Assembly (NCBI GenBank): GCA_902765305.1
Contig: CACWZI010000024.1
Span: 1-48,673, forward strand
Origin: an uncultured Eubacteriales bacterium
GTDB taxonomy: Bacteria; Bacillota; Clostridia; Christensenellales; Aristaeellaceae
DNA length: 48,673 nucleotides
Reading direction: 5' to 3'
The notes under the pieces are model-generated. The model was given only the letters and a program-made list of their open reading frames with translations, made no database searches and was not told where the DNA came from. Shown here piece by piece: positions 1 to 48,673 of the stretch; the first letter of the stretch is position 1, and each line of letters begins with the position of its first letter. The position numbers were made by a program, and so were the translations under genes.

Positions 1-15
1 TTCGTTCTGGCTGCA

Positions 16-114
16 ACATTCCGTGCGCGGCTTTTCCTGTTCCCTGTTGACTGTTCCCTGTTCCCTTTGTACTACCCTCTGCTTTTCCACCAACAGCTCA
101 ACAAATCAGAATTT
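16..114 (+). repeat. Left copy of the window-end inverted repeat
   Basis: This 99-base stretch is the reverse complement of 48575-48673 with only two mismatches (positions 100 and 102). It contains degenerate TGTTCCC heptamers (about 36-66) and ends in a half-palindrome resembling the GATAAATCAGTATT motif found near 10.0 and 11.3 kb. No gene is visible in 1-290; the rest of that stretch is the gyrB promoter region. Confidence 0.9.
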
Positions 115-221
115 ATCTATCCCAATTTCGACACTCATCTACATATTATCAAAAACCGCGTTAAATGTATATTTTCGGCGGGATTGTTTACCTGCCCGTG
201 CTGTATGGACATGCGCAACAG

Positions 222-230
222 TGGTATAAT
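222..230 (+). promoter_or_regulatory. gyrB extended -10 promoter
   Basis: The sequence TGGTATAAT (TG dinucleotide at 222-223, TATAAT at 225-230) is an extended -10 element. No good -35 is present at the expected spacing. The start codon of gyrB is 61 bases downstream of the -10. Confidence 0.55.
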
Positions 231-233
231 TAA

Positions 234-2225
<1,992 letters not shown>

Positions 2226-2252
2226 TAAGACTACATTGTGACCGATGAGAAA

Positions 2253-2280
2253 GGGAACAGGGAACAGGGAACAGGGAACA
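2253..2280 (+). repeat. GGGAACA x4 heptamer array, left arm
   Basis: Four perfect tandem copies of GGGAACA begin 28 bases after the gyrB stop. The array is followed by GGAATGGCGG, the same junction seen next to the GGAATGA arrays near 33.5 and 34.8 kb. It is the exact inverted partner of 2732-2759. Confidence 0.95.
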
Positions 2281-2329
2281 GGAATGGCGGTTGCCGTACC
2301 CTGGCAACGATATACACAAGGAATCGACG

Positions 2330-2719
2330 ATGATGGACCAGAGGGTTGATGACTATAAGGACCTTATCGCCTGGAGAAGGGCGATGGAGTTGACAAAAGC
2401 GGCGTATTTGTTGGCGCGGATGCTGCCCAGGGAGGAAAACTATGCTCTGGCAGATCAAATCCGTCGCTCCTCAGTCTCCATCCCTTCCAATATTGCTGAA
2501 GGCTATGGAAGAACCGGTTCAAAGGAATATGCCCGTTTTTTGTCAATGGCGCGGGGTTCAAGCTACGAACTTGAAACCCAGATCATACTGTGCGTTGACC
2601 TGGGTTATATTCAGGAGGCGGATACTGTAAAAGCCATTGGATTGTGCAAGGAAGTTGCCAGAATATTGACCCGGATTCTACAATCACTCGTTAATAAACA
2701 AGAGATCAAGACTCATTGA
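2330..2719 (+). CDS. Four-helix-bundle protein (S23/IVS family)
   Basis: Predicted 129-residue all-helical protein of the four-helix-bundle family found as ORFs in 23S rRNA intervening sequences and related to the Avd accessory protein of diversity-generating retroelements. Family hallmarks are visible: DLIAWRRAMELTKAAY near the N-terminus, then QIRRSSVSIPSNIAEGYGR, and KEYARFLSMARGSSYELETQ. The start at 2330 is chosen because AAGGAA lies 6 bases upstream; the reading frame opens 39 bases earlier. The gene interrupts the gyrB-gyrA spacer, has lower GC than its neighbours, and is bounded by exact inverted GGGAACA arrays, which suggests a mobile unit. The molecular function of the family is unknown; nucleic-acid binding is an inference. 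Confidence 0.9.
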   Translation: MMDQRVDDYKDLIAWRRAMELTKAAYLLARMLPREENYALADQIRRSSVSIPSNIAEGYGRTGSKEYARFLSMARGSSYELETQIILCVDLGYIQEADTVKAIGLCKEVARILTRILQSLVNKQEIKTH

Positions 2720-2731
2720 TTCAGCTATTCC

Positions 2732-2759
2732 TGTTCCCTGTTCCCTGTTCCCTGTTCCC
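2732..2759 (-). repeat. GGGAACA x4 heptamer array, right arm
   Basis: Four perfect TGTTCCC copies, the inverted counterpart of 2253-2280. The inner flank read outward is GGAATAGC, against GGAATGGC on the left, so the inverted repeat extends to about 36 bases. It lies 36 bases upstream of the gyrA start. Confidence 0.95.
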
Positions 2760-2795
2760 TCCGAACAACCTTTCTACTGAAACGGAGGCCTCATA

Positions 2796-5285
2796 ATGCC
2801 CGACGAATTCAACATCGGCAAACTGACTCCCCTCAACATCGAGGACGAATTAAAGAAATCCTTTATCAGCTACGCCATGGCGGTCATCGTAACACGCGCC
2901 CTGCCCGACGTGCGGGACGGCCTGAAGCCCGTGCATCGCCGTATTCTCTACTCGATGAACGAGATGGGCATCACGCCGGACAAGCCCTTCCGTAAGTCCG
3001 CGCGTATCGTGGGCGATGTGCTCGGTAAATACCATCCCCACGGCGACAGCTCGGTCTACGACGCCATGGTGCGCCTGGCCCAGGACTTCTCCATCCGCTA
3101 CACGCTGATCGAGGGCCAGGGCAACTTCGGCTCGGTGGACGGCGACGGCGCGGCCGCCATGCGTTACACCGAGGCGAGGCTTTCCAAGCTCTCCATGGAG
3201 ATGGTGCGGGACATCGAGAAGGAGACCGTCGACTTCTATCCGAACTTCGACGAGACCCTGATGCAGCCCGCCGTGATGCCCAGCCGCTTCCCGAACCTGC
3301 TGGTAAACGGCTCCAGCGGCATCGCCGTGGGCATGGCGACCAACATCCCGCCCCACAATTTGGGCGAGGTCATCGACGCTTGCGTGCATTACATCGACCA
3401 TCCCGACTGCACCGTGGACGACCTGATGCAGTTCGTGAAGGGCCCGGATTTCCCCACCGGCGGCGTGATCCTGGGCAAGCGGGGCATCTACGACGCCTAC
3501 CACGAGGGCCGGGGCCGCATCATCGTGCGGGCCAAGAGCGAGATCGAGGAGATGTCCCAGGGCCGCCAGAGGATCGTGGTGACCGAGATCCCCTACATGG
3601 TCAACAAGGCCAAGCTGATCGAGAAGATCGCCGAGATGGTCCACGAGAAGACCGTGGAGGGCATCAGCGACATCCGCGACGAGTCCGACCGCGAGGGCAT
3701 GCGCATCGTCATCGAGCTGAAGCGGGACGTGAACGCCAACGTGGTGCTGAACACGCTGTACAAGCACACCCAGCTGCAGGACACCTTCGGGGCCATCATG
3801 CTGGCGCTGGTGGACGGCACGCCGAAGATCCTCAGCCTGCGGCAGATGATCCACCACTACCTGGAGCACCAGGAGGACGTGATCCGCCGCCGCACCCAGT
3901 ACGACCTGAACAAGGCCGAGGCCCGCAGCCACATCCTGGAGGGCCTGATCATCGCCCTGGACAACATCGACGAGGTCATCGCCCTGATCAGGGCCAGCCA
4001 GACCACTCAGGAGGCCAGGGAGGGCCTGATGAGCCGCTTCGGCCTGTCCGAGCGCCAGGCCCAGGCGATACTGGACATGCGCCTGCAACGGCTGACCGGT
4101 TTGGAAAGGGATAAAATTGAAGCTGAGTATGCCGAGCTTCAGAAGCTGATTGCCTACTATAAAGAGGTATTGGCCAATGAGAGCATGGTGCTGGGCATCA
4201 TCAAGGACGAGATCACCGAGATCAAGCGCAAGTACGCCGACGAGCGCCGCACCGAGATCTCCGCGCTGGAGGGCGAGATCGACATGCTCGACCTGATCGC
4301 CGAGGAGGACATGGTCGTCACGCTGACCCACTACGGCTACGTCAAGCGCCTGCCCAAGGCCACCTACCGCGCCCAGAAGCGGGGCGGCAAGGGCATCGTC
4401 GGGACCACCACCCGTGAGGAGGACTTCGTCGAGCAGATGTACGTGGTCAACACCCACGATACGCTGATGTTCTTTACCAACCGGGGCCGGGTGTACCAGC
4501 TGAACTGCTACCAGATCCCCGAGGCTGGGCGCACCGCCCGGGGCACCGCCATCGTGAACCTGCTGCAGCTGGACGCCGGCGAGAAGGTGAAGGCGCTGCT
4601 GCCGGTGCCGGCGGAGAAGGTGGCGGGCCACTATCTGATCATGGCGACGAGGAACGGCGTGATCAAGCGCACCGAGCTGAGCGAATTCACGAACCTGCGC
4701 AAGAGCGGCCTGATCGCCCTGGTGCTGCGGGAGGACGACGAGCTGATCGGCGTTGCGCTGACCGACGGCAGCTACGAGGTGCTGCTGGGCACCCGGGACG
4801 GCATGGCCATCCGCTTCCCCGAGACGGACATGCGCCCCATCGGCCGCGCGGCTATGGGCGTGAAGTCCATCGAGCTGAACCCCGGCGACGCGGTCGTGGA
4901 CATGTGCCCGGTCTTCCCGGACATGAAGGTGCTGTCCATCACCGAGAACGGCTACGGCAAGCTGACCGAGATCGACGAGTACCGGGTGCAGAGCCGAGGC
5001 GGCAAGGGCATCAAGGCCATGAACCTGACGCCCAAGACCGGCAGGCTGACCTGCCAGCTGCTGGCCGACGAGGCCGAGGACATCCTGCTGATCACCGACG
5101 ACGGCACCATCATCCGCGTGCCCGTGGGCAGCATCTCCACACTGGGCCGCAACACCCAGGGCGTGCGCCTGATGCGCGTGGCAGAGGAGAGCAAGGTGGT
5201 TGGCGTGGCCAGGGCCGAGGCCGAGGAGGAGGAGCCTGAGGAGGACGAGAACCTCGGGAATGCGCCGGAGAACGACGAGATCTGA
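2796..5285 (+). CDS. gyrA: DNA gyrase subunit A
   Basis: DNA breakage-reunion subunit of gyrase. The 829 residues match family length. Seen directly: [19 protein letters not shown] near residues 36-54, the quinolone-region sequence [12 protein letters not shown] (Ser85 and Asp89 correspond to E. coli Ser83 and Asp87, the susceptible-type residues), and catalytic Tyr124 in [10 protein letters not shown]. The C-terminal beta-pinwheel contains a GyrA-box-like KRGGKG near residue 530. The tail is acidic (Glu/Asp-rich). The ATG at 2796 has GGAGG upstream. The last 180 or so bases of the conserved part are duplicated at 7221-7400, so the present 3' end may have been brought in by an insertion. Confidence 0.98.
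5054..5233 (+). repeat. gyrA 3' segment duplicated downstream
   Basis: This segment of gyrA recurs at 7221-7400 with a single difference (A at 5139 against G at 7306). After position 5233 the two copies still align but differ at many positions and by a 15-base indel. Confidence 0.95.
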
Positions 5286-5317
5286 TGAATAAATAATCAT
5301 AGCACAGTCAACACAAG

Positions 5318-5347
5318 GGGCCCTTCGGCGAAAATGCCGAAGGGCCC
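5318..5347. terminator. Bidirectional terminator after gyrA
   Basis: Perfect 12-base arms GGGCCCTTCGGC / GCCGAAGGGCCC with a six-base loop, between the convergent gyrA and the secreted-protein gene. There is no long T-run, so the terminator call is moderate. Confidence 0.6.
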
Positions 5348-5369
5348 TGCTGTGGCATTTATCTGTAGC

Positions 5370-7028
5370 CTATTGCACCTTCGTGGATTTGGTCTTCGAC
5401 CAGGCTGACCAGTAGGTCTTTCTGCCCACCTTCCTGTAGGCGCGAATGTGCACATAGTACTTCTTCCCGCTCTTCAGGCCTTTGATCACCTTCTTCGCTG
5501 TCGCAGCTTTCTTCACCTTGACTGTCGTGCCGTCCTTCAATTTGGAATTCAGCCCGTATTCGATCTCATACCCGGTCACGTCCTCACGGGCCGTCCACTG
5601 GACGGAAAGCTGCTTCGTGCCTGCAGCCAGCTTCGAGATGGATACATTCTTCGGGTTGATGGCAAAGGTCAGCTTTTTCGTGCCTGTGAAGTTCCCCTTG
5701 CCGGTCAGCGTCACCGTGGCAGTGCCCACTTCGATGTTGTTCTTGTAGGCGACGGTGTAGTCCGTGCCCTTTTTCAGCTTTGCTGTGCCGAACTTCACCG
5801 TTACCCCGGGTTTCCTCGCCGCTCCGGAGTATACCGCGTCCTTCAGCGCGCTGAAAGTACACTTCGAAAGCTTTGCGGGCTTAATGGTGAAGGTGACCTT
5901 CCTTGTTCCGGTGTAGTCGCCTTTGCCGGTCAGCGTCACGGTGGCGGTGCCTGCCCCTTTGTTGTTCTTGTAGGAAACAGTGTAGTCGGTGCCCTTCACG
6001 AGCTTTGTCTTGCCGTACTTCACCGTTACCACGGGCTTGAGCGCCTTGCCGGTGTAGGTCTGGTCCTTCACAGTGACCGCGCACTTGCTGATGTTGACCG
6101 GCGCGGGCTTTACGCTGGGATCATTGATCACGTGGAAGGTGATCGTATGCTTGTCGTACTCGGCATTGCCGACGTATACCCCGATTTCAAGGTAGGCCGT
6201 GCCGACGCCGGTGCCTTGGAAGACGAGGGAAAAATCGCAGACGTAGCGGCCGTCCTCCTCCCGCAGCGGCGGGATGTCGCCGCTGTTGGACTTGGCTGAA
6301 ATCAGTTCGACGACGTCATCTCCGCTTTGGCCGAAGCCCCAGTTGTAATCGGTCTCCATCCGGTAGAGGGACAGCCTGAAGTTGAAGCAGGCGGTGTTGC
6401 TGTAGGCCAGGTTGATGGTGTATTCCGTCTGTTCCGGAATCAGATAATAGCCGGGGTTTTCCGGCTGGGGTTCCGAGGACGAACCGTCGTCGACCGTGAC
6501 CGTGATGACCTCGGGATCCGACGTGCCCAGGTGCGAGGCAATGCTGAGCCTGTATGTGCCGGGCTCGGTCAGGTTGACGGTGGCATAGCACTTGCCGGTA
6601 CCGTTGAAGGCAATGTTGTTATTGCGGATCTCGACGACCTCGGTGTGGCCGTCCTTGGTGATGCCAAGGTAGGTGGGCATGTAATTGTTGTAGATCTCGG
6701 CATCGGTCAGGAGGTGGCCCGACGATCCCCACACGCCGTCGTCGTCGTAGGTCAGGAGTATATCCACCTCTCCTGGGGACAGTATGTCGCCGTCCGAGGG
6801 CTGGACGAAGTGCGCCAGGTTGCCTGAGACATAATTGGCCACCGGGGTGTCCGATTGCAGGACGACATTCTCCAATGCCGCTACGTTTATGTCCACCGAT
6901 GGCGTGACGTCCTCCAATACCATCGCTTCCGCGTCCACCGGCACGATGAGGATCTCATCCTCCGCCAAAGCCGTATTTACCGTTGCCAGCAGCAGCGCCG
7001 CCAGCAGGATGTACAGGAATCTCTTCAT
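5370..7028 (-). CDS. Secreted Ig-like (MBG-type) and fibronectin-like protein
   Basis: Exported protein of 552 residues. It has a clear signal peptide (KRFLYILLAALLLATVNTALA). The central part has no recognised domain. There follow two tandem Ig-like repeats of the MBG type with the pattern Y-x-G-x-x-x-x-P-x-V-T-V-K, then GTDYTV-x-YKNN, then G-T-A-T-V-T-L-T-G-K-G. The last 90 or so residues look like a fibronectin type III fold (LSVQWTA...YEIEYG...YYVHIRAY). Such modules mediate adhesion or cell-surface attachment. The start at 7028 sits 8 bases after GGGGAG; an alternative ATG is at 7034. The gene lies between two copies of the gyrA 3' end, so it is probably part of an insertion. Its precise role is unknown. 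Confidence 0.8.
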   Translation of the reverse strand: MKRFLYILLAALLLATVNTALAEDEILIVPVDAEAMVLEDVTPSVDINVAALENVVLQSDTPVANYVSGNLAHFVQPSDGDILSPGEVDILLTYDDDGVWGSSGHLLTDAEIYNNYMPTYLGITKDGHTEVVEIRNNNIAFNGTGKCYATVNLTEPGTYRLSIASHLGTSDPEVITVTVDDGSSSEPQPENPGYYLIPEQTEYTINLAYSNTACFNFRLSLYRMETDYNWGFGQSGDDVVELISAKSNSGDIPPLREEDGRYVCDFSLVFQGTGVGTAYLEIGVYVGNAEYDKHTITFHVINDPSVKPAPVNISKCAVTVKDQTYTGKALKPVVTVKYGKTKLVKGTDYTVSYKNNKGAGTATVTLTGKGDYTGTRKVTFTIKPAKLSKCTFSALKDAVYSGAARKPGVTVKFGTAKLKKGTDYTVAYKNNIEVGTATVTLTGKGNFTGTKKLTFAINPKNVSISKLAAGTKQLSVQWTAREDVTGYEIEYGLNSKLKDGTTVKVKKAATAKKVIKGLKSGKKYYVHIRAYRKVGRKTYWSAWSKTKSTKVQ

Positions 7029-7108
7029 AATCATTCTCCCCTGTTGCGTCGTTGTGTTGCGCCTACGGATATATTATATTATAAAATATTAAAATGTCAA
7101 TATTTTAA

Positions 7109-7220
7109 TATAAAAGAGTCAAGGGGGCAGATCGCTTCAAATTATAGAGTCACAGGGACAGGTCCCTTGACTCACCCGATGAAGCAGGAAAGTGAGTCAG
7201 GGGACCTGTCCCCGCGACTC
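7109..7220. repeat. GAGTCA/GGGGACAGG hairpin repeats
   Basis: Several copies of a short repeat built on GAGTCA and GGGACAGGTCCC-like palindromes, for example GGGACAGGTCCC near 7156 and GGGGACCTGTCCCC at 7201-7214. They adjoin the displaced gyrA fragment directly. A related unit lies at 29374-29405. Confidence 0.75.
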
Positions 7221-7467
7221 CCAGCTGCTGGCCGACGAGGCCGAGGACATCCTGCTGATCACCGACGACGGCACCATCATCCGCGTGCCCGTGGGCAGCA
7301 TCTCCACGCTGGGCCGCAACACCCAGGGCGTGCGCCTGATGCGCGTGGCAGAGGAGAGCAAGGTGGTTGGCGTGGCCAGGGCCGAGGCCGAGGAGGAGGA
7401 TTCCGAGACGGAAGAGCCCGAGGAGGGCGAGAACCTCGAGAACACGACGGAGAACGACGAGATATAA
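7221..7467 (+). pseudogene. gyrA: Displaced gyrA 3'-end fragment
   Basis: In-frame copy of the last gyrA codons: about 80 residues of the C-terminal blade plus the acidic tail. It is 179/180 identical to gyrA over its first part, then ends in a related but different tail (…EEDSETEEPEEGENLENTTENDEI-type). A reading frame can open at a GTG at 7192 inside the repeat, but no ribosome site supports it. The fragment keeps its own stop codon and a strong terminator, as expected if it was once the native end of gyrA before the 5.28-7.22 kb insertion. I infer it is not a functional gene. Confidence 0.9.
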
Positions 7468-7476
7468 AACGTTAAG

Positions 7477-7529
7477 AACCTGACAAAGGGATCGCACGGT
7501 ATGACGCCGAGCGGTCCCTTTGTCAGGTT
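7477..7529 (+). terminator. Terminator of the displaced gyrA end
   Basis: Perfect 15-base arms AACCTGACAAAGGGA / TCCCTTTGTCAGGTT with a 23-base loop that can pair further. It lies 10 bases after the fragment stop codon and is probably the ancestral gyrA terminator. Confidence 0.65.
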
Positions 7530-7576
7530 GCGGGGGAAAATGAGTCAGTGAAAGCCGTCCTTATTGTTTTTTTATG

Positions 7577-7771
7577 TCAGTTTCCACTCACTGCCATGCA
7601 AATCAGTAACAGCATAAAGAACCCAAGCCCTACAAGCAAGGCTGTTAAACAACCTGCGTTTATGTTAACAGATACTTTCTCTCCTGTGAAGCTGTGACCG
7701 CAATGTGGACATTTCCATGCGTTGGAAGCTACTTCTTTACCGCATGAAGGGCATCTTCTCATTTGTGCCAT
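7577..7771 (-). CDS. Zinc-ribbon membrane protein
   Basis: Small 64-residue protein. Four cysteines in two CxxC knuckles (Cys7, Cys10, Cys21, Cys24) form a rubredoxin-like zinc ribbon. A single hydrophobic helix spans about residues 41-60 (CLTALLVGLGFFMLLLICMA). The start is supported by AGGAGG 8 bases upstream. Proteins of this layout are common in Firmicutes, and their role is not known. AT-richer than the surrounding housekeeping genes. Confidence 0.85.
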   Translation of the reverse strand: MAQMRRCPSCGKEVASNAWKCPHCGHSFTGEKVSVNINAGCLTALLVGLGFFMLLLICMAVSGN

Positions 7772-7915
7772 TGGTTTTTCCTCCTAAATGTGATTGAGAT
7801 TACAGTGTTCCATTTGTATTTTATATTATAGCACATATAGCCTATTATGTATAGTCCATCTGAAAGATTTTTTGCCGCTCAAATAACAGGTATCATATAG
7901 TCAGGGGGTGATAGG

Positions 7916-8227
7916 ATGGATGTTAAGGCGAGGTTGCAGCAGCTGATGGATGAACGCGGGTGGACGATTTACAGAGTCGCAAAGGAGGCAGATATTCCAT
8001 GGTCTACGGTGCGCAATATGTTTAAGCGTAACACCGAACCATCCATAGCAACACTTGAAAGCATTTGTAATGGCATGGGAATGACGCTTCCCCAATTCTT
8101 TGATGTGGATAATCAGATGGGACTTACGGCAGAACAGTGCCAGCTCATCCAACAGTGGAGTAAGCTAAACGACAGGGAGAAACGCCTTGTAGGAGAGCTT
8201 GTTGACGCTTTAAACGGAAAAGAATGA
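7916..8227 (+). CDS. XRE-family transcriptional regulator
   Basis: Predicted 103-residue DNA-binding protein. A Cro/C1-type helix-turn-helix occupies about residues 1-65 (ERGWTIYRVAKEADIPWSTVRNMFKRN, then SIATLESICNGMGMTLPQFF). It is a clear paralogue of the regulators at 27559-27843 and 28468-28773, sharing the pattern ATLExICxGxGxTLxQFF. The ATG at 7916 is preceded by GGGGGTGAT. The target is unknown. Confidence 0.9.
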   Translation: MDVKARLQQLMDERGWTIYRVAKEADIPWSTVRNMFKRNTEPSIATLESICNGMGMTLPQFFDVDNQMGLTAEQCQLIQQWSKLNDREKRLVGELVDALNGKE

Positions 8228-8315
8228 AAGGGAAAACGAAAATATAAAGTCAGGATGTTCGCCGGTATTGGAAAATGCCTTGAGATTATCATTTTACATG
8301 TCGAATATTAGCTTA

Positions 8316-8344
8316 TTGACAAACCCTAAATTATAGGGTACAAT
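8316..8344 (+). promoter_or_regulatory. Toxin-antitoxin promoter with embedded operator
   Basis: TTGACA at 8316-8321, 17-base spacer and TACAAT at 8339-8344. The spacer is almost entirely an inverted repeat ACCCTA-N5-TAGGGT (8323-8339), placed where an autorepressing antitoxin would block RNA polymerase. Confidence 0.8.
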
Positions 8345-8361
8345 TTAAATGGGTGATACAA

Positions 8362-8712
8362 ATGACGCGTGAATTTGTCTATACGAGGACCTTCTTCAAC
8401 AATTGGAAGGAGGCAGGTCTGAATGATTCAGATTTCGTTCGACTTGAGGATATGCTGATCAGGAATCCCAAGCTTGGTGAGGTCATACCTGGAACGGGCA
8501 GCGCGAGGAAGATGCGCTTTGCCTATGAAGGTCGGGGAAAAAGAGGATCGGCCCGCGTAATATACGTTGATTATGAGGTGGGTGAAAAGATCTGTTTTCT
8601 GGCCGCGTATGCCAAATCGAGCAAGGAGAACCTGACAGAGGAAGAAAAGCATATTCTGAAGATCACGATCGAAGCCCTCGGAAAAATATATGATAACAAA
8701 GCAAGGGGATGA
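8362..8712 (+). CDS. RelE/ParE-family toxin (HigB-like)
   Basis: Predicted type II toxin of about 116 residues; relatives are mRNA-cleaving or gyrase-inhibiting small proteins. The family pattern GTGSARKMRFAYEGRGKRGSARVIYVDY is visible, followed by FLAAYAKSSKENLTEEE. ATG 8362 is preferred; a GTG in frame at 8353 would add three residues. The stop at 8712 is 4 bases before the antitoxin start, so the two are co-translated. In this arrangement the toxin precedes the antitoxin, as in hig-type loci. It is expressed from a promoter with a palindromic operator. Confidence 0.88.
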   Translation: MTREFVYTRTFFNNWKEAGLNDSDFVRLEDMLIRNPKLGEVIPGTGSARKMRFAYEGRGKRGSARVIYVDYEVGEKICFLAAYAKSSKENLTEEEKHILKITIEALGKIYDNKARG

Positions 8713-8716
8713 TAAA

Positions 8717-9034
8717 ATGAGCAAACTGTTTGACGATATGATGAGCTCCCTCAAAGAGATCATCGCCTATGAGAACGGTGAAAACGCGGATGTAGTCGTT
8801 CATAAGGTCACCATCCAGGAGGTCAAGGCCTTTTCGCCTGCCGAGATCAAACAAATTCGCCTGAATGCAGATATGACGCAAAGCACTTTTGCCGCTTGCA
8901 TTGGCGTGACCAAAAAGGCGGTTGAAGCCTGGGAGGGTGGGCGCAGCAAACCGGACGGCGCAGCGCGAAGGACCCTGGGGCTCATGCAGAATAATCCTCG
9001 GTTCGCGGATGAAACGGGGATTATTCTGAGATGA
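8717..9034 (+). CDS. HTH antitoxin (NadS/HigA-like)
   Basis: Predicted 105-residue antitoxin and autorepressor. The C-terminal helix-turn-helix reads PAEIKQIRLNADMTQSTFAACIG, then KAVEAWEGGRSKP and a GAARRTL segment, as in NadS/HigA proteins encoded downstream of RelE-type toxins. It lies in the same operon as the toxin. I infer that it binds the ACCCTA-N5-TAGGGT palindrome in the promoter. Confidence 0.88.
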   Translation: MSKLFDDMMSSLKEIIAYENGENADVVVHKVTIQEVKAFSPAEIKQIRLNADMTQSTFAACIGVTKKAVEAWEGGRSKPDGAARRTLGLMQNNPRFADETGIILR

Positions 9035-9039
9035 GAATG

Positions 9040-9078
9040 TAGCGGCGCTTTTTGACGATAGCGGCAAAAGCGCCGCTA
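9040..9078. terminator. Bidirectional terminator between antitoxin and sugar kinase
   Basis: Arms TAGCGGCGCTTTT / AAAAGCGCCGCTA (13 bases, perfect) between convergent genes, followed by TATTTT. The TAG stop codon of the kinase lies inside the right arm. Confidence 0.8.
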
Positions 9079-10020
9079 TATTTTGAGCCGCTGCTCTACC
9101 TCCGCTCGTGTCCACGTTCCCTCCGTCGCGCCGACGGTTTCCACGCACAGCGACGCGGCGGCATTGGCGAAGCGACCGCAGTCGGCGAAGGTTCGGCTCT
9201 CGAGGATCGCGGCGATGAAGGCCCCGGCAAAGGTGTCGCCCGCGCCGGTGGTGTCCACGCAGCGGACGCCGGGCACGGCGGGGACCAGGTGGCGTTCTTC
9301 CCGACTCTTCAGCAGGCAGCCCTTGCCGCCCAGCTTCAGTGCCACGTGTTTGACCCCGCAGTCCAGCAGGGCGTGGGCCACGGCGTCGGGGTCCTGTTCG
9401 CCGGTGAGGGTCGCGGCTTCTTCGAGATTTGGGAAAAAGTAGTCCAGCCGGGAGAGCAGAGCGCCGGCCTCCCGCAGGGTTTCCCCGTTCTTGGGGCGGG
9501 TGGTGTCGGCGCAGAGGATCAGGCCCCGGGACTTCAGGATGTCGAACAGTGTGGCGGTGTCCTCGAGTGTCAGCCGGGGCGATACGAACAGGCTGGCCAG
9601 GCAGGCGACCCTTGCGCCGGAGAGGGAGGGGGCATCAAGGGCGGGCAGTATGTCCGAAAGGCTCAGCTGACGCAGGCTGCCGCTGCGACTGGTGATGAAG
9701 CTGCGCTCGCCGTCAGGGCGCACCAGCACGACGTTGATGCCGGTGTCCAATCCCTCCCGCACGGTTACAGCGGAGACATCTACGCCTGCCCCGGAGAGGG
9801 TTTGGCGGATGAAATCGCCGGGGGCGTCGTCGCCCACCACGCTGACCAGCGCCGGCGCGTGTCCCAGCCGGGCCAATACCAGCGACTCGTTGGCCGCGTC
9901 ACCGCCCAAGCCCATGGCGATGCGCTCCAGCGGCGTGGAGTGGGCGGTGAATATGTCCGGGGTCACGGGCGACAGGGGAATGTCGACAATCGCTGCGCCG
10001 ATGATGATGGAATCGGGCAT
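9076..10020 (-). CDS. PfkB-family carbohydrate kinase
   Basis: Cytoplasmic ATP-dependent sugar or nucleoside kinase of the ribokinase family, 314 residues. The N-terminal signature is GLGGDAANESLVLARLG and the C-terminal signature is DTTGAGDTFAGAF, whose Asp is the catalytic base; N-x-x-E appears as FPNLEEA. The start follows GGAGG. It is transcribed divergently from the FMN reductase gene, with a 44-base palindromic repeat between them. The substrate cannot be assigned from sequence. Confidence 0.92.
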   Translation of the reverse strand: MPDSIIIGAAIVDIPLSPVTPDIFTAHSTPLERIAMGLGGDAANESLVLARLGHAPALVSVVGDDAPGDFIRQTLSGAGVDVSAVTVREGLDTGINVVLVRPDGERSFITSRSGSLRQLSLSDILPALDAPSLSGARVACLASLFVSPRLTLEDTATLFDILKSRGLILCADTTRPKNGETLREAGALLSRLDYFFPNLEEAATLTGEQDPDAVAHALLDCGVKHVALKLGGKGCLLKSREERHLVPAVPGVRCVDTTGAGDTFAGAFIAAILESRTFADCGRFANAAASLCVETVGATEGTWTRAEVEQRLKI

Positions 10021-10036
10021 GATGGAACCTCCTTTG

Positions 10037-10080
10037 AAAATACTGATTTATCGAGCTGATGCTCGATAAATCAGTATTTT
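10037..10080. repeat. Perfect 44-base palindromic repeat
   Basis: Two exact 20-base arms (10037-10056 and 10061-10080) around TGAT, built on ACTGATTTATCGAGC. Related arms occur at 11317-11357, 11549-11563 and in both window-end repeats. It lies between divergent genes, so it is not simply a terminator. Confidence 0.9.
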
Positions 10081-10121
10081 CTTCTATTCTACCACATCTC
10101 GCCATATCCTTCAACGTCGGT

Positions 10122-10150
10122 TTGACTCCGGTGCGACAAGGTGATATAAT
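10122..10150 (+). promoter_or_regulatory. Promoter of FMN reductase-greA
   Basis: TTGACT (10122-10127), 17-base spacer, TATAAT (10145-10150). The start codon is 30 bases further on. Confidence 0.85.
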
Positions 10151-10179
10151 ACATCAAAACATGACAGGGGTGTTATCAC

Positions 10180-10797
10180 ATGAAGGTATTGCTGATCAAC
10201 GGCAGCCCGAAGGCCAACGGCAACACGGCGCTGGCGCTTTCTGAGATGGCGAAGGTTTTCGAAGCCGAGGGCGTCGATGCGGAGACGATCCACGTGGGCA
10301 ACAAGCCCATTCGTGGCTGCATCGCCTGTAACAGCTGTGCGGGCAAGGGCAAGTGCGTGTTCGACGACATGGTGAACGAGGTCGCGCCGAAGTTCGAGGC
10401 GGCGGACGGCATCGTGGTGGCCAGCCCGGTGTACTACGCCGGCCCCAATGCCACGGTCATGGCCTTCCTGGACCGGCTGTTCTATTCCACGAGCTTCGAC
10501 AAGACCATGAAGGTGGGCGCCGCGGTGGCGGTCTGTCGACGGGGCGGCTCGTCCGCGGCCTTTGACCGGCTGAACAAGTACTTCACCATCTCCGGCATGC
10601 CGGTGGCCTCCGGCTACTACTGGAACAGCGTCCACGGCATGACGCCCGGCGAGGCGGCCCAGGACGCCGAGGGCTTGCGGAATATGCGCATGGTGGCGCG
10701 GAACATGGCCTTCCTGGTCAAGAGCATCGCCCTGGGCAGGGAAAAGTACGGCCTGCCCGTGAAGGAGCAGGGCGAGATGACAAATTTTATCCGGTGA
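10180..10797 (+). CDS. NADPH-dependent FMN reductase / iron-sulfur flavoprotein-like
   Basis: Flavodoxin-fold oxidoreductase of 205 residues. The FMN phosphate loop is LLINGSPKANGNTALAL (residues 4-20). A cysteine-rich segment CIACNSCAGKGKCVFDDM (about residues 47-64) matches the family in which C-x-x-C-x-x-C plus another Cys may hold an iron-sulfur cluster. ASPVYYAGP binds flavin. It probably performs low-potential electron transfer or quinone/nitro reduction in the cytoplasm. greA follows 10 bases later and probably shares the transcript. Confidence 0.9.
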   Translation: MKVLLINGSPKANGNTALALSEMAKVFEAEGVDAETIHVGNKPIRGCIACNSCAGKGKCVFDDMVNEVAPKFEAADGIVVASPVYYAGPNATVMAFLDRLFYSTSFDKTMKVGAAVAVCRRGGSSAAFDRLNKYFTISGMPVASGYYWNSVHGMTPGEAAQDAEGLRNMRMVARNMAFLVKSIALGREKYGLPVKEQGEMTNFIR

Positions 10798-10807
10798 GGC
10801 GAGGGCA

Positions 10808-11311
10808 ATGTACAACGAACTGACGGAAGTGGATATCAAAAAGATGCAGGAGGAGATTGATTACCGCATGAAGGTGGTGCGGCCCAAGTGCATCGAGGAT
10901 TTAAAGACCGCCCGGAGCTTCGGCGACCTGAGCGAAAACTATGAATACAAGGCCGCCAAGCAGGAACTGCGCCGCTGCGACAGCCGCCTGCGCTACCTGC
11001 GGCGGATGATCGCCACCGCCAAGGTCATAGAGTCCGACACCCGCGAGGGCGTGGCGGGCCTGTTCGACCGGGTGACCATCGAATACGTGGAGGACGGCGA
11101 CACCGAGACCATCACGCTGATGACCACCCTGCGGGAGGACGCCGTCAACGGCATCATCAGCAAGGAATCCCCCCTGGGCAAGGCCGTCATGGGCCGCCGT
11201 GTGGGGGAAACTGCCACCGTGCGCGTGGACGGGGAGAACAGCTATACCATAAAGGTGTTGAAGATCGAAAAGGGCCAGGACGACGAGAGCCTGCCCATCA
11301 GCGCGTTTTGA
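10808..11311 (+). CDS. greA: GreA/GreB-type transcript cleavage factor
   Basis: Rescues backtracked RNA polymerase by stimulating transcript cleavage. The 167 residues match GreA. The N-terminal coiled coil carries the tip motif GDLSENYEYKAAKQEL, whose acidic residues coordinate the catalytic metal. The C-terminal FKBP-like domain includes GIISKESPLGKAVMGRRVGE. The opening residues differ from typical GreA, so it may be a second paralogue. It lies 10 bases after the FMN reductase and is followed by a palindromic repeat. Confidence 0.9.
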   Translation: MYNELTEVDIKKMQEEIDYRMKVVRPKCIEDLKTARSFGDLSENYEYKAAKQELRRCDSRLRYLRRMIATAKVIESDTREGVAGLFDRVTIEYVEDGDTETITLMTTLREDAVNGIISKESPLGKAVMGRRVGETATVRVDGENSYTIKVLKIEKGQDDESLPISAF

Positions 11312-11316
11312 CAGGC

Positions 11317-11563
11317 AACTACTGATTTATCGAGCTGTGCTCGATAAATCAGTAGTTAGGGGTTAGGGGTTAGGTTTTAGGGGTTAGGGAATATAGCGGG
11401 CGCAACCAAAAGCCTTCCCCTTCAGGGGAAGGTGGCCCGCGTAGCGGGTCGGATGAGGTCGTTCCCCCTGCGGTAACGATAGTTTGGGCGTTCCCTGAAC
11501 CGGCAGCTTCGCTGCCTGGGGAAGGCTTTGGGAGGCCGTGTCAGCCCGATAAATCAGTATTTG
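11317..11563. mobile_element. Nested intergenic repeat element
   Basis: Composite element of about 250 bases. It starts with 19-base palindrome arms (11317-11335 / 11339-11357) of the ACTGATTTATCGAGC family, continues with five GTTAGGG-type heptamers (11355-11389), then hairpins on CCTTCCCC / GGGGAAGG and CCCGCGTAGCGGG, and closes at 11549-11563 with GATAAATCAGTATT, an inverted copy of the opening arm. The GCCTTCCCC...GGATGAGG module resembles a repeat I recall as common in Clostridia genomes. There is no coding sequence in 11312-11641. Confidence 0.8.
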
Positions 11564-11568
11564 TCCAC

Positions 11569-11612
11569 TTGACACCGATGTTGTTGTGTGATATAATTAA
11601 TTTTGCAAAATT
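11569..11612 (+). promoter_or_regulatory. Promoter and palindromic operator of the OhrR operon
   Basis: TTGACA (11569-11574), 17-base spacer, TATAAT (11592-11597), immediately followed by the perfect 14-base palindrome AATTTTGCAAAATT (11599-11612) over the expected transcription start. This is a likely site for autoregulation by the OhrR encoded at the operon end. Confidence 0.8.
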
Positions 11613-11641
11613 GATTAAATGCAACCGAATGGAGGATTGTC

Positions 11642-11905
11642 ATGCATCACGACTACAAGACGCAGATGACCTGTTCCCAGATGATCAGCTATGACCTGGA
11701 CGGGGATGTGGTCAGCAACATCAGCTTCCTGGGGGGCTGCAACGGCAACCTGAAGGCGATATCGAAGCTGGTGGACGGCTGGACGGTGGAGAAGATCGAA
11801 TCGTATCTGCTGGGGAACCTGTGCGGCGCGAGGCCCACCTCCTGTGCGGACCAGCTGGCAAAGGCCGTGCGCGCGGGCTATGAAGCGGAAAGGAAGGGAG
11901 CGTAA
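11642..11905 (+). CDS. TSCPD-domain protein (TIGR03905-type)
   Basis: Small cytoplasmic protein of 87 residues. The sequence ISFLGGCNGNLKAISKLVDG and the C-terminal GARPTSCADQLAKAV match the TSCPD module that is also found at the end of some ribonucleotide reductases. GGAGG precedes the start. It is the first gene of a three-gene unit with a flavodoxin and OhrR (4-base and 1-base gaps), so a role in redox stress or nucleotide reduction is plausible but not shown. Confidence 0.85.
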   Translation: MHHDYKTQMTCSQMISYDLDGDVVSNISFLGGCNGNLKAISKLVDGWTVEKIESYLLGNLCGARPTSCADQLAKAVRAGYEAERKGA

Positions 11906-11908
11906 GAT

Positions 11909-12331
11909 ATGAGGACTGAGGTGCGCTATTTCAGCAAGGGCGGCGCCACGAAGAAGCTGGCGGACGCCATCGCCGAGGCCGTGGGGGCCGAGGCCAGGAC
12001 CGTGGATCAACCGCTTGAGAAGTATGCCGACGTGGTATTCCTGGGCGCCAGCGTGTATGGCGGCAAGCCCGACCCGGCGGTGGTCAATTTCATCAGCGCC
12101 AACGCGAAGAATATCGGCAAGATCGTGGTGTTCGGCAGCGCCTGCACCAAGAAATCCACCTATGCGGCCATCAAGTCTGCGGCGGCGGGCAACGCGGTGA
12201 AGACTGCGGAGATGTTCTTCCAGTGTAAGGGTGAATTCCTGTTCCTGAACAAGGGCCGGCCCAATGCCCAGGACTGCGCCGACGCGGCGGAGTTTGCCCG
12301 CAAGCAGGTCAAGCTGCTCGGGGTGACCTGA
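11909..12331 (+). CDS. Flavodoxin-like protein
   Basis: FMN-binding electron carrier of 140 residues. The phosphate loop is the short variant YFSKGGATKKLADAIAEAVG, followed by FLGASVYGGKPDP and IVVFGSACTKKSTYA. It sits in the middle of the OhrR-controlled unit, so I infer that it is induced by oxidants and supplies electrons for repair. The stop is one base from the next start, indicating coupled translation. Confidence 0.85.
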   Translation: MRTEVRYFSKGGATKKLADAIAEAVGAEARTVDQPLEKYADVVFLGASVYGGKPDPAVVNFISANAKNIGKIVVFGSACTKKSTYAAIKSAAAGNAVKTAEMFFQCKGEFLFLNKGRPNAQDCADAAEFARKQVKLLGVT

Positions 12332-12332
12332 T

Positions 12333-12767
12333 ATGGCGGATACGCAGTATGAGGCGTTGAAGCTGGAAAACCAGCTGTGCTTTCCGCTCTACGCCTGCGC
12401 CCGGGAGGTCGTGAAGAAGTACAAGCCCTTCCTGGACGACATCGACCTGACCTACACCCAATATGTGACCATGATGGTGCTGTGGGAAAAGCCCTCGGTC
12501 ACCAGCAAGGAGATCGGGGAGCGGCTGCACCTGGATTCCGGCACACTGACGCCGGTGATCAAGAAGCTGGCCGAGAAGGGCCTGGTCACCCGCGCCCGCT
12601 CCGCCGAGGACGAGCGCAACCTGGTGGTCGCCCTGACCGATGCCGGCCTGGCCCTGCGGGACCGCGCCGCCTGCATCCCCGGCCAGATGGGCAAGTGCAT
12701 CAGCCTGAGCCCCGAGGACGCGGGGACGCTGTACCGCATACTGTATCAATTGCTGGGAAGTATGTAA
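12333..12767 (+). CDS. ohrR: OhrR-type MarR regulator, organic-peroxide sensor
   Basis: Winged-helix repressor of 144 residues. The N-terminal KLENQLCFPLYACARE is nearly that of Bacillus OhrR, with the redox-sensing Cys at position 16. The winged helix includes TYTQYVTMMVLWEKPSVTSKEIGERLHLDSGTLTPVIKKLAEKGLVTR and DERN. In the known family, peroxide oxidation of this Cys releases the repressor from DNA. A palindrome at the operon promoter (11599-11612) is the candidate operator. No ohr peroxidase gene is adjacent here; the regulated partners are a flavodoxin and a TSCPD protein. Its 3' end overlaps the convergent HAD gene by 22 bases. Confidence 0.92.
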   Translation: MADTQYEALKLENQLCFPLYACAREVVKKYKPFLDDIDLTYTQYVTMMVLWEKPSVTSKEIGERLHLDSGTLTPVIKKLAEKGLVTRARSAEDERNLVVALTDAGLALRDRAACIPGQMGKCISLSPEDAGTLYRILYQLLGSM

Positions 12768-13399
12768 GAAGCCAACGCCTCCGGCGTATCGACGATGACC
12801 GTCGCGCCGGCGGAACGGAGCTGCTTACGGGTGCGGAAGCCCCAGGTGACGCAGGCACAGTCGATGCCTGCGTTTTTTGCGGTGTCGATGTCCACCTCGG
12901 TATCGCCCACGTACAGGCAGCGCGCCAAGGGCACGTTCAGCTGCCGGGCGGCGGCTTCCACCATGTCGGGGTGGGGCTTTCGGCGCACGTTCGGCAGCTC
13001 GCCCACGGCCAGGCTGACCAGGCCGGAAAAGTACTGCCGGACCAGGGGCTGCACGGCGGCGTCGGGCTTGTTGGAGAGGATCGCCAGAAGCAGCCCGTCG
13101 GCCTTCAGCCGTTCCATCATTCCAGGGATGCCGTCGAAGGGACGGCTCTTGTCCCCGGCATGCCGGGCGTAGTAGGGGCGGTAGTGGTCCAGCACCTCGT
13201 CCACCTTTTCCTGGGGCAGCTCCGGAAGGATGGCGCGCATCAGGTGGCCCACGCCCCAGCCGAGGTGGGGCTTGAGTTCATCGGCGGTGCGCTCCGGCAA
13301 CTGGAAATGGCGCATGGTGTGGTTCACGGCGTCTACGATGTCCTGCAGGGAATCCACCACCGTGCCGTCGAGGTCGAAGAAAATCGCGTCGTATTTCAT
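12746..13399 (-). CDS. HAD-superfamily phosphatase (Gph-like)
   Basis: Hydrolase of 217 residues related to phosphoglycolate phosphatase. Motif I is FFDLDGTVVDS (nucleophile Asp), motif II LAILSNKPDA, motif III RRKPHPDM and motif IV YVGDTEVDIDTAKNAG, with a helical cap between I and II. The start at 13399 follows GGGTGA; ATG 13411 is possible. A hairpin separates it from the upstream HPr gene, so it may be transcribed by read-through. The physiological substrate is uncertain. Confidence 0.9.
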   Translation of the reverse strand: MKYDAIFFDLDGTVVDSLQDIVDAVNHTMRHFQLPERTADELKPHLGWGVGHLMRAILPELPQEKVDEVLDHYRPYYARHAGDKSRPFDGIPGMMERLKADGLLLAILSNKPDAAVQPLVRQYFSGLVSLAVGELPNVRRKPHPDMVEAAARQLNVPLARCLYVGDTEVDIDTAKNAGIDCACVTWGFRTRKQLRSAGATVIVDTPEALASYILPSN

Positions 13400-13414
13400 G
13401 CTGTCACCCATGAT

Positions 13415-13442
13415 AAGAGCCAGCCCCGCAGGGCTGGCTCTT
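13415..13442 (-). terminator. Hairpin between HPr and HAD genes
   Basis: Perfect 12-base arms AAGAGCCAGCCC / GGGCTGGCTCTT with a 4-base loop. It lies 14 bases after the HPr stop on the minus strand. It may limit read-through into the HAD gene. Confidence 0.65.
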
Positions 13443-13455
13443 GACCGTTTACACC

Positions 13456-13716
13456 TTACAGGTTCTCCTCCAGGAAGGCCAGCAGGCCGGCGGCAGCCTC
13501 TTCCTCGTTCGCGCCGTCGCAGGTGATGGTGACCTCGGTGCCCTGCTTCACGCCCAGGGCCATCAGCTTCATCAGCTGGCCCAGGTTGACCGTCTTGCCG
13601 TTGGCGGTGATGGTCACGGCGGTGTCGGCATAGCTCTTGGCCTTCTTGGCCAGCAGGCCGGCGGGACGGGCGTGGATGCCCAGGGCGTCCTTGATGGTGT
13701 AGGTAAACTGCTTCAT
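13456..13716 (-). CDS. ptsH: PTS phosphocarrier HPr, lacking the regulatory serine
   Basis: Transfers phosphate from Enzyme I to the sugar-specific IIA proteins. 86 residues, with the active His15 in GIHARPA. The segment usually reading NLKSIMG, which carries Ser46 (target of HPr kinase in Firmicutes), reads NLGQLMK here, so Gln47 occupies that place. This HPr should do transport but not CcpA-type signalling. It has its own strong promoter overlapped by a TGTTCATTAT box like those in the adjacent PTS regulon. The DeoR regulator gene lies directly upstream on the same strand. Confidence 0.93.
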   Translation of the reverse strand: MKQFTYTIKDALGIHARPAGLLAKKAKSYADTAVTITANGKTVNLGQLMKLMALGVKQGTEVTITCDGANEEEAAAGLLAFLEENL

Positions 13717-13763
13717 GGAATGTCGCTCCTTTACAAATTGATTGGTCGGTTAAAACCATAACA

Positions 13764-13797
13764 TGTTCATTATACGCCATGCGGGGACAAATGTCAA
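13764..13797 (-). promoter_or_regulatory. HPr promoter with regulon box
   Basis: On the minus strand TTGACA (13792-13797), 17-base spacer, TATAAT (13769-13774). TGTTCATTAT (13764-13773 on the plus strand) covers the -10 and resembles the boxes at 18957-19225. Confidence 0.8.
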
Positions 13798-13804
13798 CGT
13801 TCGA

Positions 13805-14590
13805 TCAGCAAACCTCGGGGTAATCCTCTGAGCGCACCTGGATCACCCGCATGCCCGTGGCGCGCAGCTGGTCCAGCACCCCGGAAGGGGCAAATTCGTC
13901 GGTGATCACGCAGCCCTTCTTTTCCAAATGGAAGCTGGCGTAGGTACCGGCCTTGCCGATCTTGGTGTAGTCGGCGAGTATGAAGTAGGCGTCGGCGTGC
14001 GCGATCATCGTCTCGTTGATGCCCAGCTCGGCGGGGATGCCGCAGAGGATCTCGCCGTCGGGGGAAATGCCGGTACAGCCGAGGAAGGCCTTGTCGGCAT
14101 GCACGTCCATCAGGTTGCGAAGGGCCAGATCACCGGTGAGGATGTGGCGCGAACCCCGCAGCACACCGCCGGACAACTGCGCGTCCACGCCGTCGGGGAA
14201 CCGATGGCCCACCATCATGGCGTTGTTGGTGAACGCGCTGACCGACTTGTCCTCCAGATGGTCCAGCACCGCCAGGGCCGTATTGCTGCCGTTGATCAGC
14301 AGACTGTCGCCGCTGGCTACCAACGAGGCGGCGCAGCGTGCGATCAGGCGTTGGCATTGAGCCACCCGGCTCTTTTCGTCAGGGGCGACGGCGCGCACAT
14401 CGACGGTCGCGCCGCCGTGGAAGCGGCTGATCTTGCCCTGCTCCTCCAGAGTCTGCAAATCGCGCCGAACGGTCATTGCGGAGATGTCAAAGGCCCGCGC
14501 CAACTCATCCACCAGGATTTCCTGACGGTCCCGGATCATGGCCAGCATCTCCGCGTGGCGAAGACTGACGGTCTGGCGATCTCGTTTCAT
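13805..14590 (-). CDS. DeoR/GlpR-family sugar-phosphate-responsive repressor
   Basis: Transcription regulator of 261 residues. The N-terminal helix-turn-helix is VDELARAFDISAMTVRRDLQTLEEQGKISRFHGGA (residues about 27-61). The C-terminal DeoRC sensor domain has LLINGSNTALAVLDHL, TGDLALRNL and AFLGCTGISPDG, a sugar-phosphate isomerase-like fold that binds phosphorylated sugar. It is the last gene of the PTS-UlaG unit, so it is the likely repressor of that unit (UlaR-like role) and of the divergent genes. Start supported by AAAGGAG. Confidence 0.92.
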   Translation of the reverse strand: MKRDRQTVSLRHAEMLAMIRDRQEILVDELARAFDISAMTVRRDLQTLEEQGKISRFHGGATVDVRAVAPDEKSRVAQCQRLIARCAASLVASGDSLLINGSNTALAVLDHLEDKSVSAFTNNAMMVGHRFPDGVDAQLSGGVLRGSRHILTGDLALRNLMDVHADKAFLGCTGISPDGEILCGIPAELGINETMIAHADAYFILADYTKIGKAGTYASFHLEKKGCVITDEFAPSGVLDQLRATGMRVIQVRSEDYPEVC

Positions 14591-14610
14591 GGGTCATGAC
14601 TCCTTTGGGG

Positions 14611-15300
14611 TCAACGTGATTCTATCAGTGCCGGAAGCTCGGAAAGCGACTGGATCCGTGTGATGCCGTCCGGCGCGTCTGCGGGTTCGGGGCTTCGGCA
14701 CAGCCAGAAAGCGGCCATGCCCGCGTCCAGGGCGCCCAGGGCGTCACCTTCAAGGTTATCGCCCACGAAGGCGCATTCTCCCGGGGCATGCCCGGCCTTT
14801 TCAGCGCACAGCTGAAAGAATCCTGCCGCCGGCTTCTCTACGCCGGCCTCCTCGCTGGTGACGATGAAGTCCACATAGGCCATCAGGCTCAGGCGCTTCA
14901 GCTTGGCATACTGCCAGTCCGCGGTCATGTTGCTGCCGATGCCGACGGTCAATCCCATAAAGCGCAGCCGCGCCAGGGCGTCGATCGCATCGGGCAGAGG
15001 CCTTATGCGGCTGAGCAGCGTGGACCAATAGAGGTCGGCCATCTCCGGCGCATGGGCAATGGGCTTCCCGGCGGCCTCCAGCATCAGCTGGCAGCGAATC
15101 AGCCGGTTGTGAATGGCGGCAGTGCCGCCGACGCGCGCCTTCTGCCGTTGAAAGGCCTCGCGCTGCAGTGCATCGAAGCGCTCCCGCGACAGGCCGAGGG
15201 TACTGGCGGCGTAGCTTGCCAGCCGGTTCATGGCCACGGCGTGGGACGACGTGAAGTCGTACAGCGTACCATCGAGGTCGAATAGGATGGATCTGATCAT
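14611..15300 (-). CDS. HAD-superfamily hydrolase
   Basis: Haloacid dehalogenase-type phosphatase of 229 residues. Motif I is LFDLDGTLYDFTSSH, motif II VGIGSNMTADWQ, motif III VEKPAAGFF and motif IV FVGDNLEGDALGALDAG. The layout resembles YjjG/pyrimidine nucleotidase-like enzymes. It lies inside the PTS-regulator unit (20 bases before the DeoR gene), so it may remove phosphate from a pathway intermediate. Specificity is not visible. Start at 15300 follows AGGAG. Confidence 0.88.
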   Translation of the reverse strand: MIRSILFDLDGTLYDFTSSHAVAMNRLASYAASTLGLSRERFDALQREAFQRQKARVGGTAAIHNRLIRCQLMLEAAGKPIAHAPEMADLYWSTLLSRIRPLPDAIDALARLRFMGLTVGIGSNMTADWQYAKLKRLSLMAYVDFIVTSEEAGVEKPAAGFFQLCAEKAGHAPGECAFVGDNLEGDALGALDAGMAAFWLCRSPEPADAPDGITRIQSLSELPALIESR

Positions 15301-15320
15301 ATTGCTCCTGAATATGCAGG

Positions 15321-15351
15321 GCGCCGGCGGCGGCATGGCCACCGCCGGCGC
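15321..15351 (-). terminator. Hairpin between PTS IIB and HAD genes
   Basis: Ten-base perfect arms GCGCCGGCGG / CCGCCGGCGC. No T-run, so it may be an mRNA-stabilising or attenuating hairpin inside the operon. Confidence 0.45.
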
Positions 15352-15373
15352 TCGCCGAATCGGTCGGTTCAGG

Positions 15374-15682
15374 TCAGTCCAGCAGTCCGGCGTCCTTCAT
15401 CGCCTGCTCCATCTCGGGGGCGGACATGATGTTCTTCAGGCCCAGCACGGTGGTGCCCTTCTTCTGGGCATCGGCGAACATGTTGGCGAAGTTGCGGGCG
15501 CACAGCACGATGTCGTAGTTGGGTGCGGCGCTCTTGCCCTCGGACAGGGAGCAGTGGTGGATGTTGGCGGGCTTGACGCCCAGCTTGGTCAGCACCTTCT
15601 GCAGCGTCATCTTCATCATCAGCGAGGAACCGGCGCCGTTGGCGCAGCAAACCATGAACTTCTTGTTGTCGAGCTTAGACAT
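15374..15682 (-). CDS. ulaB: PTS ascorbate-family enzyme IIB
   Basis: Cytoplasmic phosphotransfer protein of 102 residues. The phosphocysteine loop is FMVCCANGAGSSLMMKM; Cys13 immediately before ANGAGSS is the expected phosphorylation site (Cys12 adjoins it). It accepts phosphate from the IIA at 17374 and gives it to the sugar bound by the IIC. The gene order IIA, IIC, IIB on one strand matches SgaTBA/UlaABC transporters. Substrate assignment to ascorbate or a related acid sugar is inferred from the neighbours. Confidence 0.9.
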   Translation of the reverse strand: MSKLDNKKFMVCCANGAGSSLMMKMTLQKVLTKLGVKPANIHHCSLSEGKSAAPNYDIVLCARNFANMFADAQKKGTTVLGLKNIMSAPEMEQAMKDAGLLD

Positions 15683-15712
15683 GTTTCATTATTCCTTTCC
15701 AATAATATGTTA

Positions 15713-17233
15713 TTACTTGCGCTTCCTGGAGGTCTGCTTGGAGGCCATATACTCCTTGTAAGCCTCGTAATCCTCGGTGATCAGGAAGTAGCCCTTGGGA
15801 TCGCGCATGTATTCGATCTGGGGCAGGGCCAGCAGCAGGATGGCCACCACGGCCACGCCCGCGTAGCTCAGGAACTTCAGGATCACGGTGATGACCGGCC
15901 AAACGGTCGCCCAGTCGAACATGCCCAGGTAGCCGCCGTACTGCGCCATGCCGACCCAGCCGGCGATGAAGGCCGAGCCGAAGACCTGGATCAGGCCGGA
16001 CAGGAAGGGGATGCACAGGCAGGCCTTCAGGCCACCCTTTTCGTTGGCCACCAGGCCGATGGTGGCGTTGTCGAAGAACACCGGAACGAAGCCGCAGATG
16101 ATCAGCACGGGACTCTTGAAGATGATCAGGGCGATGATGGCCACCAGCTGTCCGGCCAGGCCGGCCAGGAAGCCGAAGGTCACGGCGTTGGCGTCGCCGA
16201 AGCCGTAGCACACCGCGCAGTCGACACCGGGCACGGAGGAGGGCAGCAGCTTGTCGGCGATGCCCTGGAAGGAGGCGGTCAGCTCGGTGACGAAGGTGCG
16301 AACGCCCAGCTGCAGGATGGCCAGGTACACGGCGAAGTTCAGGGTGGTGTTCAGGATGTACATCACGAAGCTGTCCGCTTCCTTCAGCTTCTCCTGGGCC
16401 ACGAAGAAGGGCTTGCCGATGATGACCATGATGATGCCGAAGAAGACGGTCATCAGGATGGCGGTACAAACCATGTTCTCATTGAAGATGGAGAAGAAGC
16501 CGGGCAGCTCCAGGTCGCCCACCTTCTTGATCTCCTTCTTGCGCTTGCCGCCGTTGGTGCCGAAGATCTTGTCGGCCAGGATGTAGCCCAGGCGGATGCC
16601 GAACATCTGCTGGTGGGCGATGGCGAAGCCGGCGCCGTCGGTCAGTTCCTGCATGGGCTTGACGGTCAGGTTCGAGCCGACGGCCCAGTAGGCGCCCAGT
16701 ATGATGGACATGATGATCAGCATCGGAACGGTCTTGACGCCGCCCTGCCACAGTCCGGGCAGCGCGAACAGGATCAGCCAGTAGGCCGTGGCGGCCTGCT
16801 GGAACTGCACGTGGCCGGTGGTGAACAGCGAGCGGCACTTGGTGATCTTGTTGAAGCGCACCAGCAGTATGTTGACGATGAACGCGATCAGCAGCAGCGT
16901 CACTGCCGAGGAGAAGGCCGCGCCGAACTGCTCTTCGACGCCGGCGGTCACGGCGTTCTGGCCGTAGTAGGGGTCGATGACCGCAGCGGTCAGGTTGAAG
17001 CGGTCCTTCAGGCCGGCCAGTATGGGCCGGAAGTTGCTGGTCAGTCCGCCGGAGCCGACGTTCAAAATCAGCATGCCGATGATGGCCTTCAGGGTGCCGC
17101 CCAGCACGTCGTACCATTTTTTCTTCATCAGGATGTAGCCGATCATCGTGATGAAGCCGATCATCCAGGGCGCCTGGCGCAGGATGTACGTGCTAAAGAA
17201 ATCCCATACGGGTCCTATAACGGGTATGTTCAC
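15713..17233 (-). CDS. ulaA: PTS ascorbate-family enzyme IIC permease
   Basis: Membrane transporter of 506 residues with about ten hydrophobic segments, of the SgaT/UlaA type. Visible features include YILMKKKWYDVLGGTLKAIIGMLILNVGSGGL near the N-terminus and the conserved loop TGHVQFQQAA. Translation starts at a GTG (17233) behind GAGGGG. The long hydrophilic insert near residues 220-240 (GTNGGKRKKEIKKVGD) is normal for the family. It imports the substrate while phosphorylating it through IIB. REP-like hairpins separate it from the IIA gene. Confidence 0.92.
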   Translation of the reverse strand: MNIPVIGPVWDFFSTYILRQAPWMIGFITMIGYILMKKKWYDVLGGTLKAIIGMLILNVGSGGLTSNFRPILAGLKDRFNLTAAVIDPYYGQNAVTAGVEEQFGAAFSSAVTLLLIAFIVNILLVRFNKITKCRSLFTTGHVQFQQAATAYWLILFALPGLWQGGVKTVPMLIIMSIILGAYWAVGSNLTVKPMQELTDGAGFAIAHQQMFGIRLGYILADKIFGTNGGKRKKEIKKVGDLELPGFFSIFNENMVCTAILMTVFFGIIMVIIGKPFFVAQEKLKEADSFVMYILNTTLNFAVYLAILQLGVRTFVTELTASFQGIADKLLPSSVPGVDCAVCYGFGDANAVTFGFLAGLAGQLVAIIALIIFKSPVLIICGFVPVFFDNATIGLVANEKGGLKACLCIPFLSGLIQVFGSAFIAGWVGMAQYGGYLGMFDWATVWPVITVILKFLSYAGVAVVAILLLALPQIEYMRDPKGYFLITEDYEAYKEYMASKQTSRKRK

Positions 17234-17264
17234 AGATAATTCCCCTCTCTGTTGTTGGTGGGTG

Positions 17265-17367
17265 GTGGCGGCAGGTTGCCGCCGCTACAGGCGCGGTTGG
17301 TGGCGGCAGGTTGCCGCCGCTACGGTGTGTGTAAAATCCGGGTGTAGCGGCGACTATCAGTCGCCAC
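17265..17367. repeat. REP-like hairpin cluster
   Basis: Three 24-base hairpins: two direct copies of GTGGCGGC...GCCGCCGCTAC (17265-17288 and 17300-17323) and one inverted relative GTAGCGGCGAC...GTCGCCAC (17344-17367). Relatives lie at 40255-40369 and 48532-48556. It fills the IIA-IIC spacer. Confidence 0.85.
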
Positions 17368-17373
17368 AGGCAA

Positions 17374-17862
17374 TTACATATCGTCCTCCGGGGGATAGTC
17401 GGCCTCGGCCTTCAGGATGTCCTCGGGGGTGTTGGCCGCCATCAGGGCGTCCAGCAGGGACTCGTTGGTGAAGATCTGCATCAGCTGCTGCATGTTGTCC
17501 AGGTGCTCGTTGGGGTCCTTGGCGGCCAGGGTGAAGAACAGGCGGGCGACCTTGTCCTCGCCGTCCTCGTCCTTGCCGAAGTCCACGTCTTCCTTCACGC
17601 GCATGAAGCCCACGGCGGTCTGGTTGGCACCCTCGGCGCCCTCCTGGCTGTGGGGCATGGCCACGTAGTGCTCGAACACCACATAGGGGCCGTACTTTTC
17701 GATGCAGTCCACGATCTGCTGGTAGTAGTTGTCGGACACATAGCCGGTCGCCGCCAGGGATTCACAGCTCAGCTTCACGGCCTCCTGCCAGGAATCCACC
17801 CTGTCGACGAACTTGTAGTGACCGCGTTCAACGATCTTCTGAAGTATGGTCTTGTCTGCCAT
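17374..17862 (-). CDS. ulaC: PTS enzyme IIA (mannitol/fructose-type domain)
   Basis: Phosphocarrier of 162 residues. The active-site His71 lies in HYVAMPHSQEGA, the type-2 IIA signature. It takes phosphate from HPr and passes it to IIB. The C-terminus is acidic. Start supported by GGAGG. It is downstream of the UlaG gene in the same unit. The mRNA between IIA and IIC carries three hairpins, which could set different expression levels. Confidence 0.92.
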   Translation of the reverse strand: MADKTILQKIVERGHYKFVDRVDSWQEAVKLSCESLAATGYVSDNYYQQIVDCIEKYGPYVVFEHYVAMPHSQEGAEGANQTAVGFMRVKEDVDFGKDEDGEDKVARLFFTLAAKDPNEHLDNMQQLMQIFTNESLLDALMAANTPEDILKAEADYPPEDDM

Positions 17863-17882
17863 GTTGTTCCTCCTTCAGGCGC

Positions 17883-18931
17883 TTACAGGCAGGACCTGTA
17901 GGGGATGTTCTGGGGCGCCTCGAAGCAGTCCTCGAAGCCGCGGCGATGGTGGAAGTAGATCTTGTCCTTGTCCTGGGGATAGACGTACTTGCCGCCGACC
18001 TGCCAGAAGAACGGGTGGAACTTGTACTCGTTGCGGTCCTTCTTGAAGTCGTAGAGCAGCTTGATCTCCTCGCAATCGGCCTGGAAGTTGGTCCACACGT
18101 CCCAATGGATGGGCACGACCACCTTGCAGCGCAGGTTCTCGGCCATGCGAAGCACGTCGATGGAGGTCATCTTGTCCTGCATGCCGATGGGGTTCTCGCC
18201 GAAGGAGCCGAAGGCCACGTCGATGTCGTAGTCCTTGCCGTGCTTGGCGAAGTAGATGGAGAAGTGGCCTTCTCGTCCATGTCGGTGGGGCACTTGCCGG
18301 TCAGCTCCTCCCGGTCGGGGCCGGTGGAATCGGTGGTGACGATGCAGGTGCGGTCAAAGCTGTCCAGGCAGATGATCTCGATGTCCTTGAGCTTGATGGT
18401 GTCGCCGGGCTTGACGATCCTGCAGCGCTCCTCCGGCACGCCCCACTTCACCCAGGTCTCCACGCTCTTCAGCGGGCCGATGAAGGGCACGGGGATCTCC
18501 TTGCCGTTTTCGTCGGTGGTGGTCATGCCGCTGTTGATCACGTGGGCCGCCCATTCGGCGGACATGTGGTCCTGGTGGTAGTGGGTGGCCAGCACCGCGT
18601 CCACCTGCTTGAAGGCGAAGGGGTCGATCACGAAGGGCACGTTGCGCAGGTTCGGCTGCATCGCGCGGCCGCCGCACATGTTGGCCATCTGGTGGCCCAC
18701 CTTCATCTTTCCGTCGCCGTGGGTGCGCTTGCCGTTGCCGCACCACAGGTCGATGGTGATGTTCGCGCCGCCGGGGGTCTTGAACCAGATGCCCGTGCAG
18801 CCCAGCCACCACATCGCCACGTTGCCGGGCTGGACGACTTCGTTCTCGATGTCCTCCACCAGCCAGGTGCCCCACTCGGGGAACGTGGACATGATCCACT
18901 TCTCGCGGGTCATTTCAGATACCTTGCTCAT
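17883..18931 (-). pseudogene. ulaG: UlaG-like metallo-beta-lactamase lactonase, frameshifted
   Basis: In the known pathway UlaG opens the lactone of L-ascorbate 6-phosphate. The first part (18931 to about 18270) carries the metal motif ATHYHQDHMSAEWAAH and continues to TGKCPTDMDEK. The remainder (FSIYFAKHGKDYDIDVAFGSFGENPIGMQDKMTS..., ending FEAPQNIPYRSCL) is in another frame. One missing G near 18268 (GAGAAGGCC instead of GAGAAGGGCC on the coding strand) restores one 350-residue protein of normal UlaG length. It is either a true mutation or a one-base sequence error; no other decay is visible. It is the first gene of the PTS unit, with GGGAGG before the start. Confidence 0.88.
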
Positions 18932-18982
18932 TGAATCCTCCCTTTCCGTCGGTTAATGTTCGTTTCCAACCTTTGCCCTTCC

Positions 18983-19011
18983 ATTATACGCGAAAATGAA
19001 CAAAAGTTCAA
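18983..19011 (-). promoter_or_regulatory. Promoter of the UlaG-PTS unit
   Basis: On the minus strand TTGAAC (19006-19011), 17-base spacer, TATAAT (18983-18988). The box TGTTCATTTT (minus strand, 18993-19002) lies exactly between them, as expected for repression. Confidence 0.82.
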
Positions 19012-19038
19012 GCGTTACTTTACAATTCAAGCGGGATA

Positions 19039-19090
19039 TATGTTCATATTTGGGGCGTTTTTTCATCATAACGCTCCGAATATGAACATA
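19039..19090. promoter_or_regulatory. Paired operator TATGTTCATATT palindrome
   Basis: Perfect 12-base inverted arms TATGTTCATATT (19039-19050) and AATATGAACATA (19079-19090). Further TGTTCRTWT-like boxes lie at 18957-18965, 18993-19002 and 19217-19225. They are probable binding sites of the DeoR-type repressor. The 400-base gap 18932-19341 holds both divergent promoters and these sites and no gene. Confidence 0.75.
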
Positions 19091-19244
19091 AAACAATCAT
19101 ATAACGATCATAAAGGCGTTTGTTTACGTTTGATTATTAAATATAATTCTATTTTATGCCGGCTTAACGAATAAATGCGCGCTGAAAATTCGCCATAATG
19201 TCAAAAAAACGAAATATGTTCGATGATTGTGCCGGGTTACCCTA

Positions 19245-19273
19245 TTGCAAAATTAAGTCTTTTCCGATATAAT
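19245..19273 (+). promoter_or_regulatory. Promoter of the ulaE-like unit
   Basis: TTGCAA (19245-19250), 17-base spacer, TATAAT (19268-19273), with a TGTTCGATG box 20 bases upstream of the -35. Confidence 0.82.
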
Positions 19274-19341
19274 GTTAACAACACATGGCGCATCTGATGC
19301 TTCCTGCCTTTGCAAAATTTGAATGAACGGGGAATCAGAAC

Positions 19342-20187
19342 ATGAAGAAGTATGCCATCGGCCTTTACGAGAAGGCCATGCCGCCAAGCCTGTCCTGGCG
19401 GGAGAAGCTGGCTTTTGCCAAGGAGGCCGGCTATGATTTCGTGGAGATCAGCATCGACGAGAAGGATGAAAAGCTGGCCCGGCTGGACTGGACGGCCGAT
19501 GAGCGGCTGGAGCTGGTTCGGACCATGAAGGAGGTGGGCCTGCCCATCCGCAGCATGTGCCTGTCCGGCCACCGCAAGTACCCCTTTGGCGCGCCGGATG
19601 CCGAGGTGCGGGCGCGGAGCATGGAGATCATGGAGAAGGCCATACTGCTGGCCGACGACCTGGGCATCCGCATCATACAGCTGGCGGGCTACGACGTGTA
19701 CTACGAGGAGAGCTCCGCCGAGACGAAGGCCTGGTTCCTCGAAAACCTGAAGAAGGCCACGGAGATGGCCGCCGTGAGGGGCATCATGATGGGCTTCGAG
19801 ACCATGGAGACCGATTTCATGAACACCGTCTGGAAGTCCATGTATTACGTGGACGCGGTGGGCAGCCCCTACCTGGGCGTCTACCCCGATTCCGGCAACC
19901 TGACCAATGCCGCGCTGTCCTCAGGCGGCAGCGTGCTGGACGACCTGTATTCCGGCAGGGGCCACATCGTGGCGCTGCACCTGAAGGAGACCGTGCCCGG
20001 CGTGTTCCGCGAGGTACCCTTCCTCACCGGCCACGTGGACTTTGGCGCCGTCATTTCCCGGGCCTGGCACCTGGGCGTTCGCCGCTATGTGACCGAGATG
20101 TGGTACGTCGGCAACGACGACACCTGGGCCGAGGACATCAAATTCGCGTGCCGGAGCATGTCGGAGATACTGGACCGGCAGGAATAA
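19342..20187 (+). CDS. ulaE: L-ribulose/L-xylulose-5-phosphate 3-epimerase (UlaE-like)
   Basis: TIM-barrel epimerase of 281 residues of the AP-endonuclease-2/xylose-isomerase-like superfamily. The start KKYAIGLYEKAMPPSLSWREKLAFAKEAGYDFVEISID and the motifs MCLSGHRKYPFG, GFETMETDFMNT and LHLKETVPG match the UlaE/SgbU group. It converts L-xylulose 5-phosphate to L-ribulose 5-phosphate. It is the first gene of a divergent unit with the beta-propeller protein and the UlaF-like enzyme. Confidence 0.93.
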   Translation: MKKYAIGLYEKAMPPSLSWREKLAFAKEAGYDFVEISIDEKDEKLARLDWTADERLELVRTMKEVGLPIRSMCLSGHRKYPFGAPDAEVRARSMEIMEKAILLADDLGIRIIQLAGYDVYYEESSAETKAWFLENLKKATEMAAVRGIMMGFETMETDFMNTVWKSMYYVDAVGSPYLGVYPDSGNLTNAALSSGGSVLDDLYSGRGHIVALHLKETVPGVFREVPFLTGHVDFGAVISRAWHLGVRRYVTEMWYVGNDDTWAEDIKFACRSMSEILDRQE

Positions 20188-20223
20188 TAATCTCGCCGCC
20201 TTCGGCGGCGGAAAGGATATGCT

Positions 20224-21282
20224 ATGAAGATCGAGAAGAAGGTCATATCGAACCTGAACAAGTGCTATGCCATGTCCGAACTGACCTGGCAGGGCGAGCA
20301 TCGCTTCCTGGTGGCCGCCGAGAAGCACGACCCCTGCTATGTGTTCGCCGAGGACGGCGCCCAGCTGGACACGGTGTGGAGCGAGCCCGGCGGCGTAATG
20401 ACCATGGTGCCGGTGCCCGGCGCGGACGGCCAGTTCCTGGCCACCCATAAGTTCTATTCTCCCAACGACTCCGCCGACGCGAAGATCGTCATCGCCACCG
20501 CGAAGAAGAAGGGGGACTGGGAGATCCGCACGCTGTGCGAAGCGCCCTTCGTGCACCGCTTCGGCATCCTGAACAGGAACGGCACCAACTACCTGCTGGT
20601 CTGCTGCCTGAAGAGCGATCACGAGTACAAGAACGACTGGCGCTTCCCCGGCGCGTGCTACGCTTCGGTGCTGCCCGCTGACCTGTCCGTTTTCAACGAG
20701 GATCACCAGCTGACCCTGGAGCCGATCATGGATGACATGCTGCGCAACCACGGCTACAGCAAGGTCTGCATCGACGGCTACGAGGCCGGCGTGGTGGGCT
20801 GCGAGGAGGGCACCTACCTGTTCCGTCCCCCCGTCGCTCCCGGCAAGGAGTGGACGGTGGACCTGCTGTGCCCGGTGCCCTCCAGCGATTCGGTGCTGAT
20901 CGACTTTGACGGCGACGGCCAGCTGGAGCTGGGCATGATCAGCCCCTTCCACGGAAGCGCCCTGACCATCTTCCACCTGGACGAATTCGGAAACTATGTG
21001 CCCACCTGGAAGTATCCCGCCCCCGAGAAGGAGACCGAGATGCTCCACGCCACCTGGGCCGGCATGCTGCTGGGCAAACCCACCTGGTGCGTGGGCTGGC
21101 GCAAGGGCACGAAGTGCACCATCGCCATCACCTACGAGGACGGCGCGTACAGGACCGAGTTCATCGATAAGAACACCGGCTGCGCGAACCTGATGCACTT
21201 CGTCAACGCCGCCGGCCAGGACGTGCTGGTGGGCACCAACCGGGAGATCGACGAGGTCGCGATGTACACGATCACGGAATAA
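20224..21282 (+). CDS. Cytoplasmic beta-propeller-like protein in acid-sugar operon
   Basis: Protein of 352 residues that I do not recognise as a named family. There is no signal peptide. It seems to contain repeated beta-blades, including an FG-GAP-like DFDGDGQLELGMISPF near residues 222-237, plus aromatic-rich segments such as KFYSPNDSADAKIVIATAKK. It lies between UlaE-like and UlaF-like enzyme genes with good ribosome sites on both sides, so a role in the same pathway is likely: a lactonase, isomerase or decarboxylase substitute, or a sensor. No catalytic motif is obvious. Confidence 0.7.
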   Translation: MKIEKKVISNLNKCYAMSELTWQGEHRFLVAAEKHDPCYVFAEDGAQLDTVWSEPGGVMTMVPVPGADGQFLATHKFYSPNDSADAKIVIATAKKKGDWEIRTLCEAPFVHRFGILNRNGTNYLLVCCLKSDHEYKNDWRFPGACYASVLPADLSVFNEDHQLTLEPIMDDMLRNHGYSKVCIDGYEAGVVGCEEGTYLFRPPVAPGKEWTVDLLCPVPSSDSVLIDFDGDGQLELGMISPFHGSALTIFHLDEFGNYVPTWKYPAPEKETEMLHATWAGMLLGKPTWCVGWRKGTKCTIAITYEDGAYRTEFIDKNTGCANLMHFVNAAGQDVLVGTNREIDEVAMYTITE

Positions 21283-21297
21283 GAGGAGGAATAACCC

Positions 21298-21999
21298 ATG
21301 CTTGAAAGTTTGAAGAAGGCCGTATACGAGGCCAACATGGAGCTGCCCATGCGCAAGCTGGTCACCTTTACCTGGGGCAATGTCTCGGGCATCGACCGGG
21401 AGAAGGGCCTGTTCGTCATCAAGCCCTCCGGCGTGGAGTATGACGATCTGAAGCCCGAGGACCTGGTGGTCATGGACCTGAAGGGCAATAAGGTGGAGGG
21501 CGAAATGAACCCCTCCTCCGACACGCTGACCCACATGGTGCTGTACAACGCCTTCCCGAATATCGGCGGCATCGTACACACCCACAGCACCTACGCGGTG
21601 GCCTGGGCCCAGGCGGGCCTGGACATCCCCTGCTACGGCACCACCCACGCCGACTACTTCTACGGCCCGATCCCCTGCGCCCGCCACCTGACCCAGGAGG
21701 AGCTGGACGCCGGCTACGAGCTGAACACCGGCAACACCATCGTGGAGTGCTTCCGCGAGCGCAACATCGACCCGATGGCCGTGTCCGCGGTGATTTGCCA
21801 CAGCCACGGTCCCTTCGCCTGGGGCAAGAACGCCATCGACGCCGTGCACAACGCCGCCGTGCTTGAGGAAGTGGCCCGCATGGCCATACTCACCCGCCAG
21901 GTGTATCCCGCCGCGGCCCCGGCGCCCCAGCGTATCCAGGACAAGCACTACATGCGCAAGCACGGCCCCAACGCCTACTACGGCCAGGGCAAGAAGTAA
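21298..21999 (+). CDS. ulaF: L-ribulose-5-phosphate 4-epimerase (UlaF/AraD)
   Basis: Class II aldolase-fold epimerase of 233 residues. It interconverts L-ribulose 5-phosphate and D-xylulose 5-phosphate, delivering carbon to the pentose phosphate pathway. Zinc ligands are visible in IVHTHSTYAVAW and in the ICHSHGPFAWG segment; TWGNVSGIDRE and KPSGVEYDDL bind the substrate phosphate. AGGAGG precedes the start. The stop codon abuts the next start codon directly. Confidence 0.95.
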   Translation: MLESLKKAVYEANMELPMRKLVTFTWGNVSGIDREKGLFVIKPSGVEYDDLKPEDLVVMDLKGNKVEGEMNPSSDTLTHMVLYNAFPNIGGIVHTHSTYAVAWAQAGLDIPCYGTTHADYFYGPIPCARHLTQEELDAGYELNTGNTIVECFRERNIDPMAVSAVICHSHGPFAWGKNAIDAVHNAAVLEEVARMAILTRQVYPAAAPAPQRIQDKHYMRKHGPNAYYGQGKK

Positions 22000-22548
22000 A
22001 TGAGCGAAAGGCAAGCCGGCGGGCTGTTCCACGCCGCCTTCACCTACACCGACGCGGTGCTCTCGGACTTTGAAGCCCTGTACCGCCAGAAGAAGGAGAT
22101 CTCCCCGGCCATGCGCATCGTGCTGGGCGTGCTGGGCGCGGCGGGGGCGATCTACTTCAGCTACATGCTGTACCGGGACGGGATTTCCTTCGCCGGGGTG
22201 GGCTATGTGCTGATCTGCTCGGTACTGCTGGTGCTGGCCCTGTCCCGGGGCGGGAAGCGGCCCGACGATTCCACCGCCAAGTACCGCAAGTACTACCAGG
22301 GCAAGCAGGCCACCTTCAACATCGATGAGAACGGCGTCGAGATGCACCTGGAGGGCCAGAAGAACTACGCTCGCAGCAAGTTCAAGGAGATCTACGGCCT
22401 TTCCGATACCGACATGTGCTTCTACTTCGTCATCAAGGGCAAGGCCTACTACATTTTGCCCAGGGACAGCGTAGGCGACGCCGAGGCGCTGAAGAAGTAC
22501 ATGGAGAAGAAGTGCGGGAAAAAGTTCGTGCACTACGATACAAAGTAG
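22000..22548 (+). CDS. YcxB-like membrane protein
   Basis: Predicted 182-residue protein with two membrane helices (about residues 39-57 and 65-81) and a cytoplasmic C-terminal domain resembling the YcxB family (FKEIYGLSDTDMCFYFVIKGKAYYILPRDSV). The function of this family is unknown. The start codon follows the ulaF stop without a gap, so it is translationally coupled, but nothing ties it to sugar metabolism. Confidence 0.78.
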   Translation: MSERQAGGLFHAAFTYTDAVLSDFEALYRQKKEISPAMRIVLGVLGAAGAIYFSYMLYRDGISFAGVGYVLICSVLLVLALSRGGKRPDDSTAKYRKYYQGKQATFNIDENGVEMHLEGQKNYARSKFKEIYGLSDTDMCFYFVIKGKAYYILPRDSVGDAEALKKYMEKKCGKKFVHYDTK

Positions 22549-22550
22549 GA

Positions 22551-22585
22551 AATGCGGCGACGGCGCTTGCGCCGCCGCTGCATTT
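22551..22585 (+). terminator. Terminator of the ulaE-ulaF unit
   Basis: Imperfect GC-rich hairpin (AATGCGGCGACGGCG / CGCCGCCGCTGCATT) around a TTGC-containing loop, followed by TTTTG. Confidence 0.6.
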
Positions 22586-22619
22586 TGAAATGATTGTAAG
22601 GCGTTTACGTGCCTGCGGG

Positions 22620-22649
22620 TTGACAGGACGTCTTGGGATGTGGTATATT
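22620..22649 (+). promoter_or_regulatory. Promoter of small secreted protein gene
   Basis: TTGACA (22620-22625), 18-base spacer, TATATT (22644-22649). Confidence 0.75.
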
Positions 22650-22684
22650 TACACCACAATCCGATATGCATAGGAGGTTATTCA

Positions 22685-23212
22685 ATGAAAAAGTTTTTTG
22701 CTGTGCTGACCGTGCTGTGCCTGGTTCTTTCCATGGCTGCGATGGCTGAGAAGGTCACTGTGTTCACCTTCCGAAACGACGTAGTGTTCGGCATGCCCCA
22801 GAAGGACGTCGTCGCCGCAGAAGGCAACGCCCCCCACGAGGTGGAGACCGAGCATACCCTCGGCCCCGTGACCTTTACCGAGGTGGAGTATGAGAACGTC
22901 GCGATTGACAACATCAAGGCTGACGTGAAGTACATGTTCGTCGAGGACGCGCTGGTGGCCATTCGCGTGGATTATGATGACAAGGCCGTGAGCTATGACG
23001 AGATCGACAAGACCCTGACCGCCGCCTACGGCGAAGGCGCGGACCTGGATGTCAAGGCGCTGGGGAACGGCGTCTATGCCGTGGATGACGAAGGCCGTCC
23101 GGAAGCCAAGGCCAAGCTGTGGAATGGCGGCGACGTGCTGGTCGTCGTTGAGCAGGATGAGGACGACGTGGATGTCACCTATCTGGACGCGGTTGCCGCT
23201 TACCTCAAGTAA
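22685..23212 (+). CDS. Small exported protein, unknown function
   Basis: Protein of 175 residues with a signal peptide (MKKFFAVLTVLCLVLSMAAMAE). The mature part is acidic and alternates beta-strand and helix segments, with a V-F-G-M-P-x-x-D-V pattern near residues 34-42 that recalls repeat units of other Clostridia secreted proteins. I do not recognise a family with confidence. GGAGG lies 8 bases before the start. It is monocistronic, between its own promoter and a strong terminator. Confidence 0.8.
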   Translation: MKKFFAVLTVLCLVLSMAAMAEKVTVFTFRNDVVFGMPQKDVVAAEGNAPHEVETEHTLGPVTFTEVEYENVAIDNIKADVKYMFVEDALVAIRVDYDDKAVSYDEIDKTLTAAYGEGADLDVKALGNGVYAVDDEGRPEAKAKLWNGGDVLVVVEQDEDDVDVTYLDAVAAYLK

Positions 23213-23227
23213 TCCGAGTAATCCGGG

Positions 23228-23277
23228 CCAACCACAAAAACAGGCCGTCCTTTGAGACGGCCTGTTTTTGTGGTTGG
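23228..23277. terminator. Strong bidirectional terminator
   Basis: Perfect 22-base arms (23228-23249 and 23256-23277) with a CTTTGA loop and an A-run/T-run inside the arms, between convergent genes. Confidence 0.9.
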
Positions 23278-23281
23278 GACA

Positions 23282-23542
23282 TTACGCGCACTTGGCGTTC
23301 ACGTGGCCCAGGTTGTTGAAGAACTCCATCATATAGACCTCGTCAGCCTTGTTCATGCAGTAGACCTCGTAGCTGTCGCCGTGGTCCTTGCACAGCTCGC
23401 CAATGGCCATGTAGCGGGAGAGCACGCTCTTCATGTTGAACTCCTCCCGTCCGTCGGTGGAGCGCAGCAGCACGTCGTCACGGCAACGATTGACTGCCTC
23501 GACCAGATTATCTATATCCTTTGCATTCTTCAGAAGCATCAT
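23282..23542 (-). CDS. HPr-fold protein lacking the active histidine
   Basis: Protein of 86 residues. Its middle, TDGREEFNMKSVLSRYMAIGEL, aligns with the HPr segment NGKTVNLKSIMGVMSLGI, so Ser39 falls at the regulatory Ser46 position. The preceding helix (DIDNLVEAVNRCRDDVLL) aligns with HPr helix 1. The region that should hold GIHARPA is missing: the protein starts just after it. This pattern recalls Crh of Bacillus, which lacks His15 but keeps Ser46. The family call is my inference from alignment by eye. Start at 23542; a second ATG follows directly. Confidence 0.65.
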   Translation of the reverse strand: MMLLKNAKDIDNLVEAVNRCRDDVLLRSTDGREEFNMKSVLSRYMAIGELCKDHGDSYEVYCMNKADEVYMMEFFNNLGHVNAKCA

Positions 23543-23741
23543 AATATCGCATCCTTTCTGCGTTCGATTGCCGTACCGCTTGCTCGGTACAGTGAGAATT
23601 ATAGCGGAAAGGACTTGATTTTTCACGATGCTGTGGGTATAATTGTTTTAAAAGGGTTTGTGCTGGCAGCACAACATAAGATCAATGCAGTTGAATGTGC
23701 GCGAAATCTGGACAAATTGATTATGACAGGAGGCGAAAAAC

Positions 23742-24926
23742 GTGGATTTACAGACGTTCCTGAATGATTTCATGAACAAGGACGACCTGGATTTGCTGGT
23801 GCGGGACGCCGCCGGGCTGTTCGAATGCCCCGCGATGGTGGTGGACATGGCCTTCCACGTGATCGCCTGGCACTGCGAGCCCGATTTCGACGACGCGCCC
23901 TTTAGAAGGTCCATCCAACTGGGCAGCCTGACCTACGAGGCGGGCAGCCTGCTGGCGGGCACCGACGCCCAGGCCCAGCTGGTCAGCCCCCTGGATAGCC
24001 CCTTCAAGCGCCGCTTTTCACTGCTGATGACCGGCGGCGCGCCGGTGGGCTATCTCATATTGGTGGATGTGGGTTCGCGGCTGGAGCATGAGGACGGACG
24101 GGTGTTTTCGGCAGTGGAATCGGCGCTGGCCAAGCAACTGATGCTGGAGAGCAGCCGGGGCAGCAGCATGCGCAGCGCCGAGGAATCGGTGCTCCAGCAC
24201 CTTCTGGAGGGTCGCTTTACCGATGAATCGCTGTTCCAGCTCCAGGCCGACGCGGCTGGGCTGAAGTACATGGCGCCCCGGCGCATCGCCCTGGTGAACC
24301 TGGAGCTGTACCGCAGCACCAACTGGTCGGAGAACGCCCTGCGCAGCACGATCCTGGACGTGTTTCCCATGTCCCGGCCCCTGGTGCACGATGGCAGCGT
24401 GGTGTTCTTCCTGAACAGCGATCCGGACATGGGGCTGTTTCGCAGCTTTTCCCAACAGTTCAGCCTGCGGGTGGTGATCTCCGCGCCTGTCGGGCGGCTG
24501 TTTCGCCTGCCGGAGGTCTACGCGGCCACCCGCGCGCTGATGGCTTTGCTGCTGCCGAAGCTGTCCCATCCCTTCGCGGTGATGGCCGAGCCCTATCAGG
24601 CGCTGATGATGCTGCGCCAGCTGGGCCAGGACCGGGACCTTATGCTGCCCTCGGTGCGGGCACTGGGCCAGCGGGATATGGAGGACGATACGCTGTACTG
24701 CCTGACGCTGTACACCTACCTGTGCTGCCACCGTTCGCTGCAGGAGACCTGTGCCAGGCTGTTCACCCACCGAAACACCGTGCTGTACAGGATCCGAAAG
24801 CTGAAGGAGGAGTACGATATTCCCGTCGACGACCCCGACCAGCACCTCGCCCTGCTGGTTTCCGCCGCCATGATGCTGGTGGAGCTGGGCAGGGAGGACG
24901 TGTTTATGCCTCGTTCATCCGACTGA
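23742..24926 (+). CDS. PucR-family transcriptional regulator
   Basis: Regulator of 394 residues. The C-terminal PucR-type helix-turn-helix is clear: LYTYLCCHRSLQETCARLFTHRNTVLYRIRKLKEEYDIPVDDPD (about residues 326-369). The N-terminal half has a GAF-like sensor arrangement. Translation starts at GTG 23742 with AGGAGG 6 bases before it. Its 3' end overlaps the convergent HD-GYP-like gene by 23 bases. The ligand and targets are unknown; relatives respond to purines, amino acids or other nutrients. Confidence 0.9.
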   Translation: MDLQTFLNDFMNKDDLDLLVRDAAGLFECPAMVVDMAFHVIAWHCEPDFDDAPFRRSIQLGSLTYEAGSLLAGTDAQAQLVSPLDSPFKRRFSLLMTGGAPVGYLILVDVGSRLEHEDGRVFSAVESALAKQLMLESSRGSSMRSAEESVLQHLLEGRFTDESLFQLQADAAGLKYMAPRRIALVNLELYRSTNWSENALRSTILDVFPMSRPLVHDGSVVFFLNSDPDMGLFRSFSQQFSLRVVISAPVGRLFRLPEVYAATRALMALLLPKLSHPFAVMAEPYQALMMLRQLGQDRDLMLPSVRALGQRDMEDDTLYCLTLYTYLCCHRSLQETCARLFTHRNTVLYRIRKLKEEYDIPVDDPDQHLALLVSAAMMLVELGREDVFMPRSSD

Positions 24927-26799
24927 GCAGGCCGTAGGTGTTCTGATAGGTCTCCCTTCGACCCTCCTGCAATATGGCCTGCAGCCCCTGGGCGGTTTCG
25001 GGATCCTTCAGGAGCTCGGCCAGCCAGGGCGGATAGTGGGTGCCGCATTCCGGCAGCACCTCGGCGGTGAAGTCCTCCAGCGTCTTGCCCCGGCGGTAGC
25101 TGCGGCCCACGCTGTCGGTGGCGGCGTCCAGGCAGTCGGCACAGAGCACGATGTCGATGATGGGCTTGACGGGGCTGCGGCGGGTGTCGAAATCCTCGGG
25201 ATAGCCCCGGGAATTGTCGTACCAGCGGTGGTGGCCCAGGGCCACGTCCCCATAGGCGCGGGTGGAGTCGTGGCGTACCAGCAGTTCGTAGCCGGTGCGC
25301 GGATGGGTGCGGATCAGCTCGAATTCGGTGTCAAACAGGTTGCGCCCGTAGACGAATATGGTGTCGATGATGGACAGCTTGCCCACGTCGTGGCATCGGG
25401 CCGCATGGAAGGTGTAGTCCGTCAGGGCCGACCGGTTGGCGACGACATCCCGGGCGCTCCCGCATCCCGGCGCGCCGACCAGCCATTTCGGGTCCCGCTC
25501 GATGAGCCGTCCGCACAGGTAGCACGAAAGCTTCGCCACCATCATCGAGTGCACGTAGGTGGGCGGGTGCAGCGCGGCCAGGCACTGCAGGGCCATCTCC
25601 TCGAAGCTCAGGCCGCCGGGGACCTCGATAAAGCGGTCGATGATGCCCTGAAAGAACTCCAGCATCGACGAGAGACTGCCGCTGTTGGGCATGTGAAAGG
25701 CGTAGCGGATCACCTCGCGATAGAACTGATCCAGCCGCCGCAGATCGTCGTCGCTCAGATGGTCGAGATCCAGCTGGCAGATGGCCTCCAGGGGCAGCTG
25801 GAGGTTGTCATAGATGCCGTTCAGGTCGTATTGATTGGGGTCGCGGCGCTCATACAGGGCGATCAGCGCGTCGTGGCATTCGTCGTAGCTGATGCGGCCG
25901 GCCAGGTAGCGATTGCGATACAGAAGCATCTGCACCTGGTTTTCGTTGTCGTAATTGGAAAAGCAGTCCGGGTCGCTGTGCCACAGGCGGGAGAAGGCTT
26001 CGGTGCGGTCGCAGATCACGGCCAGGAACGCCGGGCCGAAGCCCCGTTCATTGCCGTTGTCGGTGACCTTGGCATAGTAGTTCAGCGCGCGATAGCGGAA
26101 GTAGCGCCAATCGTAGTCGGGCATCATCGCCCGATAGAAGGGATCGTCGGCGAGGGCCAGCATGCGGTCCAGGTGTTGAAGCTCTTCGTTCGGCCCCGCG
26201 TTGTCGCAGATCAGGCCCTCATAGAACACGGCCATGTAGCGCGCGTCTGTCAGCACGATCTCCCGGCTTTCGGCGTCCAGCGCCTGAAACCGGTGCGGCT
26301 CGAGATAACCGAGAAAGCGGCGGCCGATGGCCAGCCCCTCCTGGCGAAAGCGGTCGGCGATCTGGGGACAGGCGTGCACCCGCCCCAGCATCAGCATCAG
26401 AGCATAACAGGCGTCCATTCGCATGTCCAGACGGCGGATGGCGGTGGCGTCGTCCTGGGACGCGGCGTCCTTCAGCAGCCGGTCGGAGATCAGCGAAACG
26501 ATGGGCAGATCCAGGTTTTCCACATTGGTGGCGGACAGCAGCGCCTCGCTCAGGGCGATCAGCTCGTCGGTCTGGGCTTCGGAAAGCTGTCCGTTTGAAA
26601 ACAGTATGGGGAAAAGCTCGGCGTCCAGGAAGGCCCGGTTTTCGGTGGAGAGATTGCCGATGCGGATGAAGTTTTCCCGCAGCAGGTCGCTGTACAGCTT
26701 GGCGTCGTCAATGCCCTCCAGGGATGGCGAAGACAGCTGGCGTATCCTTTCCAGCCGCGCGATATAGCCCGCGTTGGTATGATCCATATCTTTGGTCAT
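24904..26799 (-). CDS. HD-GYP-like phosphohydrolase with large helical N-terminus
   Basis: Predicted cytoplasmic protein of 631 residues. The last 220 or so carry HD-domain features: YVHSMMVAKLSCYL, CHDVGKLSIIDTIFVYGR, IRTHPRTGYELL and GHHRWYDNSRGYP. The last motif departs from the canonical HHExxDGxGYP (no Glu, one extra residue). HD-GYP enzymes degrade cyclic di-GMP. The first 400 residues are helical and resemble no receiver or GAF domain I know; they may be TPR-like. The start at 26799 is the first ATG after AAAGGA/ACGGG and is only moderately supported. Confidence 0.82.
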   Translation of the reverse strand: MTKDMDHTNAGYIARLERIRQLSSPSLEGIDDAKLYSDLLRENFIRIGNLSTENRAFLDAELFPILFSNGQLSEAQTDELIALSEALLSATNVENLDLPIVSLISDRLLKDAASQDDATAIRRLDMRMDACYALMLMLGRVHACPQIADRFRQEGLAIGRRFLGYLEPHRFQALDAESREIVLTDARYMAVFYEGLICDNAGPNEELQHLDRMLALADDPFYRAMMPDYDWRYFRYRALNYYAKVTDNGNERGFGPAFLAVICDRTEAFSRLWHSDPDCFSNYDNENQVQMLLYRNRYLAGRISYDECHDALIALYERRDPNQYDLNGIYDNLQLPLEAICQLDLDHLSDDDLRRLDQFYREVIRYAFHMPNSGSLSSMLEFFQGIIDRFIEVPGGLSFEEMALQCLAALHPPTYVHSMMVAKLSCYLCGRLIERDPKWLVGAPGCGSARDVVANRSALTDYTFHAARCHDVGKLSIIDTIFVYGRNLFDTEFELIRTHPRTGYELLVRHDSTRAYGDVALGHHRWYDNSRGYPEDFDTRRSPVKPIIDIVLCADCLDAATDSVGRSYRRGKTLEDFTAEVLPECGTHYPPWLAELLKDPETAQGLQAILQEGRRETYQNTYGLLSRMNEA

Positions 26800-26925
26800 G
26801 GCGATAACCCGTTTTCCTTTGTGGTGGATTTTGGGAAACCTTTTGATACATCCATATTTTAACATATTTTGGGGCGGGGGGCAACAGGAAATTGAAAACA
26901 TATCTCGTGGGCTTCGCGATCGCGG

Positions 26926-26954
26926 TTGATAAATGATCGAAAGTGAAGTATAAT
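26926..26954 (+). promoter_or_regulatory. Promoter before the Rpn remnant
   Basis: TTGATA (26926-26931), 17-base spacer, TATAAT (26949-26954). It lies directly before the truncated reading frame. Confidence 0.7.
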
Positions 26955-26965
26955 AAATACAGCTT

Positions 26966-27511
26966 TTGAAGGAAAACAGGGACAATCCCCGCTATCCGGT
27001 CGTGACGCTGGTTCTGTACTTTGGATATAAGAAGCGCTGGGACAAGGCGACGACGCTGTATGAATCGGTGAATGTGCCGGACCTGTTCAAGCCATATGTG
27101 TCCGATGTGAAGATCAACCTGTTCGAGATCGCGTACCTGACAAGGGAGCAGGTCAACCTCTTTAAGAGCGACTTCAGGATTGTGGCGGATTATTTCGTGC
27201 AGAAACGGGAGAGCGGCGACTATATCCCCAGCCCGGAGAAGCTCCACCACGTGCAGGAAACCTTGCAGCTGTTGAGCGTGATGACCAATGATCGTAGGTT
27301 TGAGGAAGCCTATAGCAACGATCCTGAGGAAGGAGAGGTTCAGAATATGTGTGATGTTTTGGATAAAGCGGAGAGACGCGGCGCAGAGAAGAAGGCAAGG
27401 GAAGCGGCGATCAACCTGTACAAGATGGGTATGGCGGCTGAGGATATTGCCAAGGTGCTGAATGAAGCACTGAGCAAGGTGCAGCAGTGGCTGGGTATTG
27501 CGAGTGCATAA
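26966..27511 (+). pseudogene. Rpn-family recombination-promoting nuclease, N-terminus missing
   Basis: The frame (181 residues, from a TTG) matches only the C-terminal half of the Rpn/PD-(D/E)XK transposase-like family: YPVVTLVLYFGYKKRWDKATTLYESVNVP, then KINLFEIAYLTREQVNLFKSDFRIVADYFVQKR and the repetitive tail with ERRGAEKKAREAAINLYKMGM. The N-terminal nuclease part with most catalytic residues is absent, although a good promoter remains. It is probably an internal deletion of a mobile or selfish nuclease gene. The gene is AT-richer than its neighbours. Confidence 0.85.
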
Positions 27512-27552
27512 ATCTCACTGCGCTTGTTCCCGTAAGGGCAATGACGCATATG

Positions 27553-27765
27553 AAAACAGAGGAAGCGCTTCGATCGTGAAGGCTTCCTCTATTTTTTCAT
27601 GACGGAAATCAAATGGCTGATCGCGTCCTTCTGTTCGGGGGAGAGGGTGCGCCATGCTTCGAACATCGTTTGCTGTTCCTCTGTCAATTCGACCATGCTG
27701 CCCTCGGCGAAGAACTGGGCCAGCGTGATGCCAAAGCCCTTGCAGATCATCCCCAATGTCGCAAC
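27553..27765 (-). repeat. Direct duplication, copy 1 (XRE 3' part plus terminator)
   Basis: This 213-base segment matches 28432-28644 at a constant offset of 879 bases with roughly 11 differences (about 95 percent by eye). The match stops abruptly after GCAAC, where copy 1 continues into ACAGGAAATTGAAAA, a 15-base string that also occurs at 26884-26898. Confidence 0.92.
27558..27598 (+). terminator. Terminator after the Rpn remnant
   Basis: Arms AGAGGAAGC / GCTTCCTCT followed by ATTTTTTC. The T-run also encodes the last Lys codons of the XRE gene on the other strand. Confidence 0.8.
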
Positions 27766-27843
27766 AAACAGGAAATTGAAAAAGGCAATTTCCAGACGAT
27801 GACCCTTTTGATGCGCAGGTGATTGACTGCACCGGCAATACAT
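27589..27843 (-). pseudogene. XRE regulator, truncated copy
   Basis: The last 59 or so residues (from ATLGMICKGFGITLAQFFAEGSMVELTEEQQ to the end VMKK) match the intact regulator at 28468-28773. The first helices, including the recognition helix, are replaced by unrelated sequence. It is probably non-functional and a product of the 213-base duplication. Confidence 0.88.
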
Positions 27844-27851
27844 GATAGAAT
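27823..27851 (+). promoter_or_regulatory. brnTA promoter
   Basis: TTGACT (27823-27828), 17-base spacer, TAGAAT (27846-27851). Confidence 0.78.
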
Positions 27852-27870
27852 AGGGCCAGGAAGCAGAGGT

Positions 27871-28194
27871 ATGGTGCGCAACATGAGTAAACTCGAATGG
27901 GATGAGGAGAAAAACAGAAAAAACCTACAAAAGCACGGCATCACCTTTGAAACTGCCTCAAGGGTTTTTCTTCATCCGTACATGGAATTATGGGACGAAG
28001 TACACAGTGGCATCAACAGGTATGGAGAATGGGAAGACCGATTTACGACTTTGGGCTGGGTTGATGATGTGCTGTATGTTTGCTATACAGTACGGGATCA
28101 TAATCATGAAGAATATATTCGACTGATATCCGCTCGAATAGCTGAAGAGAGCGAAAGAGAATTGTATTTCCGCTGGATAAACGGACAATGCTGA
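27871..28194 (+). CDS. brnT: BrnT-type toxin
   Basis: RelE-fold ribonuclease toxin of type II toxin-antitoxin systems, about 103-107 residues. The family hallmark FEWDExKNxxNxxKHGI appears as LEWDEEKNRKNLQKHGITFETASRVF, and RIISAR as IRLISARIAEESERELY. ATG 27871 is closest to a GGAAG site; ATG 27883 is an alternative start. It is followed at once by BrnA. The gene is AT-rich, inside an accessory island flanked by direct duplications. Confidence 0.9.
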   Translation: MVRNMSKLEWDEEKNRKNLQKHGITFETASRVFLHPYMELWDEVHSGINRYGEWEDRFTTLGWVDDVLYVCYTVRDHNHEEYIRLISARIAEESERELYFRWINGQC

Positions 28195-28216
28195 TATGAA
28201 AAGGAGTGTGAGCGGC

Positions 28217-28423
28217 ATGAAAGAGACTATTGTGACGAGGGATGGACATACGATTACCCGAATGGATCTTTCCGATCTTGGGCCAATCACACAGAAGGAA
28301 CGTGATATGATTCAAGAAGCGGCAAAACGGCCTGTCGTATACGATGAGGATTGTCCGCCACTCACGCCGGCCATGCTGGAACAGGCGGAAAAGCTGATTG
28401 CAGCCAGAGCCAGGAGGGCATAA
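28217..28423 (+). CDS. brnA: BrnA-type antitoxin
   Basis: Predicted 68-residue antitoxin that neutralises BrnT and represses the operon. The C-terminal part ITQKERDMIQEAAKRPVVYDEDCPPLTPAMLEQA matches BrnA's helix and ribbon region with the typical D-E-D-x-P-x-L-T pattern. ATG 28217 is preferred because AAGGAG is 10 bases upstream; the frame is open back to 28196. Confidence 0.88.
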   Translation: MKETIVTRDGHTITRMDLSDLGPITQKERDMIQEAAKRPVVYDEDCPPLTPAMLEQAEKLIAARARRA

Positions 28424-28431
28424 CCAAACAA

Positions 28432-28644
28432 AAAACAGAGGAAGCGCTTCGATCGTGAAGGCTTCCTCTATTTTTTCATGACGGAAATCAAATGGCTGAT
28501 GGCGTCCTTTTGTTCAGGGGAGAGGGTGCGCCAGGCCTCAAACATCTGCTGCTGTTCCTCTGTCAATTCGACCATGCTGCCCTCGGCGAAGAACTGGGCC
28601 AGCGTGATGCCGAAGCCCTTGCAGATCATCTCCAATGTCGCAAC
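28432..28644 (-). repeat. Direct duplication, copy 2
   Basis: Counterpart of 27553-27765. In this copy the sequence continues into the 5' half of the intact XRE gene, so this is the parental copy. Confidence 0.92.
28437..28477 (+). terminator. brnTA terminator
   Basis: Same hairpin and T-run as at 27558-27598. Confidence 0.82.
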
Positions 28645-28773
28645 TGAGGGTGTCGTATTTCGGTTGAAGATGTTGGCAACTGTGGATTGGGAGAGGCCGG
28701 ATTCGATGGCAAGGCGGTATTCGCTCCAGTTTAATTCCGTCAATAACTCCCGTATGCGCTGTTTTGCATCCAT
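28468..28773 (-). CDS. XRE-family transcriptional regulator
   Basis: Predicted 101-residue repressor. The helix-turn-helix spans about residues 1-60 (LNWSEYRLAIESGLSQSTVANIFNRNTTPSVATLEMICKGFGITLAQFF). The start at 28773 has GGAGGTG 5 bases upstream. It is a paralogue of the regulator at 7916 and parent of the truncated copy at 27589. It is divergent from the small secreted protein gene at 28901 and may control it. Confidence 0.92.
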   Translation of the reverse strand: MDAKQRIRELLTELNWSEYRLAIESGLSQSTVANIFNRNTTPSVATLEMICKGFGITLAQFFAEGSMVELTEEQQQMFEAWRTLSPEQKDAISHLISVMKK

Positions 28774-28843
28774 TGTCCCACCTCCGGTGCCGGCTGAATA
28801 TATTTTATTACTCAAATGAAGGGGAAAGAAGTGGGATTATGTA

Positions 28844-28871
28844 TTGACAAATAATACAAATGAGTTATAAT
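28844..28871 (+). promoter_or_regulatory. Promoter of small secreted protein
   Basis: TTGACA (28844-28849), 16-base spacer, TATAAT (28866-28871), in an AT-rich divergent spacer. Confidence 0.82.
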
Positions 28872-28900
28872 GGTTGTAGCTTATGAAGGAGTGTTGAATA

Positions 28901-29362
28901 ATGGGAACGATGAAGAAAACACTGTTATTATTGCTGGTAGCAGTAATGATGCTTTCTGTAACAACTGTACAGGCACAGGCAAAAACGTATAAGGCCAACA
29001 AAGTAACGGCAAAGCAGATCGTGACACAGTTGAACAAAACTGGATTGATCAAAAAAATGATAAAGCCAGATGCAGCGATGGATCCGAGAACACCCAACTT
29101 GTACAAGTCAAAATATAATTTCATAGATAAGAAATACAATGATGTCTATTGTACGGTGGAGGTGTTCAGAGACAACTTGGATGCAGTCAGAAGACAGGCT
29201 TCAATAGATGCATTGTATTACTTATATGATGCACTTGAAATAGAGGAGGATGTTCCGTTACACGCATATCGCTACAAAAATGTGGTTCTCAGGGTCGGCA
29301 GACAAATGAAGCTTGACCGTGTCTTGAAATACTTCAATGCCTTGAAGAAGATGATAAGATAA
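28901..29362 (+). CDS. Small secreted basic protein
   Basis: Protein of 153 residues with a signal peptide (KKTLLLLLVAVMMLSVTTVQAQA). The mature part is rich in lysine and tyrosine (YKANKVTAKQIVTQL; YKSKYNFIDKKYNDVYCTVEVF) and ends KYFNALKKMIR. No family is recognised. Codon use is markedly AT-richer than the flanking carB gene, suggesting recent acquisition. It is divergent from an XRE regulator. AAGGAG lies upstream of the start. Confidence 0.8.
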   Translation: MGTMKKTLLLLLVAVMMLSVTTVQAQAKTYKANKVTAKQIVTQLNKTGLIKKMIKPDAAMDPRTPNLYKSKYNFIDKKYNDVYCTVEVFRDNLDAVRRQASIDALYYLYDALEIEEDVPLHAYRYKNVVLRVGRQMKLDRVLKYFNALKKMIR

Positions 29363-29438
29363 CGTTTGGAGATTTTGAGTCACGGAACCTGTCCCCGTCA
29401 CTCAAGACCGCATAGGGTCGGATGGCGACAAACACGCT

Positions 29439-29477
29439 GCGGGCCGGTGCGAATCTGAATGATTCGCACCGGCCCGC
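29439..29477. terminator. Long hairpin at the end of carB-dapF
   Basis: Perfect 17-base arms GCGGGCCGGTGCGAATC / GATTCGCACCGGCCCGC with a five-base loop. There is no T-run; it separates convergent genes. Confidence 0.65.
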
Positions 29478-29487
29478 ATTCTGTCCA

Positions 29488-32400
29488 TCAATACTCCGTC
29501 TTCGCCTCAAACACCTGCATGACCTTGCCGGTGAGGATGACGGTTTCGTCGGTGACGCGCACGTACAGCTTGCCGCCGGGAACCTGGACGAGCAGGTCGG
29601 TGTCCTTCGGGCTGTAGCCGTTTTCCACCGCCGCCGCCGCCGCGGCGCAGGCGCCGGTGCCGCAGGCCATGGTCTCGCCGCTGCCGCGCTCGAAGCAGCG
29701 CATGCGCAGGGTGGTGGGGTTGACCACGCGGACGAACTCGGCGTTCACCCGCTCGGGGAACAGGGGGTCGTTTTCAAACCGCGGGCCGAGGGTGTTCAGG
29801 TCCAGGGCGTCCACGTGGTCGGTGAACACCACGCAGTGGGGATTGCCCATGGACACGCAGGTCACGGTGTAGTCCGATCCGCCGATGGTGGCCTTCACGC
29901 TGACGGCCCTGTCGCCCGGCAGGCTGCAGGGGACGACTTTGGGGTCGAAGGATGCGGGGCCCATGTCAACGGCAACCGAAGACACCTTGCCGTAGCGGGT
30001 GAACAGGTGCAGCGCCTTTACGCCGCCCACGGTCTCCACGGTGATGTCCTGCCCTACGACGATGCCCCGGTCGTACAGGTACTTGCCCACGCAGCGCAGG
30101 GCGTTGCCGCCCATGCCGCCCTCGGTGCCGTCCCGGTTGAACTGGCGCATCCTGGCGTCGGCCACGTCGCTCTTTTCGATCAGCGTCAGGCCTTCGGCCC
30201 CCACGCCATAGTGCTGCTCGCACAGCCGCACGGCCAGGCTCTCCGGACAGGCGATGTCGCCGTCCATGTTGTCGATCAGTATATAGTCGTTGCCGGCGGC
30301 CTGCAGCTTGACAAAGCGCAGCTTTTCATGCTCGGCGCGCATGTGGTTGATGTCCACCAGCTCGGTGTTCTGCTGGCTGTAGCGGGAAAGCAGTATGTCC
30401 GCCAGCGCCCGCGCCGTGTCCAGCGACGTGAAGCAGGCGATGCCCAGCCCCAGCGCCCGGCGGTGCAGGGCGATGTAGTCCTCAACGGTGCTGTCCATCA
30501 GCGCGCCGGTGTAGATGATGTAGTTGATCTTTCCGCTCTCCAGCAGCTCGAAGGCGTGGTCGCTCTCCCTTATGCCGGGGATAGTGGTCACCGGCAGGTC
30601 CAGTGTGGCGATGGCGGCAGCGGTGCCTTCGGTGGCGTACAGCGCGCAGCCCAGGTCGCTGAAGCGTCGGGCCACGTCCACCACCTCGGGGAAGTCGTGG
30701 TCGTCCACGCTCAGGAACACGCCGACTTTCGTTCCGGGGTGGGGCAGCTTGATCCCGGAGGAGATCAGGCCCTTGAACAGCGCCTCGGACAGGTTCTTGC
30801 CCAGGCCCAGCACCTCGCCGGTGCTCTTCATCTCCGGACCGAGGTAGCTGTTGGCGTCGTTCAGCTTCTCAAAGCTGAACACAGGAACCTTTACGGCGCA
30901 GTAGGGCGGGGTCTTGTACAGGCCGGTGCCGTAGCCCAGGTCCTTCAGCCCCTCGCCGGTCATCACGCGGCTGGCGATGTCCACCATCGGCACGTTCGTG
31001 ACCTTGCTGATGTAGGGGATGGTGCGGGAGGCTCGGGGGTTCACCTCGATCACGTACAGCTGCCCCTGCCACACAAGGTACTGTATGTTCACCAGGCCCT
31101 TCGTGCCCAGGGCCAGGGCCAGCTTCTCGCTGCTCTTGACCACGGTGTCCATCATGGCGTCGTCCAGCGAGAAGGGCGGATAGACGGCGATGGAGTCGCC
31201 GCTGTGCACGCCGGCCCGCTCCACGTGCTGCATGATGCCGGGGATCAGCACGTCCGTGCCGTCGGAGATCACGTCCACCTCCAGCTCGATGCCGGACATG
31301 TACTTGTCGATCAGCACCGGGTTTTCGATGCCGCCGGAGAGTATGCGGTTCATGTACACGGTCACGTCGTGGTCGTTGTGGGCGATGGTCATGTTCTGGC
31401 CGCCGATGACGTAGCTGGGGCGCAGCAGCACCGGGTAGCCCAGGGCGTTCGCGGCCCCGAGGGCCTCGTCCAGCGCCCGCACGCTCATGCCCTTGGGGCG
31501 GCGGATGGCGAACTGCTCCAGCAGCGCGTCGAAGCGCTCCCGGTCCTCGGCGATGTCGATGCCCTCGGCGCTGGTGCCCAGGATCTTCACGCCCGCCTGG
31601 TCCAGATGCTGGGTCAGCTTGATGGCGGTCTGGCCGCCGAAGGCCACGACGACGCCCACGGGCTTTTCCACTTCGATGATGCGCATGACGTCCTCGTCGG
31701 TCAGCGGTTCGAAGTACAGTCGATCGGCGGTGTCGTAGTCGGTGGAGACGGTCTCCGGGTTGTTGTTGACGATGGCCACGTCGTAGCCCAGCTGCTTCAG
31801 CGTCCACACGCAGTGGACCGAGGAATAGTCGAACTCGATGCCCTGGCCGATGCGGATGGGGCCGGAGCCCAGCACGATGATGACCGGCTTGCCGCTCCTC
31901 GGGAAATTCCTCGAATCGCAGACCTGGTCGAAGGTCTCGTAGAAGTAGGGGGTCTCGGCATCGAACTCGGCGGCGCAGGTGTCCACCATCTTGTAGGTGG
32001 ATTCGACCTTCGGCAGGTCCGCCCGGCCCGACAGCCGCTTGAGCGCCGCGTCGGGGTAGCCCAGCCGTTTGCCCAGCAGGTAGTCCCCGTCGGAAAGACC
32101 GCCCGCAATGCGGTTTTCGAAGTCGGCCAGGTTCTTCATTTTATACAGGAACCAGCGGTCGATTTTCGTGATGTCGTAGATCTCGTCGATGGAAACGCCG
32201 GCCTTGATGGCCTCGAAGATGGTGAATATGCGGTTGTCGTCGCAGTCCTTCAGCCGCTCCCGCACGGGGCGGTCGCCGTGATAGGGCCTGTTCAGCGTGT
32301 CCAGCTTGATCTCGGCGCCGCGCACTGCCTTCATCAGGCCCATCTCGAAGGTCGGGGCGATGGACATGACCTCGCCGGTGGCCTTCATCTGGGTGCCCAG

Positions 32401-33513
32401 CCTGCGGGAGGCGTTGGTGAACTTGTCAAAGGGCCACTTGGGGAACTTCACCACGATGTAGTCCACCGAGGGCTCGAAGCAGGCGCAGGTCTTGCCGGTG
32501 ATCTCGTTTTTGATCTCGTCCAGCCGATATCCCAGGGCGATCTGGGTGGTGACCTTCGCGATGGGGTAGCCGGTGGCCTTGCTGGCCAGGGCCGAGGAGC
32601 GGCTGACCCGGGGGTTGACCTCGATGACGGCGTATTTGAAGCTGTTCGGATCGAGGGCGAACTGGCAGTTGCAGCCGCCCACGATGCCCAGGGCGCCCAC
32701 GATGTTCAGCGACGCGCTGCGCAGCATCTGATATTCCTTGTTGGCCAGGGTCAGCGCCGGGGCCACGACGATGGAATCGCCGGTGTGCACGCCCACGGGG
32801 TCCACGTTCTCCATGCTGCAAACGGCGATGGCGTTGCCGGTGGCGTCCCGCATGGTCTCGAACTCGATCTCCTTCCAGCCGGCGATGTACTTTTCCACCA
32901 AGATCTGGGTGATGGGGGAGGCGTCCAGCCCGGTGCGGGCCGCGGCGCGCATCTCTTCCTTATTATAGGCCACACCGCCGCCGGTGCCGCCCAGGGTGAA
33001 GGCGGGGCGGATGATGACGGGATAGCCGATCTCCTCCGCGATGCGCAGGGCGGTATCCACGTCTTCGGCGATGTCGGAGGGAATCACCGGTTCGCCGATG
33101 GCCTCCATCGTATCCTTGAACAGCTGGCGGTCCTCGGCCTTGTCGATGGCCTCCACGTTGGTGCCGATCAGCTTCACGCCGTGGGCTTCGAGAAAGCCCT
33201 CCTTGTCCAGCTGCATGGCCATGGTCAGGCCGGTCTGGCCGCCCAGCCCCGCCAGCATGCTGTCGGGCTTCTCCTTCTCGATGATGCGCTTGACGGTCTC
33301 CACCGTCAGCGGCTCCAGGTAGATCTCGTCCGCAAGGGCCTTGTCGGTCATGATGGTGGCCGGGTTGCTGTTCACCAGCACCACGTTCACCCCCGCCGCC
33401 TTCAGCACCCGGCAGGCCTGGGCCCCGGCGTAGTCAAACTCCGCCGCCTGCCCGATGACGATGGGACCGGAACCGATCATGAGAACCTTCTTGATATCTT
33501 TGTTTAATGGCAT
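29488..33513 (-). CDS. carB: Carbamoyl-phosphate synthase large chain fused to diaminopimelate epimerase-like domain
   Basis: Bifunctional-looking protein of 1341 residues. Residues 1 to about 1060 form a complete CarB: two ATP-grasp halves (IGSGPIVIGQAAEFDYAG near residue 13; LGSGPIRIGQGIEFDYSS near 550) and an MGS-like regulatory domain (about 935-1055). It makes carbamoyl phosphate with CarA for arginine and pyrimidines. From about residue 1065 a DapF fold begins (LRFVKLQAAGNDYILIDN). The second catalytic Cys is present (ERGSGETMACGTGACA, Cys1284). The first, normally in CGNGxRC, is Gly1135 in MGGNALRC. There is no stop or start between the parts. The gene follows carA and argF on the same strand. 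Confidence 0.96.
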   Translation of the reverse strand: MPLNKDIKKVLMIGSGPIVIGQAAEFDYAGAQACRVLKAAGVNVVLVNSNPATIMTDKALADEIYLEPLTVETVKRIIEKEKPDSMLAGLGGQTGLTMAMQLDKEGFLEAHGVKLIGTNVEAIDKAEDRQLFKDTMEAIGEPVIPSDIAEDVDTALRIAEEIGYPVIIRPAFTLGGTGGGVAYNKEEMRAAARTGLDASPITQILVEKYIAGWKEIEFETMRDATGNAIAVCSMENVDPVGVHTGDSIVVAPALTLANKEYQMLRSASLNIVGALGIVGGCNCQFALDPNSFKYAVIEVNPRVSRSSALASKATGYPIAKVTTQIALGYRLDEIKNEITGKTCACFEPSVDYIVVKFPKWPFDKFTNASRRLGTQMKATGEVMSIAPTFEMGLMKAVRGAEIKLDTLNRPYHGDRPVRERLKDCDDNRIFTIFEAIKAGVSIDEIYDITKIDRWFLYKMKNLADFENRIAGGLSDGDYLLGKRLGYPDAALKRLSGRADLPKVESTYKMVDTCAAEFDAETPYFYETFDQVCDSRNFPRSGKPVIIVLGSGPIRIGQGIEFDYSSVHCVWTLKQLGYDVAIVNNNPETVSTDYDTADRLYFEPLTDEDVMRIIEVEKPVGVVVAFGGQTAIKLTQHLDQAGVKILGTSAEGIDIAEDRERFDALLEQFAIRRPKGMSVRALDEALGAANALGYPVLLRPSYVIGGQNMTIAHNDHDVTVYMNRILSGGIENPVLIDKYMSGIELEVDVISDGTDVLIPGIMQHVERAGVHSGDSIAVYPPFSLDDAMMDTVVKSSEKLALALGTKGLVNIQYLVWQGQLYVIEVNPRASRTIPYISKVTNVPMVDIASRVMTGEGLKDLGYGTGLYKTPPYCAVKVPVFSFEKLNDANSYLGPEMKSTGEVLGLGKNLSEALFKGLISSGIKLPHPGTKVGVFLSVDDHDFPEVVDVARRFSDLGCALYATEGTAAAIATLDLPVTTIPGIRESDHAFELLESGKINYIIYTGALMDSTVEDYIALHRRALGLGIACFTSLDTARALADILLSRYSQQNTELVDINHMRAEHEKLRFVKLQAAGNDYILIDNMDGDIACPESLAVRLCEQHYGVGAEGLTLIEKSDVADARMRQFNRDGTEGGMGGNALRCVGKYLYDRGIVVGQDITVETVGGVKALHLFTRYGKVSSVAVDMGPASFDPKVVPCSLPGDRAVSVKATIGGSDYTVTCVSMGNPHCVVFTDHVDALDLNTLGPRFENDPLFPERVNAEFVRVVNPTTLRMRCFERGSGETMACGTGACAAAAAAVENGYSPKDTDLLVQVPGGKLYVRVTDETVILTGKVMQVFEAKTEY

Positions 33514-33550
33514 AGGTTGCAGCTCCTTTCGGAGGAAAGATCGATTATGT

Positions 33551-33696
33551 TAATGAGGAATGAGGAATGGCGGCGCAAATCCCTGGCGGGATTTGATTCT
33601 ATTTTGAAGAGGCATGAGAATGACGGCTTGAATCGATGAAATCCCGGAGGGATTTCAACCATCATTCCTCATTTCTCATTCCTAATTCCTAATTCT
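33551..33696. mobile_element. Heptamer-flanked palindromic element in the carA-carB gap
   Basis: The right side of the element (33661-33696) is a series of ATTCCTC/ATTCCTA/ATTTCTC heptamers. The left side (33553-33570) is the inverted AATGAGG series, followed by GGAATGGCGG. Internal hairpins are AAATCCCTGGCGGGATTT and AAATCCCGGAGGGATTT. The stop codon TAG of carA is the first base triplet of the array (AATTAGGAATTAGG on its strand). Confidence 0.88.
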
Positions 33697-34750
33697 TTGC
33701 CATCATCTCAACGAATCTGTCGAACAAGACCGACGTGTCCCTCGGCCCCGCGCAGGCTTCGGGGTGGAACTGGACGGAGAAGGCGTTGTATTTGGGATAG
33801 TCCACGCCCTCGCAGGTGCCGTCGTTGGCGTTGACGAAGCGCAGAACGGCCCCTTCGGGAAGGCTCTCTGACACCACCGTGTAGCCGTGGTTCTGGCTGG
33901 TGATGTAGGTGTGGCCGGTCTGCCGGTCGATCACCGGTTGGTTGCCGCCCCGGTGGCCGTATTTCAGCTTCACGGTCTGCCCGCCGGCGGCCAGCGCCAT
34001 CATCTGGTGGCCCAGGCACAGCCCGAACATGGGCGCCTTGCCCAGCAGTTTTTTGATCTCGGCGATGCAGGCGGTGTTCTCCGCCGGGTCACCGGGGCCG
34101 TTGGACAGCATCACGCCGTCGGGATGGCCGGCGAGGATGGCCTCTGCCGGGGTCGCGGGCGGCACCACGGTCACGTCGCAGCCCCTGGCCTGCAGCTCGC
34201 GGATGATGTTGCGCTTGGTGCCGTAGTCGATCAGCGTGACGTTGCGCTTCTTCTCTCCCGTGGCGGGGTAAAAGGCCCTCTCCTTTGCGCAGACCCGGGC
34301 CACGCCGCCGCGGATGGCCAGCGATTTCAGGGCGGTGAGGTCGTCCGGAACGCGGTCCGCGATCATGGCGTTCATCACGCCCTTTTCCCGGATGTGCTGG
34401 GTCACGGCCCGGGTATCGATGCCGCAGACGCCCGGCACGCCCTGCTTTTTCAGGAATTCGTCCAGCGTATACTGGCTGCGGAAGTTGCTGGGCTCTGGGC
34501 ACCATTCCCGTACAACATAGCCCCGGCAGGCGCATTTACCCTCGAAGTCCTCTTCGATGATGCCGTAGTTGCCCACGGCGGGGAAGGTCTGCATGATGAT
34601 CTGTCCCCAGTAGCTGGGGTCGGTCAGCGTCTCGATATAGCCCACCACGCCGGTGTTGAACACCAGCTCGCCGGTGGCCTCGCAAGCCGCGCCGAAGGCC
34701 TCGCCGGTGTAGACGGTGCCGTCGGAGAGGATAAGATATCTTTTAGCCAT
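33689..34750 (-). CDS. carA: Carbamoyl-phosphate synthase small chain
   Basis: Glutaminase subunit of 353 residues that feeds ammonia to CarB. The class I amidotransferase triad is visible: Cys245 in MFGLCLGHQM, and His329 and Glu331 in VQFHPEA. The N-terminal CarA domain begins KRYLILSDGTVYTGEAFG. The start at 34750 matches family length. The gene lies between argF and carB, with heptamer elements in both gaps. Its stop codon overlaps the downstream heptamer array. Confidence 0.97.
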   Translation of the reverse strand: MAKRYLILSDGTVYTGEAFGAACEATGELVFNTGVVGYIETLTDPSYWGQIIMQTFPAVGNYGIIEEDFEGKCACRGYVVREWCPEPSNFRSQYTLDEFLKKQGVPGVCGIDTRAVTQHIREKGVMNAMIADRVPDDLTALKSLAIRGGVARVCAKERAFYPATGEKKRNVTLIDYGTKRNIIRELQARGCDVTVVPPATPAEAILAGHPDGVMLSNGPGDPAENTACIAEIKKLLGKAPMFGLCLGHQMMALAAGGQTVKLKYGHRGGNQPVIDRQTGHTYITSQNHGYTVVSESLPEGAVLRFVNANDGTCEGVDYPKYNAFSVQFHPEACAGPRDTSVLFDRFVEMMAKN

Positions 34751-34766
34751 GTCTATCACCCTTTTT

Positions 34767-34939
34767 AATGAGGAATGAGAAATGAGGAATGAGGAATGGC
34801 GGGGTCGGCTTCGAGTCGCAAATCCTGTATGGATCTGTTTTGACCCGCATTGAGGAAGAGACAACGTCGTTGCAAAATCAGAGAAATCCGTTCAGGATTT
34901 CCTCCTGAATTTCTCATTCCTCATTCCTAATTCCTCATT
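34767..34939. mobile_element. Heptamer-flanked element in the argF-carA gap
   Basis: Left array AATGAGG-type (34767-34797) running into GGAATGGCGG; right array of inverted ATTCCTC-type heptamers (34909-34939). Internal hairpin halves AAATCCTG/CAGGATTT and TCCGTTCAGGA lie between. About 170 bases in total. Confidence 0.86.
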
Positions 34940-34975
34940 GACCGATGATTGTCGCCGGGCGACAATCATCGGTCA
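34939..34975 (-). terminator. Perfect hairpin at the argF stop codon
   Basis: Eighteen-base perfect arms (34939-34956 and 34958-34975) with a single-base loop. The TGA stop of argF is in the arm; the heptamer array follows directly. Confidence 0.65.
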
Positions 34976-35956
34976 CAGCGTTGCCGCCATCACGGCCTTG
35001 ATGGTGTGCATGCGGTTTTCGGCCTCGTCGAACACGATGGAGCGGGGACCCTCGAAGACTTCGTCGGTGATCTCCATGGCGTCCAGGCCGTATTTATCGT
35101 GGATCTGCTTCCCGATGCCGGTGTTCAGGTCGTGGAAGGCGGGCAGGCAGTGCATGAACACGGCGTCGTCGCCGGCGGCGGCCATCAGCTTCGCGTTCAC
35201 CTGGTAGGGGGTGAGGTCGTCGATGCGCTCCTGCCATACCGCGTCCGGCTCGCCCATGGAGACCCACACGTCGGTGTAGATCACCTGAGCGCCCTTCACG
35301 GCTTCCATGGGCTCCTCGTTGAAGCTCAGCGACGCGCCGGTCCACTGGGCGATGGCGCGGCACTTGTCCACCAGCGCGGGATCGGGGAAATACTTGCGGG
35401 GGGCGCAGGCCACGAAATCCAGGCCCATCTTGGCGCAGCCCACCATCAGGGAATTGCCCATGTTGTAACGGGCGTCGCCCATGTACACCAGCTTCATGCC
35501 GGCCAGCTTACCGAACTTTTCCCGGATGGTCAGAAAGTCGGCCAGTATCTGGGTGGGGTGGAATTCGTTGGTCAGGCCGTTCCAGACCGGCACCCCGGCG
35601 TACCTGGCCAGGGTCTCGACGATCTGTTGGCCGTAGCCCCGATATTCGATGCCGTCGTACATCCTGCCCAGCACCCTCGCCGTGTCGGCGATGGATTCCT
35701 TCTTGCCGATCTGGGAGCCGGTGGGGTCCAGATAGGTGACGCCCATGCCCAGGTCGTGGGCAGCCACCTCGAAGCTGCAGCGCGTGCGCGTGCTGGTCTT
35801 TTCGAAGATCAGCGCGATGTTCTTGCCGGCGAAGTCCGCATGGGGAACGCCGGCCTTCTTTTTGGCCTTTAGCGCCGCTGCCAGGTCCAACAGGCCCGCG
35901 ATCTCCTCCGGGCTGAAATCCAGCAGCGTCAGGAAGCTCTTGCCCTTCAGGTTCAT
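34973..35956 (-). CDS. argF: Ornithine carbamoyltransferase
   Basis: Condenses carbamoyl phosphate and ornithine to citrulline in arginine synthesis. 327 residues. The carbamoyl-phosphate site is [13 protein letters not shown] (Ser55-Thr56-Arg57-Thr58-Arg59) and the ornithine/SMG side is present as HCLPAFHD near residue 268. ATG 35956 is chosen because GGGGAGG lies 9 bases upstream. It is the first gene of an argF-carA-carB-dapF order, a logical coupling of carbamoyl-phosphate supply and use. Confidence 0.96.
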
Positions 35957-35986
35957 GTATGTGTCCTCCCCGGTTATTGATACCAC

Positions 35987-36015
35987 ATTATAACGCCGCA
36001 GGATGGGGATTACAA
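35987..36015 (-). promoter_or_regulatory. argF promoter
   Basis: On the minus strand TTGTAA (36010-36015), 17-base spacer, TATAAT (35987-35992), giving a short leader of about 24 bases. Confidence 0.85.
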
Positions 36016-36056
36016 CGTCGATAATGTAAAAATATACGCTATATATCGCTGGTGAA

Positions 36057-36070
36057 TGCATAATTATTCA
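36057..36070. promoter_or_regulatory. ARG-box-like operator
   Basis: TGCATAATTATTCA fits the ArgR/AhrC consensus half-site pair TGNATWWWWATNCA. It lies 42 bases upstream of the argF -35, so repression would need looping or a second site. Weaker relatives follow at 36104-36144. Confidence 0.55.
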
Positions 36071-36154
36071 ATGATATGCATGAAGGATGCGCATGCATTC
36101 AGGCGCGTGACATGACATTTGGATGTCGAAAATGCATTATTCGGGCGAAAACCG

Positions 36155-36183
36155 TTGCCTTTGGGCGGCTTTCATGGTATGAT
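36155..36183 (+). promoter_or_regulatory. Promoter of large secreted protein
   Basis: TTGCCT (36155-36160), 17-base spacer, TATGAT (36178-36183). Confidence 0.7.
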
Positions 36184-36232
36184 AAACTCGTGAAAAAAAC
36201 GACCACTTAAATGGTTCAAGGAGGATAGACAC

Positions 36233-38608
36233 ATGAGCATGAATCTGATCGCGATACTGGTCAGCCTGGCCATGATGCTGACCGGCGCGGGCGGGATCGC
36301 CCAGCCGGGAGCGGCGCTGCCGACGGGTGAGATCGCCAGGACGCTGACGCTGAGCAATGTGAACGTGACCTGGAACGGGGAGACGCTTCAACTGGACCCC
36401 CAGGCCCGCGTTGGCGTATCTACCGACGGCAAGAAGGCCCTGTACGACTTTGCCGTTGAGCTGGGGGACAAGACGCTGCTGCCCATGCAGCTGAGCGCCG
36501 GCGAAAAGGGCGTCACGGTGCTGTCCGGCAACAGCGGCGTCGCCGTGACCGTCACCGCTGAGGCGCTGGCCGGGCTGGCCGCGCAGATGGAGCAACAGGT
36601 GAACGCCTCACTCGCGGCATCGGGCAGTGACGACGCCCAACTGATGAAGTTCCTCACCGAGGAGTACATGCCCGCCTATGCCGGCCTGCTGAAGTTGGCC
36701 ATGGATCCGGTTCAGCGCCAGCAGATCAACGCCATGGGACAGACGGTGTACGACCGGGTGGTGGACCGCGGACAGGGCACGCCCGCCAAGCTGGAGGTGG
36801 ACGGCGTGAGCTACGACGTCACCGCCTACAGCTATAGCCTGGACGCCATGCAGATGGCGGCGCTGAGCGACGCGATGTTCGACGAAGTCCCCGAACTGAA
36901 GGATTACTACAGCGCCCTGTTCAAGCTGTACGGCATGCTGCCGGAGGAAGCGGGGCTGAAGGGCCTGGACAGCTTTACCGCCCTGTTTGAGCGCTTCGGC
37001 GTGCAGATGCGGATGGACATCGAGGAGAAGCGCACCGACGACGGCGCGGTGGACCAGATGGACAACGTGCTGACCATGGACCTGAACAGCATGATGAACG
37101 TGCCCCAGGGCCTGGCGACCGTGGAAGCGGAAATGAAGAACGCGGAGCCGGAGGCCCTGTCCGAGGGAGAGGCCCAGATGGCAGGCGCACCGCTGGTGGC
37201 GGAAGCCGCGGGCGAGACTGAAACGGTGGACGCTGCCCCGGCGGTCGCGGATGAGGCTGAAGCGGCGGAAGCTGCCCCGGCGGTCGCGGACGAGGCTGAA
37301 GCGGCGGAAGCTGCCCCGGAGACTGCGGACGAGGTTGAAGCGCCGAACGCTGCCCCGGAGGTTGAAGGCGAGGCCGAAGCGCCGAACGCTGCCCCAGAGG
37401 TCGCGGATGAGGCTGAAGCGGCGGAAGCTGCCCCGGAGGCCGCAGGCGAGGCCGAGGCGCCGGTGCTGGCCCCCATTGTGATGAACCTGCACAGCCTGAA
37501 GCTCCCGGAGTACAATGAATCCACCGGCAGCTGCGTCTACGCGGTGGACGAGCATCATAGCGTCGATTTCTCCATGACGGCCAACGAGAGCGAGGGCGTC
37601 CAGGAGGTGACGGCGAAGGTGATCGTGTCCGAGGATGGCAAGAAGACCCAGGGCGGCAAGCTGTCCGCGTTTATGGCCTATGACGAGATGGGCACGGTCA
37701 GCTACAGCATGAACATGAAGGCCATTCAGCAGGATACCGCCAAGGCGGATGCCACCTTCTACGGCGTGGAGAATCCCGACGGCACCTCAGAGAACAGCGC
37801 GGCCTTTGAGCTGCACTCCAGGAAGCTGAACGCCTCGGTCTCCTTCGATTTGAACGTCACCGCGGATGCCATTGAAGACGCCACCGCCACCGCCCAATCC
37901 GCCTGCGTGATCGAGGACCTGTCCCATGAGGGCATTCAGGCCCTTGGACAGGATTCCGAAGTGATGGGCAAGCTGATGCAGGCGCTGGGCTCCGCGCTCG
38001 TCGACTTCAATACCCTGAAGGCGGATCCGGGGATGAAGAGCCTGAGGTCGCTGATGCGGGGCAAGGGCCTGCCCATCGATGTGGATGAGCTGGACGAACC
38101 GGATGTGGACCTCGACTTCGACATCGGGGAAGCGCCTGAAGGGGGCGATGAAAACTACGGACTCGTGGTCGGCGATGACGGCAATTACGAGCTGGTGGTC
38201 GGGGATGGCGGCGAGACCGCCTTCGATTTCGACGATGAGCCGGTGGAGGATGACGGCGTGCTGGCCTTTGCGCAGCCCAAGCTGAGCTGGCTGCCCAGCG
38301 GCTGGGGCGTGACGGCCGTCGAGACCGATACCGCCTACGACTGGGTGCAGATGACCGTCACCGATGCCGATGGGGCCGAGTGCGCCTACGCCATATTCTT
38401 CCTCGATCCCGAAGCCGGCACCGCCAATTACATCGTGCAGGACAACGGCAAGGTGCTGGACGGCCGGATGATGAATGTGACAGACTTCGGCGAGGGCGGG
38501 CTGTCCGTCACCGTCAGTGAGAACGGCATGTATGGCAACCTGATGTTCAACTCCGAGGCCATCGAGCTGGATACGATCGGCCAGATCGTGGCAGGGATCG
38601 AGTTCTGA
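36233..38608 (+). CDS. Large secreted protein with Ala/Glu 13-residue repeats
   Basis: Exported protein of 791 residues. It begins with a hydrophobic signal segment (NLIAILVSLAMMLTGAGG). The region around residues 335-413 has six tandem repeats of 13 residues of the type AAPAVADEAEAAE, an acidic spacer encoded by 39-base DNA repeats (about 37232-37465). The flanks are beta-rich domains without a recognised family. The late part is very acidic (DELDEPDVDLDFDIGEAPE). Ribosome site AAGGAGG is 7 bases before the start. It may be a cell-surface or extracellular protein; function unknown. Confidence 0.8.
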   Translation: MSMNLIAILVSLAMMLTGAGGIAQPGAALPTGEIARTLTLSNVNVTWNGETLQLDPQARVGVSTDGKKALYDFAVELGDKTLLPMQLSAGEKGVTVLSGNSGVAVTVTAEALAGLAAQMEQQVNASLAASGSDDAQLMKFLTEEYMPAYAGLLKLAMDPVQRQQINAMGQTVYDRVVDRGQGTPAKLEVDGVSYDVTAYSYSLDAMQMAALSDAMFDEVPELKDYYSALFKLYGMLPEEAGLKGLDSFTALFERFGVQMRMDIEEKRTDDGAVDQMDNVLTMDLNSMMNVPQGLATVEAEMKNAEPEALSEGEAQMAGAPLVAEAAGETETVDAAPAVADEAEAAEAAPAVADEAEAAEAAPETADEVEAPNAAPEVEGEAEAPNAAPEVADEAEAAEAAPEAAGEAEAPVLAPIVMNLHSLKLPEYNESTGSCVYAVDEHHSVDFSMTANESEGVQEVTAKVIVSEDGKKTQGGKLSAFMAYDEMGTVSYSMNMKAIQQDTAKADATFYGVENPDGTSENSAAFELHSRKLNASVSFDLNVTADAIEDATATAQSACVIEDLSHEGIQALGQDSEVMGKLMQALGSALVDFNTLKADPGMKSLRSLMRGKGLPIDVDELDEPDVDLDFDIGEAPEGGDENYGLVVGDDGNYELVVGDGGETAFDFDDEPVEDDGVLAFAQPKLSWLPSGWGVTAVETDTAYDWVQMTVTDADGAECAYAIFFLDPEAGTANYIVQDNGKVLDGRMMNVTDFGEGGLSVTVSENGMYGNLMFNSEAIELDTIGQIVAGIEF
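37232..37465 (+). repeat. 39-base coding tandem repeats
   Basis: Six imperfect units built on GCTGCCCCGG-N-GGTCGCGGA...GCTGAAGCGGCG encode the 13-residue AAP-x-x-A-D-E-A-E-A repeats. Copy number is likely to vary between strains. Confidence 0.85.
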
Positions 38609-38621
38609 TCCCGGCAAAGCC

Positions 38622-38661
38622 ATGAACGCCGCCCCGCGCATTTGCGCGGGGCGGCGTTCAT
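38622..38661. terminator. Bidirectional terminator hairpin
   Basis: Perfect 18-base arms (ATGAACGCCGCCCCGCGC and its complement) with loop ATTT, between convergent genes. Confidence 0.75.
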
Positions 38662-38676
38662 ATACCCGATGTTCTT

Positions 38677-39459
38677 CTACAGATCCACCTTGTGGTCCAG
38701 CAGCCAGGCCGAAGCGCCGGCGAACAGGGCGCAGAGGATAAAGTTCATCAGCAGCGACCAGCCGAGGGTGGCCTTGACTTCTTCAAGGGTGGTGCCCAGG
38801 GCGACGCGCTCATACAGCAGCTTTTGCGCCAGCCAGGAGCTGCCCCAGGACAGGGCGACGAACAGCACGATGCTGATCAGGCCCTTCAAAAAGCCCTTCT
38901 TGTTCTGCAGCAGCGTGGCCGACAGGGTGATGGCCAGGTAGGCGGTGCACATCGTCAGCAGCACCTCCAGCAGCACGCTGGCGGCGGAAAAGCCCGCCAT
39001 TTGCAGAATCTGCTGTACGGTGGCGTCGGTCTTCAGGCCGAAGCGCAGCATGGCGTTCAGGCTGTCCAGCGTCTGGGCGTCCAGGTGGGACCGTGCCAGC
39101 AGGTAGCGGGCGTCCAGCCATCCCGCGGTGCCGAACAGCGCCGTGGCGGCCAGGGCGACCAGCGCGATGAACAGAAGCTTCGACAGCACGATGCTGATGG
39201 ACCGCACCGGGGCCATGAATATCAGGTAGCCGCACTTTTCCCGCAACTCCTGGGAATAGCCGGCGATGCCCGCGATGACCAGGTAGGCGAAGGCGGCGAA
39301 GGTCAGCACCATGATCAGCGAAAGGCAGACGATCATCAGCTGGGGCTTTTCCAGCTTCACGCCGGCGATGAAGCCCAACTCCAGCCCGGCCAGGCCCGCC
39401 AGCAGTGCCAGCAGCGTGACGCGCCACTTCCGGAATTCATACTTCATCAGCTTAAGCAT
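38677..39459 (-). CDS. ABC transporter permease (ABC-2 type)
   Basis: Membrane subunit of 260 residues with six or so hydrophobic helices, starting MLKLMKYEFRKWRVTLLALLAGLAG. It pairs with the ATPase whose gene end it overlaps by 8 bases (translational coupling). Such two-gene exporters often carry peptides, lipids or antibiotics out of the cell. No substrate clue is visible. Confidence 0.88.
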   Translation of the reverse strand: MLKLMKYEFRKWRVTLLALLAGLAGLELGFIAGVKLEKPQLMIVCLSLIMVLTFAAFAYLVIAGIAGYSQELREKCGYLIFMAPVRSISIVLSKLLFIALVALAATALFGTAGWLDARYLLARSHLDAQTLDSLNAMLRFGLKTDATVQQILQMAGFSAASVLLEVLLTMCTAYLAITLSATLLQNKKGFLKGLISIVLFVALSWGSSWLAQKLLYERVALGTTLEEVKATLGWSLLMNFILCALFAGASAWLLDHKVDL

Positions 39460-40180
39460 AGGTCTTCGCCTCCCCCTCGGGCTCCGGCTCTGCCGAGGCG
39501 TGCCCGTAGACTTCGATATAGAGGTCCTTCAGCGTGCGGCCGGCGCAGATTTCCTGCTTGTCGCCGGCCATCACCAGCTTGCCCTGCTTCAGGAACACCA
39601 GGCAGTCCACCACGTCCTCCAGCTCGTCCACCAGATGGGTGGAGATCAGCATCGTGCGGCCCGACTGGCGGCCGGCGCGAATGGCCTCGATGGTCTGGGT
39701 GCGGGTGAGGATGTCCACGCCGTTCAGCGGCTCGTCGAACATCATCAGCGCCGCGTCCCGGCTGAGGGCCAGAGAGAGCCGCAGCTTCGCTGCCATGCCC
39801 GAGGACAGCTGGCGAATGCGGTCGGCCTCGTCCAGCTCCATGTCCGTCAGCATCCGGCGAAAGCGGGAGGGATCGAAGTCCTGGAAGAAGTCGGCGTAGT
39901 AATTGCCGATGTCCTTCACGGTCATGTAGTTGTAGAAGTAGTTCTCAGTGGGCATGTAGGCCACCCGGGCCTTGGTGGCCGGGCCGATGTCCTGGCCGTC
40001 CAGGGTGATCTGCCCCGAGGTGGGCCGGGCCAGCCCGGTGATGAGCTTCATCATCGTGGTCTTGCCGCTGCCGTTGGGTCCAAGCAGCAGGCAGGTCTGT
40101 CCCGCTTCGATATTCAGCGATACGTCGTCCAGCGCGGTGCGCCGAAGGTACCGCTTGGTCACGTTTTGAAGTGTGAGCAT
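39452..40180 (-). CDS. ABC transporter ATP-binding protein
   Basis: ATPase of 242 residues. Walker A GPNGSGKTTMMK (residues 34-45), signature LSSGMAAKLRLSLAL, Walker B ALMMFDEP and H-loop STHLVDEL are present. The C-terminal extension is acidic. It powers the permease encoded downstream. It forms a two-gene unit with no visible regulator. Confidence 0.95.
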   Translation of the reverse strand: MLTLQNVTKRYLRRTALDDVSLNIEAGQTCLLLGPNGSGKTTMMKLITGLARPTSGQITLDGQDIGPATKARVAYMPTENYFYNYMTVKDIGNYYADFFQDFDPSRFRRMLTDMELDEADRIRQLSSGMAAKLRLSLALSRDAALMMFDEPLNGVDILTRTQTIEAIRAGRQSGRTMLISTHLVDELEDVVDCLVFLKQGKLVMAGDKQEICAGRTLKDLYIEVYGHASAEPEPEGEAKTYA

Positions 40181-40205
40181 GGCGTTGTCCTTTCCTTGTC
40201 GATTG

Positions 40206-40369
40206 GAGTCATATGTCGCGACAGCAATCTGCCGCCACCGTCTTCGCGGGGGAAGTGGCGACGGATCGTCGCCGCTACGAAGGAAACGTTAGCGTGTAGA
40301 GGCGGCAATCTGCCGCCATAAACAGCGATCTTTGTACCATCACCATGGCGGCCTGGAGGCCGCCGCTAC
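40206..40369. repeat. REP-like hairpin cluster
   Basis: Hairpins GTGGCGACGG...CGTCGCCGCTAC (40255-40278), GTAGAGGCGGCA...TGCCGCC (40295-40319) and ATGGCGGCC...GGCCGCCGCTAC (40345-40369), plus a degenerate copy near 40216. Relatives of the clusters at 17265 and 48532. They fill the non-coding stretch 40181-40426. Confidence 0.82.
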
Positions 40370-40426
40370 AGTTATCAGGATAGCATCACAGGGTTTGTTT
40401 TCCGTTTACGTCGAATTAGAATTGCA

Positions 40427-40816
40427 TTAGAAATGCCGACCCAGGTCGTGGGAGGCGCGCAACCAGGCCAGCAATTCGCCGTCGATGTCGGACGGGGAGC
40501 CGATGATCGCGTGGTGGGTGAAGCGGTTTGGGCGGATGGGCACGCAGATGAGCCGTGGCGACGGGTCCGGCGCGTCCAGCGAGAAGGTGACCGTCAGGAA
40601 CGGGTCGGGCCGCTCGGCCCTGCGCCGCACCGGCGTCAGCGACGCGCAGCAGTACAGCCGGCCGTCATGGAAGCCGATCTGGGTCTTCTTCACCCGAATC
40701 TCCGTCGCCGGGTATTCCGCCAGCAGCCTTTTTGCCAGCGCCTCGTACAGCACAAGCGCATCGGCATGCCCGTCGAAGAAGAACAGGACGTCGGGGGTGA
40801 GGAGACTATCCCACAT
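40427..40816 (-). CDS. DUF5655-like protein
   Basis: Cytoplasmic protein of 129 residues. The segment LTVTFSLDAPDPSPRLICVPIRPNRFTHHAIIGSPSDIDGELLAWLRASHDLG matches the DUF5655 type, whose members have a conserved R-x-N/H-R-F-T-H-H pattern. The start codon overlaps the end of the PBP gene by 11 bases. The role is unknown. Confidence 0.72.
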   Translation of the reverse strand: MWDSLLTPDVLFFFDGHADALVLYEALAKRLLAEYPATEIRVKKTQIGFHDGRLYCCASLTPVRRRAERPDPFLTVTFSLDAPDPSPRLICVPIRPNRFTHHAIIGSPSDIDGELLAWLRASHDLGRHF

Positions 40817-42212
40817 ATTCCACCGCCTTCTTCAGCGCCTTGGCGGCCAGCTCGCTGGGCATGCGGGCGCCGGCGCCGCCGCCCTCGATGACCACGGCGA
40901 TGGCGTAGGGGTGCGCGTCGTCCTGTATGAAGCCGGTGAACCAAGCGTTGGTTTCGATCTCCTTGTTGTCGCTGACCTCGGCGGAGCCGGTCTTGCCGCC
41001 CACCCGCAGCCCGTCGATGGCGGCGCGGGTGGCGGTGCCGCTTTCCACGGTCTGATACATAAAGTCGGCAATCACCCCGGCGGTCTGCGTATCCAACACC
41101 CGCCGGTAGACCTCGCTCTTCGCAGTGGCGGTGGCCGCGCCCTGGGTATTGGCGATGCGCTGGATCAGCAGGGGCTTCATCATCACGCCGCCGTTGGCCA
41201 CTGTGCCGGAGATCATGGCCATGTGCAGCGGGGTGACCAGCACCTCGCCCTGGCCGATGCCCGCCCACACCAGGCCGTTCATGCTGTTAACGGCGGTGGG
41301 AAAGGCAGAGTTGTAGATCACAAAGTCGCCGAACTTGAAATTCTCATTGAAGCCGAAGGCCTCTGCAGTGGCCTGAAGGCGCTCAAGCCCCAGCTGGTAG
41401 GCCAGCTTGCCGAAGGTGACGTTGCAGCTGCGCTTGAAGGCGGTCTTCAGGTTCAGCGAACCGTGGGCGGTGTTCCCGGCGCAGACGATGTGTCCGCCCT
41501 CGTAATTCCACTCGCCGGAGCAGCTGAAGCCCTGGCCGGTGACGCCGGCGTCATTGGTCAGGGCGGCGGCCAGCGTGACGATCTTGAATACCGAGCCGGG
41601 GGTGTACAGCCCCTGCAGGCATCGGTTCAGGTAGGCGGTGTCCTCCACGGTGGCGTCGGGATGGCCGTTCAGGTCGTAGGGATCGTAGCTGGGCATGGAG
41701 ACCATCGCCAGGATCTCGCCGGTCTTGTAGTTGGTCACGCACACGGCGCCCCGGTAGCCCTCGGGAAATTTGTCGGCGATATACGCCTGCAGGGGGCCGT
41801 CCACGGTGATCTGTATGCTGCTGCCCACGTGGCGCTTGCTGGCGAACAGCTCGCTCAGCCGGTCCACCAGCGATGTGGAGATGTCCAGGAGCGTTGCCGA
41901 GTAGAAGGTCTCGATGCCGGTGCCGCTCATGCCGGCGGTGTCGCCCACGGTCTGGGACAGGGCCCGGCGGGCGGCGGCGTTTTTCGTGTACTGGCGGGAG
42001 CCGTCCTCGGCGGTGGTGGCCAGCAGGTTGCCGTCCCGGTCGGTGATGTCCCCCCGCAGGCTGTTGGTGGCCCGCAGGCGGCTGTTGCGCACGTCCGAGG
42101 CCCAGATGGTGCCCTGGGTGAACACCGTCATGGCAAACCAGGCAGCCAGACCCACGAACATGACGACCACCAACGTGCCGACGAGGCGCATATTGCGTCT
42201 GAGCTCCTTCAT
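40806..42212 (-). CDS. pbpA: Class B penicillin-binding protein (PbpA/FtsI-like transpeptidase)
   Basis: Cross-links peptidoglycan outside the membrane. 468 residues. N-terminal membrane helix (about residues 9-30). The active motifs are S207-x-x-K210 in GSVFK, S262-C-N264 and K407-T-G409 in GGKTGSAEV. Short dimerisation region compared with PBP2/FtsI. Start at 42212 with GGAGGTGA before it. It is the last core gene of an FHA-RodA-PBP unit, the arrangement also found in Actinobacteria. Confidence 0.93.
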   Translation of the reverse strand: MKELRRNMRLVGTLVVVMFVGLAAWFAMTVFTQGTIWASDVRNSRLRATNSLRGDITDRDGNLLATTAEDGSRQYTKNAAARRALSQTVGDTAGMSGTGIETFYSATLLDISTSLVDRLSELFASKRHVGSSIQITVDGPLQAYIADKFPEGYRGAVCVTNYKTGEILAMVSMPSYDPYDLNGHPDATVEDTAYLNRCLQGLYTPGSVFKIVTLAAALTNDAGVTGQGFSCSGEWNYEGGHIVCAGNTAHGSLNLKTAFKRSCNVTFGKLAYQLGLERLQATAEAFGFNENFKFGDFVIYNSAFPTAVNSMNGLVWAGIGQGEVLVTPLHMAMISGTVANGGVMMKPLLIQRIANTQGAATATAKSEVYRRVLDTQTAGVIADFMYQTVESGTATRAAIDGLRVGGKTGSAEVSDNKEIETNAWFTGFIQDDAHPYAIAVVIEGGGAGARMPSELAAKALKKAVEYVG

Positions 42213-42228
42213 GCGATCACCTCCCAAT

Positions 42229-42310
42229 AAATGAGGAATTAGGAATTAGGAATGAGGAATTAAGTGGCGGGGCTATTCATTCCTCATTCCTAATTCCTCA
42301 TTTCTAATTC
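42229..42310. mobile_element. Heptamer-flanked element in the RodA-PBP gap
   Basis: Left array AATGAGGAATTAGGAATTAG (42229-42262) and inverted right array (42275-42310) of ATTCCTC/ATTCCTA units around a short core AAGTGGCGGGG. The TGA of rodA directly adjoins the right array. Confidence 0.86.
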
Positions 42311-43604
42311 AATACGCGCTTTCTCTCAGTTCCAGTGTTTCGATGTCTTTGGCTTCGTCCTCGGCGTTCATCGACGACAGGCCCAGCAGGAGGCCCATGG
42401 AGAAGAAGGTGCTCACCAGCGAGGAACCACCGTAGCACACCAGGGGCAGCGTGACGCCGGACAGGGGCAGCAGCTTCGTATTTCCGCCGGCGATCAGCAT
42501 GGTCTGAAGCCCCAGCATGATCACCAGGCCGAAGGCGGTCAGCGAGTGGAAGGACGTGCGGGCGTTGAAGGCCACGATCAGGCCGCGCATGATGATCAGC
42601 ACGTAAACGGCCAGCAGGCCTACGGCGAATATCAGTCCGAATTCCTCTGTGATGGCGGCGAAAATGAAGTCGGAATGATAGAGGGGGATGTTGCGGGGCA
42701 TTCCCAGCCCCAGGCCCATGCCGAACAGCCCGCCGCTGCCTATGGCGATCAGCGCATGCACCAGCTGGTAGCCCAGGTTCTCCGGGTCGCTCCAGGGGTT
42801 TTTCCATATGGCCACGCGCCCCTGCACGTAGGGCAGCGCCCTGTAGGCCAGCACCGCCGCCACCGCGCCCATGCCCAGTCCCGCCAGGCTGATGAAGGCG
42901 TTGGAGGTGGCCACGTAGTACATGGCCACGGTGGTCAAAAAGTACAGCAGCACCGCGCCCAGGTCCTTCTCCGCCAGCAGTATGCCGCAGCAGGCCGCCG
43001 CGAAGGCGATGGTGGGAATGCACTTGACGAATCGGGGCCGCTGGGAAAAGCCGCTGGCCAGGCACAGGATCAGCACCGGCTTCATGAACTCGCTGGGCTG
43101 CACCGAGAAGCCACCCAGGCCGATCCAGTTGCGGGCGCCGTACTTGTATACGCCGATGACAGGCAGGTAGGGCGAGGCCAGCACCATAAGGCACAGCACC
43201 ATCAGGAGGGGGGTGTATCGCTTCCAGTTGCGCCAGGCGCGTATAAACGCCGCCCCGATGAACATTGCGGCGATGCCGACCACCGCGTAGATGGCCTGTG
43301 TGCGGGGGGTGACGTTGGCCTTGGCGATGTCCGACAGCGAGATCAGCCCCACGCTGCACAGCAGCAGCACCAGTATCAGTATCGCCCGGTCCACCGGCCA
43401 GACGCGGCCCATCAGCGTCGTCACCAGCCAAGTGCCCAGCGGCAGCGCCACGGCGAAGCACAGCGCCTGCACGTTGACGCCGCCCCTTTGAAAGGCGATC
43501 AGCAGCATTGCCAGGAACTGAAACACCATCACCGCGGAAAGCAGCAGGTGGGTATTGGAGCGCATCAGCGCCTTTTTCATCTTTTCAACTCTGCTTGGAG
43601 TCAT
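42309..43604 (-). CDS. rodA: FtsW/RodA-type peptidoglycan glycosyltransferase
   Basis: SEDS-family membrane glycosyltransferase of 431 residues with about ten membrane helices. Characteristic pieces include GARNWIGLGGFSVQPSEFMKP, LAEKDLGAVLLYFL, GMGLGLGMPRNIPLYHSDFIFAAITEEFG and PLSGVTLPLVCYGGSSL. It polymerises glycan strands with the PBP encoded next. The start ATG overlaps the FHA stop as ATGA. Whether it serves division or elongation is not visible. Confidence 0.95.
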   Translation of the reverse strand: MTPSRVEKMKKALMRSNTHLLLSAVMVFQFLAMLLIAFQRGGVNVQALCFAVALPLGTWLVTTLMGRVWPVDRAILILVLLLCSVGLISLSDIAKANVTPRTQAIYAVVGIAAMFIGAAFIRAWRNWKRYTPLLMVLCLMVLASPYLPVIGVYKYGARNWIGLGGFSVQPSEFMKPVLILCLASGFSQRPRFVKCIPTIAFAAACCGILLAEKDLGAVLLYFLTTVAMYYVATSNAFISLAGLGMGAVAAVLAYRALPYVQGRVAIWKNPWSDPENLGYQLVHALIAIGSGGLFGMGLGLGMPRNIPLYHSDFIFAAITEEFGLIFAVGLLAVYVLIIMRGLIVAFNARTSFHSLTAFGLVIMLGLQTMLIAGGNTKLLPLSGVTLPLVCYGGSSLVSTFFSMGLLLGLSSMNAEDEAKDIETLELRESAY

Positions 43605-44134
43605 ACTTCCGTTTCCTCAAGGAACAGGTCCTCATTTCCGTCTGGAAAATCCGCCGCTTCCCCATCCATCTCTTCCGCCATCCTGCCGTCGGTGAGTACC
43701 AGCAGCAGGCGCACCCGGCCGAGCGTGAATTCGCTGCCGTCGCCCAGAAGCAGGGTTTCGGCACGGTGGCCGTCGGCGTCCCGCATCGCTGCGCCGGGAC
43801 GGGCCTGTATGAGCAGCCCCTGGTCGGTCAGCTGGAAGTAGGCGTGCTTGCGCCGGATGCTGGCGTGGCGGATTCGGATGTCCGAGCGGCGAAGCGCGCC
43901 GATCATGCCCTCGCGGATCACCGGGTAGCGCATGCCCCGGCAGGCCTTGCCGTCGCCTTCCAGCACCAGCAGCTCGCCGCTCAGCCCGGTCTGGGGCGAT
44001 AAGCGCCGAAGCACACCGGCCCGTCGGCTGTCGATGATGGTGATTCGCCATGCCCGCAGCACGATCAGTACCATCAGCGCGGCGAATACGTACCGTGCCC
44101 CCAGGGCGACAAGCTCGTACAGGCCTTCGGACAT
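43601..44134 (-). CDS. FHA-domain membrane protein
   Basis: Protein of 177 residues with an N-terminal membrane helix (LVALGARYVFAALMVLIVL) and a C-terminal FHA domain (IGALRRSDIRIRHASIRRKHAYF, then LLLGDGSEFTLGRVRLLL). FHA domains bind phosphothreonine. In similar operons FHA proteins link a Ser/Thr kinase to RodA and PBP. No kinase is in this window. Stop codon overlaps the RodA start. Confidence 0.9.
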   Translation of the reverse strand: MSEGLYELVALGARYVFAALMVLIVLRAWRITIIDSRRAGVLRRLSPQTGLSGELLVLEGDGKACRGMRYPVIREGMIGALRRSDIRIRHASIRRKHAYFQLTDQGLLIQARPGAAMRDADGHRAETLLLGDGSEFTLGRVRLLLVLTDGRMAEEMDGEAADFPDGNEDLFLEETEV

Positions 44135-44174
44135 CGCGAAACACCTCGCCTTCTGACATAGATTATCATTTTAT

Positions 44175-44203
44175 ATTATACGCCCGCGCCATTAACGGCG
44201 CAA
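44175..44203 (-). promoter_or_regulatory. Promoter of the FHA-rodA-pbpA unit
   Basis: On the minus strand TTGCGC (44198-44203), 17-base spacer, TATAAT (44175-44180). Confidence 0.75.
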
Positions 44204-44281
44204 GGCGGCGAGAGCCGGGCGCGTGGAACATCATTGTGACGAAATAACAGCGAAAACGGTCGAATTGTACCGAAATTACCA

Positions 44282-44311
44282 ATGACAGAGGGGGTGGGAT
44301 AGTGGTATAAT
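44282..44311 (+). promoter_or_regulatory. Promoter of the spoIID-caspase unit
   Basis: ATGACA (44282-44287), 18-base spacer, extended -10 TGGTATAAT (TATAAT 44306-44311). The heptamer array starts two bases further on, inside the expected leader. Confidence 0.65.
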
Positions 44312-44312
44312 C

Positions 44313-44360
44313 GGAATGAGGAATGAGGAATGAGGAATGAGGAATGAGGAATGAGGAATG
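44313..44360 (+). repeat. GGAATGA heptamer array (6.9 copies)
   Basis: Six perfect tandem GGAATGA units and a seventh partial, followed by GGGGACAGCCCGG. Single-sided: no inverted partner is close. It falls in the probable 5' leader of the spoIID-type gene. The stretch 44135-44454 otherwise holds two divergent promoters and no gene. Confidence 0.92.
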
Positions 44361-44454
44361 GGGACAGCCCGGTGTTTAAGTGTCGCGGGGACTGTCAATA
44401 ATTGGAAATACAACGATAAATCCGGGCTGGCGTTTGCCGGCCCACGGAGGCGCT

Positions 44455-46419
44455 ATGATATATAGGTTGATTTGTGTACTGCTGATTGTTGTGCTGGCGC
44501 TGCCGGCGTCGGCATTGGGGGAGGGCATGATCGAATGGGACCGGGCGACCGTGGAGGTCGAAGCCAAGGCACCCCCCGAGCCGGAGGAGACGACGGCTTC
44601 CTTTGAGGGGATGACCACGCTGCCACCGGCGGACGCGCTGAAGACGGAGGGCCCGTTGGTGCCCGTCGATTTGCCGGAGGCACCTGCCAAAGAATCGGGG
44701 GCATCTGCCGATGCGCCGGCGACAGCGACCCCGGAGGTGACGTTCGCGCCGATCCCGGAGGCGGATATCGGGGGCGACGGTCTGCTGCGGGTGGAGTTGC
44801 GCTCGCTGGGCAAGCCTGCGCAGCTGCACCTGACGCTGTCGGGCAGCTATGCCGTGGATTCGGACCCCGGCTTTCGCTTCGACTCAGGTGCCGCTGTTAT
44901 GCTGGCGGCGGTGCGGGACCGGGTTTGGCTTTCCGTCGGCGGCCTGAGCATCGACATGGGCAAGACGCTGACGCTGACCCGCCACCGCGTGGCTGAGGGC
45001 GTGGAGAACGGCATACGCATTGATGAAGCGGAGAGCGACGCCCTGTATTGCGGCGACCTGACCGTCACCGCCCGGGGCAGCGGCCTGCGCTGCGTGCTGA
45101 CCCTGCCGGTGGAGGATTACCTGTACGGCGTGGTGGCCTACGAGATGAGCGACCGCTTTCCGCTGGAGGCGTTGAAGGCCCAGGCCGTAGCGGCCCGCAC
45201 CTACGCCATGAAGCGCAAGGCAGGGGCAGGCGCGCGGGATTACGACGTGGTGGATACCACCGCCGATCAGGTGTTCAAGGGCTTCGATCCCGGGTATGCC
45301 AAGGTCATCCGCGCCGTGGATGATACCCGGGGTGTGGTGGGGCTGTACGACGGCGACTTTGCCACCTGCTACTACACCGCGAGCAACGGCGGCCAGACGG
45401 CCCTGCCCAGCCAGATCTGGGGCGGCGACGGCGATGACGGCTACCTGTCGATGGCAGACGATCCCTACGACCTGGAAAATCCGAGCAGCCTGCAAAACGA
45501 GCTGACCGTCTCAACCACATGCGCGGGCAGCGCGGCGCTGAAATCCATGCTGGAATCGGCGCTGGGGAAGGTGATGGCGTCGGCGGGCGTCAGCGAGGGC
45601 CGCTGGGCGTTCGATTCCATCGCCGCAATCAGGCCGGTGAATCCCCGGTTCGAGGGCAGCCGGATGGTCGAGGGGCTGGCATTCGACCTCCGGGCGAAGC
45701 TGCTGCAGCCCGCGGCGACGCCGGAGCCCACCCCGACGCCGGAGCCCTCGCCATTCCCCGACGGCATCCAGGCATCCCCGGTCACGGGTCCGACGGCGTC
45801 CGAATCCGCCGACGAACCGACCGAGCCGCCGATGGCGTGGGTATTGTCCGACGACATCTACACGGTGACGCTGGACGTGTATGCGCAGATCAAGGATGGC
45901 CTGTCTCTGGGGCTGAACGGGGCGGATTACGAGCTGATGGATGTGGAAATGATACCGAATGATGCCGGCGAGCCGCAGGCCTTCAGGCTGATCATGCGAC
46001 GGTATGGCCACGGCGTGGGCATGAGCCAGCGCGGCGCACAGTGGATGGCCGGACACTGCGACATGACCTGGCGGGAGATACTGGCCTTCTACTATCCCGG
46101 CATGGCGCTGGCCCGCATGGACTGGCCCGACATGACCCTGACGGCGCTGGAAGAGCTGCCTTCCAGGGCAGGCGCGGCCCGGCCGGAGCCGACCTATCGG
46201 CCCTTGCCCGACCCCGGGGACGGCGAGCATTACGCCACGGTGAATGCCACCGCCCTGAACGTGCGCCAGCAGCCCTCGACAGACGCCGCTGTTCTCGAAC
46301 AGCTGGCGCAGGGGCGGCGGGTGGTTGCGGCTACCGACGCCGACGCGGACGGCTGGGTGAAGGTCCACACCGGCGAAGTGGACGGATTCGTGAAAGCGGA
46401 GTATCTTGTGGGAGAGTAA
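44455..46419 (+). CDS. SpoIID/LytB-domain lytic transglycosylase-like protein with SH3 tail
   Basis: Exported cell-wall protein of 654 residues. Signal peptide MIYRLICVLLIVVLALPASA. The SpoIID domain spans about residues 110-580; the catalytic Glu230 lies in GVVAYEMSDRFPLEALKAQAVAARTYAMK, with TADQVFKGF, YYTASNGGQT and YGHGVGMSQRGAQWMA further on. A Thr/Pro linker (TPEPTPTPEPSP) interrupts the domain. A bacterial SH3 module ends it (ATALNVRQQPSTDAAVLEQL). SpoIID cleaves denuded glycan strands; here it is probably a general wall enzyme. Start at 44455 is set by CGGAGG. Confidence 0.92.
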   Translation: MIYRLICVLLIVVLALPASALGEGMIEWDRATVEVEAKAPPEPEETTASFEGMTTLPPADALKTEGPLVPVDLPEAPAKESGASADAPATATPEVTFAPIPEADIGGDGLLRVELRSLGKPAQLHLTLSGSYAVDSDPGFRFDSGAAVMLAAVRDRVWLSVGGLSIDMGKTLTLTRHRVAEGVENGIRIDEAESDALYCGDLTVTARGSGLRCVLTLPVEDYLYGVVAYEMSDRFPLEALKAQAVAARTYAMKRKAGAGARDYDVVDTTADQVFKGFDPGYAKVIRAVDDTRGVVGLYDGDFATCYYTASNGGQTALPSQIWGGDGDDGYLSMADDPYDLENPSSLQNELTVSTTCAGSAALKSMLESALGKVMASAGVSEGRWAFDSIAAIRPVNPRFEGSRMVEGLAFDLRAKLLQPAATPEPTPTPEPSPFPDGIQASPVTGPTASESADEPTEPPMAWVLSDDIYTVTLDVYAQIKDGLSLGLNGADYELMDVEMIPNDAGEPQAFRLIMRRYGHGVGMSQRGAQWMAGHCDMTWREILAFYYPGMALARMDWPDMTLTALEELPSRAGAARPEPTYRPLPDPGDGEHYATVNATALNVRQQPSTDAAVLEQLAQGRRVVAATDADADGWVKVHTGEVDGFVKAEYLVGE

Positions 46420-46437
46420 AACCCAATCCGGAGTAAC

Positions 46438-48477
46438 ATGAAAATGCGAAGACGCTTCCTTGCCATACTGGCGCTGATCGCCATGGCCACGGCCATCCTG
46501 CCGGGGCCGCTTGGCGTGGCCTTTGCACAGGCGGACGCGGAGCAGGTCAATACCCTTACAGCGGGGGCGCTGGTCGAGGTGGACCTGGATGCGGGAGAGG
46601 CGGTGTATGATTTCGTCGCTCCGTCGGGCAGCGTTTACGATGTATGGCTGTTCCCTGCGGCGGCGGAAGCGCCGGCAGTCGAAGCCAGGCTGTGGCGGGG
46701 GGATCGGCTGGTCGCCGAGGGGGAAGGGCGCATGCCCGTTCTGAGCCTTCGACTGGCTGCCGGGACCGAATATCGATTGGAGCTGAGGGGATCGGGGCGC
46801 GGGCAGCTGGAGCTGGCCCGGCACGCCCTCTCCCGCTGCTTTGCGCTGCCGATGCTGCTGAAGGCCGGTGGCGATGCCTATTCCAAGGCCTTCGTGCGGG
46901 AGGGCGACGTCCACTGGTACGCCCTGGATGCGGATTCGGAGCAGCCTGTGTCGCTGTTGGCGGTTCCCGGGCGGCAGGACATGCGGCTGGACGCGCTGCT
47001 GATCGACGACGGAGGGCGGCTGCTCAAGGCGGGAAATCATACCGCCGGAGGCGCGAGCCTGCTGGACTTTGTTCCCGAGGCGGGCAAGCGTTACCGGGTG
47101 CGGATATCCTGCCTGGAGGGCGGGACAGGTCTGTATGAGCTGAGGCTGAACCGCCTGACGGGCGACGCGCTGCCGGAGCGGGTGAGCCTGTCCCGTCGAA
47201 GCGTGATCATCGAGGGCCGGGACACCGTGGCACTGGCGGCGAACGTCAGCCCCGAAGGCGCGGCGGATACGCTGTATTGGGAGAGCGCCCAGAGCACGGT
47301 GGCCCGGGTGGACAGCCGTGGCCGGGTGACCGGGCGGGCGGCGGGTCAGACGGTGATCACGGCTTACGCCCCTGGGGGCGTCAGCGATTTCTGCGTGGTT
47401 GAGGTACATCCGGTGGCGGTGACGGGCGTGGCGCTGCTGTCGGGGCAGATGACCCTGAGCGTGGGCGACGACGCGGCCATCGAGTGCGACGTGATGCCGG
47501 AGAACGCCACCAACACCCGCCTGGTCTACGAGGCGCGGCCCGAGGGCATCGTCGGGATCGACACCCGCGGCGTGCTGCGGGGCATCGCCGAGGGCGACGC
47601 CACCGTGACCGTCAGCGCCCAGGACGGGGGTTTTTCCGACACCCTGACGGTACACGTCAACCCGGCGCCCCGGCGCTGGCGGGCATTGCTGGTGGGAGAG
47701 CAGAACTATGCCGAGGGCGTGGCGGCGGTGCGCATCGGATCGATCCATTCGGTTTCCGGCATGCGCAGCATGCTTGAAAACCTGTCCTTCGACGGGGCCA
47801 GGTTCCAGGTGGATACGCTGCTGGATGCCTCCCGGGACGAGGTGCTGGCGGGCATAGAGAGCGGCTTTTCAGAGGCTGATGACCGCGACCTTTCCCTGTT
47901 TTACATCACCTGTCACGGCTATTACGCCGGGGGCATGACCTGCCTGCAGATGTACGACGGTTCGATCCTCGCGGCGGCGGAGCTCGCCCAGGCGCTGCGC
48001 GATGTGAAGGGAGACGTGCTGGTGGTGATCGACTGCTGCGGCAGCGGCGGCGTCATCGGCAGGGCCAGCAGCACCGCCGATATCCTCAAGGGCATCGACG
48101 GGGTGTTTGACGGGAATCTGGGGCCTTCGGTAATGGGCACCAGTCGCTTCAGGGTGCTGGCCAGCGCCGCGCTGGAGCAGGAGAGCTACCGCGTCAGCTT
48201 TAACAGCAGCGCCGGCGAATCGGACATGTCCACCGTGTTTGCCCGGGCCCTGTGCGAGGCAGGGGGATGGAACATCGACCGGGGCACGGGCACGGCGCTG
48301 CGCGCGGATCGGAACTATGACGGTCGGGTGACCCTGACGGAGTTGTACACCTATGTCGCCCGCAGAGTGATGTGGTATCTGAACCTGACCGCGACTTTGA
48401 ACGGGGTCACAGATCAATACGTGCAGACCGTCCAGCTCTGGCCGGAAGGGGACGGGCTGGTGGTGATGCAGCGATAA
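46438..48477 (+). CDS. Exported caspase-like (C14) protease with Big2 and PPC-like domains
   Basis: Secreted cysteine protease of 679 residues. Signal peptide (LAILALIAMATAILPGPLGVAFA). Two PPC-like beta domains (about 35-130 and 140-240), two Big2 Ig-like domains (about 248-325 and 328-408), then a caspase fold (412-670). Catalytic His493 lies in YITCHGYY and Cys534 in VIDCCGSGG. An EF-hand-like loop (DRNYDGRVTLTE, 624-635) may bind calcium, which activates many metacaspases. GGAG lies 5 bases before the start. It is 18 bases after the SpoIID gene, so they form an operon. Confidence 0.92.
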   Translation: MKMRRRFLAILALIAMATAILPGPLGVAFAQADAEQVNTLTAGALVEVDLDAGEAVYDFVAPSGSVYDVWLFPAAAEAPAVEARLWRGDRLVAEGEGRMPVLSLRLAAGTEYRLELRGSGRGQLELARHALSRCFALPMLLKAGGDAYSKAFVREGDVHWYALDADSEQPVSLLAVPGRQDMRLDALLIDDGGRLLKAGNHTAGGASLLDFVPEAGKRYRVRISCLEGGTGLYELRLNRLTGDALPERVSLSRRSVIIEGRDTVALAANVSPEGAADTLYWESAQSTVARVDSRGRVTGRAAGQTVITAYAPGGVSDFCVVEVHPVAVTGVALLSGQMTLSVGDDAAIECDVMPENATNTRLVYEARPEGIVGIDTRGVLRGIAEGDATVTVSAQDGGFSDTLTVHVNPAPRRWRALLVGEQNYAEGVAAVRIGSIHSVSGMRSMLENLSFDGARFQVDTLLDASRDEVLAGIESGFSEADDRDLSLFYITCHGYYAGGMTCLQMYDGSILAAAELAQALRDVKGDVLVVIDCCGSGGVIGRASSTADILKGIDGVFDGNLGPSVMGTSRFRVLASAALEQESYRVSFNSSAGESDMSTVFARALCEAGGWNIDRGTGTALRADRNYDGRVTLTELYTYVARRVMWYLNLTATLNGVTDQYVQTVQLWPEGDGLVVMQR

Positions 48478-48480
48478 CGC

Positions 48481-48516
48481 AAAAAAGGATTTGCCAGTGA
48501 AGGCGAATCCTTTTTT
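48481..48516 (+). terminator. Terminator of the spoIID-caspase operon
   Basis: AAAAAAGGATT / AATCCTTTTTT arms with a T-run, beginning 3 bases after the stop codon. Confidence 0.9.
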
Positions 48517-48531
48517 GGTGGTTGAAGTGTC

Positions 48532-48556
48532 GTGGCGGCAAGGGTGCCGCCGCTAC
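48532..48556. repeat. REP-like hairpin, single copy
   Basis: GTGGCGGCAAGGG...GCCGCCGCTAC, same family as the clusters at 17265-17367 and 40206-40369. Confidence 0.85.
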
Positions 48557-48574
48557 GAGTGGGAGGATATGGGC

Positions 48575-48673
48575 AAATTCTGATTTATCGAGCTGTTGGT
48601 GGAAAAGCAGAGGGTAGTACAAAGGGAACAGGGAACAGTCAACAGGGAACAGGAAAAGCCGCGCACGGAATGT
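48575..48673 (-). repeat. Right copy of the window-end inverted repeat
   Basis: Reverse complement of 16-114 with two mismatches. It begins with the ACTGATTTATCGAGC-like arm (TTCTGATTTATCGAGC) and contains the heptamers GGGAACA, GGGAACA, GTCAACA and GGGAACA, followed by GGAAAAGC. Confidence 0.92.

Follow-up and report, generated by a model that had tools for sequence, protein, structure and literature searches.

What are the 7-bp tandem repeats that recur along this DNA, and how did they come to lie between its genes? The stretch analyzed here (the window, 48,673 nt) is an entire contig, C24. The original prediction held that its heptamer families share one element architecture and that the arrays may serve a mobile unit for recognition or extension. 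Our analysis supports the latter: the arrays are element ends, they are linked to clades of one protein family, the corresponding gaps are empty in some relatives, and one insertion duplicates its target. We conclude that the arrays are probably the ends of minimal mobile elements, in which a four-helix-bundle (4HB) protein would recognize its own heptamer and from which gene-less copies would have been moved in trans.

The arrays are real. Scanned for periodicity (score at least 11), the window yielded 12 arrays of period 7 and 0 or 1 at each of the other periods from 4 to 13, with 11 at the harmonic period 14. Among 20 dinucleotide-preserving shuffles, 18 gave no period-7 array and two gave one each, for a total of 2. 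TRF recovers every array named in the original prediction. The excess extends to the whole genome, where the pattern GGRRWBA × 2.7 occurs at 194 + 223 = 417 places and the reversed pattern at 0 + 0; arrays there have 4 to 5 units in 49 of 67 cases. The window arrays are thus heptameric tandem repeats in the usual sense (7-bp units, intergenic, many copies). The window had no Rfam match at gathering score.

TRF and a pair search resolve the arrays into elements. Between gyrB and gyrA, a 5′ arm of GGGAACA × 4.4 (2252–2282, plus strand) and a 3′ arm of the same heptamer, inverted, × 4.4 (2730–2760, minus strand) enclose a gene that the original prediction does not mention and that is the key part of the element. 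This gene (2330–2719, plus strand) encodes a 129-aa 4HB protein that scores 126.6 bits against PF05635 (cut-off 33.8) and 118.4 bits against TIGR02436 (cut-off 24). PF05635 is its sole Pfam match, and the only relative found in the PDB is 2GSC (XCC0516) from X. campestris (E 5e-23). Three further elements lack a gene. Between carA and carB, a GGAATGA arm (33552–33569, plus) and its inverted partner (33662–33695, minus) flank a 92-bp core (33570–33661), in which a hairpin search found CAAATCCCTGGCGGGATTTG and GAAATCCCGGAGGGATTTC. The element between argF and carA has a GGAATGA arm (34767–34798, plus), a 110-bp core and an inverted arm (34909–34939, minus). A minimal element with a 16-bp core adjoins an FtsW/RodA-family gene (GGAATTA/GGAATGA arm, 42230–42260, plus; inverted arm, 42277–42309, minus).

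These four convergent pairs agree with the claim that the arrays mostly occur as inverted pairs, whereas two arrays have no partner within 700 bp: GTTAGGG at 11355–11389 (plus) and GGAATGA × 7.4 at 44313–44364 (plus). The former belongs to the GGGGTTA class, which is represented elsewhere in the genome by one gene-bearing element (L031) and four gene-less ones (L010, L011, L252 and L254). GGGAACA-class arrays at 36–66 (minus) and 48623–48653 (plus) place one repeat at both contig ends; since the window is the whole contig, the arrays at its ends are contig ends.

Two details of the proposed architecture held in part. The shared junction GGAATGGCGG is present at 2281, 33564 and 34793, the last two lying 2 nt from where they had been placed, and an additional copy at 23121 lies apart from any array. 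Of the 23 pairs read in this genome, 8 have TGGCG no more than 12 nt from where the left-hand arm meets the core (element orientation as read), so that the junction is common but not universal. As for the claim that several arrays begin at or within 30 bases of a stop codon, the carA stop codon (33689–33691) is overlapped by the inverted arm, that of the FtsW/RodA-family gene is touched, and the array after gyrB begins 27 bases downstream, but the array near argF ends 34 bases from its stop codon. Gene names were assigned by NCBIfam; the best model for the FtsW/RodA-family gene is ftsW, at a score below cut-off, and the name rodA is not settled. Targeting of stop codons, in the form proposed, is not supported. 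The elements read sit in short intergenic gaps, a placement for which selection against hitting genes would suffice by itself. The heptamers themselves often hold a stop triplet (56 of 91 forward 5′-arm heptamers and 36 of 91 reverse complements), so an array can supply a stop codon.

The arrays are linked to one gene family. This genome yielded three genes of PF05635 ("23S rRNA intervening sequence protein"), all of them between inverted heptamer arrays and each with a heptamer of its own, different from the other two. Of the 23 inverted pairs read, with partners sought within 700 bp, 3 have a 4HB gene in the core (two of these stretches came via the 4HB search) and the other 20 have cores of 16–247 bp. 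Around the best 80 4HB loci (array score at least 12), a period-7 array lies within 300 bp upstream in 31, downstream in 32, on both sides in 22 and on any side in 41. The corresponding upstream and downstream counts were 0–1 for periods 4–6 and 9–13, 3 and 3 for period 8, 29 and 27 for the harmonic 14, and 3 and 3 for period 15; a control stretch 1.2–1.5 kb away gave 2 and 3 for period 7. Alignment A2 comprised 74 of these loci plus the window, with 3 loci omitted for in-frame stops and 3 others.

In a pooled survey of 144 4HB genes (score at least 9; L232, identical to L233, omitted), period-7 arrays accompany 103, on both sides in 75 of them, and none was detected for 41. Mononucleotide shuffles gave arrays in 2 of 432 cases upstream and 0 of 432 downstream. 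The two arms match in inverted orientation in 62 of the 75 two-sided genes and in direct orientation in 5; permuted partners gave a mean of 6.8 inverted matches and a maximum of 15. The 5′ arm has more G than C in 86 of 91 cases and more C than G in 4. A further 30 PF05635 matches from ten genomes, some of them genes already among the 80 loci, were read outside the pooled set. PF05635/TIGR02436 genes occur across many bacterial groups among the matches listed, and phage records gave no match to the 4HB query. Among 28 genus genomes, 8 have no 4HB match, and some of these are rich in arrays.

Recognition of its own heptamer by each 4HB protein would lead related proteins to keep the same heptamer. 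The nearest protein shares the heptamer in 27 of 37 cases, against a random mean of 2.3 and a maximum of 12 (5000 trials), and carries another in 10; at the gyrB|gyrA site alone it shares it in 10 of 11 (random 2.6). Heptamer and site labels for this test and for the tree were assigned by eye. Nearest neighbors share the insertion site in 28 of 31 cases, so part of the concordance is descent at shared sites. The protein tree drew on 51 of the 56 PF05635 matches in genus genomes (the remainder being three fragments and two G025 matches with stops), less 4 proteins shorter than 88 aa. Its 10 array-less rows form one clade, GGGATTA proteins form a grade, and GGAATTA and GGGAATT proteins are not united. 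Array numbers were also compared between genomes. Within the genus, the 7 genomes that hold a matching 4HB gene have more GGGAGTA arrays than the 21 that lack one (p = 4e-4). The equivalent test for GGGAACA is weak (p = 0.04), with only 2 genomes holding the gene, and these arrays abound in G017 (294), G003 (226) and G027 (195), where no GGGAACA 4HB gene was found. Across 10 genomes, AGTGGNTA occurs at 23 places in the genome whose 4HB gene carries the pattern, at 6 and 2 in two others and at none in seven. ACGTYYW occurs at 9 places in its own genome, at 12 and 1 in two others and at none in seven; all 9 lie on the element's own contig and so show no spread. The pattern GGRANTCAGRANTCAG was one base too long, which makes its zero counts uninformative.

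Sites with and without the element are found at the same genomic position, as expected of a mobile unit. The gyrB|gyrA gap is empty in G019, G027 and G005, and the carA|carB gap is empty in G027, G022, G015 and G024 (17 of 31 carA matches read). Decay products of elements are observed as well. Copies also occur on conjugative plasmids. At one plasmid insertion, outside the window genome, the target is duplicated by exactly 5 bp, and flank alignments overlap by 5 bp round the element in two comparisons. A second candidate duplication, TTCTA, may include part of the element end, and no clean boundary emerged at five other plasmid sites (C, N, Calothrix brevissima, Aulosira plasmid2 and Calothrix PCC 7716). 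At a score of at least 9, heptamer arrays flank 12 of the 13 cyanobacterial plasmid 4HB loci read (two of them identical), 6 on both sides and the others on one. Two Nostoc plasmid loci carry GGGAACA, the heptamer of the window element.

A complete element would thus comprise about 4 to 5 tandem heptamers, one gene of about 110–135 codons for a 23S-IVS/Avd-like (PF05635) protein, and the same heptamers inverted, and would insert into gaps between genes, duplicating 5 bp of target in the one clean case. Where the gene is missing but the arms and a short core remain, a resident 4HB protein of that class probably moved the copy in trans; the role suggested for this protein in movement draws on its association with the arrays. 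Once transcribed, the arms would pair into one long stem, as they do in the predicted RNA fold of 2250–2762 (z −8.2); the three gene-less window elements fold with z of −5.3 to −8.3. RNase III could then cut the element from an operon mRNA, as reported for the intervening sequence (IVS) in 23S rRNA.

That S23p/IVS element (Coxiella, Leptospira) has the same protein family and inverted repeats at its termini whose pairing yields a long stem; both features are found in the window. It sits inside the 23S rRNA gene, whereas the window element lies between gyrB and gyrA and its kin occupy protein-gene gaps in many copies, with gene-less derivatives and a 5-bp duplication on a plasmid. In the accessible text of PMC4990558, the S23p gene of the Coxiella IVS is immediately preceded by 2 to 3 tandem copies of the heptamer GACAGAT, and the function of S23p is given as not known. 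A few exact 23S rRNA k-mers had no match in the collected loci, which is a weak test.

The alternative that fares best accepts mobile elements but has an unlinked transposase or reverse transcriptase cut and join them, with the 4HB protein as an arm-binding accessory or regulator, like Avd in diversity-generating retroelements. We regard it as possible, though rather unlikely. To our knowledge the 4HB fold has no catalytic motif or site, and duplication of 5 bp would suit a DDE-type enzyme. Avd, which PF05635 resembles in both sequence and structure, acts next to a reverse transcriptase and is required for retrohoming (PMC10053308, in excerpt). A transposase gene adjoins 2 of the 14 annotated plasmid loci (L231, L234) and an integrase gene lies close to two more (L227, L228), in each case outside the arms, and a helper is possible. 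However, this explanation would require one enzyme per heptamer family, or one blind to the ends, and the cores of this genome, in pairs within 700 bp, hold a 4HB gene or a short stretch only. The reverse-transcriptase route is further weakened by the distribution of RVT_1: only 8 of the 28 genus genomes gave a match, and four that are rich in GGGAGTA arrays (G001, G022, G026 and G010) gave none. Unlike in diversity-generating retroelements, no adjacent reverse transcriptase was found here: the genome's RVT_1 matches are on contigs C114 and C1 and its 4HB genes on C24, C25 and C49.

MITEs are short and gene-less, with inverted ends, many copies and short target duplications. The small size, inverted ends, many gene-less copies and 5-bp duplication (one plasmid site) of the present elements recall them, yet derivation from an ordinary insertion sequence with a 4HB passenger gene is quite improbable. 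None of the 14 annotated plasmid loci has a transposase between its arms, though 2 have one next to them, and no parent transposon with such ends was noticed among them; the window gene has only PF05635 by Pfam; and the ends are tandem arrays whose heptamers vary between families while the 4HB gene stays. REPIN/RAYT systems likewise have a small gene flanked by recognition repeats, together with numerous repeat pairs that lack the gene and were probably mobilized in trans. There, RAYT is a Y1 HUH transposase and the REPs are palindromes; here the protein is PF05635, with no Y1 (HUH) match in the window gene, and the repeats are tandem heptamers.

It is more doubtful still that the arrays are host regulatory sites, bound by a 4HB regulator that also binds its own gene, with no mobility. 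Protein and heptamer do match, and TAACTGA upstream of start codons in Beggiatoaceae and GGGACCG in Geobacter have been read as regulatory (PMC4679880 and PMC2700814, in the parts available), but presence and absence in the same gap, remnants, arms round unlike cores, and conjugative-plasmid copies with exact target duplication argue against it. Plain microsatellites grown by slipped-strand mispairing are hardly credible, for although whole units are gained or lost (the left arm at site T counts 5 heptamers in Trichormus against 3 in Scytonema) and a few very long arrays exist, the arrays are modest in length and matched by inverted partners, they go with one gene family, cores are shared and a target is duplicated.

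Descriptions of heptameric STRRs go back to about 1990, but give no source for them. The heptameric repeats of Xanthomonas, Beggiatoaceae and Geobacter are tandem and mostly intergenic, as here, and in Xanthomonas often convergent (PMC4692102, PMC4679880 and PMC2700814, from excerpts). In two Xanthomonas genomes, GGGAATC arrays form 70 and 75 convergent pairs (PMC4692102, likewise), so the paired form, which the original prediction did not know from elsewhere, has been described before. None of the three papers has "four helix" or "helix bundle" in its main text (0 matches), and we liken GGGAATC, TAACTGA and GGGACCG to the present arrays by repeat description, not by a 4HB partner; for Xanthomonas, the literature together with 2GSC suggests the link. 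Among the literature matches listed, no work joins heptamer repeats to 4HB genes; the portion of PMC5524665 at hand contains "four helix bundle protein" as well as "tandem repeat," with the gene only in a table of predicted phage regions.

Repeats and 4HB genes thus seem to have been studied apart, and matching repeat–protein pairs in many bacterial groups link them. If they are one element, the protein gains a substrate and the repeats an origin, and both become testable together; there would be many natural pairings of a protein with the DNA (or RNA) that it recognizes by a 7-bp unit, and a mobile element without a recognizable transposase. More tentatively, the 4HB (S23p/Avd-like) protein may be a new mechanistic kind of transposition protein that needs no known transposase and reads its own 7-bp unit by way of a tandem array, the heptameric repeats of cyanobacteria, Xanthomonas, Geobacter and others may be footprints of one widespread class, and the heptamer of both arms may be replaceable together.

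Such an exchange of the heptamer by one element type, as originally suggested, agrees with the cores. Gene-less copies retain arms and core hairpins, and AAATCC-N-GGATTT hairpin cores occur with GGAATGA, GGGGTTA and AGTGGCT arms; one core with a single such hairpin has AGAGTTT arms. In 122,553 bp, 17 core hairpins lie within paired elements and 1 outside, in an unpaired element. Two relatives have GGAATGA-armed 4HB genes (L063 and L067), and in both a GAAATCC-N-GGATTTC hairpin precedes the 3′ arm.

In the gyrB–gyrA gap of the window, which is an entire contig (C24) of a 177-contig, 3.88-Mb assembly, two GGGAACA arrays enclose a gene for a 129-aa four-helix-bundle (4HB) protein of the PF05635/TIGR02436 family, named "23S rRNA intervening sequence protein". 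The search of this genome found three PF05635 genes, every one of them enclosed by inverted heptamer arrays and each with a different heptamer: GGGAACA in the window, TTTTAGG/GGGGTTA on contig C25 (locus L031) and GAATTGA on contig C49 (locus L033), where the gene is truncated. We refer to the ensemble of a tandem heptamer arm, a core with or without a 4HB gene, and the same array inverted as the element.

The arrays listed in the original prediction are all present in the window, which contains 12 period-7 arrays at a score of at least 11; none of the other periods between 4 and 13 gave more than 1, the harmonic period 14 gave 11, and 20 dinucleotide shuffles of the window yielded 2 period-7 arrays in total. 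The anticipated genome-wide excess of 7-mer tandems was also borne out, in that GGRRWBA ×2.7, a pattern that accommodates GGGAACA, GGAATGA, GGAATTA, and GGGGTTA, occurs at 417 places versus 0 for the reversed control. Across 32 stretches of the genome, we counted 67 arrays, 49 of them four to five units long, and 46 of the 67 form 23 convergent pairs. Several heptamer arms directly adjoin TACTGATTTATCGAGC-N-GCTCGATAAATCAGTA-type palindromes (window 11320–11355; locus L010, near 62–97, 691–727, and 900–933), which are a second repeat of the genus and perhaps an insertion target. A repeat of the type AAGCCTTCCCCTTCAGGGGAAGG...CGGATGAGG (11400–11540) adjoins the GTTAGGG array, and a 39-bp tandem repeat of 6.8 copies (37200–37463) overlaps long open reading frames.

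PF05635 was present in 27 of 60 genomes, our own included, with 56 matches. In the 51 of these 56 that were read for flanking arrays, strict period-7 arrays (12 of 12) lay within 400 bp of the 4HB gene upstream in 13 cases, downstream in 16, and on both sides in 9, and other periods from 4 to 13 were absent except for one of period 12. Using seven 4HB proteins as queries against one genome each for 84,980 species, we obtained at least 589 confirmed stretches; the titles of the best 80 include Bacillota, Bacteroidota, Planctomycetota, Pseudomonadota, Acidobacteriota, Kiritimatiellota, and Lentisphaerota (some phylum names being assigned from record titles), along with Treponema, SAR324, candidate phyla, and one archaeal bin. 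Period-7 arrays (score at least 12) were found upstream of the gene in 31 of these best 80, downstream in 32, on both sides in 22, and on any side in 41, and control stretches 1.2 to 1.5 kb away contained 2 and 3. For the remaining periods between 4 and 13 the counts were 0 to 3, for the harmonic 14 they were 29 and 27, and for period 15 they were 3 and 3. Among the same 80, the loci of the archaeal bin, Nomurabacteria, Omnitrophota, KSB1, and Nitrospirae lacked a period-7 array at a score of at least 9. Period-8 arrays occurred at five loci, four of them without heptamers (L154, L191, L192, and L218), including those of the archaeal and the Nitrospirae bin.

Plasmids carry the same arrangement. 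A 4HB query matched 32 plasmids in PLSDB, mostly cyanobacterial, and 14 loci were read. Thirteen of these are cyanobacterial, two of them identical; heptamer arrays (score at least 9) flank the gene on one side or both in 12 of the 13 and on both in 6, and at two Nostoc loci the heptamer is GGGAACA, identical to that of the window. The 4HB gene of a Gemmatirosa plasmid (L235, 1440–1900) is flanked by arrays of an 8-bp unit. Pooling of 144 4HB genes (score at least 9) gave 103 with arrays on one side or both and 75 with arrays on both, and mononucleotide-shuffled flanks passed this score in 2/432 and 0/432 cases. The two arms matched as inverted repeats at 62 of the 75 two-armed loci (permuted partners: mean 6.8, maximum 15) and as direct repeats at 5. 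Of 91 5′ arms, 86 are G-rich and 4 C-rich, and 75 of the 91 upstream arrays comprise three to five whole units.

Empty sites, which the original prediction expected of a mobile unit, were found at both gyrB–gyrA and carA–carB. A gyrA query matched 28 of 28 genomes of the genus, five of them at only 63 to 68% identity, probably a paralogue. The gyrB–gyrA gap was read in 22 genomes and was cut by a contig end in one further; it contains a 4HB element in ten, a remnant in one (G024), and other content in eight, and in G019, G027, and G005 it has no element and spans 33 to 51 nt from the last four gyrB codons. Among 17 carA loci, the carA–carB gap measures 8 nt in both G027 and G022, 28 nt in G015, and 48 nt in G024, and in other genomes it holds GGAATTA/GGAATGA, GGGATTA, or AGAGTTT elements. 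The gyrB–gyrA gap of G022 (L036, L101) has one element with a much expanded 5′ side, in which GGGAGTA runs alternate with copies of a unit some 75 bp long; repeats of the type CTCCCTCAGTCAGC...GGGAGGGAGCC occur in this gap in G001, G006, G008, G015, and G021.

The best case for mobility is a conjugative cyanobacterial plasmid family, in which the element is present in Trichormus and Scytonema and the site is empty in Aulosira, N. carneum, and Fremyella. The flanks of Aulosira and N. carneum are 96 to 98% identical to those of Trichormus, and the alignments of the two flanks share an overlap of exactly 5 bp, GTAAT. By reading, the Trichormus element starts and finishes on a heptamer unit; its left arm has five units and that of Scytonema three. 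The 4HB protein of Trichormus variabilis (AVA_RS28115) is of the GGAGTCA type, and that of Nostoc sp. C052 goes with GGGAACA. At a second plasmid site, occupied in Nostoc ATCC 53789 and C052 and empty in C057, the sequence suggests a 4- to 5-bp duplication (TTCTA), which is not independent proof because a related element elsewhere ends in identical letters. Five further plasmid sites yielded no clean boundary.

The 4HB protein and its heptamer largely travel together. Heptamer labels were assigned by eye to the 47 4HB proteins of a maximum-likelihood tree, in which the GGGAACA (support 100/99), GGGAAAA (97/84), and GGGAGTA (91/77) proteins form groups, as do those of GGAATGA, GAATTGA, and GAGAGTG; the GGGATTA proteins form a grade, neither GGAATTA nor GGGAATT is united, and the ten array-less proteins make up one clade. 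Depending on the species, the gyrB–gyrA gap holds a GGGATTA, GGGAAAA, GGGAACA, or GGGAGTA element, and GGGAGTA and GGGAAAA proteins of other sites cluster with their heptamer-mates. The nearest protein has the same heptamer in 27/37 cases (random mean 2.3), and in 10/11 within the gyrB–gyrA site. Since neighbors share their site in 28/31, this concordance is partly explained by descent. GGGAGTA arrays are commoner where the matching 4HB gene was found (194, 20, 43, 105, 203, 111, and 72 in seven genomes) than in the 21 genomes where it was not (0 in eleven, 3 to 77 in the rest; p = 4e-4). The GGGAACA 4HB gene was found in two genomes only, and several others are full of GGGAACA arrays; therefore, either copies persist in its absence or incomplete bins failed to show it.

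The cores of the 23 pairs in our genome range from 16 to 447 bp, and three (447, 372, and 234 bp) contain 4HB genes. A common core class has (C/G)AAATCC-N-GGATTT(G/C) hairpins near the core ends; in 122,553 bp, 17 such hairpins lie within paired elements and 1 outside, in an unpaired element. In two relatives, the 4HB elements with GGAATGA arms (L063, L067) carry the same hairpin class ahead of the 3′ arm; the hairpin cores therefore look like gene-less derivatives of 4HB elements. Cores of this class are bounded by GGAATGA, GGGGTTA, or AGTGGCT arms, and a single-hairpin form by AGAGTTT arms; this is the heptamer exchange suspected in the original prediction, with both arms changed together.

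PF05635 resembles Avd, an accessory protein essential to retrohoming in diversity-generating retroelements (PMC10053308), and its solved member 2GSC forms a five-bundle ring (PMC4990558). We propose that a 4HB ring would bind the heptamer array, at a guess with one unit per subunit, as this pentamer and the array length of about four to five units suggest, bring the two element ends together, and then recruit or perform strand transfer; gene-less copies would be moved by the same protein. Of the 28 genomes of the genus, 8 gave a match to a reverse transcriptase domain (RVT_1), and several element-rich ones gave none; two of the 14 plasmid elements with annotated surroundings have a transposase gene as a neighbor. 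In RNA the arms pair into a single stem (z −5.3 to −8.3), which could make an inserted element a substrate for RNase III, the enzyme that cuts the 23S intervening sequence (IVS) (PMC4990558). Such cutting would allow insertions between the genes of an operon to be tolerated.

Heptameric repeats and S23p/IVS genes have each been described before, and the Coxiella IVS has heptamers ahead of its S23p gene, as described in PMC4990558. Among the papers listed by searches of open-access journal full texts, none joins heptamer arrays with 4HB genes as one element, and we therefore rate the element class as new and its mechanism as putative. PMC5524665, considered as a prior link, was ruled out, as the relevant excerpt does not join the two; it places a four helix bundle gene of both Flavobacterium columnare strains between the guanylate kinase and nicotinate-nucleotide adenylyltransferase genes and assigns it to a predicted phage region.

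Several array-less 4HB genes (L050, L055–L058, L070, L072, L076–L078, L080, and L081) have short direct repeats upstream, by eye of about 7 nt (e.g., ATATCGC) with varied hairpins between, perhaps another repeat type tied to the family. One Clostridia bin (G068, the genome of L205) has 16 PF05635 matches, with heptamers differing among the four read. On plasmids of Pseudanabaena galeata (L222) and Anabaena sp. 90 (L226), the 4HB element lies inside a CRISPR locus, in the interval bounded by cas6 and cas4, and in Anabaena sp. 90 cas1d adjoins it.
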